A stretch of DNA of 64,000 bases from Arthrobacter hankyongi. Its GTDB lineage: Bacteria; Actinomycetota; Actinomycetes; Actinomycetales; Micrococcaceae. A program made the translations under genes and the position numbers. The stretch's first letter is position 1. Each line of letters opens with the position of its first letter. Of the stretch, positions 1 to 64,000 are shown one piece after another. The DNA lies in assembly GCF_022012395.1 (NCBI RefSeq), contig NZ_JAKLTQ010000002.1, positions 248,001 to 312,000 on the forward strand, given 5' to 3'. Below the pieces are notes generated by a model, which was not told the DNA's origin, ran no database searches, and saw nothing but the letters and a program-made list of their open reading frames with translations.

Positions 1-66
1 GAACAGGCCATGGCTGATGCCTCCAGCGGCAAAGTCATCAAGCCCGTGCTGACCTTCAACCCGTAA
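1..66 (+). CDS. C-terminal fragment of an upstream protein, possibly a zinc-type alcohol dehydrogenase
   Basis: The window opens inside a reading frame giving 21 residues ending GKVIKPVLTFNP and a TAA stop. The end resembles the last strand of medium-chain (MDR) dehydrogenases, which often finish with G-x-V-x-x-x-V. This is a weak resemblance from a short tail. The next gene starts 9 bases downstream and its ribosome-binding site (AAGGAG) overlaps this stop codon, so the two are probably cotranscribed. Confidence 0.4.
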   Translation, partial: EQAMADASSGKVIKPVLTFNP

Positions 67-75
67 GGAGCCCCC

Positions 76-1086
76 GTGCTGACCAAGGAAACCAATTTCA
101 ACCCCACCGGAATCGACCCCATCGACGAACTCCCGCTGGCGCAGCCGCCGGAAGAGGACCTGTGGGCGGAGAACTTCTGCTATCAGGCCTGGGACCGGGA
201 ACAGGACCTCGGCGTCTGGGTCCACATCGCCCGCATGCCCTACGACAAGTCGATCTGGCGGGAAACGGTCATCGTCTTCCTGCCGGACAACCGCTACTTC
301 CTGTCCCGGGCCTTCGCCCGCGGGGCCCACGAGGCCGGTCCCGGCTCCGCCGGCATCAAGCTCAGCTGCATCGAGCCTTTCCGCCGCTTCCGGCTGCAGT
401 TCGACGGCGTCGGCCGGTACGTGACCCAGGCCGACGTCGAGGACGGCGCCCTGCGCGACGGACTGGCCCAGCCGTTCCAGCTGGACCTGCAGTTCGACGC
501 CGCCGCGCCGCTGTGGGACATGAGCGCGCATTTGAAGAACCAGCACTTCGCCACCATGCACCATGAGCAGACCTGCCTGGCCACGGGCACCATCCATGCC
601 CGGGGGGAGACCTTCATCATGGAGAAGGCCGGTGCCATGCGGGACCACTCGCGCGGTCCCCGCGACTTCTCCAAGCTCAACAGCCACATCTGGTTCAACG
701 CCGTCTTCCCCAGCGGCAAGTCCTTTAACGTACTGGCGAACTATGAACGCAAGACCGGCAACTCGATCGCCCGCGGCTTCGTCAGCGACGGCACGACTTT
801 CCATGATTTCGCCATGGAGCCGTCCTTCCTGAAGGATCCCGACAAGCCGTTCGAGATCGAGAACCTGAAGCTATCCAACGCGGAATCGACATTTGAGATC
901 GGCATCGAGGTCCTGCGCGTGCTGCCCATGGCCATGCGCATTCCCAATGACCTGGTGCTGGGCAAGGAAGCCGCCGGGGACGGGCGGGGCAACCGGCTAT
1001 ACGAAGGCCGGGCCCGCTACACCTGGGACGGCGAGGAAGCCTACGGGCATATCGAGCGCAGCTGTCCGCTGGTGCCGGAAGCCTGA
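76..1086 (+). CDS. DUF7064-like (CrtC/AttH lipocalin-fold) protein
   Basis: The protein has 336 residues, no signal peptide and no membrane segment. The start is GTG 76, chosen because AAGGAG lies a few bases upstream. Residues 163-197 carry EQ..LATG followed by RDHSRGPRD, the pattern of the family once annotated as hydroxyneurosporene synthase-like and now DUF7064/DUF7065. A second family member lies at 28554-29591. The fold is related to carotenoid 1,2-hydratase and AttH, but no reaction is established for this branch, so no enzymatic role is assigned. It is followed after 20 bases by a phosphotransferase-fold gene, and the second copy is also paired with such a gene. This suggests the two act on the same substrate. 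The family call is by motif only. Confidence 0.7.
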   Translation: MLTKETNFNPTGIDPIDELPLAQPPEEDLWAENFCYQAWDREQDLGVWVHIARMPYDKSIWRETVIVFLPDNRYFLSRAFARGAHEAGPGSAGIKLSCIEPFRRFRLQFDGVGRYVTQADVEDGALRDGLAQPFQLDLQFDAAAPLWDMSAHLKNQHFATMHHEQTCLATGTIHARGETFIMEKAGAMRDHSRGPRDFSKLNSHIWFNAVFPSGKSFNVLANYERKTGNSIARGFVSDGTTFHDFAMEPSFLKDPDKPFEIENLKLSNAESTFEIGIEVLRVLPMAMRIPNDLVLGKEAAGDGRGNRLYEGRARYTWDGEEAYGHIERSCPLVPEA

Positions 1087-1106
1087 GGGGAAGCCGAGGA
1101 GGAACC

Positions 1107-2420
1107 ATGACCGTCGACAACGACCACCGCGTCGCCCCGGCGTCCCTGTCCGATGAACTCAAGGTCGCCAACTGGCTTCTGACCAACGCGGTGGAGACCC
1201 TGCAGTGCTCCGTGGTGCCCGCCCTAGAGAGCGCGGGGCAGCGGCTGCCCGCGGCCCATGCCTCACGCAGCGCCCACATCCTGGCCTGGCTGTCCGAACG
1301 GCTTGGAAACCTGTCCGCGGACCCCGAGGCCTATGCGGGCGTGCACGACCTGGCCGGGGAAATCGCCCAGATGGGGGCCAGCGCCGACCGGGTCTTGGAA
1401 CTGCTCAACCCGCCAAGCCCGGACACCGTGTCCCGGGCCGCGATCGACGTCGCCGGCCTCGAAGCCTACCTGCGCTCCGACCCCTTGGCCGGCCCCGATG
1501 TATGCCTCGGCGACGTGGTGCAGCTGCCCGGCGGCCGGTCCAAAACCACCCTGGCCCTGACCCTTCACGACGCTGCCGGCTACCCGCGCGAGGTCATTAT
1601 GCGCAAGGACCAGGAAACCAAGATGAACGGCACCTCCGTGGTGGCCGAAGCAGGGCTGCTGGAACGGCTCCACCGGGCCGGACTGAAGGTTCCCAAGCCG
1701 CTGCGCTTGGAGACCGATCCGGGCCGCCTTGGCTCGGCGTTCCTGATCATGGAGCGGCTGCGCGGCACTACGGCCGGGGACGTTTTCGAACCCCCCGCCA
1801 ATGAAGGCCTGGCCCTGCAGCTGGCCGAGCAGGTGGGCCTGCTGCACGCGATCGGGGTGGAGGACGTCGCCGACGATCCGTTCCTGGCCGGTAAGGACCT
1901 GACCTCGGAACAGCTGAAGGCCCAGCTGGCGGAATTCCGGCAAACCGTGGAACAGTACAGCGCACCGTATGCCAGCGTGCTGGGCGCGCTGGACTGGCTC
2001 GAGGCGCATGTGGACGGCATCGAGGCCCGGCAGGTCCTGGTCCACGGTGACTTGGGCTTCCACAACGTCCTGGCAGACGGGAACGAGCTGACCGGCGTGC
2101 TGGACTGGGAGCTGGCCCATTTGGGCCACCCCGCCCGCGACCTGGGCTACCTGCGCAGCACCATCGAGATGATGACCACGTGGCCGCTCTTCCTGGAGGT
2201 CTACCACGAGGCCGGCGGCGTTGAATGCGATGCGCTGGCGGTGGACTTCTACATGCTGTTCTCCAGCGTCTGGCTTTACCAGCACCTGAGCCGCACCGGC
2301 CGCCTGCGCTTCGAGTCCAACGCGCGGCACATCGAATACGCCAACTCCTACATGGTGCTGCTACCGAACATGCGGTTGCGCCTGGCCCGCGAGCTGGAGG
2401 CGGTCCTGGACCGCCACTGA
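1107..2420 (+). CDS. Aminoglycoside-phosphotransferase-fold kinase with N-terminal helical extension
   Basis: The protein has 437 residues. About 130 N-terminal residues form a helical, leucine-rich extension. An APH/choline-kinase fold follows, with the catalytic loop HGDLGFHN (H313, D315) and the metal-binding DWELAHLG (D333). The N-terminal part of the kinase has PGGRSKTTLAL, a P-loop-like segment usual in the acyl-CoA-linked branch of this family. Such proteins are common in actinobacterial lipid and aromatic catabolic clusters and are not drug-resistance enzymes there. The phosphate acceptor is unknown. An AGGAGGA site precedes ATG 1107. The gene is 20 bases from the DUF7064-like gene and has a paralog at 29616-31052. 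A 121-base gap with repeats separates it from the next gene. Confidence 0.85.
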   Translation: MTVDNDHRVAPASLSDELKVANWLLTNAVETLQCSVVPALESAGQRLPAAHASRSAHILAWLSERLGNLSADPEAYAGVHDLAGEIAQMGASADRVLELLNPPSPDTVSRAAIDVAGLEAYLRSDPLAGPDVCLGDVVQLPGGRSKTTLALTLHDAAGYPREVIMRKDQETKMNGTSVVAEAGLLERLHRAGLKVPKPLRLETDPGRLGSAFLIMERLRGTTAGDVFEPPANEGLALQLAEQVGLLHAIGVEDVADDPFLAGKDLTSEQLKAQLAEFRQTVEQYSAPYASVLGALDWLEAHVDGIEARQVLVHGDLGFHNVLADGNELTGVLDWELAHLGHPARDLGYLRSTIEMMTTWPLFLEVYHEAGGVECDALAVDFYMLFSSVWLYQHLSRTGRLRFESNARHIEYANSYMVLLPNMRLRLARELEAVLDRH

Positions 2421-2470
2421 CGCGGCGGCGCGGAGGCATGCGGCGGGAGTTCGGAAATATCATTGAATAT

Positions 2471-2500
2471 AACGAAATCACGTGAAATACTACGAAATAC
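2471..2500 (+). repeat. Three 10-bp direct repeats in a promoter region
   Basis: Three head-to-tail decamers (AACGAAATCA, CGTGAAATAC, TACGAAATAC) start at 2471, 2481 and 2491, one helical turn apart. They share the CGAAAT core of the palindrome found at 9704, 38689 and 50135. The last copy is a perfect right half (CTACGAAATA, 2490-2499) of that palindrome; the left half is poor. This stretch is much more AT-rich than its surroundings. It lies 42 bases before the Rieske gene and is probably its control region. Confidence 0.5.
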
Positions 2501-2541
2501 CGAATTCTTGACATCACGAGCAAAGGGGTGAGGGGTAGAGC

Positions 2542-3858
2542 ATGAAGCCGGAGGAACAGAAGCAGCTGCTGATGGACATCCAGCCCGGTACGCCAATGAA
2601 CCGCGCCATCCAGCGGTACTGGCTGCCGGTGTGTTTGACGCGGGATGTGGCCGAGCCGGACTGCGATCCGATCCGCGTGCGGGTCCTGGGGACGGACTAT
2701 GTCGTCTTCCGGGATTCCGAGGGCCGTGTGGGCATCCTGGACGAGTTGTGCACGCACCGCAGCGCGTCGCTGTGCCTGGGCCGGAACGAGCAGGGCGGCC
2801 TGCGCTGCCTCTACCACGGCTGGAAGTTCGCCGTCGATGGCACCATCGTCGACGCCCCGAACGTGAAGGACCCCCGCTTCAAGGAACGCGTCCGCCAGCC
2901 GGCGTTCGCGGTCCGGGAAGCCGGCAGCATCGTCTGGGGCTATTTCGGCCCGGCCGAGCACGAGCCGCCGTTTCCGCACTACCCGTTCTTCGACCTCCCG
3001 GAAGAAAACCGGGTCGTGGAACTGGTGGTGGCGTCGGCGAACTACACACGTGTGGTCGAAGGCCTGCTCGATTCTTCCCACACCGGGGTGCTGCACCAGG
3101 ACGCCCTGGCCCAGCTGGCCAAGGGGGAGGGTCCGGCCCCGTCCTTTGGCGGCCGCCGCCGGGTATCCACCGGCGCCGTCCTCGCCAAGGACCTGTCCCC
3201 GGACATCGAAGTCCAGGAAACCGACTTCGGCCTCCGGTACGCTGCCGTACGCGAGTACAAGGATGCCGAGGGCAAGAAGGCGCGTGCGGCGCGCATCACC
3301 ACCTTCGCCTTCCCGACGACGATCTGCGTGCCGCCGGACAACCTGATGCAGATCACCCTGCCGGTGGAGAATGACCGTTCCCACTTCTTTATGGTCTTTT
3401 GGGACCCCACCCGGGAGATCGGCGTCGGGGCGGCCCGCCAGGAGGTGCTGGAATACTACGGCATCGACCAGACCGCGATGGACAAGTGGGGCCTGGGCCG
3501 TGAGTTCCACGACCTCCCCGACCGCCCCAATACACAGAACAACTGGGGCCAGGACCGGGAGGCCATGCGCCGCGGCGAAAGCTTCACCGGCATGTACCGC
3601 TTCATTCCGGAGGACTTCGGTGTCAGCGGGTCCATGGGAGCCACGGACCGCTTTCCGATGGAGCATCTGGTGCCCTCCGACCTGGCCATCGCCCGCTTCC
3701 GCCGGCGGATGATCGATAACGCCACGCGGCTCGAGCGCGGCGAGGACGTCCACGGCCTGGCTCCGAAAGAGCCCATTCGGGCGGGATTCGTGACCCTCGC
3801 CGAGGGCGAGTCCTGGCAGGACCACTTCGCGGCGCAAGCTCCGGCCCCGACGGCATGA
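2542..3858 (+). CDS. Rieske aromatic-ring-type oxygenase, large subunit
   Basis: The protein has 438 residues, typical for phthalate-4,5-dioxygenase-type Rieske oxygenases. The [2Fe-2S] ligands are C70, H72, C89 and H92 (CTHR and CLYHGWKF). The mononuclear iron site is EGLLDSSHTGVLH, with bridging D177 and ligands H180 and H185. It should be a cytoplasmic homo-oligomer that hydroxylates or demethylates a carboxylated substrate using electrons from a reductase. No ferredoxin or reductase lies nearby; the only candidate is at 55674-56642. The stop overlaps the start of the next gene, a fused CoA-transferase. A paralogous oxygenase lies at 53140-54489. The substrate is unknown. Confidence 0.9.
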   Translation: MKPEEQKQLLMDIQPGTPMNRAIQRYWLPVCLTRDVAEPDCDPIRVRVLGTDYVVFRDSEGRVGILDELCTHRSASLCLGRNEQGGLRCLYHGWKFAVDGTIVDAPNVKDPRFKERVRQPAFAVREAGSIVWGYFGPAEHEPPFPHYPFFDLPEENRVVELVVASANYTRVVEGLLDSSHTGVLHQDALAQLAKGEGPAPSFGGRRRVSTGAVLAKDLSPDIEVQETDFGLRYAAVREYKDAEGKKARAARITTFAFPTTICVPPDNLMQITLPVENDRSHFFMVFWDPTREIGVGAARQEVLEYYGIDQTAMDKWGLGREFHDLPDRPNTQNNWGQDREAMRRGESFTGMYRFIPEDFGVSGSMGATDRFPMEHLVPSDLAIARFRRRMIDNATRLERGEDVHGLAPKEPIRAGFVTLAEGESWQDHFAAQAPAPTA

Positions 3859-6134
3859 GCACCCCAGGGCTGCGCGGGTCCGTTGACGCCGGGCCTGCCG
3901 GTATCAACGGCCTGCGCGTCCTCGACCTGGGTACCGGATTGCCGACGGCGGTCACGGTCCGGCTGCTGGCGGGGGCGGGAGCGCAGGTTTTCCGCGTGGA
4001 CCATCCCGGCCGCGAGGTGTTCGGGCAGCTGTACCCTGCACTCGACTGGTGGAACCGGGGAACGCGGCTCGTCCAGGCCGCCGAGGTCGCGGCGCTGCTG
4101 GAGACGGTGGACGTCTGCCTGCTCGGCGGCGAAGACCACCCCGACGCCGTGGCCGCGCTGCAACTGGATGCAGCCGAGCTCAGCCACCGGCATCCGCGGC
4201 TGGTGGTGCTGGAGATCGGCGGCTACGTCCCCGGGACTCCGGACACCACCCCGGCGACGGACCTGCTGGTCCAGGCCAGGACCGGATTCGTGTTCGAACA
4301 GTTCAACAACAGGCCGGTGCACATCGCCTTCGCCCCTGCGCTTTACGGTTCCGGGCTGCTGGGGGCCATGGGTGTTTGGGCCGCCCTGCTGCAGCGGCTC
4401 CGGACCGGCAGCGGGCAGCTGGTCAGGGTCAGCTTCCAGCAGGCGCTGGCGCTGTTCTGGCAGCAGATCTGGCTCAAGGCCGGACAACCTGACCGCGACT
4501 TCGACATGTTCGCGCCCCGGGACGTGCGGCACCTGATCTTCCGCTGCCAGGACGGGGACTACGTGCAGCTGGTCCTGGGGGTTCCCGGGGCGTTGGGCAA
4601 GGTCCACCGCGTGCTCGGCATCCCAGGCGAGGTGGATCCGCAGGACCGCGGCGTACCCAGCCTCTCCCGGGGGGTGGAGAACTACTTCGCCGACCGCGGC
4701 CTGCTGGCACGCTACGTGGCCCGGCGCCGGCGCCCGGAACTGATCCGGGCGCTGAAGGACGCCGGACTGGCCGCCGAACCTGTCCTCCCGCCGGGTGAAT
4801 GCTTTGACGACCCGCAGGTCGTCGCGGCAGGGCTGGTGGAACGCAGCGCCGCAGGCTGGGAATACGGTGGGAACCCCATCAACCTGGGATTCACGGATCC
4901 CGCATCTTCCGGCCGCAGCACCGGTGAACCGGACCGCGTCACGGACATCGGAGCCGCCGCGGACGCCGCGGAGACCGCCCCGCTGGCAGGGATCAGGATC
5001 GTCGACCTCGGCAACTGGGTGGCCGGCCCGTTCGCCTCGAAGCTGCTGGCAGACCTGGGCGCCGACGTCATCTCCGTGGAGCCGCCCGCCGGACTGTCGA
5101 ACCTGACCGGAATCCGCAACGCCTGGGCGGCCAACCGCGGCAAGCGCAGCATCGTCGTCGACCTTAAGAGTGAGGACGGGCAGCGGACCATCCGGGAACT
5201 TGTCCGCACCGCCGACGCCGTCCACCACAATTTCCGGGTCGGCGTTGCCGAGGGGCTGGGGCTGGGGGAGGATGATCTTTGCCGCCTGCGCCCCGACTTG
5301 GTCTACCTGCACACCAGCGCCTACGGCCGCTCCGGTCCCAAGGCCGCGGACAGCGGATTCGACATGGTTATGCAGGCCCTGTGCGGTCACGAAGTCCGTG
5401 CCGGCGGTGAAGGCAACGAACCGCTGTGGTACCGCTCGCCGTTCATCGACTACGGGGCCGGGGCCCTCGGCGCCGTGGGACTGCTGGCCGGGTTGTATGA
5501 ACGGGCCGCCACCGGCCGGGCTGTTACGGTCCACACCAGCCTGCTGGCGGCGGCGGTCTTCCTGCGCGGGGAACTGGCCCGGCGGCCCGACGGCTCGGTC
5601 GCCGGAGCTCCACTGCTGTCGCGCGACCTGTGCGGCCTGCATCCGGCCGAGTGCCTCTACCAGGCACGGGACGGGTGGATTGCCGTTGCCGCCCGCGGCA
5701 CCACGATGCGCCGCAGGCTCGGCGAAGCCCTGGACATCCGGCTGCCTGCCGACGACGCCGGGTGGGGGCCCCGGGAACAGGAAACCATCGCTGCCGCCGT
5801 CCGGCCGCGCAGCTCCGGCGACGTCCTGGCCGTCCTGGCCGCCGCCGGCATCTGGGCAGTGAAATGTGCAGAAGATGCCTTCATCGAACTGCTGGCCGGG
5901 GAAGCCAACAGGCAGGCGAACCTGGTCATCACCGCCCCGGACGGCCGGTATGGGCACATTACCGGCTGCTTCGGGCCGCTGATCAGCTTCTCCGGCTGGA
6001 CCCCCGATCCCCGCGGGTTCCGCTCGGCACCGCTGCCGGACGAACACGCCGCGGAGATCCTGGCCGAACTGGGCCTTGGCTCCGGCCCTGCAGCCGGCCT
6101 GCTCAATACCACGACTCCAGCAACGTCCCACTGA
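3855..6134 (+). CDS. Tandem-fused CaiB/BaiF (class III) CoA-transferase, copy 1
   Basis: The protein has 759 residues and contains two class III CoA-transferase domains, about 18-360 and 376-755. A normal family member is about 400 residues with one domain. Each half keeps the motif around the catalytic aspartate: ATDLLVQARTG (D136) and SGFDMVMQALCG (D503). The N-terminal half is the more divergent. The second half has the classic VAGPFASKLLADLGADV entry strand. The enzyme should move CoA from a donor acyl-CoA to a carboxylate through an aspartyl-CoA thioester. It overlaps the Rieske gene by ATGA and is followed by an enoyl-CoA hydratase. Two further fused paralogs lie at 7002 and 17272. Confidence 0.88.
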   Translation: MSTPGLRGSVDAGPAGINGLRVLDLGTGLPTAVTVRLLAGAGAQVFRVDHPGREVFGQLYPALDWWNRGTRLVQAAEVAALLETVDVCLLGGEDHPDAVAALQLDAAELSHRHPRLVVLEIGGYVPGTPDTTPATDLLVQARTGFVFEQFNNRPVHIAFAPALYGSGLLGAMGVWAALLQRLRTGSGQLVRVSFQQALALFWQQIWLKAGQPDRDFDMFAPRDVRHLIFRCQDGDYVQLVLGVPGALGKVHRVLGIPGEVDPQDRGVPSLSRGVENYFADRGLLARYVARRRRPELIRALKDAGLAAEPVLPPGECFDDPQVVAAGLVERSAAGWEYGGNPINLGFTDPASSGRSTGEPDRVTDIGAAADAAETAPLAGIRIVDLGNWVAGPFASKLLADLGADVISVEPPAGLSNLTGIRNAWAANRGKRSIVVDLKSEDGQRTIRELVRTADAVHHNFRVGVAEGLGLGEDDLCRLRPDLVYLHTSAYGRSGPKAADSGFDMVMQALCGHEVRAGGEGNEPLWYRSPFIDYGAGALGAVGLLAGLYERAATGRAVTVHTSLLAAAVFLRGELARRPDGSVAGAPLLSRDLCGLHPAECLYQARDGWIAVAARGTTMRRRLGEALDIRLPADDAGWGPREQETIAAAVRPRSSGDVLAVLAAAGIWAVKCAEDAFIELLAGEANRQANLVITAPDGRYGHITGCFGPLISFSGWTPDPRGFRSAPLPDEHAAEILAELGLGSGPAAGLLNTTTPATSH

Positions 6135-6150
6135 CCAAAGGAAATACGAG

Positions 6151-6990
6151 ATGACCACGACCAATTACCAGACCATCGAATTCACCAACGACGGCAGGAT
6201 CGCCTACCTGAAGCTGAACCGTCCCGAGCGGCTGAATGCGCTCAGCGACCAACTGGAATCCGAGATCCGCACCGCCCTGATGGAATTCGACCTCGACGAC
6301 CGGCTGTGGGTGCTCATCATCCACGGCGAGGGCAAGGCCTTTTGCGCCGGCCTGGACGTCAAGGAGCACAGCTCCTTCTCCTTCGGCTCGGACGACCAGA
6401 CCCGTTCCGAAAAGGCCCTCGCGGCACTGCGCGCCGGCCATCTGGGCGGGGCGCAGCACCTGCGCGGCACCGGCGGCGAAGGCTGGCTGGGCCGCACCGC
6501 CAACTACAAGCCGGTCATCGCCGCGGTCCACGGCTATGCGCTGGGCGGCGGCGCGCATCTGGCCGCCGAGTGCGACCTCATCGTGGCCGCAGAGGATGCC
6601 CGCTTCGCCATCGCCGAGACCATGACCGGCATGTCCGGCTCCCGCACCTGGGCCAAGATCAAGACCTTCATGCCCTCGAAGGTGGCCTCCGAGATGCTGA
6701 TCACCGGCCGCCGGATGGAGGCAGCCGAACTCTACCGCCTGGGCCTGGTCAACCGCCTGGTGCCCGAAGGACAGCACCTGAAAGCTGCCGAGGAACTGGC
6801 CCGCGAGGTGCTCCAGGCCCCGCCGCTGGCCACCCGCGACGCCGTCCGCGTCACCCGCAAGCAGTGGGTTCCGCTGGCCACCGAGCTGGACGAGCAGATG
6901 CAGCTCTCACGGCTGGACCTGACCAACGATTTCCGCGAGGCCAACCGCGCCTTCGCGGAAAAGCGCACGCCGAACTTCCAGGCCAACTGA
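6151..6990 (+). CDS. Enoyl-CoA hydratase/isomerase family protein
   Basis: The protein has 279 residues. ATG 6151 was chosen over an upstream in-frame start because AAAGGA lies just before it and the domain starts at once. The oxyanion-hole motifs FCAGLD and GYALGGG are present. Of the two catalytic acids of rat hydratase, the second appears kept (E156 in FAIAETMTG), but the first is replaced by histidine (GGGAHLAAECD, H136). This change occurs in crotonases with other reactions, so simple hydration is not certain. It sits between two fused CoA-transferases and should act on the CoA ester they make. Confidence 0.88.
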   Translation: MTTTNYQTIEFTNDGRIAYLKLNRPERLNALSDQLESEIRTALMEFDLDDRLWVLIIHGEGKAFCAGLDVKEHSSFSFGSDDQTRSEKALAALRAGHLGGAQHLRGTGGEGWLGRTANYKPVIAAVHGYALGGGAHLAAECDLIVAAEDARFAIAETMTGMSGSRTWAKIKTFMPSKVASEMLITGRRMEAAELYRLGLVNRLVPEGQHLKAAEELAREVLQAPPLATRDAVRVTRKQWVPLATELDEQMQLSRLDLTNDFREANRAFAEKRTPNFQAN

Positions 6991-7001
6991 TCGGCCCCGG
7001 T

Positions 7002-9212
7002 ATGGCAACGCAGAGCCGCCGGGGATTCTCGTCCCCCGCGGAATTGACCGTCGTCGACCTTGGTACCGGCATGGGCGCCGCGCTGTGCGCCAAAATGCTG
7101 GCCGAGGCCGGCATGACGGTGCACCGCTTTGCCCCCCAGGGCGACGAGGTCTTCGACGCCATCTATCCGGCCCACCGTGGCTGGCGCTCCGGCGCCATCA
7201 GGGGGAACCCGGAAGACCTTGAAGACCGGCTGGCCGCCGCCGACATCTGCATTGTCGGCGGCGAGGACCACCCCGAGGCGGCCACCCGCCGGGATGCGGC
7301 CGAGATTTCCCGGCGCCATCCCCATCTGGTGGTCCTGGACCTGGCCGGCTACGTGCCCGGCTTTGCCCCGGATGCCCCGGCCGTGGACCTGCTGGTCCAG
7401 GCCCGGTCGGGAATGGTGGCCGAGCAGTACAGTGACCGGCCGTTGTGCTTCGCCGTGCCGTTTCCGACCTACGGCCAGGCGATGCTCGCGGTGCTGGGTG
7501 CCTGGACTGCCCTGATCGAGCGGCTGCAGAGCGCTCGCGGCCAGGTGGTGACCGCGTCGCTGCAGCAGGGGGCGGCACTGCTCATGCTGCCCTTCTGGGT
7601 CGGCGCCGAACGCCCGGACGCCGAATTCGCCAAGGTCACCCCCAAGGACGTGCAGCATCTGATCTTCCGCTGCAAGGACGGCACGTTCATCCAGTTCGTC
7701 ATGGGAGTGCCCTCGGCAGTCCAGAAGCTCTACCGGATCCTGGACATCCCCGTCGAGGCCGACCCGGCCGACCGCGGTATCCCCAAGGTGGGGACTCCGG
7801 TGGAGAAATTCTTCGGTGACCGGCCCCTGATTGCCCAGTACGTGGCCAGGAAGAACCGGGCGGAGATTCTGGCGGCCGCACTGGCCGTCGGATTGCCCGC
7901 CGGGCCGGTGCTGGAACCGGGGGAGTTCTGGACGGACGAGCAGCTGGCGGCCAACGGCATTCTCGACGAGCGCGAGGACGCCGTCGGCGTCGGCAGCCCC
8001 TTCGGGATCTCCGGCCTGATTCCGGGCAACGGCCCGCGGCAGGGGCAGCCGACGGGCCCGGCACCCTTGAGCGGCATCCGGGTGCTGGACCTGGGCTCCT
8101 ACGTGGCCGGGCCCTTCACCTCGCGGTTGCTCGCGGACCTGGGCGCCACCGTGATCAAGGTCGAAGGCCTGGGCGGCGATCCCAACCGCGGCCTGCAGCG
8201 GCACTTCCTGGCCTGCCAGGCAGGCAAGCAGGATATGGTCATCGACCTTAAATCCGCGGCCGGGGCCGGAGTCATGCAGCGGCTGCTGGCGAGCACCGAC
8301 GTCGTGACCCATAACTTCCGGCTCGGCGTGGCCGAGCGTCTCGGGCTGGCGCCGGAGGACATCCGCCGCCGGCAGCCGCAGGCCCTGACCCTGCACACCA
8401 TGTCCTTCGGGCCCGAGGGTCCCCGTGCCAAGGATCCGGGGTTCGACATGGTCATCCAGGCCATGGTGGGCCTGGAACGCCGGGCCGGCGGGCCGGGCAA
8501 CGATCCGCTGTGGTACCGGACGCCCTACCTGGACTACGTGACCGGGACCCTGGGGGCCGTCGGGGTGCTGATGGCCATCTACGAACAGAAGGCAACCGGT
8601 AGCGCCAGCGACGTTTGGGTCAGTCTGCTCAATGCCGGCATGTTCCTGATGTCGGACCTGGAACGCGGCCTTGACGGCGGCTTCCGGGGGATCCCGGAAC
8701 TCGACGCCGAACGGCTGGGAACCCATCCCGCCGAACGCCTGTACCGCACCGCCGATGGCTGGATCGCCGTCGTGGCCCGGAACGAGCAAAGCGCCGGGGA
8801 ACTGTGGTGGCGCGCCACCGGGGATCCGGTGGCCCCGCCCCGCCAGGAGTGGGGCGATCCGGTGGCCAGCCGGCTGGCGGGAATCATTGTCGGCTGGACG
8901 ACCGAACAGGCAGTACATGAGCTCTCCGGCGACGGCGTCTGGGTCGAGGAGTGCCGGTTCGACGGACTCGTCGAACTGCGCGATTCACCGGCAGCACGCG
9001 AGGCGCTGCTGTACACCAGCCGGCCGGACGGGCGCTACGGGCGGATCATGGGACCGGTGGGTCCGCTCGTGTCCTTCTCCCGCACCAGCCTCTCAGCGGA
9101 AGGCCTTGGCGGCACTCCGGAATCCGGCGCACACACCGCACCGATCCTTAAATACCTGGGCTATACCGACGGCGAGATCGACGACCTCTACCGGGCCAGC
9201 GCGGTCCGCTGA
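7002..9212 (+). CDS. Tandem-fused CaiB/BaiF CoA-transferase, copy 2
   Basis: The start is ATG 7002, giving 736 residues. The open frame runs further upstream, but that part only shadows the hydratase gene. The N-terminal domain spans about 12-345 with AVDLLVQARSG (D129). The C-terminal domain spans about 354-730 with PGFDMVIQAMVG (D482). Architecture and linker match the 3855-6134 protein, so the two arose by duplication of an already fused gene. Eleven bases separate it from the hydratase. Possibly the three fused proteins use different acids or donors, or assemble together; nothing in the sequence decides this. Confidence 0.87.
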   Translation: MATQSRRGFSSPAELTVVDLGTGMGAALCAKMLAEAGMTVHRFAPQGDEVFDAIYPAHRGWRSGAIRGNPEDLEDRLAAADICIVGGEDHPEAATRRDAAEISRRHPHLVVLDLAGYVPGFAPDAPAVDLLVQARSGMVAEQYSDRPLCFAVPFPTYGQAMLAVLGAWTALIERLQSARGQVVTASLQQGAALLMLPFWVGAERPDAEFAKVTPKDVQHLIFRCKDGTFIQFVMGVPSAVQKLYRILDIPVEADPADRGIPKVGTPVEKFFGDRPLIAQYVARKNRAEILAAALAVGLPAGPVLEPGEFWTDEQLAANGILDEREDAVGVGSPFGISGLIPGNGPRQGQPTGPAPLSGIRVLDLGSYVAGPFTSRLLADLGATVIKVEGLGGDPNRGLQRHFLACQAGKQDMVIDLKSAAGAGVMQRLLASTDVVTHNFRLGVAERLGLAPEDIRRRQPQALTLHTMSFGPEGPRAKDPGFDMVIQAMVGLERRAGGPGNDPLWYRTPYLDYVTGTLGAVGVLMAIYEQKATGSASDVWVSLLNAGMFLMSDLERGLDGGFRGIPELDAERLGTHPAERLYRTADGWIAVVARNEQSAGELWWRATGDPVAPPRQEWGDPVASRLAGIIVGWTTEQAVHELSGDGVWVEECRFDGLVELRDSPAAREALLYTSRPDGRYGRIMGPVGPLVSFSRTSLSAEGLGGTPESGAHTAPILKYLGYTDGEIDDLYRASAVR

Positions 9213-9232
9213 ATCTGACGAGAGGAGCTCCC

Positions 9233-9547
9233 ATGAGCTTTGAAGCACCACAAGTACAGCCTGGCGAACCCGCCCGCCAGCGGCAGCACAACCCCGAGGA
9301 CGAGGTCTCGGTCGAGGTGGTCGTCGCGATCACCTGGGAGGCTGGCCACTACAGCGCACGCTGCCTGGGAATCCCGGACATCTGCACTGAAGGCGAGAGC
9401 ATGGCCGACGCCGTCATCGAGCTGGCCGCAGTCCTGGAACGGCATTTCTCGGCCGGCGGCGGGACCGTAGGCCGGCCCGACCGCTCGGTGCTTTGGCAGC
9501 CGCTGCCAGTGGAAATGCTCACGCCTCTGGACATTGCCGTGGCCTGA
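9233..9547 (+). CDS. HicB-like small protein without HicA
   Basis: The protein has 104 residues and starts after GAGAGGAG. Residues about 28-70 read VAITWEAGHYSARCLGIPD then EGESMADAVIELAAVLERHF. This matches the HicB antitoxin N-terminal fold, a partial RNase H-like domain usually written as Y.A...lPg...G.t..eA. There is no C-terminal helix-turn-helix or ribbon-helix-helix and no HicA toxin next to it. It is the last gene of the CoA-transferase operon, 20 bases after the preceding stop. A regulatory or enzyme-associated role is possible, but the function is unknown. Confidence 0.6.
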   Translation: MSFEAPQVQPGEPARQRQHNPEDEVSVEVVVAITWEAGHYSARCLGIPDICTEGESMADAVIELAAVLERHFSAGGGTVGRPDRSVLWQPLPVEMLTPLDIAVA

Positions 9548-9577
9548 CGCCTTCCCGGATCCGGACCATGTGACGGC

Positions 9578-9608
9578 CTGGCCCCTGCCCGCCTTGGACA
9601 GGGGCCGG
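9578..9608 (+). terminator. Probable terminator after the HicB-like gene
   Basis: An inverted repeat with arms 9580-9587 (GGCCCCTG) and 9599-9606 (CAGGGGCC), plus two more outer pairs, lies 31 bases after the stop. The loop is 11 bases. It has no T-run, as is common in high-GC actinobacteria. Confidence 0.5.
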
Positions 9609-9687
9609 ATGCCTGCCGCCCACTGCCGCCGCTTCCTCGCGCCTTGTGGTGGATCCGCCGAACGCGACGTAACGCAGCAAAAAACTA

Positions 9688-9727
9688 TTGACGCCTTTGA
9701 CGATACTTCGTAGTCTTCTACGAAATA
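9688..9727 (+). promoter_or_regulatory. Promoter of the TRAP operon with palindromic IclR-type operator
   Basis: TTGACG occurs at 9688 and again at 9697 as possible -35 elements. Immediately downstream lies the best palindrome in the window: TACTTCGTAG (9704-9713), TCTT, CTACGAAATA (9718-9727), with perfect 7-bp inner arms. It covers the expected -10 region, which fits a repressor site. The gap is AT-rich. Related sites lie at 38689 and 50135. Confidence 0.55.
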
Positions 9728-9733
9728 GCGCAC

Positions 9734-9749
9734 TGTGAATTGATTCACA
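9734..9749 (+). promoter_or_regulatory. CRP/GlxR-type site
   Basis: TGTGA-ATTGAT-TCACA matches the CRP/GlxR consensus TGTGA-N6-TCACA in all ten fixed positions. It lies 7 bases after the palindromic operator and 61 bases before the TRAP start codon. Placement downstream of the likely promoter would suit repression. Confidence 0.5.
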
Positions 9750-9810
9750 TGACGCTGCGGCGCTGCTCACATCGTAGTGGCTGGATAACTTTTGATAGGA
9801 GAACCCTGCA

Positions 9811-11112
9811 ATGAAAAAGGGAAGCTCGCAGGCCCGGTACCGCCGGGCAGGGGTGGCCGCTTTGCTTGGGGCCGCCATGGTGTCGCTGTCCGCCTGTGCA
9901 GGCGGAGCCGGCGCAGGGAATGCCTCGACGGGGGAGTCCGTTCCTGTCGGCGCCTCCAAAGAGGAGTACATTGCCGCACTCGGGGACATGGAGCCGGTCA
10001 ACCTCACGGTGCAGCTGACCTCGGGTCCCGGTTCCGCCTACTCGGCCGCGCCGGAGGCTTACACCAAGGCCCTGGAGGAATGGTCCGGAGGCAAGCTCAA
10101 GTTCGAGATCCTGTACAGCGGATCCCGGGTGCCGGTCAACGAGATGGACCGGGCCCTGGCCGAGGGCCTGGTGGACATGGGGCAGCACGTTCCGGCCTTC
10201 ACCCCGGACGAGTTCCCGATCAACTCCTTCGCCTCGGATCTGCTCTACCTGCACGAACCGACCCCCGTCGTCGGATCGCTGGAAATGGCGGCCGCCTGGA
10301 TGGAGTTCGGAATCACCCAGAACGCCATCCGGGATGAACTGACCGAGGCCGGCGTCCAGCCGTTGATTCCCCTGATGCCGACCGGCAGTGCCGCCCTGAT
10401 GTGCGCCGAGGAGCCGGGGACCTCCCTGGCCAGCCTCAAGGGCAAGCAGGTCCGCAACAGCTCGGCCGCCCATGGGTCGCAGCTGGAAGCCATCGGCGCC
10501 AACCCGGTCAACGTGCCCACCGCCGAGGTCTACCAGGCCATGCAGCGCGGCGTGGTCGACTGTGCGGCCAGCTCGCTGGCCGTTGCGGACACCCAGGGCC
10601 TGGCAGAAGTGACCAAGCACTGGACCCTTGACCCGCAAGTCCAGTTCTCCGGCACTCCGGTGGGCTTCGGGCTGAGCCTCGCTGTGTGGAACGAACTGCC
10701 CCTGGCCGCCCGGCAGCTGATGTGGGACCGCCTCGACGTCTATGTCGAGAACCATGTGAAGTCGACAATGTTCGGCACCTACGAGGCAGCCCTGAGCGAG
10801 GCCCGCAAGCACAACGTGGAGTTCCACGAGTGGGATGCCGACACACGTGAGGCACTGCGGGGCTACTTTGACGACTTCCTGGCCCAGGCCCCGGGCAAGG
10901 CACCTGCAGGTATCGACGGACAGGCCCTGGTGGGTGCCGCCGTCGACGGCCACGCCGCCTGGAAGGAGATCATCACCGGGGAACTCGGCTACGGCGACGA
11001 AGTTCCCTGGTCCGAATTCGACACCTGGCTGGCAGGCAACGAGCTGGATCTGCAGCCGTTTGTGGACCGGATGGTCAAGGACGTGCTGGAACCGCACCGG
11101 CCTGCCGCCTAG
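9811..11112 (+). CDS. TRAP transporter substrate-binding lipoprotein (DctP type), copy 1
   Basis: The protein has 433 residues. The N-terminus is a lipoprotein signal: basic residues, a hydrophobic run and lipobox LSAC with lipidated C29. This makes it a membrane-anchored extracytoplasmic binding protein. Conserved DctP features include LYSGSRVP near residue 105 and VNVPTAEVYQAMQRGVVDC near residue 235, the segment before the carboxylate-binding strand. DctP proteins usually bind carboxylic acids. A close paralog follows after 95 bases, then a single pair of permease genes. The start has AGGAG about 11 bases upstream. Confidence 0.92.
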   Translation: MKKGSSQARYRRAGVAALLGAAMVSLSACAGGAGAGNASTGESVPVGASKEEYIAALGDMEPVNLTVQLTSGPGSAYSAAPEAYTKALEEWSGGKLKFEILYSGSRVPVNEMDRALAEGLVDMGQHVPAFTPDEFPINSFASDLLYLHEPTPVVGSLEMAAAWMEFGITQNAIRDELTEAGVQPLIPLMPTGSAALMCAEEPGTSLASLKGKQVRNSSAAHGSQLEAIGANPVNVPTAEVYQAMQRGVVDCAASSLAVADTQGLAEVTKHWTLDPQVQFSGTPVGFGLSLAVWNELPLAARQLMWDRLDVYVENHVKSTMFGTYEAALSEARKHNVEFHEWDADTREALRGYFDDFLAQAPGKAPAGIDGQALVGAAVDGHAAWKEIITGELGYGDEVPWSEFDTWLAGNELDLQPFVDRMVKDVLEPHRPAA

Positions 11113-11207
11113 AGCAGCCCATCCCGTACGAAGCATTACGGAAGCCGCTGGCGGGTGCTGCCGCACCCGTCAGCCTGGCAGGGGGAATCGATGAAAGAGG
11201 TATCAGC

Positions 11208-12494
11208 ATGACAGGCAGGCTCTCCTCGCGATCCATGTTCCTGGCTGGCGGCGTTACCGTGGCGGGCATGGTTCTGGCCAGCTGCGCGGCGGGAAGCAGC
11301 AGTGCGGCCAGCCAGGAGTCCGTGTCCGCGAACGCCTCCCAGACGGAGTACCAGGCCGCGCTGGCCGGGCTGGATCCGGTCACCCTGACCATGCAGTTGC
11401 CGGCCGGTCCCGGTACAGTGACGTCCGCACCCGCAGAGGCCTATGCGGCGGCCGTGGAGAAGTGGTCGGGCGGGAAGATCGGTTTCGACATCCTGTATTC
11501 CGGATCCCGGGTGCCGACGAACGAAATGAATGAGGCCCTGGCGGACGGCCTGGTCGATATCGGCATGCACATGCCGGTTTCGGCGCCGGAGGCCTTTCCA
11601 GCCAGCACTCTGGCCGGGGACCTGATGTTCCTGCAGGAACCGACCCCGCTGCTGGGGTCGATGCAGCTTGTCTCCTCCTGGATGGAATTCGGCGTGGAGC
11701 AGAAGGAGATTACCCGGGAGGTCCTGGACCATGGCATCCAGCCGCTGCTGCCGCTGCTGCCCACCAGTGGTGTCTCGCTGCTCTGCGCCAAGGAACCGGT
11801 CACCTCGCTGTCCGAGACGAAAGGCAAGCAGATCAGGGCGAGCGCGCCCTCAAACGGCCCGGCCCTCGAGGCGCTTGGCGCTACGGTGGTCAGCCTGCCG
11901 ATTGCCGAGGTCTATCAAGGCATGCAGCGCGGCGTGGTGGATTGCGCGAGCACCACCCCGTCTGCCATCAACCCGATGGGACTGTTCGAAGTGACCAGTG
12001 ACTGGACACTCGACCCGGAAGTCCAGCTGCCGGCCTCGCCGATGGCGTTTGGCATCAGCAAGCCCACGTGGGACGGTCTGCCGCTGGCGGCCAGGCAACT
12101 GCTCTGGGACCGTCTCGATGTCTTCGTCGAGAAGCAGCTCTCCGACGCCACGTTCGCCCAAATCGGGGAGGCCTTGGCCGGGGCAGCCAAGCACGGCGTC
12201 CGGATCCACAAGTGGGCCCCGGACGCCCGCGAAGCGCTCAAGGCCCATCAGGACCAGGTGCTGGACGAGGCTTCGGACCTTGCCCCGGATGGCGTGGACG
12301 GGCAGGCCTTCGTGGCGGCCGCGAAGGAAACCAGCGCGCGCTGGCGGAGCATTCTCACCCAGGACCTCGGGCTCAAGGACGAGGCAACCTGGGACGAATT
12401 CGGCCAGTGGCTCACCGACAATGCCCTGGACGCAGGCCCGTTGGCCGACAAGCTCGTCACAGAAGTCATTGCACCCAACAGGCCGGTGTCGTGA
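11208..12494 (+). CDS. TRAP transporter substrate-binding lipoprotein (DctP type), copy 2
   Basis: The protein has 428 residues with lipobox LASC (C26). It is clearly homologous along its length to the preceding protein: both share ILYSGSRVP.NEM, AEVYQ.MQRGVVDC and LPLAARQL.WDRLDV. The pair therefore comes from a tandem duplication. Because only one DctQ and one DctM follow, both binding proteins probably feed the same permease with different ligands. The stop overlaps the proposed GTG of dctQ. Confidence 0.92.
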   Translation: MTGRLSSRSMFLAGGVTVAGMVLASCAAGSSSAASQESVSANASQTEYQAALAGLDPVTLTMQLPAGPGTVTSAPAEAYAAAVEKWSGGKIGFDILYSGSRVPTNEMNEALADGLVDIGMHMPVSAPEAFPASTLAGDLMFLQEPTPLLGSMQLVSSWMEFGVEQKEITREVLDHGIQPLLPLLPTSGVSLLCAKEPVTSLSETKGKQIRASAPSNGPALEALGATVVSLPIAEVYQGMQRGVVDCASTTPSAINPMGLFEVTSDWTLDPEVQLPASPMAFGISKPTWDGLPLAARQLLWDRLDVFVEKQLSDATFAQIGEALAGAAKHGVRIHKWAPDAREALKAHQDQVLDEASDLAPDGVDGQAFVAAAKETSARWRSILTQDLGLKDEATWDEFGQWLTDNALDAGPLADKLVTEVIAPNRPVS

Positions 12495-13108
12495 GCGGCG
12501 CCGTCCTTCAGCCGGAAGGGGTTGAGACATCAGTGGACGCACTTCCCACGGAGCAGGACGCAAATACGGGCACCGGTCCTACGGTGCTGGAACGGATCAT
12601 CGGCTGGTTCGGGGTTCCCGGCATCCTGGCCGTGATCATCCTGATGCTGCATACAGTGCTGAACGCGCTGATGCGCAAAACACCCGCAGGGTCCCTGCAC
12701 GGCACCCTCGAATACGGCGGTTATTGGTACATGACCATGATCTGCATGCTCGGCCTGGTCTGGGCGCAGCAAAAGGGCGAGCATATCGACGCCAGGCTTG
12801 TCTTCGACCGCGTGCCCCGGCCGGTGCAGCGCGAATTCGAGTTGTTCTCCCATGCCGTGACCTTCGCCCTGTGCGCCGCGTTCGCAGTCTTCGGCTGGTT
12901 CGAGGCACTGGACAAGATGGAAATCGGAGCCACCGCCGGGGTCTCGGGTGTGATTATCTGGCCTGCCGTCTTCTTCGTCCCGTTCGGCTTCGCCCTTATT
13001 GCCATCCAGATCGTACTGAACTTCCTCCGACTTCTCCGTACCCGGTCCGGGGCCAACGCCGCAGCCGACCGGTCTGAAGAAGGGCTTGTACACGATGTCC
13101 TCAGCTGA
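12491..13108 (+). CDS. TRAP transporter small permease (DctQ type)
   Basis: The protein has 205 residues if it starts at GTG 12491, which overlaps the preceding stop as GTGA. An alternative GTG at 12533 has AAGGGG upstream and would give 191 residues. Four hydrophobic segments are visible: GVPGILAVIILML, YMTMICMLGLVW, AVTFALCAAFAVFGW and WPAVFFVPFGFALIA. This is the DctQ topology. DctQ joins DctM in the sodium- or proton-driven permease. It overlaps dctM by 14 bases. Confidence 0.85.
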   Translation: MSGAVLQPEGVETSVDALPTEQDANTGTGPTVLERIIGWFGVPGILAVIILMLHTVLNALMRKTPAGSLHGTLEYGGYWYMTMICMLGLVWAQQKGEHIDARLVFDRVPRPVQREFELFSHAVTFALCAAFAVFGWFEALDKMEIGATAGVSGVIIWPAVFFVPFGFALIAIQIVLNFLRLLRTRSGANAAADRSEEGLVHDVLS

Positions 13109-14609
13109 AACCGACCTGCTCGAGCGCGACGGCGCGTTCCCGATCCAGCCATCGGCGCGTGGGGCAAAGTCCCATCCGGATGGCACATCCCGCAGCCGGT
13201 TGCTGTGGCGGGTCATTCCGGGGGCCCTAATCCTGGGCACCGGCATCGGCATGTGGCTGGACGTTACGCCGCAGACTGTCGGCGTCCTTGGCCTGGTAAT
13301 GATGCTGGCCCTGATGATGATTAAGCTCCCGGTCGGGGTGGCCATGGCCGTGCCGGGCATCCTGGGGGTCTGGGCGATTCTTGGCTGGCGCTCCACCGAA
13401 GGCGTGCTGAGCCGGATGGCCTTCGACAACGTCGCTTCCTGGTCGCTGACCGTGCTGCCGATGTTCGTCATGATGGGCATGTTGCTGGCCCGCTCCGGAA
13501 TCACCGAAAACCTCTACACCGCAGCCCGCCAGTGGGTGGGCTGGCTGCCCGGCGGCCTGGCCGTAGGTACCAACATTGCCGGTGCCGGTCTGGCATCAAT
13601 CTCCGGCTCCACGTTCGGCACTGCCTATGCCCTCACCCGTGCCGGTGTTCCGGAAATGCTCAAGGCAGGCTATGACCGACGGCTGGCTGTCGGCTCCGTA
13701 CTGGCCGCGGGCACGCTGGCCCACCTGATTCCGCCGAGCCTTTTTATGGTGATCTACGCGGGCATTGCCGAAGTCCCCGTCGGACCGCAGCTGATGGCCG
13801 GATTGGTTCCGGGCATCGTGCTGATGGGCATGTGCTGCGTGGTCGTTATCGCCATTGCCGTGGTACGCCCCTCAGCGGTCGGATCGGGCCAGGCCAAGAT
13901 CACGGCCACCTGGGCAGAGCGTCTCCAGAGCCTCGTCAAAATCTGGCCGGCACCGGCGCTGATGCTGGTGGTGGTCGGCGGCCTGTTCACCGGGTTCTTC
14001 ACCGCCACCGAGGTGGGTGCCGTTGGTGCCTTGGGCGCCCTGCTTATCACCCTCTGGGTGCGCCGCAAGGATAATGCGGGCAAGGCGGTGCGGGAGGCCC
14101 TGATCTCCACCGTCTCCACCATGGGCGCGCTCGCGCTGCTGCTGGTCGGCGCACACGTGCTCAGCCGCTTCCTCTCCGTCAGCGGCCTGATCACCGATCT
14201 GGTCGACGTCGTCGCAGCCCTGGGCCTGGGCCGGGTGGAATTCCTCCTGCTGCTCATCGTCGTCTACCTGGTGCTCGGCATGTTCATGGACTCTCTGGCC
14301 ATGATGCTGGTGACGGTGCCGATCCTGCTGCCGGTGCTGGAGACACTGGGAGTCGACCCGATCTGGTTCGGCGTCTTCATCGTCATCATGTGCGAGCTGG
14401 CGGTGATCACCCCGCCGGTGGGCATCCTAGCCTTCGTGGTCCACGCGATTGTCCAAGACAAGGAAGTCAATCTGGGGACCAGGATCACCCTGGGCGATGT
14501 CTTCAAGTCCGTGGCCGTGATTGTCCCGGTGCCGCTGATCCTGATCGGCCTGATGATCGCCTTCCCCGATGCTGTGCTGTGGCTGGCGAGCAATACGGCG
14601 GCACCCTAG
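13095..14609 (+). CDS. TRAP transporter large permease (DctM type)
   Basis: The protein has 504 residues from ATG 13095, preferred over TTG 13086 because AGAAGGG lies at a good distance. It has a 40-residue cytoplasmic lead and about 12 hydrophobic segments. DctM hallmarks include SGSTFGTAYALTRAGVPEM near residue 170, the PPS motif in HLIPPSLFMVIYAG, and the C-terminal ITPPVGILAFVVHAI. It forms the ion-coupled channel that takes ligand from the two binding lipoproteins. Confidence 0.92.
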   Translation: MSSAETDLLERDGAFPIQPSARGAKSHPDGTSRSRLLWRVIPGALILGTGIGMWLDVTPQTVGVLGLVMMLALMMIKLPVGVAMAVPGILGVWAILGWRSTEGVLSRMAFDNVASWSLTVLPMFVMMGMLLARSGITENLYTAARQWVGWLPGGLAVGTNIAGAGLASISGSTFGTAYALTRAGVPEMLKAGYDRRLAVGSVLAAGTLAHLIPPSLFMVIYAGIAEVPVGPQLMAGLVPGIVLMGMCCVVVIAIAVVRPSAVGSGQAKITATWAERLQSLVKIWPAPALMLVVVGGLFTGFFTATEVGAVGALGALLITLWVRRKDNAGKAVREALISTVSTMGALALLLVGAHVLSRFLSVSGLITDLVDVVAALGLGRVEFLLLLIVVYLVLGMFMDSLAMMLVTVPILLPVLETLGVDPIWFGVFIVIMCELAVITPPVGILAFVVHAIVQDKEVNLGTRITLGDVFKSVAVIVPVPLILIGLMIAFPDAVLWLASNTAAP

Positions 14610-14658
14610 CGGTGTCCCGGCCATCCGGATTTCCTACAAATGAACGGAACCTAATGCG

Positions 14659-16140
14659 ATGAGCTACACCCAGACTCTTGCGCGTTTTGCCGCCGCGACG
14701 CGCTTCGAGGACCTGCCGGACGCGGCACGGCGCGCCGGCAAGCTGCTGATCAAGGACACACTCGCCTGCGCCGTCGCCGGCCACGAAGTGCCCTCCAGCA
14801 CGCTGATCAACCGCGTGGTGGGCAGCTACGGCGGGACGCCCGAGGCAACCGTCCTGGTCACCGGCCAGAAGCTGCCCGCCGCCCTGGCCGCACACATCAA
14901 CTCGCACCTGAGCAACGCCATCGACGCCGACGACACCATCCACTACAAGGCGCACGTGGCTGCCGGCGTCGTGGCCCCGGCACTGGCCGTGGCCGAACGC
15001 GAGGGCAGCTCCAGCCAGGACCTGCTGGCCGCCGTGATCCTTGGCTACGACGTCGCCGGGCGGATTGCGATGTCGCTGCGCTCGCTGGTGGTCAACGAGC
15101 AGGGTGAGCTGCAGTTCGCGCAGGTGAGCGGCTACAGCAGCGTGGTCTTCGGCGCCACTGTCGCCGCCGGGAGGCTGCTGGGCCTGGACCCGGACCAGAT
15201 GCGTCACGCTTTTGGCATCGCGGCGGCCAGTGCCCCGCTGCCGTCCTCGTCGCAGTTCGGCCGCGAGCTGCCCCGGCCGATGACCAAGTACGCCCTTTAC
15301 GGCGCGCTGGGCGAGGCCGGGGTCACCGCCGCGCTGCTGGCCCGCGAGGGCTTCACCGCCGAGCAATCGGTGCTCGACGGCGACCGCGGCTTCTGGCGGG
15401 TCGTCGGTTCCGTGGACTGCAACTGGGAGGCGCTCACCGGCCGGCTGGGCGAACGCTGGCTGGTGGAGGAAGTGACCTATAAGCCCTACCCGGCCTGCCG
15501 GTTCCTGAACGCCGCAATCGACATGTTTCGCGACCTGCGCCGCCGCCACAACCTGGACATCGAAGACATCGAGGGCATCGAGGTGGGTCTGCACGGCGCG
15601 GCCCTGTCCAAGCACATGGACAACCCCGTAGTGGAGACGGCGGTGGACGCCTTCTTCAGCCTGCCGTACCTGCTCTCCGCCGCAGCCTTCTGCGGCGAGC
15701 CCGGGCCGAACTGGCACACCGAGGAGGCCCGGAGCAACGAAGCCATGAAGGCCTTCGCACGCAAGGTCAAGGTCGGGCTGGAACCGCGGGCCGCCGCGGC
15801 GGCCTCCGAGGACCTGGCCAAGTACGGGCACAACGTGCGGATGCCCAGCAGCGTCTCGATTACGGCCGGGGGCGCGGTGTACAGCGATTCCCGGAATTTC
15901 GCCTATGGCGACCCGTACTCGGAGGACACCCGGTTCACCGACGCCGACGCCGACCGGAAGTTCCGCACCTTCTGCTCCGGTGTCCTGAGCGGGACCCGGA
16001 TCGACGCCGCGCTCGAGCTGCTGGACGCGCTCGACAGCGGGGTTTCCGTCGCGGACCTGGCATCGCAGCTGGTCAGTGAGCGCGAAGCCAGCCTGGTCAC
16101 GGCGGGAGCCACCGCCACGGCCCTGACGGACCTGCCGTGA
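14659..16140 (+). CDS. MmgE/PrpD family protein
   Basis: The protein has 493 residues, the usual family length. It has the family's all-helical N-terminal domain with HINSHLSNAIDADDT near residue 90 and a C-terminal part with VTYKPYPACRFLNAAIDMF near residue 275, a well-conserved family segment. Members include 2-methylcitrate dehydratase, cis-aconitate decarboxylase and related lyases or isomerases of tricarboxylic and branched dicarboxylic acids. The placement after the TRAP genes and before an SDR and a fused CoA-transferase suggests it acts on the imported acid. No methylcitrate synthase lies nearby, so a housekeeping PrpD role is unlikely. The stop overlaps the next start. Confidence 0.85.
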   Translation: MSYTQTLARFAAATRFEDLPDAARRAGKLLIKDTLACAVAGHEVPSSTLINRVVGSYGGTPEATVLVTGQKLPAALAAHINSHLSNAIDADDTIHYKAHVAAGVVAPALAVAEREGSSSQDLLAAVILGYDVAGRIAMSLRSLVVNEQGELQFAQVSGYSSVVFGATVAAGRLLGLDPDQMRHAFGIAAASAPLPSSSQFGRELPRPMTKYALYGALGEAGVTAALLAREGFTAEQSVLDGDRGFWRVVGSVDCNWEALTGRLGERWLVEEVTYKPYPACRFLNAAIDMFRDLRRRHNLDIEDIEGIEVGLHGAALSKHMDNPVVETAVDAFFSLPYLLSAAAFCGEPGPNWHTEEARSNEAMKAFARKVKVGLEPRAAAAASEDLAKYGHNVRMPSSVSITAGGAVYSDSRNFAYGDPYSEDTRFTDADADRKFRTFCSGVLSGTRIDAALELLDALDSGVSVADLASQLVSEREASLVTAGATATALTDLP

Positions 16141-17249
16141 AGGCCCTGTTGGTCGGTGGCAGCGGCGGAACCGGCATGCACCTGGCCCGGGGGCTGACCG
16201 ACCGGGGCTACGAAGTAACCATCCTGCACCGCGGGGTCCACGAAACGGCCGAAATCCAGCACTACCGGCATATCCACGCGGACCCGCACTTCGCGGACCA
16301 GGTCCGCGAGGCCATCGGCTCGGAGACCTTCGACCTGGTGATGCTCACCTACGGGCGTCTCGAACAGCTGGCCCGCGTTTTCGCCGGACGCTGCCAGCGC
16401 CTGCTGGCAGTCGGTGCCGTGGCGGCCTACGCCGGATTCCTGGACCCGGCGGCCGCCGTCCCCGCGGGGACCCGCCTGCTGGCGGCGGAATCCTCCCTCC
16501 CGGCCGGTGAGGGCCCGGTGGTCAACGAGAAGGCGGCGGCCTTCGGCCGGAAAGTCGTCGCGGCCGAACGCGCGGTGCTCGAGGAACACGGGCGCGGCTC
16601 CTACTCCGCCACCCTGTTCCGGTATCCCACCATCTACGGCCCGCACGCCGTGCCCATTCCGGCCACCAGCGAGTGGTCCTACATCAAGCGACTGCAGGAC
16701 CGGCGTCCAATCATCCTGCTGCCCCACGGCGGACTGGCCTGCGTTACCCGCTGCGCTGCCGTCAACGCCGCCCATGCGGTGCTGCTGGCCTTGGACACCC
16801 CCGCCTCCGCCGGGGAAATCTTCAATGTGGCCGATGACGACCAGTACTCGCACTCCCAGTGGGCGGAAATGATCATGGACGTGCTGGGGGAGCGGGCCGA
16901 ACTGGTGGGCCTTCCGCAGACACTGAACTGGGCCGCCGGCCACCTGCTGACCATGGGCGGCACCACCTCGACCCACATGCTGGTGGATTCTTCCAAGGCC
17001 CGCCACGTGCTGGGCTACCGGGACAAGGTCAGTGCCCGCGATGCCCTGGCGCAAACCGTGGCATGGGTGGCGCAGAACCCGCCGTCGAAAGGAGTCGATC
17101 CCTTCGACTATGTGCTGGAGGACCAGGTCTTCGCGGCGCTCACGAAGCTGGCCGACGACGTGGCTCCGTTGAAGCGGGACCCGGAGGTCACCCACGCCTA
17201 CGCCCACCCCAAGGCGCCGGGCGGACAGGCGGATCACCGTGGCCGGTAG
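16137..17249 (+). CDS. Atypical/extended SDR-like NAD(P)-binding oxidoreductase
   Basis: The protein has 370 residues and starts with GTG overlapping the upstream stop as GTGA. The N-terminus has the dinucleotide-binding loop GGSGGTGMHLARGL (residues 7-20). A tyrosine/serine pattern of a classical SDR is not clear, but FRYPTIYGPH and FNVADDDQYSHSQWAEMI are typical of NAD-dependent epimerase/dehydratase relatives. The substrate is unknown. It is sandwiched in an operon between MmgE/PrpD and a fused CoA-transferase. Confidence 0.75.
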   Translation: MKALLVGGSGGTGMHLARGLTDRGYEVTILHRGVHETAEIQHYRHIHADPHFADQVREAIGSETFDLVMLTYGRLEQLARVFAGRCQRLLAVGAVAAYAGFLDPAAAVPAGTRLLAAESSLPAGEGPVVNEKAAAFGRKVVAAERAVLEEHGRGSYSATLFRYPTIYGPHAVPIPATSEWSYIKRLQDRRPIILLPHGGLACVTRCAAVNAAHAVLLALDTPASAGEIFNVADDDQYSHSQWAEMIMDVLGERAELVGLPQTLNWAAGHLLTMGGTTSTHMLVDSSKARHVLGYRDKVSARDALAQTVAWVAQNPPSKGVDPFDYVLEDQVFAALTKLADDVAPLKRDPEVTHAYAHPKAPGGQADHRGR

Positions 17250-17271
17250 GGCAACCGAAGGAGCTGTAGTT

Positions 17272-19494
17272 GTGAATCGATTGGAAAGCATGGCCGGCCT
17301 GCTGGTGGTGGACCTGGGCAGTGGCATGGCCGCGGCGCTGGTGGCGAAGATGCTTGCCGAGGCCGGAGCGCAGGTGGTCCGCTTTGAGCCGTCGGCCGGG
17401 GATCCCTTCTATACGGTCTATCCTGCCTACGCCAGCTGGCATGCCGGCAGCAGCCGGCCCCCTGCGGCCGAACGCGAGGACTGGCTGGCCCGGGCGGACG
17501 TCTGTCTGGTCGGCGGCGAGGACTTCCCGGACCTGGACTGGTCCTTCGACCCGGAGTCCATCGTCGCGGCCAACGGGCGGGCGGTGGTTCTGGACCTGAC
17601 CGGCTACCCGGGCGGGCACAGCGCGCAGGGACGGCCCGCCGTCGACCTGCTGGTGCAGGCCCGCACCGGCCTGAGCTACGAGGTCTCCGACGAGCGCCCC
17701 ATGCACCTGACGTTTCCCGCCCCGACCTACGGGGCGGCCCTGCACGGGCTGGTGGGAATCCTGGCCGCGCTCATCGAACGAGGACGCAGCGGCAAGGGCC
17801 AAGTGGTCACCACCTCGCTGCAGCAGGGCGGCCTGCCGTTCGTCCCGTTCTGGATGGACGCCGAGCGGGCGGACCGCACCTTCAACCGCAACATTCCCAA
17901 GGACGCCGCGCCGCTGCTCTTCCGGTGCGCCGACGGCAGGTACATCCACTTCTCCACCGGCGGCAGCCCGGACAAGGCCTATGATCTGCTGGGGATTCCG
18001 AGGCCGGAAACCCCGCACCCCAACTGGTTCGGCGACACCGAACGCATTGGCCAGGCCGTGGCCAGCTACCATTCCGGCGAGCTGCTGAAGCGGATGTCCG
18101 AGGCAGGCCTGGCCGCGGAGGTCGTGCTTGCTCCCGGACAGTGCTGGGACGAACCGCAGGTGCTGGCGAACCAGATCATCCGTCCGCTGCCCGATGGCAG
18201 CCGCGGTGTCGGCCTGCCGCTGAAGTTCCGCACGCCCGGGGACACCGGCGGCCAGGCAGCGGCGGAAGCACCGCCGTCGTCGGCCACCCGCCAGGAGGCC
18301 CAGCCGCCCCTGCAGGGTGTGCGGGTGGTCGATTTCGGCCACTTCGTGGCCGGGCCCTACGCCTCCCGGGTGCTCGCCGACCTAGGCGCCGACGTCGTCA
18401 AGGTCGAATCGCTCGGTGGCGACCTGATGCGCAAGGCCAGCTTTCAGGCTGTCTATTCGTCCAACCGGGGCAAGCGCAGCCTCGCGGTGGATGCCAAGAA
18501 CCCGCGGGGGGCGGAAATCGTGCGGCTGCTGTGCGCGACGGCGAACGTCGCCCACCACAACTTCCGGCCCGGCGTGGCGGAGCGCCTGGCGCTCGACCCC
18601 GCCAGCCTGCGGGAAGTGCGCCCCGATCTGGTCACCATGCACGCTTCGGCCTACGGTACCTCCGGGCCGCGGATGTACGATTCGGGCTTCGACCCGATCA
18701 TCCAGGCCTACTGCGGCCACGAAGTCCGCGCCGGCGGGGCCGGCAACGACCCGCTCTGGTACCGGCTGCTGATCGTGGACTACTCGGCGGGCCTGCTGGG
18801 CGCGATCGGGCTGCTTCTGGGCGTCTACGAACAGCAACAGGCTGGAAGGGCCGTGGAGATCGAGTGCAGCCTGCTCGACACCGGCGTCTTCCTGCTCTCC
18901 GAACTCATCCAGACAGCTGAAGGCGGCTTCGAAGGAGCCCCGTCGACCAACAGGAACCGCACCGGCTACCACCCGGCCGAGGCTCTGTACCAAACCCGGG
19001 ACGGCTGGATCGCGGTGGCGGCCAGGTCCGAGGCGATGGCCGCACGCCTGGTCCAGTGGGCCGGGCTGGATCTGGGGCCCCGCGCATCGTGGCACCAGCC
19101 CGAAGAGGACTTGCTGCAGGAGTACTTCGGCCGGATGGGCACGGACGAGGCCCTGGCCGGACTGGCTGCGGAAGATATCTGGGCGGAGGAATGTGTCCGG
19201 GACGGCTGGCGGGAGCTGAATTCCGCCGGCGTCAACGCCAGCCTGCTCCAGAACGTCCAGGACCCCCAGTACGGGATGATCCGTTCGGTGGACAACCTCA
19301 TCGGATTCTCCCGTTCCGCCGCCGCGGCACGGCAGGCCTCGGCCCCGCGGCTGGGCGAGGACACGGCCGGGCTGCTCACCGAGCTGGGTTACTCGCCGTC
19401 GGACATCGAAGACCTGCTTGAGGGGGGCGCCGTGGCGGTAGTGCGGGACCCGAAAACCCATCAGGAAGCCAACCAGGAAAAGGCCAAACTATGA
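17272..19494 (+). CDS. Tandem-fused CaiB/BaiF CoA-transferase, copy 3
   Basis: The protein has 740 residues from GTG 17272, chosen because GAAGGAG lies eight bases upstream; an in-frame GTG at 17239 would overlap the previous gene and lacks a good site. Both domains keep the catalytic-aspartate motif: AVDLLVQARTG (D125) and SGFDPIIQAYCGHE (D474). The C-terminal half shares NDPLWYR and SGFD..IQA with copies 1 and 2. Its operon differs from theirs and encodes MmgE/PrpD and a TRAP system. The stop overlaps the SnoaL-like gene by ATGA. Confidence 0.87.
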   Translation: MNRLESMAGLLVVDLGSGMAAALVAKMLAEAGAQVVRFEPSAGDPFYTVYPAYASWHAGSSRPPAAEREDWLARADVCLVGGEDFPDLDWSFDPESIVAANGRAVVLDLTGYPGGHSAQGRPAVDLLVQARTGLSYEVSDERPMHLTFPAPTYGAALHGLVGILAALIERGRSGKGQVVTTSLQQGGLPFVPFWMDAERADRTFNRNIPKDAAPLLFRCADGRYIHFSTGGSPDKAYDLLGIPRPETPHPNWFGDTERIGQAVASYHSGELLKRMSEAGLAAEVVLAPGQCWDEPQVLANQIIRPLPDGSRGVGLPLKFRTPGDTGGQAAAEAPPSSATRQEAQPPLQGVRVVDFGHFVAGPYASRVLADLGADVVKVESLGGDLMRKASFQAVYSSNRGKRSLAVDAKNPRGAEIVRLLCATANVAHHNFRPGVAERLALDPASLREVRPDLVTMHASAYGTSGPRMYDSGFDPIIQAYCGHEVRAGGAGNDPLWYRLLIVDYSAGLLGAIGLLLGVYEQQQAGRAVEIECSLLDTGVFLLSELIQTAEGGFEGAPSTNRNRTGYHPAEALYQTRDGWIAVAARSEAMAARLVQWAGLDLGPRASWHQPEEDLLQEYFGRMGTDEALAGLAAEDIWAEECVRDGWRELNSAGVNASLLQNVQDPQYGMIRSVDNLIGFSRSAAAARQASAPRLGEDTAGLLTELGYSPSDIEDLLEGGAVAVVRDPKTHQEANQEKAKL

Positions 19495-19919
19495 GTGCAG
19501 AAGCAACGACCACCTTCCCGTCCCGCGAAGCCATCCGCGAGGCGGTGCTGGGCTACGTCAACGGGCTGGAACGCGGCGATTTCGACGCCGTCGCCGATCT
19601 GTTCTCCGAGGACGCGTTCTACTCCCACCCGCCGTACGACCCGAACAGCCCGAAGCGGGCGGAGGTGCGCGGACGCGAGGCCCTGCGCGCCCTGCTCAAG
19701 GGCAAGCGCGGCTCGCGGACCTGGTTCCATGAGATCCAGTCATTCCACGTCGCCGACGACCGCTGCCTGATCGAGGGCGTGGTCCGTGAATCCGAGGGCG
19801 GGCCCCTGCGGTCCTCCTTTGCCGGTGCCGGAACCTTCAACGCACAGGGGGAGATCACCCGCTGGGTGGCCTACCGGAGCGTCCCGGCGATCGGCGAGTC
19901 GCTCGACGAGACCAGCTAG
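19491..19919 (+). CDS. SnoaL/NTF2-like small protein
   Basis: The protein has 142 residues with the cone-shaped alpha+beta NTF2 pattern: an N-terminal helix with YVNGLERGDFDAVADLFSED, then strands with ...FHEIQSFHVADDRCLIEGVV and GTFNAQGEITRW at the end. Members act as isomerases, dehydratases, cyclases or accessory subunits. The conserved fold does not reveal the reaction. It is translationally coupled to the fused CoA-transferase and closes the TRAP operon. Confidence 0.8.
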   Translation: MSAEATTTFPSREAIREAVLGYVNGLERGDFDAVADLFSEDAFYSHPPYDPNSPKRAEVRGREALRALLKGKRGSRTWFHEIQSFHVADDRCLIEGVVRESEGGPLRSSFAGAGTFNAQGEITRWVAYRSVPAIGESLDETS

Positions 19920-20031
19920 TTCGACGGGCCGGATGTCCGTGACACCCGGCAGTTGGCAGCACGATGCACCCGCCGGGCAACGATGAACGGCCCGGGCGCA
20001 GAAGACACGAAATTTTTGAGGAGAATGAGCG

Positions 20032-21171
20032 ATGTCCAGGAAGCGGTCCAAGGTTCCACAGGCCGAGGGGGAATCCAGGCTAAACCGGCGGTACATCCGG
20101 GTTGGCAGCGTGGCGCTGATGACGGCCGCGGCTATTGGGCTGGCCGGCTGCGGTGTGGCCGGAGGCAGCGGCGCTACTGAGAACAAGGCCGCTGCCGATA
20201 TCTTCGCGGCGGTCAATTCAGAAGATCCGCTGGCTCCGGTGCCCTTGAAGGAGAAGCAGACGCTCAAGGTTGCTGTGACAACGCTGATCAGTTCCTACGG
20301 GGCGTTCCTTGCGGCGAACGAGTTGGGTGAGTTTAACAAGGAAAACCTCGACGTCGAAGTGCAGATTGTCCCGGTTCAGGACGCCCAGGTACTCCTGAAC
20401 CAAGGCCGTGTTGATGTCGCACTGACAGGGTTTTCGCCTGGTGTTCTCAACCTGATCGACTCCGGGGGCGATGTCAAAGCGGTCTTCCCGGGTGGACAAC
20501 GACTGGCGGAGTCCACCCAAGGCTGGTACGTCAACCGGCAGATTTTCGGGTCCGATGGCAAGTTCGATCCGGAGGACCTGAAAGGGGCCACCTTGGGCGC
20601 GCCCGGAGGAAGTAGTACAGGTGCCATGGGCTACTTCTTCAACGCCATGCGGGAAAAGGGCACGGACTTGAAGCTGGATGATATCAAGTTCGAGAACCTC
20701 GCGGTTCCCGATGCCGTTGCTGCCTTGCAGCGGGGGGCGCTGGATGTAGCCTATGCCTCGGCTCCATTCAACGTCGCATTGCAGGATGACGACTGCTGCG
20801 AATTTATCCCCAACGCCATTCCCACCACGACGACTGTCTACACCTGGTTTGGCAAGAAGTTGCGTGAGGACAGCCCCGAGGCCGGACTGGCGTTTGTCCG
20901 AGCCATGGCACGGACCACGATGGAAGACCTGCAAGGGGACTATCGGAAGGACAGGACCGTCCTCGCAGCACTGTCCGAGGGACTCGAGACCCCGGTAGAG
21001 GACCTGGCCCGGCTTGAACCGAGTGTGTTCGACCCCGAATTGGACCTCACCGTGAAGAACCTCGAGGTGTATGAGGGCTATTACGACGAACTGAACGCCC
21101 TGCAATACGAAGATCCCTTGGCAGTTGACGAGGTGTATGACTCCCGCTTCACCGAAGCGCTGACGAAGTAA
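20032..21171 (+). CDS. ABC transporter substrate-binding lipoprotein (SsuA/NMT1-like)
   Basis: The protein has 379 residues with lipobox LAGC (lipidated C40) after a long basic lead. The mature part starts with QTLKVAVTTLISSYGAFLA, then ELGEFNKENLDVEVQ and LNQGRVDVALTGFSPG, the pattern of NMT1/SsuA/TauA periplasmic proteins. Such systems import sulfonates, nitrate, thiamine precursors and, in some bacteria, phthalate. GAGGAGAATG lies before the ATG. The ATPase and permease follow directly. Base composition is lower in GC than the flanking genes. Confidence 0.88.
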   Translation: MSRKRSKVPQAEGESRLNRRYIRVGSVALMTAAAIGLAGCGVAGGSGATENKAAADIFAAVNSEDPLAPVPLKEKQTLKVAVTTLISSYGAFLAANELGEFNKENLDVEVQIVPVQDAQVLLNQGRVDVALTGFSPGVLNLIDSGGDVKAVFPGGQRLAESTQGWYVNRQIFGSDGKFDPEDLKGATLGAPGGSSTGAMGYFFNAMREKGTDLKLDDIKFENLAVPDAVAALQRGALDVAYASAPFNVALQDDDCCEFIPNAIPTTTTVYTWFGKKLREDSPEAGLAFVRAMARTTMEDLQGDYRKDRTVLAALSEGLETPVEDLARLEPSVFDPELDLTVKNLEVYEGYYDELNALQYEDPLAVDEVYDSRFTEALTK

Positions 21172-21208
21172 CGGATACGGCAGGCGGTTTTCGCCGGGCA
21201 AGGAGTTC

Positions 21209-22015
21209 ATGATGTCAGATGAGGCGAAGATAGCCGCGCGGGGCATAACCCGGACATTCGGGGCGGGAGCGGGCCTCGTCCATGCACTGGGTCCCTTGGA
21301 CGCAGAGATCGAGTCGGGCGAGTTCGTCTGCATTGTCGGTCCCTCCGGCTGCGGCAAATCCACATTCCTGCGGATTGTGGCGGGACTTATTCCGCCCAGT
21401 GAGGGCGTGCTGAGCTTGGGATCGGACGGCGGACAGGCTCCACTGGCGGCGGTTGTCTTCCAGGACTACAGCATTTTTCCCTGGAAAACAGTTGAGGCCA
21501 ACGTCCGCTTTGGACTGGATCTCCTGAGGGTTCCCCGGCATGAAGCCGATACGCGAGTGGAGCGTTCGCTCTCCAGGCTAGGCCTCACGGAGTTCCGCAA
21601 GGCCTATCCGGGCACGCTCTCAGGTGGGATGCGTCAGCGGGTCTCCATTGCCAGGGCACTGGTGACAGAACCTCAGGTGCTGCTGATGGACGAGCCGTTT
21701 GCTGCGCTGGATGCGCAACTGCGACACCTGCTGCAGGACGAATTGCTGGAACTGTGGCAAGAGGACCGCAGGACAGTCCTGTTCATCACCCACAACCTCG
21801 ACGAGGCATTGCTGCTGGGTGACCGCGTTCTTGTCATGAGCGCCCGCCCAGGCCGCATCGTGGGGGAGTTCAAGGTTCCGTTTGAACGGCCGCGATCGGG
21901 CGATATCCGACGCAGCCCGGAATTCGCCGCCATGGAGAGCGAGATCTGGGATTTGCTGCGGTCGGAGGTTGCAGCGGGAATACCCGCCACTGGAGGAACG
22001 AAGGTGCCGGCATGA
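21209..22015 (+). CDS. ABC transporter ATP-binding protein (SsuB/TauB-like)
   Basis: The protein has 268 residues with all ATPase motifs: Walker A GPSGCGKST (44-52), Q-loop Q85, signature LSGGMRQR (137-144), Walker B LLMDEPFAALD (158-168) and the switch H195. It energises import of the ligand bound by the 20032 lipoprotein. A second ATG follows the first codon. The stop overlaps the permease start as ATGA. Confidence 0.93.
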   Translation: MMSDEAKIAARGITRTFGAGAGLVHALGPLDAEIESGEFVCIVGPSGCGKSTFLRIVAGLIPPSEGVLSLGSDGGQAPLAAVVFQDYSIFPWKTVEANVRFGLDLLRVPRHEADTRVERSLSRLGLTEFRKAYPGTLSGGMRQRVSIARALVTEPQVLLMDEPFAALDAQLRHLLQDELLELWQEDRRTVLFITHNLDEALLLGDRVLVMSARPGRIVGEFKVPFERPRSGDIRRSPEFAAMESEIWDLLRSEVAAGIPATGGTKVPA

Positions 22016-22866
22016 CCGCGGTAGACCTGCAGAGGAACACCACTAGCCGTCGAATCGAGCGCAAGCCAGGGCCGGTGGAGCGAAACCCCCGCGCGTTCAT
22101 GCGCCGGCGCCGAATCATCGACAACCTGCTGAGGATCGGTGCGCCCATCCTGCTGATCGTGGCCTGGCAACTGGTGGTCAGCACAGGCCTGCTCGACAGA
22201 AGATTTTGGCCAGCCCCGACCGACGTTCTCCTGTCGTTCCAGGAGAACGTGGCAACAGGACGGTTGGCCGAGGCACTTGTCAGCAGCATGACCCGTATCC
22301 TGCTCGGATACCTCATCGGGTCGGTCGCAGGGATACTCGGAGGCATCGCGCTGGGAGTGTTCAGGCCGCTGAGAATTGCCCTGGAACCCATTATCAGCGC
22401 CGTCTATACCGTTCCGAAGCTCGCTATCCTGCCCTTGTTGCTTCTCCTTTTCGGGCTGGGAGACGTTCCGAAGATCATCCTCATCGCCCTCGGGGTCTTC
22501 TTTGTCACGATCATCAGCACAATCGCGGCTGTCACCTCCATTCCAGAGGGCTACCTCGAGCCGGCGAGGTCCTTCGGGGCCAACAGGGTCCAGACATTCA
22601 GGCACATCATTGTTCCTGCAATCATGCCGGACATTTTTGTCGCGCTGCGTCTTGCTGCCGGACAAGCCGTGCTCTTGATGATCGGTATCGAATTTGTCCA
22701 AGGCGACGAAGGCCTGGGCTACATGATCTGGAACTCCTGGCAGCTTTTCCTCGCGGACAGAATGTATGTCGGAATCGTGTCGGTGGCCCTGGTAGGTGTC
22801 GTTTTCCAGACAACGGTGAAATGGATCGGGCAGCGGCTTACCCCATGGGAGAAGCCGCGCAATTGA
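22012..22866 (+). CDS. ABC transporter permease (SsuC/TauC-like)
   Basis: The protein has 284 residues. After a basic 35-residue cytoplasmic lead come about six membrane segments, starting with APILLIVAWQLVVS. The permease EAA loop is AARSFGANR-like: EPARSFGANRVQTFRHIIVPA near residue 182. It completes the three-gene importer. The following gene, a CoA-transferase, starts 34 bases on, suggesting that the imported acid is activated at once. Confidence 0.92.
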   Translation: MTAVDLQRNTTSRRIERKPGPVERNPRAFMRRRRIIDNLLRIGAPILLIVAWQLVVSTGLLDRRFWPAPTDVLLSFQENVATGRLAEALVSSMTRILLGYLIGSVAGILGGIALGVFRPLRIALEPIISAVYTVPKLAILPLLLLLFGLGDVPKIILIALGVFFVTIISTIAAVTSIPEGYLEPARSFGANRVQTFRHIIVPAIMPDIFVALRLAAGQAVLLMIGIEFVQGDEGLGYMIWNSWQLFLADRMYVGIVSVALVGVVFQTTVKWIGQRLTPWEKPRN

Positions 22867-22900
22867 GGAAAATGTCGAACCGCGAAGCGAGGACCAGGAA

Positions 22901-24016
22901 ATGACGGATCAAAGCCAAAAGACCTATACAGCAGACGGCCAGTCGGCGGTCCCGGGTCCGCTGGCGGGGCTCAAGGTCGTGGATTTCTCCCTGCTGGGCC
23001 CCGGCCCCTTCTTCACCCAGTGCCTGCTGGAACTGGGCGCGGACGTGCTCAAGGTCGAGCCGCCGCGCGGTGACCCGGCACGCTATCTGTCCCCGGGCGG
23101 GTATGCGGTGCTCAACAGCCAGAAGTCCATTCGAAGCCTCGACCTGAAGACCGCTGCCGGCGCCGTCGAGGCCCGTGCCCTGCTCGCGGACGCGGATGTG
23201 CTCGTCGAGGGGTTCCGCCCCGGTGTGATGGAACGCCTGGGTTTCGGCTTCAAGGACGTCTCCCAGCTCAGGCCCGCCCTCGTGTACGTCTCGTTGAGCG
23301 GATTCGGACAGGAAAGCCCGCTGGCCGACATGCCCGGACACGATATTAATTACCTGGCCGCCTCGGGCGTGCTCGCGTTGGCCGGCACCGTCGGCGCGCC
23401 GCCTGCCCATGCCATGGGCGTGCCCATCGGGGACTTCTGCAGTTCCATTTACGCACTGTCCTCAACACTGGCGGCGCTTCTGGTGAGCCGGTCGATGGGC
23501 CAGGGCCAGCACCTGGATGTCTCCGTGACGGATTCCCTGATTCATTGGATGAACTCCTCACTCGCCCAGTTCCAGTACAAGGGGCTGCAGACGCTGGACG
23601 AGCAGCGCGCTTCGGTCCTGGGCAAGCCCGCCTACGGCGTCTTCCAGACGGCTGACAGCCGGTCGATAGCCCTCGGTGCCCTCGAGGACCATTTCTGGCA
23701 GCGGCTGGCCCGCGCACTGGCCCTCGAATCCGAGCTCGAGGAGGCAGATTTCGCCTTCCGCGCCGCGAATGTGGCTCGGATCAACGGGGCTATTTCCGCG
23801 TCGTTGGGGAAGCTGACCCTGCAGGAGGCACTCGGCCTGCTGCAGGCCGCGGACGTCCCGGCCAACGCCGTCGTCAGTCCCCTGGATCTGCCCAACACGG
23901 ATTATGCCGCCAGCCGCGGACTCTTTGCCGCCGTTGACGGCCTGACGTACTCACGTTTTCCGGTGCGCGTCAGTGGCGGCGGGGCCGCCGCATCCGGACA
24001 CAGTACCGCCTCATGA
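22901..24016 (+). CDS. CaiB/BaiF CoA-transferase, single domain
   Basis: The protein has 371 residues, slightly short for the family but complete. It has the entry strand LAGLKVVDFS, the CoA-binding ELGADVLKVEPPRGDPAR and the catalytic aspartate in MPGHDINYLAASG (D148). It belongs to the alpha-methylacyl-CoA racemase/L-carnitine transferase branch; racemase activity cannot be excluded. Unlike copies 3855, 7002 and 17272 it is not fused. It is followed by two overlapping acyl-CoA dehydrogenases. Confidence 0.9.
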   Translation: MTDQSQKTYTADGQSAVPGPLAGLKVVDFSLLGPGPFFTQCLLELGADVLKVEPPRGDPARYLSPGGYAVLNSQKSIRSLDLKTAAGAVEARALLADADVLVEGFRPGVMERLGFGFKDVSQLRPALVYVSLSGFGQESPLADMPGHDINYLAASGVLALAGTVGAPPAHAMGVPIGDFCSSIYALSSTLAALLVSRSMGQGQHLDVSVTDSLIHWMNSSLAQFQYKGLQTLDEQRASVLGKPAYGVFQTADSRSIALGALEDHFWQRLARALALESELEEADFAFRAANVARINGAISASLGKLTLQEALGLLQAADVPANAVVSPLDLPNTDYAASRGLFAAVDGLTYSRFPVRVSGGGAAASGHSTAS

Positions 24017-24041
24017 CCGCCTGTGAGAGGACCCAGAAGCT

Positions 24042-25169
24042 ATGGATTTCCAACTGGATGAAGCAGCGGAGGACCTGCGGTTGCTGACCGCGGAGATTCT
24101 GGACAAAACGGGCGCCTCCGGGGAGGTGGGCGCCAACCCCGACCCCGGGGAAGTGTGGGCGAAGTTCGCCGAAGCCGGACTCATCGAGGCGTTCCTGCCC
24201 GAGGAACTTGGCGGTACCGCAGCCGATGCTGTGTCCTTGGCGGCAGTGCTCCGCGAAGTGGGCCTGCGCGCTGCCCCGGTGCCGGCCCTGCCCGTGCTCG
24301 CGATGGGCGTCCTGCCGCTGGTCCGGCATGCCGGACCGGATCTGGCTTCCGTCCTCGAGCGGGTGGCCGGCGGCGCCATCCTGACCGCCGCCGTGCGGGA
24401 GCCCGGCGGCGCCCGGGCCACCCAGCCGGCGACGACGGCGGCTGCGGTGGCCGGCGGCTACGTGCTGCAGGGGACCAAGACGATGGTGCCCTTCGGTGCC
24501 GAAGCGGAGTGGATCCTCGTGCCGGCCCGGCTGGGGGACGGGGGAGTGGGCGTGTTCCTGGTCTCCTCCGACGTGGAGGGGCTGGAGGTTGCACCGCAGC
24601 CTACCGGTTCCCATATCCCCGCCGCTGCCATCGCACTGAACAGCGTACGCGTCGCGCACTCCGCACTGGTCGGCGGTGACACGGAATCGGCGGTGGCCAG
24701 AACCTTGGAGCTGTCGACCTGGGCCGGAATCGCCGCCCAGGCCTCCGGCCACCTCGAAGCAGCACTGAAGCTCACCGCCGAGCACGTCAAGACCAGGCGG
24801 CAGTTCGGCCGGGCGCTGGCGGAGTTCCAGGCGGTTGCCATGACCGTCAGCGACGTCTACATCGCCAACCTGCTGCTGACCAACCTCACTTGGGGCGGGG
24901 CATGGCGCTTCGAGGCAGGCGACCCGGACGAGGCAGCCGAGACCTTGGCATCGGCCTTGCTGGTCATTACCGAGGAGGTGGCCAAGGCACTGCTGGCCTG
25001 CCAGCAGGTGCACGGATCCCTCGGCTTCGACGCCACCTATCCGCTGCATCGGCACTTCAGCGCAGGTCTGCATTTCAGCCGCTGGATCGGTGGCCCTGAC
25101 GGAGCCCTTGAACTTCTGGGCGACCTTGTTGACACACGGACCGGGGAGGCACAATGCGCATCGCTCTGA
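24042..25169 (+). CDS. Acyl-CoA dehydrogenase, probable FAD-binding partner of a heteromeric enzyme
   Basis: The protein has 375 residues. It keeps the C-terminal-domain FAD motif RRQFG..L..FQ (252-263) and VHGSLGFDATYPLHRHF near the end, but has no clear catalytic glutamate in the usual places. The next gene has the opposite pattern. In actinobacterial steroid catabolism, adjacent ACAD genes of this kind form alpha2beta2 enzymes (ChsE families). The last 16 bases overlap the next gene, supporting equal synthesis. The substrate is an acyl-CoA, identity unknown. Confidence 0.85.
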   Translation: MDFQLDEAAEDLRLLTAEILDKTGASGEVGANPDPGEVWAKFAEAGLIEAFLPEELGGTAADAVSLAAVLREVGLRAAPVPALPVLAMGVLPLVRHAGPDLASVLERVAGGAILTAAVREPGGARATQPATTAAAVAGGYVLQGTKTMVPFGAEAEWILVPARLGDGGVGVFLVSSDVEGLEVAPQPTGSHIPAAAIALNSVRVAHSALVGGDTESAVARTLELSTWAGIAAQASGHLEAALKLTAEHVKTRRQFGRALAEFQAVAMTVSDVYIANLLLTNLTWGGAWRFEAGDPDEAAETLASALLVITEEVAKALLACQQVHGSLGFDATYPLHRHFSAGLHFSRWIGGPDGALELLGDLVDTRTGEAQCASL

Positions 25170-26329
25170 CGCCGGAAGAGGAGGAACTGCGGGCCAAGGC
25201 CGAGGAGTATTTCTCCCGGTTGATGACAGATGAGGACCGCAGCGCCTGCCGCTTGGATGAGTTCGGCGACGTCAACCACCGACTGGCCGCCCGCATGGGT
25301 GCGGACGGCTGGCTGGGTCTGGGCTGGCCGGTGGAGTACGGGGGCAAGGGCCTGGGCACGGTGGCCGACCAAGTAGTGGTCAATGCAGCCTTCCGATACA
25401 AGGTCCCCTTCCCGCTGATCACGGTCCACTCGATTGGTCCCGCCATCCAGCAGGTCGGGACCGACGAGCAGAAGGCCAGGTTCCTGGAACCGATCCGTAC
25501 CGGCAACGTGCACTTCTGCATTGGCTATACCGAGCCGGACGCGGGCACGGACCTGGCCGCCTTGCAGCTCTCGGCCCGCCGGGAGGAGAACGAGTATGTA
25601 CTGAATGGACAGAAGATCTTCACCTCCGGGGTCCACAATGCGAACTACATCTGGCTGGCCTGCCGGACGGAGAACGGGGAAAAGAAGCACCGCGGCATCA
25701 CGATCCTCATCGTCGACACCAAGCTGCCCGGCGTCAGTTGGACGCCGATTGAGATCATGAGCGGCAACCGGGCCGTGAACGTGACGTACTTCGACGATGT
25801 CCGTGTGCCGGCAAACATGCTGGTGGGCAGGGAGCACGAAGGCTGGCGGCTTATTACCGGCCAACTCAACTCCGAGCGCGCTATCGTCGGCCCCGCGGGC
25901 CGGATGGCAGCCCACGTGGACCGGTTCCGCGCCTGGGCATCGGCCACTCCGGGGCCGCGCGGTGAGGACACGATGCTGCAGCTGCCCGAGGTCCGGCGGA
26001 CCCTGGGGAGGTTGGAATCGTTCCTGCGCGCCAATGAGCTGCTGAATTGGAAGGTGGCAGCGGCAACAGGTGAAGGAGTGGTCAGTCCCGCGGATGCGTC
26101 CGTGACCAAGGTCTACACCTCCGAGCGGTTGCTGCACGCGGCACGGCTGGTGGCCGATACCGTGGAGCGGGTCGGCGACCCGGCGGACCCGGGCACTGCG
26201 GCCCTGCTGGACGACGTGGATTTCGACTTGAAGACCGAAATGAAGCTCACCGTCGGCGGCGGGGCCAACGAGATCCAGCGGGAGCTGATCGGCATGCTCG
26301 GGCTTGGCCTGCCGAAGCCCCTGCGGTGA
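25154..26329 (+). CDS. Acyl-CoA dehydrogenase, probable catalytic partner of a heteromeric enzyme
   Basis: The protein has 391 residues. It has GLGWPVEYGGKG in the N-terminal domain, the FAD/substrate strand GYTEPDAGTDLA, and a candidate base E241 in QLNSERAIVG, placed as in long-chain and ChsE-type enzymes. The C-terminus ends GGGANEIQREL. It lacks the RxQFG motif held by the preceding protein. Overlap with both neighbours (16 bases before, GTGA after) indicates a coupled operon. Confidence 0.88.
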   Translation: MRIALTPEEEELRAKAEEYFSRLMTDEDRSACRLDEFGDVNHRLAARMGADGWLGLGWPVEYGGKGLGTVADQVVVNAAFRYKVPFPLITVHSIGPAIQQVGTDEQKARFLEPIRTGNVHFCIGYTEPDAGTDLAALQLSARREENEYVLNGQKIFTSGVHNANYIWLACRTENGEKKHRGITILIVDTKLPGVSWTPIEIMSGNRAVNVTYFDDVRVPANMLVGREHEGWRLITGQLNSERAIVGPAGRMAAHVDRFRAWASATPGPRGEDTMLQLPEVRRTLGRLESFLRANELLNWKVAAATGEGVVSPADASVTKVYTSERLLHAARLVADTVERVGDPADPGTAALLDDVDFDLKTEMKLTVGGGANEIQRELIGMLGLGLPKPLR

Positions 26330-27786
26330 GCACCGCACGCCGGGCGCCTGCATTGCTGGTTCCGGCGCTGGCGTTTATGGCGACAACGCTGACCATTATG
26401 CAGACCCTGGTGATCCCGGTGCTGCCCTCGATCGGCAAGGAACTGCGGGTCCCTGACTCCGAGGCGGCGTGGGTGGTAACGGCCAACCTCATGTCGGCGA
26501 CCATCTTCACTCCGCTGGTCGGCAGGCTGGCGGACAGGTACGACAAGCGTCTGGTCGTCCTCGTGGTGACGTGCCTGGTGGTCATCGGATCGGCAGTGGC
26601 GGCCCTGGTGCCGATGTTGGGTGTGCTCGTGGCGGCCCGCGTCCTGCAAGGGCTGCACTACGCGCTTTATCCGGTGGCGGTGGCGATTGTGCGCGAGCAG
26701 GTCCCGGAGCCGCGGCAGGGCAGGGCGTTCGGCGTGCTGTCGGCAGGGCTGGCGGCCGGCGGCATGCTTGGCCTGGTGGTCGCCGGGGTCCTGGTCCCGG
26801 ACGGCGCCGGTTATCAGAAGATTTTCTGGTTCGGGCTGGCTCTGAACCTGGCGGCCATCCCGCTGTGCTTCGTGATTCCCGCCCAACGGAAGCGCTCGGA
26901 GGTGCGCGTCGACTGGGCCGGTGCACTGGTCCTGGCAGTGGCTTCGGGACTGTTGCTGCTGGGACTCTCGCGCAGTGGCGAATGGGGGTGGCACAGCACA
27001 GCCACATGGTCATGCATGGCAGGTTCGGTTCTTGCGCTGTACCTGTGGCTGCTGTTGGAGTCGAAGGTCAAATTTCCGCTGATTTCGGTCAGGGTGCTCG
27101 CCAGCCCTGCGGTGCTGCTGCTCAACGTGGCGACAGTGTGCACCGGGTTCGCGATTTACCTGGTCTACATGACCGGAATTGCGTTCGTGCAGGTCCCGGC
27201 GGACAGCGCCGGCTACGGACTGGGAGCTTCGGTCTTCGACGCGAGTATGGTCTACCTGTTGCCGGGAGCAGTCGCGGGTGCCGTCGCGGCTCTGGCCGGC
27301 GGTGCGCTGATCGACAGGTTCGGCGGTCCTGCCATCCTGCTCGCCGCTGCCCTGATCGGTTTGGCCGGCAGCGGCCTGCTCCTGTTGGCACACACCGAAC
27401 CCTGGCATCTGATCCTGTCCATCGCCGCGGCCAACGTAGCGGCCAGCCTGGTTTTCACGGCCATTCCGCCGGTGCTGAACGGCCACGTGGATGCGGCGAC
27501 CACAGGGGTAGCCAACAGCCTTAACGCGGTGACACGGAATCTGGGCAGTGCCGCGGCCACCGCCGTCGCTGCTTCCCTGCTGGTGCCCGTCCAGCAGGGA
27601 AGCAACGGCTTCCTCGTCCCTCTGGGGGCTTTCGAATGGTCCTTCGTCCTGGCAACTGCCGCTACCGGGTTCACCCTGGTGCTGGCAGCCGGCCTTCTGG
27701 TCTATTCGCTCCTCACGGCCCGGCAGGCGCCGTCGGCTCCCCCGGACACGGCTGACGAGAAACGGCCGCAGCCGGTTAGGGACTAA
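26326..27786 (+). CDS. MFS transporter, DHA2-like (14 membrane segments)
   Basis: The protein has 486 residues and begins with GTG overlapping the upstream stop. Motif A is present in loop 2-3 (GRLADRYDKR), and about 14 hydrophobic segments are visible, as in the DHA2 drug-efflux family. It might export a pathway intermediate or substrate analogue; import is also possible. The stop of a decayed IS5-type transposase on the other strand lies within its last codons. Confidence 0.88.
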   Translation: MSTARRAPALLVPALAFMATTLTIMQTLVIPVLPSIGKELRVPDSEAAWVVTANLMSATIFTPLVGRLADRYDKRLVVLVVTCLVVIGSAVAALVPMLGVLVAARVLQGLHYALYPVAVAIVREQVPEPRQGRAFGVLSAGLAAGGMLGLVVAGVLVPDGAGYQKIFWFGLALNLAAIPLCFVIPAQRKRSEVRVDWAGALVLAVASGLLLLGLSRSGEWGWHSTATWSCMAGSVLALYLWLLLESKVKFPLISVRVLASPAVLLLNVATVCTGFAIYLVYMTGIAFVQVPADSAGYGLGASVFDASMVYLLPGAVAGAVAALAGGALIDRFGGPAILLAAALIGLAGSGLLLLAHTEPWHLILSIAAANVAASLVFTAIPPVLNGHVDAATTGVANSLNAVTRNLGSAAATAVAASLLVPVQQGSNGFLVPLGAFEWSFVLATAATGFTLVLAAGLLVYSLLTARQAPSAPPDTADEKRPQPVRD

Positions 27787-28430
27787 GTAAGTCCTGCGGC
27801 AGGCGTTCGTATTCGCGTCCCGGACGGCGGCAGCGGAGAAGCCAGGACAGGCTGTCTTCGACGATCCGGCGTCTTGGCAGGACCTCGACGGTGTGTTGGC
27901 CTGCGGGTTTGGCCACGATCCGCAGGGTGGGCCCGTGCAGCCTTCGGCCGGTCTCCACCGGTAGCTGCCGCCGGCCCGGATCCGTCCGAGCGAGGATATC
28001 GTGCTCCGGGCCCGGCCCAGAATCAGGCCTCCGCCGTCGCGGTCCTGCAGGCTGGCCGCGGTCACCGGCACCACGACCGGCAGGCCGATGTTTCGGTCAC
28101 AACGTGCCGCCTGCGGTCGTTGCTGTTCCTGCCCGCGTCATACCCGCGGGTTTTCCTGCCGACCCTGTCGGCTCCCCGGACGGTCTGTGCGTCGATGATT
28201 CCGGCCGGCACCGCCGGGTCCCGCCCGACAGCCTGCCGGGCGGCGGTCCGCCGCCCGTCGTGGATCACCTCGGTGGTGCCGTCGGCATTCCAGTCCTGGA
28301 AGTACCAGTACACGGTGGACCAGGGCGGGAAGTCGTGGAGCATCATCCGCTCCACCCACCTGAGTCTGGGAAACAGCTTCGCGAGTGCCGAGGCCGACCT
28401 GTTTTAGGGCAGTGCCGCGTCGGTGGGCAG
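27776..28430 (-). pseudogene. Decayed IS5-type transposase
   Basis: Reading the minus strand from about 28430, three frames give pieces of one IS5-family transposase: a start like YTLPTDAAL cut by a stop, then LHDFPPWSTVYWYFQDW and GIIDAQTV...TRGYDAG (the first DDE aspartate region), and finally VLPRRRIVEDSLSWLLRCRR at the C-terminus. At least two frameshifts and one stop are needed to join them. The rest of 27787-28553 holds nothing I recognise apart from an 11-base repeat AAATCGATGGA at 28498 and 28540. No clear terminal inverted repeats are left. Confidence 0.75.
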
Positions 28431-28553
28431 CGTGTACCGCTGATCATCGATACCGTGGAGGTTTGCAGTTCACCTCCGACGGTTTTCCTGTCGCGTAAAT
28501 CGATGGACCGTGCCGGATCCACTCGGCGTCCGGATCGGAAATCGATGGAGTGA

Positions 28554-29591
28554 TCACGCGTTGTGGGCGGGGGTCGCCTCAAGCTGTCCGTGGCGCCAGA
28601 CGAAGTCGTTCCAGTGGACTTCGGTGCTGTCGCCGTACGCCGTCGGGCGGCCCTCGACCTCCCAACGCACCAACGCTACGTGGGCGATCATGTTGTACCA
28701 GGTGGAGAACGGCATGCTTGCGATGACATCGCCGGTGACACTCATGTGTTCGCCCTCCTCGTCCTCGATCTCGATGAAGAACCGGGTAGGCCGCAGGCTC
28801 TCGGGATCGTACTCGGTGTGCCTCGAAGCGTGTTTGATGTGGATAGTCCGGCCGTCGCGCAGGATCCAGCCGTCCTTGTAGGCCGCTTCCGAAGCCAGGC
28901 CGGGGTAGTCCTGGCTCCACAGCGGATCACGTTCCGGATCATCGAGAGAACCGACGTTGAACGCCCACGAGCCATCTTCGGCCGCCCCGGTCACCCAGGT
29001 GTAGGGCGGACCTGGGTTAGCGACTTCGGGGCGGAGCTGGCCCCACGAGCGGTCGCGCAGATGAAACGAGTCCACGGTAAGGTGCTCTCCGCGCAGTACG
29101 ACATAGCCTGTTGCATGCATGAGTTGCTCGAAGTGCTGGCCGTTGGCCCGCATGGCTGGCTCTTGCGCGGCCTTGTAATGGACGTCGACCTGGGTGTCAC
29201 GCGCGGGATCGCTGAAGGTCAGGTGGATGTGCTTGAGCGGTTCAATAACTTCTGCGCGAAACCCGTTGGGCAGGCGTATGTCGCTGCCGTCGCCGATCAC
29301 GTCACCCGAGATGAATGTGTGCCAGTCGAAGAGCTCGCTGGCAAGATGCTGGCGTTTGATGCCCTTCCAGATCGCCAGCCCTCCGGACGCGACGTTCAGG
29401 TTTGGATGCAGCCAGCAGTACGCGAAGAAATTCAGGTTCGCTTCGGGGATGCTGAAACCCCAGTACCACGTTTCGGTCAGAGAGTCGCCCTCCGGCCCGG
29501 TGCCGTGGAGGAACTCGTCCGCGTCGCTGAATGTACCGAATCCCTTGAACTGTCCGGACGTGGTCCACTCAAGCCGGGTGTCGTTGCTCAT
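28554..29591 (-). CDS. DUF7064-like (CrtC/AttH lipocalin-fold) protein, second copy
   Basis: The protein has 345 residues; GAAGGAAA precedes the ATG. Residues 154-184 read FEQLMHATGYV followed by LRDRSWG, the same EQ..ATG ... RD.S.G pattern as in the 76-1086 protein, with low similarity elsewhere. No signal peptide or membrane segment is visible. It follows the kinase gene 29616-31052 by 24 bases, so the pair is again adjacent, but the order is kinase first here and second at 76-2420. No reaction is known. Confidence 0.7.
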   Translation of the reverse strand: MSNDTRLEWTTSGQFKGFGTFSDADEFLHGTGPEGDSLTETWYWGFSIPEANLNFFAYCWLHPNLNVASGGLAIWKGIKRQHLASELFDWHTFISGDVIGDGSDIRLPNGFRAEVIEPLKHIHLTFSDPARDTQVDVHYKAAQEPAMRANGQHFEQLMHATGYVVLRGEHLTVDSFHLRDRSWGQLRPEVANPGPPYTWVTGAAEDGSWAFNVGSLDDPERDPLWSQDYPGLASEAAYKDGWILRDGRTIHIKHASRHTEYDPESLRPTRFFIEIEDEEGEHMSVTGDVIASMPFSTWYNMIAHVALVRWEVEGRPTAYGDSTEVHWNDFVWRHGQLEATPAHNA

Positions 29592-29615
29592 GGTTTCCTT
29601 CTTTCGTATCGTTGC

Positions 29616-31052
29616 TCATCGTGTTTCGGCCGCGGGGGCAGGTATCAGGGACTTGGGTTCCGAGTGCCCGGAGCGCACGCCGAATGCCGCGGCGATCGCG
29701 GAGTCGAGGAACCGGGAGCTGAAGACGACGCCGGCAACCATGTAGGGAACGCTGCGGTTCCCGAGAAAGATGTGTCGATGGTTGAGGCAATAGATGTGCC
29801 GCCACGTCTCCTGCCAGACGGTGTAGAAGTGTTCTGCGGCGGGGTCGGGCCGCACGCCGCCAGCCGTGACGTATCGATCGACGAAGTCCTCCCACGGAAA
29901 CGCCGGCTCCAGGGACTGGCGCAGAAAGGCCAGGTCTTCGGCGGGATCGCCGAGATGGCTAAGTTCCCAGTCAAGCAGCGCGGTGAGTCGACCCTCGTGA
30001 GCCAGGACATTGTGAAGCGACATGTCGCCGTGCAGGAGAGCGGTAGGACGGTCACCGGTGGGGATATTTGCTCGCAGCCATTCCAGCAGCGCGGCGACAC
30101 GTGGGCTGAGCGGGCCTGCAGCCCGAATGGCCAGGGTTTCCAGAGCGTCGATTGCCGCTTGGATCTCGGCGGGGTTCCGCATCGGCGAGCGCGGCGCGGC
30201 GGTGATAGTGGAGGGGGCGACGGTGTGTAACCGTGCCAGCGCCTCGGCCAGGTCCTGTGCGAAGGACTGCGGAATGTTGTCCTCGACGCCGAAGACATTG
30301 CCCAGTGCCGCTCCCGGGACACGCGTGCAGGCGAAGAAAGATCCGCCGAGGCTGTTGGGAGTTTCCTCGATCCACAGTGGCTTGGGAATCGGGAGATCGG
30401 TGTGGGCGACCGCCGACAGCACTGCATACTCCTGGGCGAGTGTGTGCTCGCCCAGTCCATCGGGTACCTGGCGCAGGACCAATTCCCGGCGCTCGCCACG
30501 GATCGTGGCTGAGACCAGGATAGTGGTCTTGGAGAACCCGCCAGGCAAGTAGTTGACTTCGTGAGCGGTTGCATTGGGATCCGCGTGGTATTGGCGCAGA
30601 TAGGCCGAGACAGCGTCGACGCCGACCTGGACGCCTCCGGCGTCAAGGTCCGGTGCGTCCAGCGGGCCGTCCTCAAGCACGCGGAGCGCGGCGACAAACT
30701 CGGCCAGCAGGTTCTGAGCCTCGGGTACACCGTGCGCAGCCGCGGCCGCGAGTTCGCCGATCAGAGCGGCGTCGTCGGAGCTCGTCGCAGCATCGGGATC
30801 GCTGGCGCGCAGCAGTGCGCGGGCATCGGCGCGCAGGCTGTCGAGGACGGGTCCAAGGTTGATGGCGCGCTGAGGTGCTTCGAGGGCGCTCGCGGCCCAC
30901 CCCGAAGCCGCCGCGAAGTACGCCAGGGGGCCAGCTAGTGCCGGATCAGGGATGGCTGGGGCCAAGGCTCCCAGCTGCTGCTGCAGGGTCGAGGCGACGG
31001 CGGCGGCGACCCCGGTCTCCGATGCGGATGGAGCAGTCGGTATGGTTTTCAT
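29616..31052 (-). CDS. Aminoglycoside-phosphotransferase-fold kinase with N-terminal extension, second copy
   Basis: The protein has 478 residues from ATG at 31052, chosen because AGGAGA lies directly upstream; the open frame extends 66 bases further without such a site. Residues 1-150 are an alanine-rich helical extension like that of the 1107-2420 protein. The kinase domain has PGGFSKTTI (170-178), the catalytic loop HGDMSLHN (341-348) and DWELSHLG (361-368). It is cotranscribed with the DUF7064-like gene. The two lie between remnants of two insertion sequences. Confidence 0.85.
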   Translation of the reverse strand: MKTIPTAPSASETGVAAAVASTLQQQLGALAPAIPDPALAGPLAYFAAASGWAASALEAPQRAINLGPVLDSLRADARALLRASDPDAATSSDDAALIGELAAAAAHGVPEAQNLLAEFVAALRVLEDGPLDAPDLDAGGVQVGVDAVSAYLRQYHADPNATAHEVNYLPGGFSKTTILVSATIRGERRELVLRQVPDGLGEHTLAQEYAVLSAVAHTDLPIPKPLWIEETPNSLGGSFFACTRVPGAALGNVFGVEDNIPQSFAQDLAEALARLHTVAPSTITAAPRSPMRNPAEIQAAIDALETLAIRAAGPLSPRVAALLEWLRANIPTGDRPTALLHGDMSLHNVLAHEGRLTALLDWELSHLGDPAEDLAFLRQSLEPAFPWEDFVDRYVTAGGVRPDPAAEHFYTVWQETWRHIYCLNHRHIFLGNRSVPYMVAGVVFSSRFLDSAIAAAFGVRSGHSEPKSLIPAPAAETR

Positions 31053-31289
31053 GGTCTCTCCTGTGCGGTCTGACTGTTCCTGTGCGACAGTGCATGCGGA
31101 ACGGCGATGGGCGGGCATTTGACGTTCGGGTCCGTACGTGATGTTGACGGGCGAGGGGCGACTGCCCTCGCCGATTCGGGTTGCATTGGCTCAAAAGAGG
31201 CTCAAAAGAAGAGGACGTAACGCAGAGGGGTCGTTCGGGCCGACGCTTGCGACATTTCATGAGATGCTACGGCGTGTCGTCAATCTGTG
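31053..31289 (-). promoter_or_regulatory. Upstream region of the kinase/DUF7064 pair
   Basis: This 237-base region probably contains the promoter of the pair. An inverted repeat with 8-bp arms, GGCGAGGG (31150-31157) and CCCTCGCC (31165-31172), could be an operator or hairpin. Next to it is an 11-bp-period direct repeat, GGCTCAAAAGA twice (31188-31209). No convincing -10/-35 pair was found. Confidence 0.3.
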
Positions 31290-32006
31290 TCAATGGTCAC
31301 ATTGCCCTACCGCTGGTAAGGAGGTACGCAAAGCGGCGACGCAGGTTCGATTTCGCCGGGGCCGGCGAAGGATCGGCCTGCCAAGGCGGCCTTGCGGAGC
31401 AGGCGTCATCAGCCTTCCTGCAGGTTCGGCCGGTGGGCGCCGACGTGGATGAATGCGTGGCGGATCCGGGGTGACTCTGAACCTGGTATGGGATGAGAGG
31501 TTGTCGGTGATGACCACGATGTTCCAATGCGGATTGGCCGCCTCCACGGTCTGCCGGAACTGCTAGTAATTGACGCTGTCACGGAAGGCAGTGGTCATGG
31601 TGTCCTCCCGGCCGGCCGCAGTACGCCACAGACCCGGGTCTTCTCCGGGCCGCGGCCGTAGTCAAGCTCGCTTTTGCCCCGGTGCCCGTCCGGGGACCCG
31701 CCCGGCGCGGGCACACGGTGCGCGGAACCATCGGGCCGAGTCCGCCGCCAGCGCACCCCTTCCTGCAGCAGGACCTGGCGGACCTGCCTGCGGTGGATGT
31801 CGATGCCCTGGGCGCGGGCCACCTCGGTGCGGAAGTCCAAGGTCCACTCGGGCGGCCCGTCCTTGTCGGTGGTCCCCGGTTCTCCGGCGGCTACGCCGAC
31901 CGGCCGTCCCGGCGCGCAGCCGGGGTGGCCGCCCGGGGATCGACCGGTCGCGAAGCGCCTCCAGGCCCTGATACTCCATATCTCCTTTGAGGAACGCAGC
32001 ACTTAG
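31290..32006 (-). pseudogene. Decayed IS630-type transposase
   Basis: On the minus strand the N-terminal piece (about 32002-31595) has GIDIHRRQVRQVLLQEGVRWRRTR and SELDYGRGPEKTRVCG, typical of IS630/Tc1-mariner-like transposases. A frameshift follows. Then FRDSVNY, an in-frame TAG, QFRQTVEAANPHWNIVV and ITDNLSSH (the second DDE region) continue, and another frameshift destroys the rest. The gene is therefore inactive. Only the IS630 remnant occupies this stretch. Confidence 0.75.
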
Positions 32007-32024
32007 GGACTGGACGGAGCACGC

Positions 32025-32057
32025 GAGTCCCCGGCGGAGGTACTCCGCCGGGGACTC
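32025..32057 (-). terminator. Hairpin terminator after the aldehyde dehydrogenase gene
   Basis: A perfect 15-bp inverted repeat, arms 32025-32039 and 32043-32057, has a three-base loop. It lies 30 bases beyond the stop of the aldehyde dehydrogenase on the minus strand. No T-run follows. Confidence 0.65.
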
Positions 32058-32086
32058 CCGTGCAACGCCATGGGTCAGGGTCAGGG

Positions 32087-33532
32087 TCAGGGCTGAGCAG
32101 GCATCCCGATGGACTTGTATTCGGTGAAAGCATCAAAGCCTTCGGAGCCGAGCTCGCGGCCCAGCCCCGACTGCTTGAATCCCCCGAAGGGCGCGGAAAA
32201 GTTTGTTCCGGCGCCGTTGATGGCCAGGATCCCGGACCGGATTCCCCGCGCCACCTTGAGGGCACGGCCGGTGTCAGCACTCCAGACAGCTCCGGAGAGG
32301 CCGTATTCGGTGTCATTGGCGATCCGGAGGGCCTCCGTTTCGTCCCTGACGGGCATCAGGCAGATGACCGGGCCGAACACCTCATCGCGGGCAATCTGCA
32401 TTTCGGGGGTGACGTTCTCGAACACCGTCGGTTCGATAAACCAGCCCTTGTCGAGGCCGGCAGGTCGGCCGCCGCCGGTCAGGACCTTAGCGCCCTGTTC
32501 CTGTGCCGTCAGCAGCATCTTCTCGACCCTGTCCCGCTGGCGCTGCGCCACCAACGGGCCGATGTACGTAGCCTCGTCGAGGGGGTCACCCGTCCGCAGC
32601 GCCTTGACCCGGTCGGTAATGGCGTCCCTGAGACGGGGGTAGAGCGCTTCGGGCACCAGGACCCGCTGCTGGGCGATGCACATTTGGCCGTTCATGGTCA
32701 AAGCGCCGTTGATCACGCCCTGCGCCGTGGTGTCGACGTCCACGTCGTCCAAGACGATGGCCGCGGACTTGCCGCCCAGTTCCAGCGTGGTGCGCCGCAG
32801 GGCGGGGCCGCAGATCTCCTGGATCCGCTTACCGGTGGCGGTGCTGCCGGTGAAGGCCACCTTGTCGATCTCCGGCTGGCTCACCAGGTACTCGCTGGCC
32901 TGCCGGTCGGCGACGACGACGCTCACCAGTCCCTCGGGCAGCCCGAGGCGTTCGATCATGCGGGCCGTCTCCATGGCGGTCAGGGCGATCTCCGGCGCTG
33001 CCTTGACAATAACGGAGCACCCCGAGATCAGGGCCGGAATGAGCTTGACCAGAATCGACATGTACGGGATGTTCCACGGCACCACTGCAGCCACCAGGCC
33101 CACAGGCTCCCGGACCACAAGGGTGGTGCCCAGCGGCCCGGAACGCTCATCCGTCCAGACAATCTTTTCGGCCTGGGAGACAAAGAAGTCGGTCATCAGG
33201 GCCGCCCCGGGCACCTGCGCGCCTCGGGAATACGTGATGGGACAGCCCATCTCCCGCGTCATGAGTTCGGCCAGCTCTCCTGTGCGGGCCAGGAACTCCG
33301 CGGCCAGCGGACGGATTTTTTCGGCCCGGGCCACCGGGGTCAGCGCCTGCCAAGAGCCGCTGTCGAAGAACTCCCGGCCGGTGCGGATGGCAGCCTGCAT
33401 GTCCGCAATGCCTGCTGTGGCCACGGTCCCGATGACTTCTTCGGTCGCTGGGGAACGGACCACCAATTCTTCCCCGTCCTGCGGGGCCACCCATTTTCCT
33501 CCGATGAAAAGGCTGTTCTCGGATATCACCAC
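32087..33532 (-). CDS. NAD(P)-dependent aldehyde dehydrogenase
   Basis: The protein has 481 residues, normal for the superfamily. The start is GTG 33532, seven bases after GGAG. Catalytic residues are all present: PWN (N154), K177 in VIVKAAPE, E251 in LELGGKS and the nucleophile C285 in NGQMCIAQ. It oxidises an aldehyde to the acid in the cytoplasm. It is divergently transcribed from a P450-alcohol dehydrogenase pair, so it probably finishes a hydroxyl-to-carboxylate sequence started by those enzymes. The start regions are 292 bases apart. Confidence 0.93.
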   Translation of the reverse strand: MVISENSLFIGGKWVAPQDGEELVVRSPATEEVIGTVATAGIADMQAAIRTGREFFDSGSWQALTPVARAEKIRPLAAEFLARTGELAELMTREMGCPITYSRGAQVPGAALMTDFFVSQAEKIVWTDERSGPLGTTLVVREPVGLVAAVVPWNIPYMSILVKLIPALISGCSVIVKAAPEIALTAMETARMIERLGLPEGLVSVVVADRQASEYLVSQPEIDKVAFTGSTATGKRIQEICGPALRRTTLELGGKSAAIVLDDVDVDTTAQGVINGALTMNGQMCIAQQRVLVPEALYPRLRDAITDRVKALRTGDPLDEATYIGPLVAQRQRDRVEKMLLTAQEQGAKVLTGGGRPAGLDKGWFIEPTVFENVTPEMQIARDEVFGPVICLMPVRDETEALRIANDTEYGLSGAVWSADTGRALKVARGIRSGILAINGAGTNFSAPFGGFKQSGLGRELGSEGFDAFTEYKSIGMPAQP

Positions 33533-33824
33533 GTTGTAACTCCAGTCTGCCGGATGGAATGACTCCGGGCCCGTGCAGCTTTGGCTTGGGAGCCCGGGTA
33601 ACCCAAACCTAGTTGCAGATGAGACAACTCACAACGTATTTTCGGAATTAATCGCGAAAAAACGTTGATAGTAAAAACTGCCGTATGGACGTCTGGCTGC
33701 CATAGATCCGAGAATGCATAACACAAGCATTGACGATCATTCGATTTTTCGTAAAGATTAGCGACACACTGGCAAGTTTGCCATGACTGCGCGGTCGCGC
33801 AGGTCACTGAGTCGAAGGAGACCC
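33533..33824. promoter_or_regulatory. Divergent control region between aldehyde dehydrogenase and P450 genes
   Basis: This AT-rich gap must hold two promoters. Toward the P450, TTGACG (33730-33735) and TAAAGA (33752-33757) are a weak promoter pair with a 16-base spacer. A dyad TTTTCG ... CGAAAA (33639-33660) resembles the IclR-type palindrome only in part: 11 of 18 fixed positions match, which is not convincing on its own. Confidence 0.4.
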
Positions 33825-35036
33825 ATGACCGAAACAACTCAGAGTCCAGCCATCACCGTCGGCGCGTTGAACGCCGACCTCAATGGCTGGGCCCGGTACC
33901 GGCAGATACAGCGGAACGGGTCTCTCGCCCGAAGCGAGGAGTACGGCGGATTCTGGACACTGCTCAGCTACGACGCCGTCAGGGAGGCGGCCACCGACAC
34001 CGAAAAGTTCTCCTCCGCACAGGGAGTCACTATCCCGGTCTTCGGCAATCCGCTTCCGGCCTACCCACTGGAACTGGACCCGCCGGCACATCGGGCCTAC
34101 CGGAAAGTCCTGGTTCCGGCATTGCGGCCGGATCAGGTCAATCAGTGGGCCGGTGATATCCGGGCCGTTACTACCGAATGCATTGACCGGTTTGCAGACA
34201 GGGGGACTGCCGACCTCAAGGCAGAACTGGCCGCCATCGTCCCGCCGAGCATTATTGCCCGGATCCTCGGGCTGCCGGCAGACGACGTCGGGAAGTTCGT
34301 GGGCTGGACGCGTACCATGCTGATGGCCGCGGCGAGGGGCGACCGGGAAGCCAATATGGCAGCGGCCGGCGCCTTGATGAAGTACATCGAGGAACAGGTG
34401 GCCAGGTGCCGTGCCACGGCAGATGACAGCCTGCTCTCGGTGGTCGCCAATGCGGTAATCGATGGGGAGCCGATCAGCCGCGAAGCGGCCATGGGCATGG
34501 TCCTGGTGCTGGTCGTGGCCGGCCATGAAACAACGGTCAACGGCATCGCCAGCGCCCTGTGGATGATTGGGAAGCATCCACAGGTCAAGGACCAGCTGCT
34601 GGCTGATCCGGGCCTGATCCCGGCTGCCGTGGAGGAGACGCTCCGGATCGAATCACCCGTATCCATGATGGCCCGCACGGTCGCCCAAGACACCGAGTTC
34701 GGTGGTGCACAGTTGAAGGCCGGCGACAGGGTGGCCTTGATGTTCGGCGCTGGCAACCATGACGAGGACACTTTCGACGAGCCGGACGCATTCCAGCTAA
34801 ACCGCAGCGGTGCGGCCCACCTGGCCTTCGGACACGGCGTCCACCGGTGCATCGGCGAACATCTGGCCCGGCTGGAAATGTCCATCGTCATCGAAGAGGT
34901 GCTGAACCGCATCCCCGACTATGGCATCGCGGCGGATGTGGCCATTGGCGATAACTCCCTGACCAACCGCGGCCCCCGGGCCGTTCCCGTTGCCTTTACA
35001 CCGGCCGGTGCGGCCGCAGATCGGAGTGCATCTTGA
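33825..35036 (+). CDS. Cytochrome P450
   Basis: The protein has 403 residues from ATG 33825, placed by GAAGGAG just upstream; an upstream in-frame ATG at 33783 has no site. It is a soluble bacterial class I P450. The I-helix oxygen-binding motif is AGHETT (232-237), the K-helix ExxR is E271-R274, and the heme ligand is C342 in FGHGVHRCIG. No dedicated ferredoxin or ferredoxin reductase is adjacent. The overlapping alcohol dehydrogenase suggests that it makes an alcohol from an unactivated carbon. Confidence 0.93.
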   Translation: MTETTQSPAITVGALNADLNGWARYRQIQRNGSLARSEEYGGFWTLLSYDAVREAATDTEKFSSAQGVTIPVFGNPLPAYPLELDPPAHRAYRKVLVPALRPDQVNQWAGDIRAVTTECIDRFADRGTADLKAELAAIVPPSIIARILGLPADDVGKFVGWTRTMLMAAARGDREANMAAAGALMKYIEEQVARCRATADDSLLSVVANAVIDGEPISREAAMGMVLVLVVAGHETTVNGIASALWMIGKHPQVKDQLLADPGLIPAAVEETLRIESPVSMMARTVAQDTEFGGAQLKAGDRVALMFGAGNHDEDTFDEPDAFQLNRSGAAHLAFGHGVHRCIGEHLARLEMSIVIEEVLNRIPDYGIAADVAIGDNSLTNRGPRAVPVAFTPAGAAADRSAS

Positions 35037-36121
35037 AAGCAGCAGTTGTCAACGCCATCGGCGGTGGATTTGAACTGGACGAAGTTGAACTGGCCAATCC
35101 CGCCGGACGGGAAGTGCTGATCGAGGTCAAGGCCTCGGGGTTGTGCCACACCGACCTGACTTATGCGAAGACCGGGCTGGGCTATCCGGCACCTTGCGTA
35201 CTCGGCCACGAAGTGGCCGGCGTGGTCGTGGCAGCCGGCCCGGAGGCCACCGGACTGGCTATCGGCGACCACGTGGTCGGCTGCCTGGTCCAGTACTGCG
35301 GCGCGTGCCGCAAGTGCCTGTCCGGCAGGCCGTACCAGTGCCTGAACCGCGAGGCTACGCTGCGGGCCGAGAGCCAGCCGCCGCGCATCTCAAGGAGCGG
35401 CGAAGCCGTCGCGCAGGGCTTCGGACTCGGCGGATTCGCGGAACGTGCACTGATCCACGAGAACCAACTGGTGAAGGTCCCTGACACGGTGCCGTTCCCT
35501 CAGGCCGCGCTGCTTGGCTGCGGGGCAGTCACCGGGGCCGGTGCCGTGCTGAACACGGCTGGCGTACAGCCGGGCGACGCCGTCGTCGTCATCGGTGCCG
35601 GCGGCGTCGGCCTGAACGCGGTCACCGGGGCCGTGCTGGCCGGTGCCACCACGATCATCGCCGTCGACCTCACCGACGAGAAGCTGAAGAAGGCCCGGGA
35701 ATTCGGGGCGACAGACGTTATCAACTCCTCGGTCCAGGACCCGGTCGCCGCGGTCTTGGAGATCACAGGTACCGGTGCCGACGCCGTGTTCGACTTCGTC
35801 GGCGCCCCGGAGGTGACCGGCCAGGGCCTGCAGATGACAGCCCCGGGCGGCGGCCTGTACCTGATCGGCGCGTCCAGCCTGACCGGCGAATTCACGGTGA
35901 ACACCATCCAGACCATCGGGACCCAGCGCCGGATCCAGGGCGTTTTTATGGGCTCGACCAACCCGAAGCGGGACATCGCCCTGTACGCGGACCTGTATCT
36001 GGCCGGTCGTTTCAACCTCGACGGTTTGCTGTCCAAGGAGATATCCCTCAGTGAGGTCAACGACGGCTACGCCGCGCTTGAGGACGGCTCCACCGCCCGT
36101 GTGGTGATCACGCGGTTCTGA
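35033..36121 (+). CDS. Zinc-dependent alcohol dehydrogenase (MDR family)
   Basis: The protein has 362 residues and starts at TTG 35033, overlapping the P450 stop as TTGA, with CGGAG upstream. Catalytic zinc ligands C38 and H59-E60 (GHE) are present, as is the structural zinc loop C89, C92, C95, C103. The NAD-binding loop is GAGGVGLNAV near residue 188. It should oxidise the alcohol produced by the P450 to the aldehyde used by the divergent aldehyde dehydrogenase. A bidirectional hairpin follows. Confidence 0.93.
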   Translation: MKAAVVNAIGGGFELDEVELANPAGREVLIEVKASGLCHTDLTYAKTGLGYPAPCVLGHEVAGVVVAAGPEATGLAIGDHVVGCLVQYCGACRKCLSGRPYQCLNREATLRAESQPPRISRSGEAVAQGFGLGGFAERALIHENQLVKVPDTVPFPQAALLGCGAVTGAGAVLNTAGVQPGDAVVVIGAGGVGLNAVTGAVLAGATTIIAVDLTDEKLKKAREFGATDVINSSVQDPVAAVLEITGTGADAVFDFVGAPEVTGQGLQMTAPGGGLYLIGASSLTGEFTVNTIQTIGTQRRIQGVFMGSTNPKRDIALYADLYLAGRFNLDGLLSKEISLSEVNDGYAALEDGSTARVVITRF

Positions 36122-36128
36122 GCGGAAG

Positions 36129-36184
36129 AAGACCTCCGGGCGAGGTGGTGCTGGCGACAGCCATCACGCCTGCCCGGAGGTCTT
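36129..36184. terminator. Bidirectional hairpin terminator
   Basis: Perfect 13-bp arms AAGACCTCCGGGC (36129-36141) and GCCCGGAGGTCTT (36172-36184) enclose a 30-base interior that can fold further. It lies 8 bases after the alcohol dehydrogenase stop and between convergent genes. Confidence 0.65.
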
Positions 36185-36313
36185 CACGTCCCCCACCGGT
36201 GGCGGCGGATCAGCGGGCTGCGGGTGAACCGCCGCCGGGGCCTGGCCGGCCCTGGCCGAACTACGCCGGAACACGGGCCGGTCCTGCCGTCGTGGCGGGG
36301 CCGGCCGTTCGAT

Positions 36314-36343
36314 GTTTGGGGCAGTTTGGGGCAGTTTGGGTCA
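36314..36343. repeat. Three 10-bp tandem repeats
   Basis: GTTTGGGGCA occurs twice and GTTTGGGTCA once, head to tail with a 10-base period. The last unit includes the stop codon of the convergent MFS gene. The meaning is unknown. Confidence 0.6.
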
Positions 36344-37612
36344 GCTCCGCTGGTCCAGCCTGCTGTGGAGCCAGACCAGATACAGCAGGGCCGCAGAGCC
36401 GGCCGCCAGCGCAGCCGCCACCGAAAGGTATTCGGCCAGCACACCATTCAGCGCACCGGCGATGCTGCGCGACCCCAGCAGGGACATGGACCACAGGGCC
36501 ATGATACGTCCGCGGAAGGCATCGGGTACGCGCCGGTATAGCTCGGTCATATAGCTGGTTTGGGCCATGGTCAGGCCGAGCCCGGCCAGGACCAGGACGG
36601 CACAGGCCAGCCAAGGGGTCCCGGTGACGGCCAGCGACAGGACACCGCCGGCCAGCAGGATTCCACCGGCTTGCCTCATCCTGGCCGGGCCGAGCATCTT
36701 CCGCAGCGGGGCGAGGATCACGAAACCGAACATCGCACCGGCCCCGAAGCAGGTCGAGAGCACACCGGCGAACCCGGCCCCGGCGCCGAGTTCCGCGGCC
36801 AGGAGTGGGGCCAGGGTCATGGCCGGGTCGGAGGCGACGGAGATGGCCGCAGTGCTCAGCAGCAGCACCAGGACGGGTCGGTTGCCGCGGACATAGCGGA
36901 GGCCGCTGCGGACGGAATAGTCCGTACCGGCCTCCGCCGCCGGCCGCTGGTCTCTGGGAGTGCGCAGCAGGGCCAGGGCAAACACCAGATGTGACACTGC
37001 CGCGAAAGCGAATGCCTCGCCCGAACCGACCCAAACGGCCAGGACGGCACCCAGGATGGGTCCGAGGGCGCGGGCCAGAATTCCAGGGATGTTATAGAGG
37101 CTCACGGCTTGGGGGAGTTCCTCGGGCCGTACCAGCGCTGGCACCATTGACGTCATGGCCGGCCCGCCCCAGGCGAAGCCGAAGCCCACGGTGAAGGCCG
37201 AGAGCAGGAGCACCGGGAGGGTCGAAGGATCATCGGCTCCGACCAGCAGGACCCAGACGGCGATGCCGGCGGATCCGGCTACGCAGACCAGTCGTCCGGT
37301 GAAGGCCTGCCGCCGCCGGTCGCCCCGGTCGGCCAGCGACCCGCTCAGCGGCGCGATCAGGAACTGCGGCAGCCATTGGGCCACGGTGACGGCGCCGACC
37401 ACCAAGGCGGATCCGGAAACCTGGAAGGCTACGATGGCGGCGACCATGCTGTGCACCCAAATGCCTACCGTGGCCAGGCTGAGGCCCCAGAAGAAGGGGG
37501 CGAAGACCGAGTTGAAGAGCAACTGTGTGGAGGACCGGCCGCTGACCGATTCATCAAGCCGTTCCTCGAGGGGTTCCTCGAGCGGTTCCTCTATGGGGCC
37601 GGTACGGGTCAT
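36341..37612 (-). CDS. MFS transporter (EntS/MefA-like, 12 segments)
   Basis: The protein has 423 residues from ATG 37612. The open frame extends to 37723, but that would place the start inside a hairpin. The cytoplasmic lead contains a glutamate-rich EEPLEEPLEERL stretch. About 12 hydrophobic segments follow, with GSLADRGDRRR in the first loop and FGAGAMFGFVI in the second half, as in the DHA3 exporter group. It probably exports a toxic intermediate or siderophore-like compound; the ligand is unknown. Confidence 0.85.
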   Translation of the reverse strand: MTRTGPIEEPLEEPLEERLDESVSGRSSTQLLFNSVFAPFFWGLSLATVGIWVHSMVAAIVAFQVSGSALVVGAVTVAQWLPQFLIAPLSGSLADRGDRRRQAFTGRLVCVAGSAGIAVWVLLVGADDPSTLPVLLLSAFTVGFGFAWGGPAMTSMVPALVRPEELPQAVSLYNIPGILARALGPILGAVLAVWVGSGEAFAFAAVSHLVFALALLRTPRDQRPAAEAGTDYSVRSGLRYVRGNRPVLVLLLSTAAISVASDPAMTLAPLLAAELGAGAGFAGVLSTCFGAGAMFGFVILAPLRKMLGPARMRQAGGILLAGGVLSLAVTGTPWLACAVLVLAGLGLTMAQTSYMTELYRRVPDAFRGRIMALWSMSLLGSRSIAGALNGVLAEYLSVAAALAAGSAALLYLVWLHSRLDQRS

Positions 37613-37692
37613 GGATGCCCACCCGTGACCCGGCCGCAGCCGGCGCTTCGATCCGGGGTGGGGTTCATCGACGCTTTCTCCTGGCCGTAGGA

Positions 37693-37735
37693 CCGACAGG
37701 GGGCTTGGGAAATCAATTCCCAAGCCCCCTGTCGG
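37693..37735 (-). terminator. Strong hairpin terminator after the SDR gene
   Basis: Perfect 19-bp arms (37693-37711 and 37717-37735) enclose a five-base loop ATCAA. It lies 43 bases beyond the stop of the SDR gene on the minus strand and ahead of the MFS gene. Confidence 0.75.
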
Positions 37736-37777
37736 TTCGGTCTCGCTGTGGATGTGACGTTCCGGGACAATGCCGGC

Positions 37778-38569
37778 CTAGAACGGCTCGCAGTACGGAC
37801 GGATGTCCGTCTCGTGGGTCCAGGCGGTCCGCGGCTGGCGGATCACCTGCCAGAAAGTCTCGGCGATGGCGTCAATGTCGACCATGCCGTCGACCGGGCG
37901 GCGTTCCTTGGCCGTTGGGAAGGCGGTGTTCAGCCGGTCGCCGTCGATCGGGCCGTGCACGATGACGTTGGCGACGTGGATGTTCTGCGGGCCGAATTCC
38001 CGGGCAAGGGCCTGGGCGACTGCGCGCTGGCCGAACTTTGCCGAAGAGTACGCCGCCAGTTTCGGCCGGCCGATGGTGCCCGAAATGGAACCGGTGAACA
38101 GGATGGCGCCGCCGCCGCGCTCGGTCATCCGCCGCGCTGACTCGCGCCCAACAATGAAGCTGCCGAAGCAGTTGGTGCGCCACACCTGTTCAAAGAACTC
38201 GGAGTCCATCTCGAGGATGCTCGAGCGCCACTGCGAGCCGCCGGCGTTGTAGACGGTCACCAGCGGCGGGCCGAGCTCGTCCAGCTTGGCCAGCGCGTCC
38301 GCGAGGCCGGCCTCGGTGCCTGCGTCCGCAACGACGGCGGTGGCCAGCCCACCTTTGCTCTGGATGTGTTCGACGACGGCGTCGATCTTCTCTTTGGTGC
38401 GTCCGGTGACCAGCACGTGCAGGCCTTCTTCGGCCAGCCGCCGGCAGATGGCTCCGCCGGTTCCTTGGATCGAGCCGACGCCGACCACCCACGCCAGGCT
38501 TCCTGGCGGTGGCGGTCCTCCCGCTACCGGCCACCCACTAAAGTACTGAGCCTCTTCGGTTGGGGTCAC
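37778..38569 (-). CDS. Short-chain dehydrogenase/reductase
   Basis: The protein has 263 residues; AGGAGGAATC precedes the GTG start at 38569. The cofactor loop is GVGSIQGTGGA (30-40), altered from the usual TGxxxGxG. The catalytic residues are S161 or S163 in FTGSISG and Y174-x3-K178 in AAYSSAKF. The N-terminal 23 residues are an uncommon proline-rich lead. It should oxidise a hydroxyl or reduce a ketone in a CoA-ester or alicyclic intermediate. It lies downstream of the IclR regulator gene and has its own promoter region with an operator-like palindrome. Confidence 0.88.
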   Translation of the reverse strand: MTPTEEAQYFSGWPVAGGPPPPGSLAWVVGVGSIQGTGGAICRRLAEEGLHVLVTGRTKEKIDAVVEHIQSKGGLATAVVADAGTEAGLADALAKLDELGPPLVTVYNAGGSQWRSSILEMDSEFFEQVWRTNCFGSFIVGRESARRMTERGGGAILFTGSISGTIGRPKLAAYSSAKFGQRAVAQALAREFGPQNIHVANVIVHGPIDGDRLNTAFPTAKERRPVDGMVDIDAIAETFWQVIRQPRTAWTHETDIRPYCEPF

Positions 38570-38688
38570 GATTCCTCCTGGGATTCATACGGGTACTGGC
38601 GAAAGGGCCGGTGCGCAGCATCCTGGCCAGTGCGATACGGATGGCTGATCCTGCGCAGTGGGACTGAAAAAACGGTGCATGAGCACGG

Positions 38689-38712
38689 TATTTCGTATAA
38701 CACTACATAATG
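38689..38712 (-). promoter_or_regulatory. IclR-type palindromic operator upstream of the SDR gene
   Basis: TATTTCGTAT (38689-38698), a four-base spacer AACA, and CTACATAATG (38703-38712) match TANTTCGTAG-N4-CTACGAANTA in 14 of 18 fixed positions with the same spacing as the 9704 site. It lies 120 bases before the SDR start. The rest of 38570-38844 shows no gene. Confidence 0.5.
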
Positions 38713-38844
38713 TCGTGAAAACTGGTCAAGGGTTTTCGCCTGCATCTGCTTGGCGTGCGTGCGGGCCTTGGCCGCTGGGCAGTACACAGGAGGGCATGCG
38801 GGAGGGGTCCGTGAAAACCGCCGTGCAGGCCGGCAGGGCGCCCC

Positions 38845-39696
38845 TTAGCTTGCGAACGCCCCGCCGAGGGCGTCGCCGAAGACGTTGTCGCGTACCTCCA
38901 GCAGGAGCCGGCGGTGTTCTTCGGCCTCGAGGGTCAGGCGCTCGGTGGGGCCGAGTAGGCCGAGGCCCACCAACTGGTCGCCGACCGGGCCCGAGATGGC
39001 GATGCCGCTGACCCCCAGGCTGCCTTCGTTGACCGTCTGGTACCACCCCAGGGTGCGGTGTTTGTGCACCTCATCCTCGACCTGCCGGGGATCGACTTTG
39101 GTGGCATCCGTCCGGCGGGGCAGGGGGTGCAGGCGCAGGAGCCGCGCCAATTCGCCGTCATCCAGTGCCCCCAGCAGGGCTTTGCCCAATGCCGTGCCGT
39201 GGAGCGTAAAGCTGTCTCCGACCTCCAGGACGTAGCGCAGGCGGTGCTTGCCCGCGGTGACTGCGATGATCTTGATCCCGCTCCCATCCAGCACCGCAGC
39301 TGCTGCGGTCTCCCCGGAGCGGTCGGCCAGCAGTGCGGTCGCCTCGATCCCGAATGCGGTGAGCGCGTTGTTCTCCTCGGCCGCCTGCGCCATGCTCAGC
39401 AGCCGCCCGGTCGGATAGAAGCGCCGTGTGGTCGCCGTGCGGCTGAGGTAGCCCAATCCGTGCAGGGTGTTGAGCAGGTCCGAACTGCTGCTCTCGGGCA
39501 GATCCAGCAGCCGGGCCACCTCCGACTTGGTTAGTTCCCGCTTCTCCCGCGCAAAGATCTCAAACAGCGCCATCGTCCGCGCCGCCGCCGGCACGGTAGT
39601 TCCGCCGGTGGGCTTTCCGGAACTTCGCTGCGTTTTGGGCGCAGGTCTGGCTGGAGCTGCCTGTCCGGCGCTCTTGGGCATGGTCTTCACCGTCAT
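38845..39696 (-). CDS. IclR-family transcriptional regulator 1
   Basis: The protein has 283 residues from ATG 39696; the open frame reaches GTG 39729 and the true start could be either. A 33-residue low-complexity lead precedes a winged helix-turn-helix (34-101) with ELTKSEVARLLDLPESSSSDLLNTL. The C-terminal effector domain follows, with GTALGKALLGAL and GWYQTVNEGSLGVSGIAI. IclR proteins bind a small ligand and act on nearby operons. Residues 34-101 are identical to 31-98 of the regulator at 61348-62172, while the effector domains differ clearly. Confidence 0.92.
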   Translation of the reverse strand: MTVKTMPKSAGQAAPARPAPKTQRSSGKPTGGTTVPAAARTMALFEIFAREKRELTKSEVARLLDLPESSSSDLLNTLHGLGYLSRTATTRRFYPTGRLLSMAQAAEENNALTAFGIEATALLADRSGETAAAAVLDGSGIKIIAVTAGKHRLRYVLEVGDSFTLHGTALGKALLGALDDGELARLLRLHPLPRRTDATKVDPRQVEDEVHKHRTLGWYQTVNEGSLGVSGIAISGPVGDQLVGLGLLGPTERLTLEAEEHRRLLLEVRDNVFGDALGGAFAS

Positions 39697-39750
39697 TTCG
39701 CTAAATACTGATAGGTAACATTCTCCCACGAAAAATAGTATGGATAACGA

Positions 39751-39774
39751 TATGACGTAGTGATATCCGGCATA
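39751..39774 (-). promoter_or_regulatory. Operator-like half sites upstream of the IclR 1 gene
   Basis: The AT-rich gap 39697-39825 holds TATGACGTAG (39751-39760) followed four bases on by ATCCGGCATA, 12 of 18 positions of the palindrome consensus, and another strong half site CATATCGTAG (39771-39780). Several half sites before a regulator gene fit autoregulation. Confidence 0.35.
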
Positions 39775-39825
39775 TCGTAGTAATACGTTCGGTGTCGCCT
39801 TCCGGTGAAGACCGGCGTGGGGATG

Positions 39826-40047
39826 TCAGGATCGGCTGATGGCTTGGAATGCGCTGGGGGTGCGGAACATCGGGGCCTCGATCTCCGTGTCCGGCGCCAG
39901 CTGCCGGCTCAATGACGCGGTGGCTTGTTCGTCGACGGACCGGCGGCCGAATTCGCACTCGCAGGCGGGCATTCCGGCCCAGGTCACGGTGCGGCAGTGT
40001 TCGCAACTGGGCAGCACATCCGGCATGGACTGGCTGTCGATAGTCAT
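39826..40047 (-). CDS. Small cysteine-rich protein
   Basis: The protein has 73 residues from ATG 40047, with GGAGG six bases upstream; an in-frame ATG at 40059 is possible. Residues about 14-33 read SCEHCRTVTWAGMPACECEF, a CxxC plus CxC arrangement that could bind zinc or an iron-sulfur cluster. The rest has no recognisable domain. It starts about 25 bases after the acyl-CoA dehydrogenase stop on the same strand and is probably cotranscribed with it. The function is unknown. Confidence 0.55.
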   Translation of the reverse strand: MTIDSQSMPDVLPSCEHCRTVTWAGMPACECEFGRRSVDEQATASLSRQLAPDTEIEAPMFRTPSAFQAISRS

Positions 40048-40072
40048 GGTGGCCTCCATCCTGCCTCCCGCC

Positions 40073-41254
40073 CTACAGCGCGCGGGCGATCGACTGTTTC
40101 ATGGTTTCCGAAGTGCCGCCGTAGATCCGCAACACCCGGTTGGACGTATAGATGCGCGAAATCGGCATCTCATCACTGAAGCCCATGCCGCCAAAGAGCT
40201 GGATGCATCCATCCAGGACGCGGCCGGACATTTCGCAGACCCAGAGCTTGGTCATGGCGGCCTCGGTATCCGTGTTGGTCCCACTTCGGACCTTTCGGAC
40301 CATTTCGTGCAGGAAGGCCCGGCCGACTTCGATTTCCGTCTTCAGGGAGGCGAGCTGGAACTTGGTGTTTTGGAAGTCGAACAGGTTCTGGCCGAACAGG
40401 CGACGGTCCTTGGCGTACTGCAGGGTCATGTCGAAGGCCAGTTCCGCCTGGCCTAGGGCGCGGGCGCTGATCTGCAGCCGGTCGAAGGCCAGGGAGTGCA
40501 TCAACAGGCGCATCGCGCCGCCCAGGCCGCCCAGGACGTGGGATGCGGGCACACGGACATTGTCGAAATGCAATTCCGCGGTGTTGCCTGCGGGAAAGCC
40601 CATGGTCTTGAGCTTGCCCCGCGTCACGCCGGGGGCATTGGGGTCCACCAGGAACATGGTCATGCTCTTGCCGCGTGCGGCCGGATCGGTCTTGGCCACC
40701 ACGTATACGATGTCCGCGATATCACCGTTGGTGATGAAGGTTTTTTCGCCGGAGATGATGAAATCGTCCCCGTCAGGTGTGGCCGTGGTGCGCATTGCCA
40801 GCAGGTCGCTGCCCGCCTCGGGCTCGGTGGCCGCCATCGCCTGGATCGCCTCACCGGCCATGATCTTCGGCGCCCACTCCCTGATCAATTCCGGGGAACC
40901 GCCGTCGAGCAGGATGCCCGTGGCCAGGTCGGTGCAGAACAGGCTGCCGACCGTCCCGTAGCAGTGTGACCGGGCCATCTCCTGGGACAGGATCATATTG
41001 ACGATCGGGCTCATGCCCAGCCCGTCGTATGTCTCGGGAACAGTGGCACCGAGGATTCCGGCTTCACCGGCTTGCTTCCACACCTTGTGCCGGGACTCCG
41101 AGTCCGTGGCCAAGCCCTGGTAGATCGGCTCGATCTCACGGTCCAGGAACGTTCGGACGAGTTCGCGGAACTCGTCTTCCTCCTCGGTGAAGGGGCTGTG
41201 GTGCAGCAGCCCTTGGCTGATGCCCTCCCGGTCTACCGGTGTCTCAATGCTCAT
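40073..41254 (-). CDS. Acyl-CoA dehydrogenase
   Basis: The protein has 393 residues from ATG 41254, preceded by GAGGAG; the longer open frame adds 26 residues without domain content. It has the FAD strand AATEPEAGSDLLAM, DRRLFGQNLFDFQ and the C-terminal RIYGGTSETMK. The YGGT form means the base is not the C-terminal glutamate of MCAD. The alternative position carries D258 (SLAFDRLQI) where family members usually have glutamate. It sits downstream of the leucine-type operon but is separated from it by a hairpin. Confidence 0.88.
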   Translation of the reverse strand: MSIETPVDREGISQGLLHHSPFTEEEDEFRELVRTFLDREIEPIYQGLATDSESRHKVWKQAGEAGILGATVPETYDGLGMSPIVNMILSQEMARSHCYGTVGSLFCTDLATGILLDGGSPELIREWAPKIMAGEAIQAMAATEPEAGSDLLAMRTTATPDGDDFIISGEKTFITNGDIADIVYVVAKTDPAARGKSMTMFLVDPNAPGVTRGKLKTMGFPAGNTAELHFDNVRVPASHVLGGLGGAMRLLMHSLAFDRLQISARALGQAELAFDMTLQYAKDRRLFGQNLFDFQNTKFQLASLKTEIEVGRAFLHEMVRKVRSGTNTDTEAAMTKLWVCEMSGRVLDGCIQLFGGMGFSDEMPISRIYTSNRVLRIYGGTSETMKQSIARAL

Positions 41255-41365
41255 GTGCGTACTCCTCGAATTCGTTCGAGGCACTGGCTCCGCCTCGCTG
41301 CGGGCGTGCTCCCGGCCACCTCGGTACTTCATGCTTTTGTGCGAAATCTCGTTACAGGCTACGAC

Positions 41366-41403
41366 AGGGGTGCGGGGATGTCCATAGTCATCCCTGCGCC
41401 CCT
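41366..41403 (-). terminator. Hairpin terminator of the carboxylase operon
   Basis: Fifteen-bp arms (41366-41380 and 41389-41403), two of them G-U pairs, with an eight-base loop lie 26 bases after the stop of the citE-like gene. This separates the operon from the downstream acyl-CoA dehydrogenase gene. Confidence 0.6.
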
Positions 41404-41428
41404 GCTCCGGTTAATTGCCGGTCCACGC

Positions 41429-42265
41429 CTACAGCACAGCCGCCGAGCCTGCGCGGCGCATGATTGCTTCGGCCTGGCGGAACAGCGGGGCGTCCACCAT
41501 CCGTCCGTCCAGCTGCGAGGCACCGGCGTTTCCGGCCGCCGCCTCCAGGACACGTTTCGCCCAGGCAACCTGCTCCTCGGTCGGCGCATAGGCCGCCCTG
41601 ATGATGTCGACTTGGGACGGGTGGATGCAGGCAGTTGCAGCAAGGCCCAGGGCAGCGGCGTCGGCAGCCTCGGCGCGCAGGCCCTCGTGGTCGGCGATAT
41701 CCACATGGACGGCATCGACGGCGAACTTCCCGAAGGCGGCGGCCGCCAGTATGACCGATGAGCGCACATGCCGGGCGACATCGCGGTAACCCGCGTCGGC
41801 AAACCTGCTCGAGCTGCCGCCCATCGCGGCCACCAGATCCTCGGCGCCCCACATCAGCCCGACGCAATTGGCGGCCTGGGCAATCTCCGTGGCACGGACT
41901 GCGCCCAGCGGTGTCTCAACCAGTGCCAGGACGTTGAAGCCGACCGATTCGACTTGGGCTGCGCTCTCGGTCTTGGCCAGCATAACGGTGCTGCAGGCGG
42001 TGGCCGCCACGGCGTCCAGATCGGCGGCGTGGTCCGGGGCACCCGCGGGATTGATCCGGACAATGGCGCGTTCCGGGTCAAGTCCGGCTTTGGTCAGGTC
42101 CTTCCGCGCCTGTTCCCGGCGTTCGGGGGCACAGCCGTCCTCGAGATCCAGGATGGCCACGTCGGCCCGGGCCGCTGCCTTGGCGAACCGTTCCGGCCGG
42201 TCCGCGGGGCAGAACAGCAGGGCCGGCCCGGGCGGCAGCCAGGCCGCCTGCTGCGGCGCACTCAT
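41429..42265 (-). CDS. citE: CitE-like (HpcH/HpaI family) beta-hydroxyacyl-CoA lyase
   Basis: The protein has 278 residues from ATG 42265, overlapping the MaoC gene stop as ATGA. It has the CitE motifs LDLEDGCAP (39-47), [21 protein letters not shown] and CIHPSQV, including magnesium-binding acids in VET and AED. The gene order matches Mycobacterium tuberculosis Rv2498c-Rv2502c. There Rv2498c cleaves (S)-citramalyl-CoA and HMG-CoA-type substrates and links leucine breakdown with itaconate. By synteny this protein would split the hydrated product of the MaoC step. It is not part of a citrate lyase complex, since citD and citF are absent. Confidence 0.85.
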
Positions 42266-42783
42266 GCCCGGGCCTCGGGGGATTTGTAGACCAGGGTGTT
42301 GCGCAGTGCCCGGGCGACGATGTCGCCATGCTGGTTGCGGCCGATATGCTCCAGCGTCACGATGCCCTCGCCGGGGCGGCTGCGGGATTCGCGTTTCTGT
42401 ACGCAGACCGACTCGGCATACAGCGTGTCGCCGTGGAAGAGCGGCTTGGGGAAGGACACCTCGGTGAACCCGAGGTTGCCCACGATCGTGCCCAGGGTCA
42501 GCTGGGTAACCGACAGCCCTACCAGCGTCGAGAGCGTGAACATGGAATTCACCAGACGCTGGCCGAAATGTTGGGTGGAGGACCAGGCTGCATCCAGATG
42601 CAGGGCCTGGGCGTTCATGGTCAGGGTGGTGAACAGGACGTTGTCCGCCTCCGTGACCGTTCGGCCGGGCCGGTGGAGATAGACGACCCCCTCCTCGAAC
42701 TCCTCGAACCACAGGCCGCGCTGGACGACTTTCCGCTGTTCGTCCTGCCCCGGCCGCACGGCCTCCCCCGCCGGAGCGCTCAT
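42262..42783 (-). CDS. MaoC-family (hot-dog) acyl-CoA hydratase
   Basis: The protein has 173 residues. A hot-dog fold is indicated by [18 protein letters not shown] near residue 40, [20 protein letters not shown] near residue 73, and the closing [11 protein letters not shown]. It resembles the MaoC protein of the mycobacterial Rv2499c position, a candidate methylglutaconyl- or itaconyl-CoA hydratase. It overlaps both neighbours, linking hydration to dehydrogenation and carboxylation. Confidence 0.82.
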
Positions 42784-43928
42784 GCCAGCCCCAGTTCCCG
42801 GGCGATGAGCATCAGCTGCACTTCAGTGGTGCCTTCGCCGACTTCAAGGATCTTGGAGTCGCGGTAGTGCCGGGCCACCGGGTACTCGTTCATGAAGCCG
42901 TAGCCGCCGTGGATCTGGGTCGCGTCCCGGGCATTGTCCATGGCGGCCTCGGAGGCGACCAGCTTGGCGATGGCCGCCTCCTTCTTGAACGGCTTGCCGG
43001 CGAGCATCTTCTGGGCTGCGGCGTAGTAGGCTGCCCTGGCCGCGTGGGCACGGGCCTCCATCCGGGCGATTTTGAACGAGATGGCCTGGTAGGAGCCGAT
43101 GTTCCGGCCGAAGGCGGTACGTTCCTTGGCGTACTTCACGCTTTCGTCCACGCAGCCCTGGGCGGCGCCGGTGGCCAGGGCAGCGATCGCCACCCGGCCC
43201 TCGTCGAGGATGGAGAGGAAGTTCGCGTAACCGCGGCCGCGCTGGCCCAGCAGGTTTTCTTCCGGGACGCGGACGTCGGCGAAGGACAACGGGTGCGTAT
43301 CGGACGCGTTCCAGCCCACTTTGTTGTAGGCCGGCTCGACGGTGAAGCCTTCGGTTCCCGAAGGCACGATGATGGTGGAGATCTCCTTCTTCCCGTTTTC
43401 CCGCATTCCGGTGACGGCGGTGACCGTGACCAGGGAAGTGATGTCCGTGCCGGAGTTGGTGATGAACTGCTTGGACCCGTTGATCACCCAGTAGCCGTCC
43501 TCCAGCCGCGCGGTAGCGGCGGTACCGCCGGCATCGCTGCCCACGCCCGGCTCGGTCAGGCCGAAGCCTGCCAACGCCCGCCCTTCGGCAAGGTCGGGCA
43601 GCCACTTGGCCTTCTGTTCCTCGGTGCCGAAGTGGTAGATAGGCATGGCGCCCAGACCGACGCCGGCTTCGAGGGTGATGGCGACCGACTGATCCACCTT
43701 GCCCAGTTCTTCCAGGGCCAGGGCCAGGGCGAAGTAGTCCCCGCCCATGCCGCCGTATTCCTCCGGGAAGGGCAGCCCGAACAGGCCCATCTCACCCATC
43801 TGCTGCACGATCTCGTACGGGAAGCTGTGCTCCTCGTCGTGCTTGGCGGACACCGGGGCGACCGCCGTCTGGGCGAAGTCCTGCACGCTGCGGCGCAGGT
43901 CCTCGTAGTCTTCGGAAAGCTCAAGCAT
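42780..43928 (-). CDS. Acyl-CoA dehydrogenase (isovaleryl/short-chain type, FadE19-like)
   Basis: The protein has 382 residues. It has [17 protein letters not shown] in the N-terminal domain, the FAD strand [43 protein letters not shown] and a C-terminal glutamate in [10 protein letters not shown], the base position of short-chain enzymes. In mycobacteria the equivalent gene between MaoC and accA1 makes a short branched acyl-CoA dehydrogenase. Its start shares one base with the carboxylase alpha stop (TGATG). Confidence 0.9.
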
Positions 43929-46051
43929 CAGATGTCTTCCTTCGTTGCATTGTCGGATTCTTCGGCGGTCCCGGGGGCCTCGGCGAGGTAGGCCAGGACC
44001 TGATCGACGACGACCTGGTCGCCCACACCCACTTTGAGATTGACCTCGCCGGCCACCGGGGCGGTGAGGGAGTGTTCCATCTTCATGGCCTCGACGATCA
44101 GCACCGGGGTGCCAGCCTCGACGTACTCTCCGTCCGCGGCCAGTACCGCGATCACGGTCCCGGGCATCGGACTGGTGATTTCAGCGGAGGCACCGCCGTC
44201 GTCATGCGTGCGGACGCTCGCCATCGGGGCGAGCCGGAGATCCCAGATGCCCCCTCGGCCTGCGATCCAATACGTTCCGGCCGCCTCACGGACCGTCCAG
44301 CGGGACTGACGGCCGTCCACGGCCAGCAGCAGCTGACCGGCATCGGCCTTGGCGGACACCGCGTAACGTCGCTCCGGGGCCGGTTCGTCTTCGCAGGTCC
44401 CCACCACGGCTTCCGCGGCAGCTGCGCCTCCGGTCAGGGCCACCGAGACGGTGCCGTCGCCGGTGTCCAGTCTGGTCCGGAAGGCGGACCTCGCGCCGAG
44501 GCGCCAGCCGGAGGGGACGTCCCACAGGCTGCGCGCGGCGGCACCGCCTGCGGGGTCGTGGCCGGTGCGGTCAAGCAGCCGGTGCATGGCGACGGCGAGC
44601 AGCGCTTCGTCGGGCACCGCCGGTGGAGCATAGCCGGCCACGGAGCGGTCCAGCAAACCAGTGTCCAGGTGGCCGGCCGCGACCTGCGGATGGCGGAGCA
44701 GGAAGCGGCAGAAGTCGATGTTGGTGCGCACCCCCAGCACCACCGTTTCCTGCAGCGCACGGTCCAGATGCCGCAGGGCCTCTGCCCGGGTGGCGCCGTG
44801 GGCGATGACCTTGCTCAACATCGGATCATAGTTGCCGCCCACGACGGTGCCGGTGCGCAGGCCGGAGTCCGTACGGACGGTGTGGCCGCGGTGCTGGTCC
44901 GGGGTGGACGCCGGCTCCCGCAAGGCCAGGACCGTGCCGCCGGTGGGCAGGAAGCCCCGCCCGGGATCCTCGGCGTAGACCCGGGCTTCGACGGCGTGGC
45001 CGCGCAGCACCACGTCGTCCTGGGCCAGCGGCAGCGGTTCGCCGGCAGCGATGAGCACCTGCAGCTGGACCAGGTCGATGCCGGTGACCAGCTCGGTCAC
45101 CGGGTGCTCGACCTGCAGGCGGGTGTTCATCTCCATAAAGAAGAACTCCTCCGGCCGGTGCGCGGAGACAATGAACTCCACCGTGCCGACGCCGACGTAG
45201 CCGACGCTGCGGGCGGCATTGCAGGCCGCCTCGCCGATGCGCGAACGGGTTGCCTCGTCCAGCAGCGGCGAGGGGGCTTCTTCGATCACCTTCTGGTGGC
45301 GGCGCTGCAGTGAGCATTCCCGTTCGCCGAGGTGGATCACGTTTCCCTGCCGGTCGGCGACGATCTGCACCTCGATATGCCGCGGGGTATCGACGAAGCG
45401 TTCCAGGAACAGGGTGTCGTCGCCGAAGGAGGAAGCGGCCTCGCGGCGCGCTGACTCCAAGGCGGCCTGCAGTCCGGCAGGATCTTCCACGCGGCGCATG
45501 CCCTTGCCGCCGCCGCCGGCGGAGGGCTTGATCAGTACCGGGTAGCCGACCTCGCCAGCCCCGCGGCTGAGCTCTTCGTCGGTCAGGCCGGGGCGGGAGA
45601 TGCCCGGAACGGTGGGGACATTGCGCGCGGCGACGGCGGCCTTGGCGGAAATCTTGTCGCCCATGGTCCGGATCGCCGCGACAGGCGGCCCGAGGAAGAT
45701 CAGTCCTTCCTGTGCGCAGGCCTCCGCAAATCCGGCATTTTCGGAGAGGAAACCGTAGCCGGGGTGGATGGCATCGGCACCCGTGGCCTTGGCCGCGGCC
45801 AGGACCTTGCCGATGTCCAGGTAGCTGTCCGCCGCCGGGGCCGGGCCGAGCCGGACGGCCTCGTCGGCCTCGCGCACGTGGGCGGCGCCGGCGTCGGCGT
45901 CGGAATAGACCGCGACCGCCCGGATGCCCATCTGCCGCAACGTGCGGATGACGCGCACGGCGATCTCGCCGCGGTTGGCGATCAGCACGGTGCCGATGCT
46001 GGTGCGGCCGGTTGTGTCCATGATAATTCCAGTCATTGGTTGGGTACTCAC
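43928..46051 (-). CDS. accA1: Acyl-CoA (methylcrotonyl-CoA) carboxylase, biotin carboxylase/BCCP subunit
   Basis: The protein has 707 residues. Order of domains: biotin carboxylase N-terminal ([14 protein letters not shown]), ATP-grasp with [10 protein letters not shown]-terminal domain with EVQIVAD and [13 protein letters not shown], a linker, and a biotinyl domain with VEAMKMEH (biotin on K657). It carboxylates its own biotin with ATP and bicarbonate. The GTG start overlaps the beta-subunit stop as GTGA; a start at the downstream ATGs is also possible. The symbol follows synteny with accA1 of mycobacteria. Confidence 0.92.
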
Positions 46052-47661
46052 ATCCTGAAGACGCCGTAGTTGACCGGCTCCAGCGGGGCATTCGCAGCCA
46101 CCGCCAGTGCCAGACCGAGCACGGTACGGGTATCTGCCGGGTCAATCACGCCGTCGTCCCAGAGCCGGGCCGTGGAGTAGTAGGCGGTCGACTGCCGGTC
46201 GAACTGATCGCGGATCGGAGCCTTAAAGGCTTCCTCGTCCTCCGGCAGCCAGGCCGCACCGGACTTCTCGGACTGCCCCTGACGCACCGAGCCGAGCACA
46301 TCCGCGGCCTGGGGACCGCCCATGACGGAGATCCTCGCGTTGGGCCACATCCACAAGAAGCGCGGGGAATAGGCCCGGCCGCACATCGAATAATTGCCGG
46401 CCCCGTAGGAGCCGCCGATGATGATGGTGAACTTCGGCACCCGCGCGCAGGCCACGGCGGTGACCATCTTGGCGCCGTTCTTGGCGATGCCACCGGCCTC
46501 GTACTGGCGGCCCACCATAAAGCCGGTGATGTTTTGCAGGAAGACCAGCGGGATCTTGCGCCGGTCGCACAGTTCGATGAAGTGCGCACCCTTCAGGGCC
46601 GACTCGCTGAACAGCACGCCGTTGTTGGCGATGATGCCCACCGGATGGCCGTGGATCCGGGCAAAGGCGGTGACCAGGCTGGTGCCATACTCGGCCTTGA
46701 ACTCGGTGAACTCGCCGCCGTCGACGATGGTACGGATGACCCGGCGGACGTCGTAGGGCTTGCGCGGGTCCGTGGGAACGATGTCGTACAGCTCCTCCTG
46801 GCCGGCGGCCGCCTCCAGAGCCGGGGCGACTTCCCAGGGGGCCGGTTCGGCCGGAGGCAGCGTTGCCACGATCTTTCGGACCCGCATCAGCGCGTCGACG
46901 TCGTCGTCCGCGAGGTGGTCCGTGACACCGGAGGTGCGGCTGTGCAGGTCGCCGCCGCCGAGTTCCTCAGCGGTGACCACCTCGCCCGTGGCCGCCTTCA
47001 CCAGCGGCGGGCCGGCCAGGAAGATAGTGCCCTGGTTGCGCACGATGACCGCTTCGTCGCTCATCGCCGGCACGTAGGCGCCGCCGGCGGTGCAGGACCC
47101 CAGCACGGCGGCGATCTGCGGGATGCCCTTCGCGCTCATGATGGCCTGGTTGTAGAAGATGCGCCCAAAATGGTCCCGGTCGGGGAAGACTTCGTCCTGC
47201 TGCAGCAGCATGGCACCGCCGGAATCGACCAGGTAGATGCAGGGCAGGCGGTTCTGCAGCGCGATTTCCTGCCCGCGCAGGTGCTTCTTCACCGTCATGG
47301 GATAGTAGGTGCCGCCGCTCACGGTCGCGTCATTGGCGACGATCATGCACTCGCGCCCGGCGACCCGACCGATCCCGGCGATGATCCCGGCGGCCGGAAC
47401 CCGGCCGCCGTACATGTCTTCCGCGGCCAGGGGGGCAATCTCGAGGAACGTGCTGCCCTCGTCCAGCAGCGTCTCGATGCGCTGGCGGGGCAGCAGCTTG
47501 CCACGGTCCAGATGCCGCCGGCGGGCGGTTTCGCCGCCGCCCTGGGCGACGCGCTCCAGCCGCCCGCGCAGGTCGCCCAGCAGTACCGCATGTGCTTCGC
47601 GGTTCGATATGGCCGCGTCCAGTACGGGTGCGGCCGGGCCGGTTTGGGTGGATGTAGTCAT
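46048..47661 (-). CDS. accD1: Acyl-CoA (methylcrotonyl-CoA) carboxylase, carboxyltransferase beta subunit
   Basis: The protein has 537 residues, usual for MCC-beta-like proteins. Carboxyltransferase motifs include [46 protein letters not shown] and [19 protein letters not shown]. The last is strongly typical of MCC beta rather than acetyl- or propionyl-CoA enzymes. It moves the carboxyl group to methylcrotonyl-CoA or a related enoyl-CoA. It is the first gene of a five-gene operon; a TetR-type palindrome lies upstream. Confidence 0.93.
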
Positions 47662-47722
47662 CCGCTTTCACATCCTTGGAATCAGGTCTGCCCCGGCAAC
47701 AAGATCCGGTCGATTTGAGTTG

Positions 47723-47748
47723 TTTCAGTTAGTGCTCATTAACTGAAA
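47723..47748 (-). promoter_or_regulatory. TetR-type palindromic operator before accD1
   Basis: TTTCAGTTA (47723-47731) and TAACTGAAA (47740-47748) are perfect 9-bp arms around an eight-base centre. Inside lies GTTAGTG-CT-CATTAAC, a second, nearly perfect dyad typical of TetR sites in actinobacterial beta-oxidation operons. It is 62 bases before accD1. No TetR gene is present in the window. Confidence 0.55.
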
Positions 47749-47810
47749 TCGACTGTAGCTGTTCGCCTGGGCTCTGTCTATGAGTTCTTGGGGTCGGTCA
47801 GCGATGCGGT

Positions 47811-48830
47811 TCAGGCCGGGCTGTAGCAGGTGACGCCGTCGACCTCGGACGCGGACACCTGTCCCAGCGTGGCCAGCACGGACAGGTGGGCCGCAGTCTC
47901 CGCAATCGCGAGCATCTGATTGAACGGATCCAGCTCCGAGAGGTGCTTTTTTCGCCGTGTCCAGTCAAGTTGGGCGGCGATCTCGGTGGCGGTGCCGGCG
48001 CCGTGGAGCACCGGCCGCAGCGTCTGGTCCAGCCGTTCGCCATGATGGTCCAGCAGTTCCTTCGCGCGGCGGTGCGCGCTGTCCCAGACATCCCCGTGGG
48101 CCGGCAGCAGCACCGCATCTGTCCGGGAGAGTATCAGTTGAAGCGAGTCCATATAGTTGGCCAGCGGGTCGGGGGAGAGGACCTGTTCGAAGCCGATCGA
48201 CGGTGTGATCGAGGGAAGGATATGGTCGCCGGAGAAGAGCAGGGCCGCGTCGATGTCGTGGAACACGACGTGCCCCTGCGTGTGTCCCGGAGTGGCCAGG
48301 ACTTCGAGGGCCCGGCTGCCCAAGGAAACGGTCTCGGCGTGATTCAGCCACTGGCAGGGCATCTCCCACTCTTCCTTGGCATCCCGGCCGGCGAATTCGG
48401 CCAGGCGCGCTGCCAGTTCCGGGGCACCATGGGCGTAGAGGCTGCGGATCTGGCTGTCCAAGGGCTTGCGGTCCGGTTTTACCAGATGTTCGAGGGACGG
48501 TTTTTCGTGCACCCCGAGGGCAATCTGGGTGCCGTACTCGCGCCGGATCTGGATGGCCTGGGTGTAGTGGTCCCGGTGGACATGGGTGACGAGGAACGTG
48601 CGGATGTCTGCGACGGAGAATCCCAGCGAATCCAAGGCCTCCTCGAGCGCAGTGCGGGCTTCCGGGATGTCCCATCCGGAATCGATCAGGACCAGGCCGT
48701 CCGGTTCGATGACCGCGTAGACGTTGATGGCCTTGAGGCTGTCATGGGGGAGCGGCAGCGGGATCCGGTACACCCCTTCGGAGACCTGGTAGCAGCCGGA
48801 CTCGTGCCAGGCGCCCGTAGCAGCCGCCAT
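47811..48830 (-). CDS. MBL-fold metallo-hydrolase
   Basis: The protein has 339 residues with the metal motif THVHRDHYT (H83, H85, D87, H88), a later ATPGHTQGHVVFHD carrying the third-ligand His, and FSGDHILPSI. The fold is that of glyoxalase II and beta-lactamase-like hydrolases, and the C-terminal 100 residues form a helical domain as in LACTB2-like and thioesterase-like members. A thioester or lactone substrate is plausible. Its start is coupled (TAATG) to a 21-codon reading frame. Confidence 0.87.
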   Translation of the reverse strand: MAAATGAWHESGCYQVSEGVYRIPLPLPHDSLKAINVYAVIEPDGLVLIDSGWDIPEARTALEEALDSLGFSVADIRTFLVTHVHRDHYTQAIQIRREYGTQIALGVHEKPSLEHLVKPDRKPLDSQIRSLYAHGAPELAARLAEFAGRDAKEEWEMPCQWLNHAETVSLGSRALEVLATPGHTQGHVVFHDIDAALLFSGDHILPSITPSIGFEQVLSPDPLANYMDSLQLILSRTDAVLLPAHGDVWDSAHRRAKELLDHHGERLDQTLRPVLHGAGTATEIAAQLDWTRRKKHLSELDPFNQMLAIAETAAHLSVLATLGQVSASEVDGVTCYSPA

Positions 48831-48895
48831 TAGCCAGCCCTCCGACAGTCCGGGCAGGGAATCGTTGGGGATGGAACTGTCGACCGTGGGGTCAT
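48830..48895 (-). CDS. Possible 21-residue leader peptide with a CPDC motif
   Basis: A short frame of 21 codons, ending with CPDCRRAG, starts at ATG 48895 and its TAA overlaps the ATG of the MBL gene as TAATG. AAAGGCGG lies about nine bases upstream. The overlap and motif suggest translation, but the frame is short and could be chance. Confidence 0.3.
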   Translation of the reverse strand: MTPRSTVPSPTIPCPDCRRAG

Positions 48896-48918
48896 TGCCG
48901 GCTGCCGCCTTTCGTGCG

Positions 48919-48947
48919 GCGGGTATCCGGTGCTGCCGGATACCCGC
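48919..48947. other. 12-bp stem-loop between divergent genes
   Basis: Perfect arms GCGGGTATCCGG (48919-48930) and CCGGATACCCGC (48936-48947) have a five-base loop. It sits in the upstream region of both the MBL gene and the SDR gene. It may be an attenuator or 5'-UTR structure of the MBL transcript. The remaining part of 48896-49163 shows no gene. Confidence 0.45.
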
Positions 48948-48998
48948 TGTCTCCGCTGTTGTCCCCGGCAGGAGATGCAGCAGGGGAAGCTATTCCGA

Positions 48999-49022
48999 AA
49001 TATCGTTGATTGTGATGATATA
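48999..49022 (+). promoter_or_regulatory. Weak IclR-type palindrome before the SDR gene
   Basis: AATATCGTTG (48999-49008), ATTG and TGATGATATA (49013-49022) match 11 of 18 fixed positions of the consensus. The surrounding region (48995-49050) is AT-rich, as expected for a promoter. It is 142 bases before GTG 49164. Confidence 0.25.
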
Positions 49023-49163
49023 CCGATACAGGGATTCCGTGATAGTGGTTTTCGCGAATCGCGGCAGCGGGCGGCGAAGCGGGACTGGAAGGTCGCGGTG
49101 TCGCCGCGGATTACAGCCCAGTCCGGCGCGGAAGCGCCGGGCTGATGAGGAAGGGTACTGGGC

Positions 49164-49970
49164 GTGAATGCCATGAATGCATTGGATACGGCTCTGGGGC
49201 ATACCGGCGGCGGGACCCTTGAGGGTACGGTCGCGCTGGTGACCGGAGCCAGCAGCGGAATCGGCCGGGCGACGGCGCAGGCGCTGAGTGCGCAGGGGGC
49301 CACGGTGGCGCTCGTCGCCCGCCGGGCCGACCGGCTCAAGGAGTTGGCCGATGAAATCCTCGACGCCGGCGGCCGTGCCGTCGTTGTGGTCGCTGATGTT
49401 GCCGACGAAGACCGGGCCCGGGAGGCGGTGGAGGAGGTCGTCCGGCAGTGCGGGCGCCTCGATACCGTGGTTAACAACGCCGGCGTCATGCTGCTGGGCC
49501 CGGTGCGCGGAGCCCCGCGCGAGGAGTGGCGGCGGATGGTTGACATCAATGTCCGCGGCCTGCTGGCGGTGACCCATGCCTCCGTTGAGTACCTGGTTGA
49601 GGCCGCCCGCTCCGGCCCGCGGCAAGTGGCGGATCTGGTCAATGTCAGCTCGATTGCCGGCCGTACGGCCCGCGTGGGAACCGCCGTGTACAACCTGACG
49701 AAGTGGGGGGTCGGCGCCTTCAGCGAGGCCCTGCGCCAGGAACTGGCGCCGGAATTCGTCCGGGTATCGGTCATCGAGCCAGGGGCAACGACGACGGAAT
49801 TGATCACTCATGTGCGCCCGGAGGTCCGGGAGCAGTCTGCGTCGCGAACGGCCGGCGTCGAACGGCTGCAGGCAGCCCATATCGCCAGTTCGATTTCCTA
49901 CATGGTGTGTCAGCCGCGCGGTGTCGCCGTCAATGAGATCATGATCCGCCCCACGAACCAGGTGTATTGA
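49164..49970 (+). CDS. Short-chain dehydrogenase/reductase
   Basis: The protein has 268 residues from GTG 49164, with GAGGAAGGG upstream; an ATG follows three codons later. It has the classical TGASSGIG cofactor loop (27-34), NNAG (104-107), S163 and YNLTK (Y176, K180). It may act on a hydroxyl group in the aromatic or alicyclic branch. The gene is alone before an operator-bearing gap. Confidence 0.9.
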   Translation: MNAMNALDTALGHTGGGTLEGTVALVTGASSGIGRATAQALSAQGATVALVARRADRLKELADEILDAGGRAVVVVADVADEDRAREAVEEVVRQCGRLDTVVNNAGVMLLGPVRGAPREEWRRMVDINVRGLLAVTHASVEYLVEAARSGPRQVADLVNVSSIAGRTARVGTAVYNLTKWGVGAFSEALRQELAPEFVRVSVIEPGATTTELITHVRPEVREQSASRTAGVERLQAAHIASSISYMVCQPRGVAVNEIMIRPTNQVY

Positions 49971-50128
49971 GCACACGCGTGTTGCCGGCTTTCCTCCTCG
50001 CAGGCATTTTTCGCCATATTTTCCCGAGCAGAAGGAAAATGGTGGCCGCAGTGTAGGCTGCCTCACAGTGCGCGCGGGAATCCTCCGTCAACGAAATGGC
50101 GGAGAAAACCACGGGGTATTGCGGACTC

Positions 50129-50158
50129 CTACGATATATCGTAGACTCATGCGAAATA
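50129..50158 (+). promoter_or_regulatory. IclR-type palindromic operator before the acyl-CoA ligase gene
   Basis: TATATCGTAG (50135-50144), ACTC, ATGCGAAATA (50149-50158) match the consensus in 15 of 18 fixed positions with the same four-base spacer. The left half also forms a perfect 16-bp palindrome CTACGATATATCGTAG (50129-50144). It lies 28-57 bases before ATG 50186. Confidence 0.55.
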
Positions 50159-50185
50159 TCAGCGATGATTTGAGTAGGGGTCTGA

Positions 50186-52321
50186 ATGGCAACGCCTGTA
50201 GCACTGTCAACGAATGTGCAGACTGAAACCTTGGACCTGTCCCGGTTGGTCGACCCGCGGTCGATCGCCGTGATCGGCGCCTCTGACCGGCCCAACAGCC
50301 TGGGCGCCCGCTCGGTGGCCAACCTGCTGGACCACTCCGATTTCCAGGGCACTCCGTACCTGATCAGCCGGACAAAGCAGTCCATCCATGGCCTGGACTG
50401 CTACCAGAGCGTCACCGACCTGCCGGAAGCCCCGGATGTAGCCATGCTCGTGGTCCCGGCCGCCCAGACCCTGCAGGTGCTCGAGGATTGCGCCGGCCGC
50501 GGGGTCCGGTACGCCATCGTCTTCACCTCCGGTTTCGGCGAAATGGGCGAGGAGGGAAAACGCGCCGAACAGGAAATGGCGCGGATCGGCCGGGAGTCGG
50601 GCATGCGGATCTACGGACCGAACTCCCCGGGCCTGTGCAACCTCAACAAGCGCCTGGGCATGATGTTCTCCCCGTCCTTCCAGATTGACCAGCTGCCGGG
50701 GCCCATCGGCCTGGCCACCCAGGGTGGCGGCATCGGCCGCTGCTTCCTGCAGGCCATGGAGCGTGGTGTGGGCGTGGGCCTCTGGGCCTCCACCGGCAAT
50801 GAAGTCGACCTCACGGTCGCGGACTTCATGCGGTACATGGCCGATGCCGATGATATTGAGGTCATCGCCACCACGATGGAGGGGATCAAGGACGGTCCGA
50901 AGTTCGTTGAGGCCGCGCTCTACGCCGCCGAGCGGGGCAAACCTGTGGTGGCACTGAAGGTCGGCCGCTCCGAGTATGGGGCCCGCGCCGTCGCTTCCCA
51001 CACCGGTTCCCTCTCCGGAGCCGCAGAGGTCAACAGCGCGGTGCTGCGCCAGGCCGGCGTCGTTGAAGTCGACGATATGGATGAACTGATCGACACCGCG
51101 GCGCTTTTCGCCCGGAAGCGTCCCACCGGCGGCGAACGGGTGGCCATCTACGGCTTCTCCGGGGGCGGCTGCGCCCTGACCGCCGACGCCGTGGGCGAAG
51201 CCGGGCTGGAACTAACCGCCTTCTCCGAGCAGACCCTGGCCGCTATTGGCTCGGTGCTGCCGGACTACGCGGCCATCACCAATCCGGTCGATGCCACCTC
51301 CGACATCCTTGCCCGCCCGGAGATCGGCCACGAAAGCCTCAAGCAGGTAGCCGAGGATCCGGGAGCCGGCGTCGTCCTCTACCCCTTCCCCTGCGACTAC
51401 GGCGAGCTCACCGGCCAGATCGGCGAGTCCATCGCCCAGGTCCAGCGCGAAACCGACACCCCCATTGTGCCGATCTGGATGAGCGACCGCCTCGGCGAAG
51501 GCTATGACGCCCTGGTGAAGGGCGGCCTTGTGCCGGTGCGCAGCATCAAGCGCGGCACCAAGGCACTGAGCCGCTGGATCGAGCGCGGCCGCTGGTCCGT
51601 GGACCCGGATTGGAGCCCGCTGCCGGCCGGGCGCACGGGAGGCGACCTGGTCACCTTCACCGAGCCGGCCGTGAAGTCCTTCCTGGCTTCCCACGGCGTC
51701 ACGGTGCCGCCGTCGGGCCGGGCGGACACGGCAGACAAGGCCGTGGACGTGGCGGAGAATCTCGGCTATCCCGTCGTGATGAAGATCGTGAACTCGCAGA
51801 TCACGCACAAGAGCGATATGGGCGGTGTGGAAGTAAACCTGCGCAGTGCGGCGGACGTCCGGCTGGCCTTTGACCGTATCGCCGCGGCGGCCGTGGCCGC
51901 CGGGGTCACCACCGACGAGGTCCTGGTCGAATCCATGGCCCCGGCCGGCATCGATGTGCTGGTGGGCGTGACTGCGGACCCCGTCTTCGGTCCGGTCATG
52001 ACCTTCGGCCTGGGCGGCATCTTCGTGGAGCTGTTCAACGATGTCTCCCGCCGCATGCTGCCGCTGACCCCGGCGCAGGCCCGTTCGCTGATTGACGAAC
52101 CCAAATGCGCTGCCCTCTTGCGCGGACTCCGCGGTTCCGGTCCGGCCGATGTGGAGGCCCTGGCCGACCTGATGGTCGCCGTCTCCCGGTTCGTCGAGAC
52201 GAACAGCGGCCGGATCGAGGAACTGGAACTTAACCCGGTGCGCGTCCTGCCCGCAGGCCAGGGGGTCATTGCCCTGGACGCCGTGCTGGTGATGAACGAA
52301 ACGAATGGAGACGCACTGTGA
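50186..52321 (+). CDS. NDP-forming acyl-CoA ligase (single-chain, ACD-like)
   Basis: The protein has 711 residues with CoA-binding (about 20-150), ligase-CoA (about 150-460) and ATP-grasp (about 480-705) domains. The phosphorylated histidine is H272 in VASHTGSLSGAAEVN. The ATP-grasp domain has GYPVVMKIVNSQITHKSD and VLVGVTADPVFGPVMTFGLGG. No GNAT domain follows, so it is not a Pat acetyltransferase. It should interconvert acid, ATP and CoA with acyl-CoA, ADP and phosphate. The stop overlaps the next GTG. Pairing with a citryl-CoA-lyase-like protein suggests it makes a tricarboxylic or hydroxy acid CoA ester. Confidence 0.9.
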   Translation: MATPVALSTNVQTETLDLSRLVDPRSIAVIGASDRPNSLGARSVANLLDHSDFQGTPYLISRTKQSIHGLDCYQSVTDLPEAPDVAMLVVPAAQTLQVLEDCAGRGVRYAIVFTSGFGEMGEEGKRAEQEMARIGRESGMRIYGPNSPGLCNLNKRLGMMFSPSFQIDQLPGPIGLATQGGGIGRCFLQAMERGVGVGLWASTGNEVDLTVADFMRYMADADDIEVIATTMEGIKDGPKFVEAALYAAERGKPVVALKVGRSEYGARAVASHTGSLSGAAEVNSAVLRQAGVVEVDDMDELIDTAALFARKRPTGGERVAIYGFSGGGCALTADAVGEAGLELTAFSEQTLAAIGSVLPDYAAITNPVDATSDILARPEIGHESLKQVAEDPGAGVVLYPFPCDYGELTGQIGESIAQVQRETDTPIVPIWMSDRLGEGYDALVKGGLVPVRSIKRGTKALSRWIERGRWSVDPDWSPLPAGRTGGDLVTFTEPAVKSFLASHGVTVPPSGRADTADKAVDVAENLGYPVVMKIVNSQITHKSDMGGVEVNLRSAADVRLAFDRIAAAAVAAGVTTDEVLVESMAPAGIDVLVGVTADPVFGPVMTFGLGGIFVELFNDVSRRMLPLTPAQARSLIDEPKCAALLRGLRGSGPADVEALADLMVAVSRFVETNSGRIEELELNPVRVLPAGQGVIALDAVLVMNETNGDAL

Positions 52322-53100
52322 TCAAGACCGAAATCGGCCAGACCACCACTGACCGCATCACGGTTCGCGGCTACGATCTGGCAACCGAGCTGATCGGCCG
52401 GATTGATTTCATCGACATGCTCATGCTGGTCACCGTCGGTCGGAAATGCCAGGGCAATGAGAAGGACATGCTCAACACCATCCTGGTCACGGTCACCGAC
52501 CACGGCCTGACCCCGAGCGCCCTGGCCGCACGCCTGACCTACATGGGCGCGCCGGAGGCGCCGCAGGCGGCCGTTGCTGCCGGCCTGCTTGGCGCTGGGA
52601 GCGTCTTCCTGGGGGCCATGCAGGACGCGGCCATCATGCTCAAGGACGCCGCCGGGGACCTCACGGACAGCTCCAGTGACGAGGAAATCGAGAAGGCGGC
52701 CAGGGCGTTCGTCTCCGGACGCCGTGCCAGCCGCCAGCCCTTGTACGGGCTCGGACACAATATCCACATCGACGGGGATCCGCGGATCCCGGCCCTGAAA
52801 GCGGTCACCGAGCGCAACGGCTACTACGGCCTGTACTGGAAGCTGCTGCTGGCGATGGACGATGTCTCCGGCAGCATCTACTCCCGCCGCCTGCCGGCCA
52901 ATACCGCCGGCGCCGTCGGAGCCATGATCCTGAGCATGGACCTGCCGGTCCATCTGGCCCGGGGTCTGGCCCTGGTCGGCCGCTGTGCCGGGCTGCTTGG
53001 CCACATCATCGAGGAAGAGGAATCACCCACCGGCCAGGAGCTCTGGGACCTGGTCCTGCGTCAGGACGAGCGCAACAAACTGCCGGAGCCGAAGCGATGA
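52318..53100 (+). CDS. Citryl-CoA lyase-like protein (citrate-synthase fold)
   Basis: The protein has 260 residues, far shorter than citrate synthase but usual for citryl-CoA lyase-like proteins. The citrate-synthase active-site segments are present: TDHGLTPS (H62), GLGHNIHIDGDPR (H147) and GLLGHIIEEEE (H229). These enzymes cleave a 3-hydroxyacyl-CoA such as citryl-CoA into an acyl-CoA and a ketoacid. The GTG start overlaps the ligase stop as GTGA. Ligase plus lyase would mimic a two-protein citrate lyase; the actual substrate may be a related hydroxy tricarboxylate from the aromatic pathway. Confidence 0.8.
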   Translation: MIKTEIGQTTTDRITVRGYDLATELIGRIDFIDMLMLVTVGRKCQGNEKDMLNTILVTVTDHGLTPSALAARLTYMGAPEAPQAAVAAGLLGAGSVFLGAMQDAAIMLKDAAGDLTDSSSDEEIEKAARAFVSGRRASRQPLYGLGHNIHIDGDPRIPALKAVTERNGYYGLYWKLLLAMDDVSGSIYSRRLPANTAGAVGAMILSMDLPVHLARGLALVGRCAGLLGHIIEEEESPTGQELWDLVLRQDERNKLPEPKR

Positions 53101-53139
53101 ACGCGGAAAACACCTTGCTGCACCCCCCGAGGAGGACCA

Positions 53140-54489
53140 ATGCTACGTGCTGATGCCAACGAGACCATTTCGCGGATCGGCCGCGGGACGCCCATGGGAG
53201 AGCTGTTCCGCCGGTTCTGGCTTCCCGCCGTCCTGAGCCGCGAGGTCGAGGAGCCGGACTGCCCGCCGATCCGGCTGCGGATCCTGGGTGAAGACCTGGT
53301 CGCCTTCCGCGATACCCGCGGACGGGTCGGCATCGTCGCCGCTCATTGCTCGCACCGGCTGGCACCGTTGTTCTTCGGCCGCAACGAGGATTGCGGCATC
53401 CGCTGCGCCTACCACGGCTGGAAGTTCGACGTCGACGGCAACTGCCTGGAAACCCCGAACGTGCCCTCCACGGCCCCGGATATCCGCAGGAATGTCGGCA
53501 TTACCGCCTACCCGACAACGGAAAGCGGCGGCGTGGTCTGGATATACATGGGCCCCAAGGAGTTCCAGCCCGGCTTCCCGGCCCTGGAATTTGCCCATGT
53601 TCCCGACGGACACGCCTTTGCCGCCCGCTGGCTGCAGCGCACCAACTGGTCCCAGGGTCTGGAAGGCGAAATCGACAGCTCCCACATCAGCTGGCTGCAC
53701 CGCGACTTCGACAAGAACACCACCAAGCAGAAGTCCACCGGCGCCCAGATGACCGACGACGCAGCGCCGCACATCGAGTTGCGCCAGACCGACTACGGGC
53801 TGGTCTACGGCGCCCGCCGCTCCCACGAGGGCCAGTACCTGTGGCGGGTGACCCAGTTCATCCTGCCGATGTTCAGCCTCATCCCGCGCGGGCCGGGCGA
53901 GTTCGTCCAGGGCGGCGGCCGCGCCTGGGTGCCGATCGACGACAACACCACCACCGTCTTCACTTTCGGCTACCGGGTCGACCACCCCATCGGGGAAGAC
54001 GAGCTCAACGAGTACTACCTCAGCGGCGCGCTCTTTCCGCCCCGGATGGAACAGGGCCGGTACGAACTGCCCGACGGCGGCATCATCGATACCTGGCTGC
54101 CGGTGGCCTCGAAGGAGAACGATTACCTGGTGGACCGCGAGATGCAGCGGAACACCAACTTCACCGGCATCTGGGGCGTGCATGACCAGGACCGCGCGCT
54201 GGCGGAAAACTCCAAGAGCATCGGCGGCACCGATCCGGGCATCGTCGACCGCTCCGGGGAGCATTTGGTCAGCTCCGACCGGGCCGTAGTGGCTGCACGC
54301 CGGCAGCTGATCAACCTGGCCGACGCTATGGCCAAGGGTAACGAGCCGGCCGTAGTGCAGTCGCCGGAGAAGTTCGGGGTCCGCGCCATCAGCAAGCTGA
54401 CTCCGATCGAGAGCTTCGACGAGTTCATGGAGACCTACGGCAACGACCTGCTCGCTGGCAACCTTCAGCCGGCCCTCGTGGACGAGTGA
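53140..54489 (+). CDS. Rieske aromatic-ring-hydroxylating oxygenase, large subunit
   Basis: The protein has 449 residues; AGGAGGA precedes the ATG. Rieske ligands are C70, H72, C89 and H92 (HCSHR, CAYHGWKF). The catalytic iron site is EGEIDSSHISWLH with D179, H182 and H187. It belongs to the phthalate-dioxygenase-type homo-oligomeric group. With the dehydrogenase (54500) and reductase (55674) it forms a complete oxygenase module like the pht genes. The spacing and cysteine pattern match those of the 2542-3858 protein, so the two are paralogs. Confidence 0.92.
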   Translation: MLRADANETISRIGRGTPMGELFRRFWLPAVLSREVEEPDCPPIRLRILGEDLVAFRDTRGRVGIVAAHCSHRLAPLFFGRNEDCGIRCAYHGWKFDVDGNCLETPNVPSTAPDIRRNVGITAYPTTESGGVVWIYMGPKEFQPGFPALEFAHVPDGHAFAARWLQRTNWSQGLEGEIDSSHISWLHRDFDKNTTKQKSTGAQMTDDAAPHIELRQTDYGLVYGARRSHEGQYLWRVTQFILPMFSLIPRGPGEFVQGGGRAWVPIDDNTTTVFTFGYRVDHPIGEDELNEYYLSGALFPPRMEQGRYELPDGGIIDTWLPVASKENDYLVDREMQRNTNFTGIWGVHDQDRALAENSKSIGGTDPGIVDRSGEHLVSSDRAVVAARRQLINLADAMAKGNEPAVVQSPEKFGVRAISKLTPIESFDEFMETYGNDLLAGNLQPALVDE

Positions 54490-54499
54490 GAACCCGGTC

Positions 54500-55681
54500 A
54501 TGCGAAATTCCACGGTAGGCCTGGGGGTAGTCGGGCTGGGAATGGCCGGCGGTGCCATGGTCGCGGCCGTCGGCACCCATCCCGGCGTCCGGCTGGTGGC
54601 GGCCGCCGACCCGAACCAGGCGCTGCGCGCCCGGTTCGAGGCAGGGGAGGGGCTGCCGGCGTACGCGGATCTGGATACGTTGCTGGCTGACCCCGCCGTC
54701 GACGCCGTCTACCTCGCCTCGCCCCACCAGTTCCACCACCAGCAGGCGCTCGCCGCGGCGAGGGCAGGCAAGCACATCGTCGTCGAAAAGCCGATGGCCT
54801 TGGCGTTGGATGAATGCGACCAAATGATCGAGGCGGCCGACCGGGCCGGCGTGGCCCTGGTGGTGGGCCATACCCACGGGTTCGACCCGGCCGTGATGCT
54901 GATCCGCGAGCTGGTGGCCTCGGGCGCCTACGGCACGTTGTCGATGATCGCGCAGTGGAACTACACCAACTTCCTCTACCGTCCGCGCCGGCCCGAGGAA
55001 CTGGACACGGCGCGGGGCGGGGGAATCCTGTACAACCAGATCCCCCATCAGGTCGAGATCGCCAGGACCATCGCGGCCCGCCCGGTTCGTTCGGTCCGCG
55101 CCACTACGGCGGTGCTGGACCCGCAGCGGCCCACCGAAGGGTCCTGCACGGCCATCCTTGAGTTCGAGGACAATGTGTCGGCCAGCATGGTCTACAGCGG
55201 CTACGACCACTACGACACCGACGAACTGCACGGCTGGATCGCCGAAGGCGGCGGTCCCAAAAACCCCTCCCACGGCAGCGCCCGGCGTGCCCTGCGCCAG
55301 CAGGAGGGGGAAGCCGAGCGCCAGGCCCGGACCGAGAACTTCGGCTACGGGAACTGGTCGGCGGAACTGCCGCCGCACCAGCCGCATTTCGGCGAACTCA
55401 TCGTCTCCTGCGCCAAGGCAGACATCCGGTGCGGAGCCGACGACGTCGTCGTCTACACCGAGGCGGGTGTGGAACGGGTGCCCATACCGGCCCGGCCGTG
55501 GCGGCCCGGGCGCGGGGACGTGCTCGAGGAACTGGCCGGTTACCTGACCGACAGCCGGCCCTTGGTCCATGACGGACACTTCGGCCGGGAGACGCTGCGC
55601 GTCTGCCTGGCCATCAAACAGTCGGCGGCAGAGCACCGCGGGCTGGAGCTTATTGAAAGGGAGGCGGACAGCTATGTCTGA
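54500..55681 (+). CDS. Gfo/Idh/MocA-family dehydrogenase (dihydrodihydroxyphthalate dehydrogenase-like)
   Basis: The protein has 393 residues. The nucleotide loop is GVVGLGMAGGAM (9-20), with EKPMAL near residue 97 and HTHGFDPAV near residue 128. Length and the insertion DTDELHGWIAEGGGPK followed by an Arg/Glu-rich helix are like phthalate dihydrodiol dehydrogenase (Pht4) proteins, longer than LigC. It should rearomatise the cis-diol made by the adjacent oxygenase. The LigC-type semialdehyde oxidation cannot be ruled out. Confidence 0.85.
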   Translation: MRNSTVGLGVVGLGMAGGAMVAAVGTHPGVRLVAAADPNQALRARFEAGEGLPAYADLDTLLADPAVDAVYLASPHQFHHQQALAAARAGKHIVVEKPMALALDECDQMIEAADRAGVALVVGHTHGFDPAVMLIRELVASGAYGTLSMIAQWNYTNFLYRPRRPEELDTARGGGILYNQIPHQVEIARTIAARPVRSVRATTAVLDPQRPTEGSCTAILEFEDNVSASMVYSGYDHYDTDELHGWIAEGGGPKNPSHGSARRALRQQEGEAERQARTENFGYGNWSAELPPHQPHFGELIVSCAKADIRCGADDVVVYTEAGVERVPIPARPWRPGRGDVLEELAGYLTDSRPLVHDGHFGRETLRVCLAIKQSAAEHRGLELIEREADSYV

Positions 55682-56642
55682 AGGATTCGAAACCATGACG
55701 CTTCGCGTCCACGCGATGCAGTGGGAGGCCGAGACCGTCCTGTCGGTGGACCTGCGCGACCCCAACTCGGCCGAGCTGCCGGAATTCACCGCCGGCGCCC
55801 ACATCGACCTGGTACTGCCCAACGGGATCACGCGCAGCTACTCCCTCTCCAATGACCAACGCGAACGGCACCGCTACGTCGTGGGGGTGAGCCGGGACGC
55901 CAAGAGCCGCGGTGGCTCCACGTACATCCACGACAGCCTGCGGGTCGGGCAGCTGCTCCCGGTCTCCGCCCCGCTGAATAACTTCCCGTTGGCCGAGGAC
56001 GCCGAACAGACCATCCTGTTCGCCGGCGGCATCGGGATCACCCCGATGCTGAGCATGGTCCGGAGGCTGGAAACGCTCGGCCGGAACTGGACCCTGTACT
56101 ACTGCGTCCGGGAGCGGTCCCTGACGGCCTTCGGTGATGAACTCGCCACGCTGGCGGCCAGCCACCCCGAGCGGCTGCAATTGCACGTCGATGCCGAACA
56201 CGACGGCGCCGTGCTGGACCTGGCCGCCGTCGTTGACGCGGCCCCGGAGGGCACGCACATGTATTGCTGCGGACCGCTGCCGATGCTGGAAGGATTCGAG
56301 AAGGCCGCGGTCGAACTCCCCTCGGCACAGCGGCATGTGGAGTACTTCGCCGCCAAGGATGCCCCCGCGCTGGAGGGCGGCTTCGAAGTCGAACTCGCCC
56401 AGTCCGGCAGGACCCTGACCATCGAACCCGGCCGCACCATTCTCGACACGATGCAGGAAGCCGGCATCGACGTCTCCTACTCCTGCGGCGAAGGGATCTG
56501 CGGCACCTGCGAAACACGGGTGCTGGCCGGGACCCCGGACCACCGCGACCTGGTCCTGACCGATCAGGAAAAGGAAGCGAACGACATCATCATGATCTGC
56601 TGCTCGGGCAGCAAGGGCCCGAAGCTCGTTCTGGATCGCTGA
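55674..56642 (+). CDS. Phthalate dioxygenase reductase-type flavoprotein with ferredoxin domain
   Basis: The protein has 322 residues from ATG 55674, which overlaps the previous stop by eight bases and has GGGAGG upstream. It has an FMN domain (RSYSLSN, 54-60), an NAD domain (AGGIGITPM, 117-125; CCGPLPM, 198-204) and a C-terminal plant-type [2Fe-2S] domain with C271, C276, C279 and C309. This is the PDR/VanB order. It passes electrons from NADH to the Rieske protein at 53140 and may serve the one at 2542. Confidence 0.93.
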   Translation: MSEGFETMTLRVHAMQWEAETVLSVDLRDPNSAELPEFTAGAHIDLVLPNGITRSYSLSNDQRERHRYVVGVSRDAKSRGGSTYIHDSLRVGQLLPVSAPLNNFPLAEDAEQTILFAGGIGITPMLSMVRRLETLGRNWTLYYCVRERSLTAFGDELATLAASHPERLQLHVDAEHDGAVLDLAAVVDAAPEGTHMYCCGPLPMLEGFEKAAVELPSAQRHVEYFAAKDAPALEGGFEVELAQSGRTLTIEPGRTILDTMQEAGIDVSYSCGEGICGTCETRVLAGTPDHRDLVLTDQEKEANDIIMICCSGSKGPKLVLDR

Positions 56643-56708
56643 CAGCACATCACAGGCACCACACTACTGACGGCCGCTGCCGGCGGCCGCCGGACTGAGG
56701 AGGAAACA

Positions 56709-57716
56709 ATGGCACAGATCGTATTGGGAATTGGAACATCGCACAGCCCGCTGCTGGCTATCGAGCCCGGGCTGTGGGCCGAACGCGCACAGGACGACCT
56801 CCGCAAGAAGGAGCTCTACCTTGCCGACGGCCGGGTGGTGACCTACGACGAACTCAACCAGGAAGTCCAGGGCCGCTACGCGGACAAGGCCGTGCCGGGG
56901 AACTTCGAGAAGCAGGCGCTGCAGGCCCAGCAGGCGCTGGACCGGCTCGCGGCGACGATTGCGGAGGCAGACCTGGACGCCCTGGTGGTCATCGGTGACG
57001 ACCAGGAGGAGCTCTTCACCAAGGCACACATGCCGGCCATGGCCATCTACAACGGCGCCGAGGTGGTCACCCACCCGAAGAACGAGGTCAACCCGAACCT
57101 GCCCGGCTGGTACCAGGAGGCCAACAAGGGCTACAAGATGGACGCAGTCCACCGTCACCCGGCCGCCCCGGAACTGGCTTCCGCGCTGATCGACGGGCTG
57201 ATCGAGGCCGGCGTCGACATCGCCGTCGCCAGCGAGGTCACTAACCCGCACAGCGCGGGGTTCGGCCACGCCTATGGCTTTGTGATCGACCGGCTGTGCG
57301 GCGAGCGGGAGATCCCCATCCTGCCGGTGATGCTCAACACCTACTTCCCGCCCAACGTTCCGCGCCCCAGCCGCTGCTACGACATCGGCCAGGCCATTGC
57401 CAAGACGCTGAACGCCCTGCCCGGCAGCGAGCGGATCGGCATTGTCGCCTCCGGCGGCCTGACCCATTTCGCCGTCGACGAGGAGCTCGACACGACCGTG
57501 ATCAGCGCCCTGGCCGCTGGCGACGTCGACAAGCTGCGTTCGTTGCCGCCGCTGGGTCTGCGGTCGGGCAATTCCGAGATCCTGAACTGGATCATGGCCG
57601 CCGGCGCCCTGACGGACCTGACGGTCACGGAGTCCGAGTACATCCCCGTGCACCGCACTCCTGCCGGCACCGGTATCGGCCTCGCTTTCCTGACCTGGCA
57701 ATCGGCCCAGGCCTGA
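56709..57716 (+). CDS. LigB-type (class III) extradiol dioxygenase
   Basis: The protein has 335 residues. An iron-ligand His is in GTSHSPL (H12), and further conserved histidines are NPHSAGFGHAYGF (H181, H187) and SGGLTHF (H253). It is a single-chain member without a LigA subunit, closest in length and motifs to gallate and 3-O-methylgallate dioxygenase types. It cleaves a catechol-type ring meta to a hydroxyl using Fe(II). Downstream enzymes fit 4-oxalomesaconate as product. Confidence 0.87.
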   Translation: MAQIVLGIGTSHSPLLAIEPGLWAERAQDDLRKKELYLADGRVVTYDELNQEVQGRYADKAVPGNFEKQALQAQQALDRLAATIAEADLDALVVIGDDQEELFTKAHMPAMAIYNGAEVVTHPKNEVNPNLPGWYQEANKGYKMDAVHRHPAAPELASALIDGLIEAGVDIAVASEVTNPHSAGFGHAYGFVIDRLCGEREIPILPVMLNTYFPPNVPRPSRCYDIGQAIAKTLNALPGSERIGIVASGGLTHFAVDEELDTTVISALAAGDVDKLRSLPPLGLRSGNSEILNWIMAAGALTDLTVTESEYIPVHRTPAGTGIGLAFLTWQSAQA

Positions 57717-57752
57717 CCGGGCACCCGACTACGACTTCCTAGGACTTCACCG

Positions 57753-58832
57753 ATGATTATTGATGCCCACGGCCATCTCATAACCCCCGCCTCGGTCTTC
57801 GGGATCCGCACGGTCCTGCAGGCCTCCAACGGCCACCACTCCAAGGATTGGTACATCGACAGGTACGTCGACGATGACGAACTCGCCGCCGCTGCCAAGC
57901 GCGGCGTCACCCTGATGGACCAGGTCGGCACCGACGTCCAGTTCCTCTCGCCCCGGCCGTTCGTGCTCTGGCACTCGCACCCGGTGGCCAAGGACGTGGA
58001 CCTGTGGATCGGGCTGCAGAACGACCTGATCCACCGTGCCGTCACGGCCCACCCGGACCGTTACCGCGGCGTCGCCGGCCTGCCCCAGGTCTCCGGCGAG
58101 CCCATCGAACGGGTCTTCGGCGAACTGGAGCGCGCCGTCGGCGAGCTTGGCTTCATCGGGGTACTGCTGAACCCGGATCCGGACGAGGGCGGGGGCAAGT
58201 CCCCGCGGCTGTCGGACCCGTACTGGTATCCGCTCTGGGCCAAACTGGTGGAATTGGGTATCCCGGCCCATATCCACAGCGCCGGCTGCACCGGCCGGGA
58301 AACCTACGACGAGCATTTCGCCACCGAGGAAAGCCTGGCCGTGACCTCGCTGGTTCATTCGGAGGTCTTCGACAAGTTCCCGGACCTGAACGTCATGATC
58401 AGCCACGGCGGCGGCGCCATCCCCTACCAGATCGGCCGCTGGCGGGCCCATTGGTGGCTGGACCTGGCCACCAAGAAGAAGCACATCGGCCAATACTTCC
58501 GCGATCTGGAGCACGCCGGCAGGAACGGAGAGCCGCTGCCCGAGGCGCCGTCGGACCTGACCAGCTTCGATGATGCGCTGCGGATGCTGTGGTTCGACAC
58601 GGACGTGCACGATGCCAATGCACTGGAACTGCTGTTCCGCACCGTGGGCGCGGACCGCTGCCTGTTCGGCACAGAACGGCCGGGCAGCGGCGGCGCGATC
58701 AACCCCAAGACCGGGAGGTCCTTTGAGGACTTCAAGTACACCATTGACCGCATCGACTTCCTGACCGACCAGGACCGCGGGCTGATCTACGAGCACAACG
58801 TGCGCAAGGTGTTCCCGAGGCTGGACGTATGA
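57753..58832 (+). CDS. Amidohydrolase-fold hydratase, probable 4-oxalomesaconate hydratase (LigJ-like)
   Basis: The protein has 359 residues with the metal motif DAHGH (H6, H8), HIHSAG (H173, H175) and SHGGGAIPYQIGRW (H218), followed by LFGTERPGSGGA. This is the ACMSD/LigJ branch of the amidohydrolase fold. With a LigB-type dioxygenase before it and a LigK-type aldolase after it, hydration of 4-oxalomesaconate is the best guess. Decarboxylation, as in ACMSD, is the alternative. The stop overlaps the next start as ATGA. Confidence 0.82.
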   Translation: MIIDAHGHLITPASVFGIRTVLQASNGHHSKDWYIDRYVDDDELAAAAKRGVTLMDQVGTDVQFLSPRPFVLWHSHPVAKDVDLWIGLQNDLIHRAVTAHPDRYRGVAGLPQVSGEPIERVFGELERAVGELGFIGVLLNPDPDEGGGKSPRLSDPYWYPLWAKLVELGIPAHIHSAGCTGRETYDEHFATEESLAVTSLVHSEVFDKFPDLNVMISHGGGAIPYQIGRWRAHWWLDLATKKKHIGQYFRDLEHAGRNGEPLPEAPSDLTSFDDALRMLWFDTDVHDANALELLFRTVGADRCLFGTERPGSGGAINPKTGRSFEDFKYTIDRIDFLTDQDRGLIYEHNVRKVFPRLDV

Positions 58833-59482
58833 GCATGGACAAGCTGCTGGCCTCCGGGCAGGACTTAGTGGAGGCAGCCGGCGTGCTGCCGACCGCTACG
58901 CTGCACGAAGCCGGCGGCAAGATCGGTGCGCTGCCGGCGGCGATCAAGCCGGTCCGGCCCGGCATGCGGCTTGCCGGCACGGCCCTGCCGGTGCTATGCC
59001 CACCGGGCGACAACCTCTGGCTGCACCGTGCCGTCTACGAAGCCGATCCCGGCGAGGTCCTCGTCGTCGACGTCGGAGAGGCCATGGAACACGGGCACTG
59101 GGGCGAAGTCCTGGCCGTGGCCGCGCAGAAGCGCGGCATCGCCGGCCTGGTCATCAACGGCGGGGTGCGCGACGGCGACCAGTTGCTGCAGCGCGGCTTT
59201 CCCGTCTTCTCTGCCTCGATATCCATCCGCGGCACGGCCAAGGACCCGTATGGTGCGGGAGCGATCGGCGAACCGGTCCGCATCGGCGGCGTGGAAATCC
59301 GCCGGGGCGATCTGGTGGTCGGTGATGCCGACGGCGTCGTTGTTGTGCCCGCGGACCAGGCGGCCGCGGTCATCGAGAAGTCAGTGCAGCGCGAGGCGGA
59401 CGAACAGGACATCCTCGCCCGGCTGGCAGCCGGCGAGTGCAGCCTCGATATCTACTCCCTGCCGAAGAGGCGGGACCGGTGA
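58829..59482 (+). CDS. RraA-fold aldolase, probable 4-carboxy-4-hydroxy-2-oxoadipate aldolase (LigK/GalC-like)
   Basis: The protein has 217 residues. It has the RraA-fold active-site segments WGEVLAVAA and GLVINGGVRDGD, with R114 and D115 matching the metal-assisting pair in the aldolase of Pseudomonas. It would cleave the hydrated acid to pyruvate and oxaloacetate. The ATGA overlap with LigJ and the GTGA overlap with the RidA gene show tight coupling. Confidence 0.83.
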   Translation: MSMDKLLASGQDLVEAAGVLPTATLHEAGGKIGALPAAIKPVRPGMRLAGTALPVLCPPGDNLWLHRAVYEADPGEVLVVDVGEAMEHGHWGEVLAVAAQKRGIAGLVINGGVRDGDQLLQRGFPVFSASISIRGTAKDPYGAGAIGEPVRIGGVEIRRGDLVVGDADGVVVVPADQAAAVIEKSVQREADEQDILARLAAGECSLDIYSLPKRRDR

Positions 59483-59871
59483 AACGCCGCAGCGTGACCG
59501 TGCCGGGGCTGGAGCACGGCAGCAACCCGGTGCCGGCAGCCAGCCGCCTCGGACCGCTGCTGGCCACCGGCGGGGTGCGCGGGGTGGACACCGCCACCGG
59601 CCAGCTCCCTCCGGCAGCCGAGGACCAGGTCCGGCTCGCCTTCGTGAACCTGCGCACCATCATCGAGGAAGGCGGCGGAAGGGCCGAGGACATTGTTCAC
59701 GTCACTGTCTTCGCCGCGGCGGAGGGTCTGAGACCGGTACTGAACGAGGAATGGGTTGCCATGTTTCCCGACGTAGCGTCCCGTCCGGCCAGGCACCTGC
59801 TGCGCCAGGACCTGCCCGGCGGAATGCTGGTCCAGCTCGAAGCAATGGCTTACATCACGGAAGGGGAGTGA
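59479..59871 (+). CDS. RidA-family (YjgF/YER057c) protein
   Basis: The protein has 130 residues from GTG 59479, overlapping the stop of the aldolase gene. It shows the RidA trimer pattern: LATGGVRGVD, DQVRLAFVNLRTIIEEGG, DIVHVTVF and the C-terminal QLEAMAYI. The usual catalytic arginine appears in ARHLLRQDL. RidA proteins hydrolyse reactive enamines or imines, and relatives help tautomerise keto acids. A role in tautomerising the ring-cleavage product is possible, as no GalD-like isomerase is seen. Confidence 0.85.
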   Translation: MKRRSVTVPGLEHGSNPVPAASRLGPLLATGGVRGVDTATGQLPPAAEDQVRLAFVNLRTIIEEGGGRAEDIVHVTVFAAAEGLRPVLNEEWVAMFPDVASRPARHLLRQDLPGGMLVQLEAMAYITEGE

Positions 59872-59875
59872 TCCG

Positions 59876-60538
59876 ATGACGGATCGGCTTATCGAACGTC
59901 TGCGCCGGCTGGATGCCTGCGCGGTCTCCGACGCCATGGACCGGCTGGGGCTGGAAGGCGTGGCCCTGGGGCTGCAGCCGTTAACGGCGGACCGGCGGAT
60001 CAGCGGACGGGCGACCACGGTCCGGCTCGTTCCGGCGGAGGAAGGCGTGCCGAGCGCGCGCCATTTGGGGACCGCGGCGGTGGAGGCCTCCGGGCCGGAC
60101 AACGTCATCGTCGTCGACCAGGGAGGTCGCACCAATGTGTCGGGCTGGGGAGGGATCCTGTCCCTGGCAGCCGTCCAGCGCTGCGTCCAGGGCGTCATTG
60201 TGGACGGCGCCTGCCGCGATGTCGATGAAAGCCGGGAGCTTGGCCTGCCGATCTTCGCCCGGAATGCTGTTCCGCTCACCGCCCGTGGGCGCGTGGTGGA
60301 ACAGGACTGGAACGTTCCGGTCCAGCTGTGCGGCATCGAGGTGGCGCCGGACAGCTACGTCATTGCCGATGGCAGCGGCGTAGTGTTCCTACCGGCCGCA
60401 CACGCCGAGGAGATTATCGCCGCCGCGGAGGCCATCTGGGAACGGGAGCAGGCTATGGCAGCACAGGTAAAGAATGGCGTGCCTGTATCCGAAGTGATGG
60501 GTGCACGTTACGAGACGATGCTGAAGGAGCACGCATGA
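59876..60538 (+). CDS. RraA-family protein, second copy
   Basis: The protein has 220 residues and starts four bases after the RidA stop. The active-site segment is GWGGILSLAA and VIVDGACRDVDE with R114 and D115. It is shorter in the N-terminus than the 58829 protein and not closely similar. It may be an aldolase or oxaloacetate decarboxylase for another oxo acid. The stop overlaps the next start as ATGA. Confidence 0.8.
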   Translation: MTDRLIERLRRLDACAVSDAMDRLGLEGVALGLQPLTADRRISGRATTVRLVPAEEGVPSARHLGTAAVEASGPDNVIVVDQGGRTNVSGWGGILSLAAVQRCVQGVIVDGACRDVDESRELGLPIFARNAVPLTARGRVVEQDWNVPVQLCGIEVAPDSYVIADGSGVVFLPAAHAEEIIAAAEAIWEREQAMAAQVKNGVPVSEVMGARYETMLKEHA

Positions 60539-61200
60539 GCACCACACCGGAGACTGCAGCAATCGAGCAGGTCCTGACGGAATTGAGCTGCACCGATGTC
60601 AGCGATGCATTGGACCGGCTCGGCATCAACGGGCAGTGCCTTGGCATTATGCCGCTGGACCGCTCCTTCCGGATTGTGGGGCAGGCCTGGACGCTGCGCT
60701 ATGGACCGGTGGGGGAGGATCCCGGCACTGTCGGAGACTACATCGACGAGCTTGGCCCGTCCCAGGTGGTGGTGCTCGACAACCAGGGCCGTTTGGACGC
60801 GACCGTGTGGGGCGACCTGCTGACCTCGACTGCGTCCCGCAACGCCGTGGCAGGCACGGTCATTGACGGGGTCTGCCGCGACGTCGATCGGGCCCTGAGC
60901 ATGCAGTACCCGATCTATTCGCGCGGCAATTGGATGCGCACCGGCAAGGACCGCGTCCGCGTGGAGGCAGTCGGGGCACCGGTTTCCATCGGCGGCGTCC
61001 GGATAGAACCGGGGGACTGGCTGCTGGGCGACGGCGACGGTATCGTCAACATCCCGGTGGCACGGATCCACGAAGTCCTTGCCGCCGCACAGGAGATCCG
61101 TGACGCCGAAGAGCACATCAGGCAGGCGGTCGAGGCAGGGAAGTCGCTGCGCCAGGCCCGGGCCGATTACGGCTACCACACGCTCCAGACGGCCCGTTAG
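60535..61200 (+). CDS. RraA-family protein, third copy
   Basis: The protein has 221 residues from ATG 60535 (AAGGAG upstream); the open frame continues further upstream but only shadows the previous gene. It has VWGDLLTSTA and TVIDGVCRDVDRA with R115 and D116. It pairs with the preceding RraA by overlap, so the two may form a hetero-oligomer. Substrate unknown. A 14-bp hairpin follows. Confidence 0.8.
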   Translation: MSTTPETAAIEQVLTELSCTDVSDALDRLGINGQCLGIMPLDRSFRIVGQAWTLRYGPVGEDPGTVGDYIDELGPSQVVVLDNQGRLDATVWGDLLTSTASRNAVAGTVIDGVCRDVDRALSMQYPIYSRGNWMRTGKDRVRVEAVGAPVSIGGVRIEPGDWLLGDGDGIVNIPVARIHEVLAAAQEIRDAEEHIRQAVEAGKSLRQARADYGYHTLQTAR

Positions 61201-61207
61201 CTCGGCC

Positions 61208-61251
61208 GCCGAGGCTGCCGGGCAGGGGATTCTGTGTCCGGCAGCCTCGGC
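61208..61251 (+). terminator. Hairpin terminator of the aromatic operon
   Basis: Perfect 14-bp arms GCCGAGGCTGCCGG (61208-61221) and CCGGCAGCCTCGGC (61238-61251) with a 16-base loop lie eight bases beyond the last RraA stop. Confidence 0.65.
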
Positions 61252-61347
61252 ATAGCGCAGTTTGACCCGACTCTTCGGTTCTGCCGGAAGCAACATGGAT
61301 GTATGGTGCTGATGACTAGTTGGTAATGAGAACTGAAACGATGGTGG

Positions 61348-62172
61348 ATGACTATGGCACGCGTAGCTGAAGCTGCGAGTACGGGTGCGCCGGCGCGCAG
61401 GAGCCAGAAGACGGGCGGTGCGGCGTCCTCGGGACCTACCGTGCCTGCTGCCGCCCGGACCATGGCGCTGTTTGAGATTTTCGCGCGAGAAAAGCGGGAA
61501 CTGACAAAATCCGAAGTGGCCCGGCTGCTGGATCTACCCGAGAGCAGCAGCTCCGACCTGCTGAACACCCTCCACGGCCTCGGATACCTGAGCCGGACCG
61601 CTACGACCCGCCGTTTCTATCCGACTGGCCGGTTGCTCAGCACCGCCAGATCCATTGCCGAGAATGACGTCCTGACACCGTTCGGGGTTGAGGCGACCGG
61701 TTTGCTGGCTGACCGGACCGGGGAGACCGCAGCGTTCGCCATCCGGGACGGAAACGCTATCCGGATCGTTGCCGTGACCGAGGGGAACTACCGGCTGCGT
61801 ATTGTCATCGAAATCGGCGACACCTTCGATTTGCATGCTTCAGCCCTCGGCAAAGCGATCCTGGGCCAGCTCGATGATGAGGACATGGCCCGTACCCTGC
61901 GGCTCAAGCCGCTGTCCCGGCTGGCCGAGGGAACCAAAGTGGATCCCCGGCAGATCGAGGACGAAGTGCGCCAGCACCGCGAGCTGGGTTGGTACCAGAC
62001 CATCAACGAAGGCGGAGCTGGCATGGGCAGCCTGGCCGTTTCGGGCAAGGTTGGAGACGAAGCTGTGGCGCTATGCATTGTTGGTCCCACGGAGCGGGTC
62101 GCCGAGAACCTCGATGAGTACCGCAAACTGATCCTGGACGTTCGCAGCACGGTCTTCGAGAACGCACAATAG
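61348..62172 (+). CDS. IclR-family transcriptional regulator 2
   Basis: The protein has 274 residues. The winged helix-turn-helix (31-98) is identical in sequence to residues 34-101 of the 38845 regulator, although the DNA differs at many third positions, so the conservation is at protein level. The effector domain differs: HASALGKAILGQLDDEDMA and GWYQTINEGGAGMGSLAV. The two regulators should therefore recognise the same operators and answer to different ligands. It follows the aromatic operon and is read as a separate unit. Confidence 0.92.
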   Translation: MTMARVAEAASTGAPARRSQKTGGAASSGPTVPAAARTMALFEIFAREKRELTKSEVARLLDLPESSSSDLLNTLHGLGYLSRTATTRRFYPTGRLLSTARSIAENDVLTPFGVEATGLLADRTGETAAFAIRDGNAIRIVAVTEGNYRLRIVIEIGDTFDLHASALGKAILGQLDDEDMARTLRLKPLSRLAEGTKVDPRQIEDEVRQHRELGWYQTINEGGAGMGSLAVSGKVGDEAVALCIVGPTERVAENLDEYRKLILDVRSTVFENAQ

Positions 62173-62221
62173 CGGCTGACCTGCGCCCGTCCGCCGGCAC
62201 TTAGCGGCGCGAGCCCGGCGT

Positions 62222-62252
62222 GGTGCCCGGCTCCGCTTCGGAGCCGGGCACC
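62222..62252 (+). terminator. Hairpin terminator after the IclR 2 gene
   Basis: Perfect 14-bp arms GGTGCCCGGCTCCG (62222-62235) and CGGAGCCGGGCACC (62239-62252) with a three-base loop lie 50 bases beyond the stop. Confidence 0.65.
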
Positions 62253-62273
62253 GTTGTTGGCTAGGGTTGGTCG

Positions 62274-63569
62274 GTGAGTTATTTCGAACGCAAACCGTGG
62301 CGGGGGCGCATCGGCGCCCTGCTCGGCATCCTGGTGATGGCGGTCAGCCTCCGTCCGGCAGTGTCCGTGGTCTCGCCGCTGCTGGGCGTCATGGGCCCGG
62401 AACTGGGGTTCGACCCGGTGACCATCGGAGTGCTGGCGATGCTGCCTCCGCTGGTCTTTGCCGCGGCCGGGCTGGGAACGCCGACGCTGATCCGCCGGCT
62501 GGGGCTTGAATCCGTGCTGGTGACCGCCGTGGTGCTGGCCGTAGCGGGGCAGTTGGCGCGTGCTGCGGTTGGCAGCGTGTGGCCGTTCCTGCTGCTGTCC
62601 GCAGTGGTCATGGCCGGCTACGGCCTGGGCAATGTGGTGCTGCCGCCGCTGGTGAAGAAGTATTTCCCGGACCGCCTGGGTCTGGTCACGGCAGGGTACG
62701 TCACGCTGCTGGCGGTGGGTACCGCCGCCAGTCCGCAGCTGGCTGTGCCGCTGGACAGGGTGGCGGGCTGGCGCGCTTCGATCGCCGTCTGGTCACTGAT
62801 GAGCGCCCTGGTGCTGGTGCCCTGGCTGATGCAGCTGCTGCGGGACCGCCGGGCCAAACAAGCCGAGGCCGGCCGCACCGGGATGCCTGGTGACGGGATG
62901 GCTGCACCGGCCGCTGCCCGGCCGGTGCAGCAGCTGAATCCGTGGCGTTCACCGATGGCCTGGGGGCTGGCGATCTTCCTGGCCGGGAACTCGGCACAGA
63001 CCTACGTGTACTTCGCCTGGCTGCCGCCCTACCTTGTCAGCCAGGGCATGGACGAGTCCACAGCCGGCTCCATGCTGGCCTACTTCGCGATCCTGGGCTT
63101 GCCCGTGAGCCTGCTGGTTCCGCTGATCGTGCCGCGCATGCGCAACCCCATCGTCGCCATCCTGGTCTTCACCGCCTGCTGGGTCGGCGGACATCTGGGG
63201 CTCTACCTGTCGCCGGTGGCCGGGACCATGTGGTGGACGACCCTGGCAGGCCTGGGCCAGGGCACGTTCGCCACCGCGCTGCTGATGGTGAACCTGCGCT
63301 CGCGCACCACCCACGGCGCCTCGGTGCTCTCCGGTTTCAGCCAGGGCATCGGCTACGCCGGGGCCGGCATCGCCCCGCTGCTGTTTGGTATCGTCCACCA
63401 AGCGGCAGGCGGCTGGGGCGCGTCCTTCGCCCTGCTCGGGGCCTGCGTGCTGGTCATGCTGGCCGGGGCTGTGATGATCAATCGCCGGCGCTACATCGAG
63501 GACACCGCAGCCCCCGAGCCCGACAACCGGCCGGTGGATGCTGTGGCCGGATCAGGAGGCTGCCGGTAG
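62274..63569 (+). CDS. MFS transporter (CynX/NimT-like)
   Basis: The protein has 431 residues, starts at GTG 62274 and has about 12 hydrophobic segments. The N-terminus (GILVMAVSLRPAVSVVSPLL) and LGTPTLIRRLGLE in the first loop are typical of the CynX/NimT group, which includes cyanate and nitroimidazole transporters. The position after the IclR 2 terminator suggests an independent gene. The last 18 bases overlap a convergent small gene. Confidence 0.87.
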   Translation: MSYFERKPWRGRIGALLGILVMAVSLRPAVSVVSPLLGVMGPELGFDPVTIGVLAMLPPLVFAAAGLGTPTLIRRLGLESVLVTAVVLAVAGQLARAAVGSVWPFLLLSAVVMAGYGLGNVVLPPLVKKYFPDRLGLVTAGYVTLLAVGTAASPQLAVPLDRVAGWRASIAVWSLMSALVLVPWLMQLLRDRRAKQAEAGRTGMPGDGMAAPAAARPVQQLNPWRSPMAWGLAIFLAGNSAQTYVYFAWLPPYLVSQGMDESTAGSMLAYFAILGLPVSLLVPLIVPRMRNPIVAILVFTACWVGGHLGLYLSPVAGTMWWTTLAGLGQGTFATALLMVNLRSRTTHGASVLSGFSQGIGYAGAGIAPLLFGIVHQAAGGWGASFALLGACVLVMLAGAVMINRRRYIEDTAAPEPDNRPVDAVAGSGGCR

Positions 63570-63872
63570 CTGCTGCCGCCGGCGACCGAAGACCAGCGAA
63601 GCCAGGGCAGTGGCGGCGGTGACCGTGTAGACCGAGGGCCAGGCGCCGATCTTCTTGGCCAGCGGGTGGGACAGGCCGAAGGCAGCCAGATAGACGCCGG
63701 TCAGCGCCGCGGCCGTCCCGGTCCCGGCGTCGCGCTTCCACAGGCTGAAGGCGGCTCCTCCGGCGGCGGCGAGCACCGCGCCGCCCAGCGGCCGGTTGCC
63801 GGTGGCGCGGGCGGTCTGGAAACCGCCGATCAGCCCGACGCTGGTGACGAGGGGGGTCAGAAGGGAACTCAT
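63552..63872 (-). CDS. Small membrane protein of unknown function
   Basis: The protein has 106 residues from ATG 63872 (GGAGATGCC upstream; the open frame reaches 63938 without a site). Three hydrophobic segments are visible: TPLVTSVGLIGG, AVLAAAGGAAFSLW and TGVYLAAFGLS, then ALASLVFGRRR. It resembles short actinobacterial membrane proteins without known function. It overlaps the 3' end of the MFS gene. Confidence 0.65.
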   Translation of the reverse strand: MSSLLTPLVTSVGLIGGFQTARATGNRPLGGAVLAAAGGAAFSLWKRDAGTGTAAALTGVYLAAFGLSHPLAKKIGAWPSVYTVTAATALASLVFGRRRQQLPAAS

Positions 63873-63916
63873 GGCATCTCCTACGGTTCGGGACGCCCCC
63901 AGCCTAGCGTTAACGG

Positions 63917-63956
63917 CGACGGCGGGGGCAGGCACCAACGCCCGCCCCCGCCGTCG
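63917..63956 (-). terminator. Hairpin, likely terminator of a gene entering from the right edge
   Basis: Arms CGACGGCGGGGGC (63917-63929) and GCCCCCGCCGTCG (63944-63956) are perfect 13-bp complements with a 14-base loop. The stem ends seven bases before a minus-strand TAA at 63963-63965. Confidence 0.6.
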
Positions 63957-63962
63957 TGGGTA

Positions 63963-64000
63963 TTACTGTCCGCGCCGCGGCAGCCCGCAGCGTGCCATCG
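63963..64000 (-). CDS. C-terminal fragment of a gene entering from the right edge
   Basis: The last bases read on the minus strand give MARCGLPRRGQ and TAA. A terminator follows at once, so this is probably the end of a gene that starts outside the window. The product cannot be named. Confidence 0.4.
   Translation of the reverse strand, partial: MARCGLPRRGQ

Follow-up and report, generated by a model that had tools for sequence, protein, structure and literature searches.

Sister IclR regulators with identical DNA-reading heads and a predicted common set of tandem operators in a catabolic island of Arthrobacter hankyongi

Introduction

Why do two regulators in one bacterial gene island keep exactly the same DNA-reading residues, while the rest of each protein has changed? 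The question is raised by a 64,000-nt stretch of the Arthrobacter hankyongi genome (assembly GCF_022012395.1, contig NZ_JAKLTQ010000002.1, positions 248,001 to 312,000), called the window here at its full length, which encodes two IclR-family proteins, A and B:

38845-39696, minus strand: IclR-family regulator A, 283 aa from the ATG at 39696; HTH_IclR and IclR_C domains above Pfam cut-offs
61348-62172, plus strand: IclR-family regulator B, 274 aa; HTH_IclR and IclR_C domains above Pfam cut-offs

Both reading frames are unbroken. The N-terminal IclR winged helix (PF09339) scores 38.6 and 40.5 bits in A and B against a cut-off of 22, and the C-terminal effector domain (PF01614) scores 69.1 and 78.9 bits against a cut-off of 24. 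The open frame of A extends to a GTG at 39729. Genes for acyl-CoA dehydrogenase and carboxylase surround A; B is placed after a run of ring-cleavage genes.

Paralogous regulators that share targets are already known, with BenM/CatM and TtgV/TtgT as examples. The targets of TtgV and TtgT are efflux-pump operons, whereas A and B belong to a catabolic island. Cross-regulation by these two IclR paralogues of Pseudomonas putida is announced in the title of Teran et al. 2007, as cited in PMC7275096. BenM and CatM of Acinetobacter baylyi, which are LysR-family rather than IclR-family proteins, are likewise two paralogues with overlapping targets, here in one aromatic pathway, BenM having benzoate and muconate as effectors and CatM muconate only; their DNA-binding domains, however, differ at nine residues (available portion of PMC6628147), whereas the A/B block differs at none, and the A/B element, unlike theirs, has a predicted tandem operator at 11 places. 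The ArsR1 and ArsR2 repressors of Pseudomonas putida are paralogues each able to down-regulate the other's promoters but, unlike A and B, they are ArsR-family proteins with non-identical binding sequences, both acting in arsenic tolerance (available portion of PMC7994332). A literature search limited to the best-ranked titles and the starts of abstracts returned no paralogous IclR pair with identical heads.

Results

An identical reading head with saturated synonymous sites

The winged-helix block, residues 34-101 of A (numbered from its ATG at 39696) and 31-98 of B, shows no difference at any of its 68 positions, just as the first-pass annotation of this DNA had claimed:

39394-39597, minus strand: DNA for the identical block of A, 68/68 residues and 34/68 codons shared with B
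61438-61641, plus strand: DNA for the identical block of B, 68/68 residues shared with A

Ahead of the block, only 9 of 30 residues agree, and behind it 102 of 176 (58%), with 74 substituted. The annotation's statement that the sequence outside the block has diverged a lot thus amounts to 58% identity with homology retained.

At the DNA level, 34 of the block's 68 codons are different, as are 33 of its 68 third positions. Where A and B share a residue other than M or W, the codon itself is also shared at 33/67 sites (0.49) within the block and at 52/101 (0.51) behind it, against saturation levels of 0.49 and 0.50 predicted from codon usage. By the NG86 method, dS is 1.18 in the block and 1.22 behind it, while dN is 0.007 and 0.319, respectively. 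Since synonymous saturation is the same inside the block and behind it, recent copying is ruled out and recent gene conversion was rejected in favour of an old duplication; here too the annotation, which had argued against recent copying or gene conversion, is supported.

By sequence, A and B qualify as paralogues that arose by duplication, and they are sisters in the effector-domain tree with support of 94/96, slightly below the star threshold of 95/80. No close relative of the pair turned up: matches were confined to its own genome among 10 genomes of the genus (E<=1e-30), 395 sampled from the family (1e-30) and 396 sampled from the phylum (1e-35), and searches around two distant relatives, in 398, 245 and 249 sampled genomes (1e-38), matched nothing outside the genomes of those relatives, the first 6 or 10 candidates per genome being scored in the larger searches.

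Comparison with other IclR proteins

Within the genome, the block has 12 matches at E<=1; apart from A and B, none of them exceeds 40% identity. An ordinary-IclR control was assembled from 46 loci, two of which (L074, L011) failed the homology filter and one of which (L051) was removed because it duplicates L003; the remaining 43 proteins form 903 pairs, 861 of them with sufficient aligned columns. Block identity tracks effector identity in this set, which leans on one orthologous group (that of L003) and so is not a broad sample, and in none of the 861 pairs does it reach 97%. The 23 pairs with effector identity of 0.55-0.62 have block identities of only 0.48-0.79. Ordinary IclR proteins thus do not conserve the block to the same degree, a point on which the first-pass annotation had staked its reading. 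The two comparisons together exclude chance as a source of the block identity.

From the rates of A and B's own subfamily, 9-15 block differences would be expected between them, and zero are observed. In the 54 other pairs formed by 11 subfamily proteins, the head is always more conserved than the effector domain, with block/effector distance ratios of 0.27-0.82. On a Cupriavidus plasmid there is another pair, similar to A/B but less strict, with 58/68 block and 98/175 effector residues identical. Among seven relatives with operator-like sites (L025 included by consensus scan only), 46 of 68 block positions vary, so that operator sharing alone is insufficient to explain zero differences. An unchanged head over about 11 operators looks unusual among paralogues sharing targets.

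Predicted tandem operators in the window

The predicted operator consists of two TACGAWATWTCGTA-like 14-bp palindromes 20 bp apart, or two helical turns. By sequence this is an IclR-type tandem palindromic operator, for which 18-22 nt between centres are reported, though not in every family member, and 20 nt are found in the window sites; such tandem sites are predicted in 94 orthologous groups and fit tetramer binding (available portion of PMC8222616). As judged by eye, the 14-bp palindrome lies outside both main consensuses in the available portion of that paper, while the HmgR site given there, ATTACGTTATTCGTAAT, has the same TACG...CGTA arms as the window operators. Nine operators, seven strong and two weak, are predicted in the window, all unstranded and scored by consensus positions matched:

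2466-2509, unstranded: candidate operator upstream of the Rieske oxygenase gene 2542-3858; 19/24
9694-9737, unstranded: candidate operator upstream of the TRAP solute-binding gene 9811-11112; 20/24
31243-31286, unstranded: candidate operator upstream of the leftward phosphotransferase-like gene 29616-31118; 18/24
33735-33778, unstranded: weak candidate operator just upstream of the P450 gene 33783-35036; 15/24
38679-38722, unstranded: candidate operator upstream of the leftward SDR gene 37778-38569; 19/24
39741-39784, unstranded: candidate operator with its centre 67 bp upstream of the A start; 20/24
41335-41378, unstranded: weak candidate operator upstream of the leftward acyl-CoA dehydrogenase gene 40073-41332; 16/24
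48989-49032, unstranded: candidate operator between the divergent genes 47811-48830 (minus) and 49164-49970 (plus); 17/24
50125-50168, unstranded: candidate operator upstream of the gene run 50186-61200, after which B lies; 20/24

Paired sites matching at least 17 of 24 consensus positions occur in 9 placements at 7 places in the window versus 0 in each of 20 Markov sequences; shuffles reach 15/24 at a mean of 2.35 per window and 16/24 at a mean of 0.2. The site at 33735-33778, whose first palindrome is good and second poor, is therefore within the shuffle level, and its match to the operator model described below holds by construction because it belongs to the training set. The second palindrome is also poor at 41335-41378; the true start of the acyl-CoA dehydrogenase gene may lie further inside its frame. 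The site at 2466-2509 matches the model weakly (genome E 0.25) despite its membership in the training set; a further repeat stands beside it at 2451.

Regulator A is probably autoregulated through the candidate operator at 39741-39784. No operator was found directly upstream of B, where the best score is 13/24, and a scan of 61180-61380 for promoters and terminators gave none. The run 50186-61200 comprises, by domain search, acyl-CoA ligase, citryl-CoA lyase and ring-cleavage genes.

Trained on the nine window sites, an operator model matches the 5.19-Mb genome at 11 places with E<=10. All of them lie inside C12:230834-298165 (67 kb), and two are absent from the training set. The palindromes that the first-pass annotation had picked out at 9704, 38689 and 50135 are real and part of this larger set. 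Its common operator set over about 50 kb survives as one operator type, island-confined at the thresholds used, and the regulon now looks larger, with 11 places, including two weak ones, spread across 67 kb. A search of 58 further genomes from the genus, family and order, under stricter filters, gave no hit to the model at E<=0.01, and 16 loci encoding ordinary IclR proteins gave none at E<=10. Sites do adjoin six of nine distant subfamily relatives at E<0.1, the other three showing no clear operator with the model (L031, E 0.67; L025 and L029, none at E<=10).

Discussion

We consider it rather probable that A and B are old sister regulators which, through about 11 common tandem operators in one catabolic island and two ligands, exert dual-input control. 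Both would be copies of one regulator, probably a repressor, and they very probably read the same operators. With identical reading heads, the DNA would be unable to distinguish A from B, and every operator would meet one mixture of the two, set by protein amounts and by which protein carries ligand. Purifying selection on the 68-residue block, likely because of the shared tandem operator, would hold both regulators in register with all operators, leaving the linker and effector domain free to change. Release by different intermediates is most likely, given the acyl-CoA dehydrogenase and carboxylase genes around A and the ring-cleavage run ahead of B; the island would then answer to two chemical signals.

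The effector domains are still 58% identical, which leaves room for one ligand or two related ones. Hence A and B might be redundant, sharing their operators and an identical or nearly identical ligand and differing in expression or affinity alone, as a dosage back-up or two-threshold switch. An operator directly upstream of A only fits such a scheme, as expression of the two may differ. The 74 of 176 substitutions behind the block speak against it, as do three positions, which we take to be glyoxylate-pocket residues of AllR/IclR, that all differ between A and B (B was aligned with AllR and the positions transferred to A through the A-B alignment). We regard redundancy as doubtful.

An ancient gene conversion, in which one block was overwritten long after the duplication and then kept by ordinary constraint while synonymous sites re-saturated, would account both for the absence of the 9-15 expected differences and for the Cupriavidus pair, with its like effector divergence, having 10 block differences. 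The equal saturation of the block and the following part counts against it, and any conversion old enough for that means that constraint must still do much of the work; we think it unlikely.

A similarly unlikely idea is that the heads are locked because those of A and B pair with each other, in mixed dimers or tetramers formed at the four-box operators, such that a change in one would break the other. If so, the island would be controlled by a hybrid IclR complex with two ligands, acting as a natural logic gate, and the zero differences in 68 would mark pairing rather than operator reading alone.

That either protein is a ligand-unresponsive decoy occupying operators is very improbable: the sequence holds nothing against it as such, but each effector domain clears the IclR_C cut-off by a wide margin and both frames are intact. 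Least credible is that every IclR protein simply has its strongest conservation in this block, a reading in keeping with the more conserved heads of all 54 subfamily pairs but rejected by the ordinary-IclR control, for all its reliance on one orthologous group.

On the dual-input reading, A and B appear to show cleanly how a regulator can acquire a second input in nature, with head and operators fixed and sensing domains free. The mapped operators and the Cupriavidus pair offer a way to test whether inputs are added to regulons through sensor duplication with a frozen reader, and natural pairs like A/B could serve as parts for two-input biosensors on one promoter.

A conserved DNA-binding head in two diverged regulators

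The analysis centers on two genes, here called A and B:

38845-39696, minus strand: A, IclR-family regulator, residues counted from the ATG at 39696
61348-62172, plus strand: B, IclR-family regulator

Both are ordinary two-domain IclR proteins, as judged by Pfam domain matches. The first-pass annotation had described identical DNA-binding domains in otherwise diverged proteins, and alignment bears this out: residues 34-101 of A and 31-98 of B (the "block," or head) agree at 68/68 positions, versus 9/30 in the lead before it and 102/176 in the effector domain after it. Half of the block codons are unlike. Where A and B share a residue, they share its codon at 33/67 block positions and 52/101 later ones, the level predicted by random draws from the codon usage of the window (0.49 and 0.50, respectively), and NG86 dS is 1.18 and 1.22 for the two parts, with dN at 0.007 and 0.319. 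The earlier view that the block had not been recently copied is upheld by these values. To the extent that saturated sites are informative, the copies are old, with the two parts of the same age and the block the only part held fixed.

The block is not equally conserved in ordinary IclR proteins. Among 43 of these (861 pairs, mostly from one orthologous group), block and effector domain divergence rise together; block identity is 0.48-0.79 in the 23 pairs whose effector domains have an identity of 0.55-0.62, and none of the 861 reaches 0.97. Elsewhere in the 5.19-Mb genome the block has 10 matches at E ≤ 1, none exceeding 40% identity. A further IclR gene, 1.4 kb to the right of the window (contig positions C12:313372-314043; 34% to the protein of L003, an ordinary IclR group), is absent from the 12 genome block matches. 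Within the pair's own subfamily the head is under stronger constraint than in ordinary IclR proteins, with block/effector distance ratios of 0.27-0.82 (median 0.47) across the remaining 54 pairings of 11 proteins. Nine A-B block differences would be predicted at the lowest of these ratios (P of none 5e-5) and 15 at the median, on a rough Poisson basis in which the subfamily pairs are non-independent.

Relatives of the pair

The A/B subfamily is rare in the sampled genomes and plasmids. A genome-collection scan, which reaches close relatives only, matched Sphingomonas tagetis (L013) and Granulicoccus phenolivorans (L014); 14 records matched in the plasmid collection, the best seven of which were compared (Variovorax, Cupriavidus KK10, Diaphorobacter, Comamonas, Roseomonas, Paraburkholderia and Cupriavidus oxalaticus; L025-L031). 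The recognition-helix core SS.SDL..T is common to A, B and all nine relatives, and is unlike the ordinary IclR heads compared from the host genome. Next to the regulators of Diaphorobacter, Roseomonas, C. oxalaticus and KK10, genes for an acyl-CoA ligase, a citryl-CoA lyase or an acyl-CoA dehydrogenase are a recurrent feature; in Paraburkholderia the regulator is ~4 kb from a citryl-CoA lyase match, and the Comamonas neighborhood features other fatty-acid-type genes. The KK10 ligase is 52% identical to window 50186-52321, and its lyase 54% to window 52318-53100.

A predicted tandem operator across the catabolic island

The same element is found upstream in the relatives and in the window, namely TACGAWATWTCGTA-like palindromes, paired, 20 bp apart (21 bp in Paraburkholderia). 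Operators matching at least 17 of 24 consensus positions have nine placements at seven places in the window and none in 20 Markov sequences. Placements number 12 at 16/24 or better and 22 at 15/24 or better, versus shuffle means of 0.2 and 2.35. Two sites are weak:

33735: weak operator, 15/24
41335: weak operator, 16/24

Nine window sites can be aligned without gaps, their centers lying 25-181 bp upstream of start codons (assumed from open frames). At window 2451-2504, upstream of a Rieske oxygenase gene, three palindromes, rather than a pair, stand in series at 20-bp steps.

These nine sites, weak ones included, furnished a sequence-only operator model. Upon scoring every one of 93 candidates from a loose first pass over the 5.19-Mb genome, 17 rows were obtained at E ≤ 10, representing 11 distinct places, with no further place reported at that threshold. 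For the training sites a match is built in, although the 2466 site reaches only E 0.25. The two places outside the training set are 17 and 9 kb beyond the left edge of the window. The former is upstream of a leftward gene with an ETF-alpha gene after it; the latter precedes an aldehyde dehydrogenase gene of uncertain start, as the open frame of that gene, L049:9041-10855, runs through the site (region 9041-9300), which falls before the Pfam match begins. A shared operator set over ~50 kb had been proposed; one operator type is indeed predicted at 11 places, all within a larger span, C12:230834-298165.

At E ≤ 0.01 the model matches nothing in 58 further genomes from the genus, family and order, where stricter filters that miss weak matches were applied, and at E ≤ 10 it matches nothing in 16 ordinary-IclR loci. 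Among the relatives' loci it finds sites at E < 0.1 in six of nine (L013, L014, L026, L027, L028, L030) and at E 0.67 in L031, and none in L025 or L029, a comparison that is not fully blind, as the relatives' sites were known before the window sites were chosen, the model itself being window sequence only.

The whole window, together with C12:230001-248000, makes up a large catabolic island carrying two LigXa-type Rieske oxygenases, P450s, several type III CoA-transferases, TRAP transporter genes, a methylcrotonyl-type carboxylase and ring-cleavage genes. Among the genomes sampled from the genus, family and phylum, none but the host's own gave a match to A or B, which suggests a horizontal origin.

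A second pair, and what may hold the head fixed

On the KK10 plasmid (NZ_CP073678.1), two subfamily members separated by 8.7 kb (L026:268-1014 and 9022-9762) flank genes for an acyl-CoA ligase, a citryl-CoA lyase, an acyl-CoA dehydrogenase and a CoA-transferase. Their effector domains agree at 98/175 positions, like those of A and B, and their blocks at 58/68, with the codons of shared residues no more alike in one part than in the other (30/56 and 52/96). As each is closest to its partner among all proteins compared, by identity rather than from a tree, the KK10 duplication looks independent of that of A and B. Upstream of the first regulator there are paired sites (L026:160 and 212; model E 0.93 and 0.095); upstream of the second, the consensus scan alone shows one perfect palindrome whose partner is poor (L026:8973). 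The same two-regulator layout probably arose separately in KK10, with a head constrained but not frozen, beside which A/B is the extreme case.

Saturated sequences do not decide among three explanations for the frozen head. The ~11 operators in one cell may hold both heads tighter, the heads of A and B may pair with each other, or an old gene conversion may have reset the block. Bearing on these, 46/68 block positions vary among the seven relatives with operator-like sites (L025 included by consensus scan only), so the head has room to change under operator reading alone.

Known systems and proposed mechanism

TtgV and TtgT are reportedly paralogous regulators with overlapping targets. ArsR1/ArsR2 (PMC7994332) and BenM/CatM (PMC6628147) are described likewise, the BenM and CatM heads differing by nine residues, in contrast to none in the A/B block. 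IclR proteins, according to PMC8222616, generally control themselves plus one or two adjacent operons, whereas here the predicted set of 11 places is island-wide; by eye, the tandem operator lies outside both main IclR consensuses given in that source. What seems new is the frozen head at saturated synonymous distance, this operator, and the island-wide set.

Tandem palindromes ~two turns apart would suit IclR tetramers (PMC8222616). Site positions make repression the likely mode; the family includes activators too (PMC8222616). A, with a predicted operator 67 bp upstream, is probably autoregulated. B, without an upstream operator of its own, sits after the gene run 50186-61200 and a 14-bp inverted repeat found by eye (61208-61221/61238-61251), and may be partly co-transcribed with that run. 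The repeat, in the gap that separates the last RraA-like gene from B, is perfect, lacks a T run and was not called as a terminator in the scan. Two RraA-like genes occur in one run (58829-59482 and 59876-60538), the former passing the NCBIfam cut-off for 4-carboxy-4-hydroxy-2-oxoadipate aldolase.

With identical heads, DNA would be unable to tell A from B, and so the same A/B mixture would be expected at every site. From their 74 substitutions and gene neighborhoods (acyl-CoA dehydrogenase, carboxylase and HpcH genes around A; LigB-like, amidohydrolase and RraA/CHA-aldolase-like genes preceding B), we infer that the ligands of the two regulators differ.
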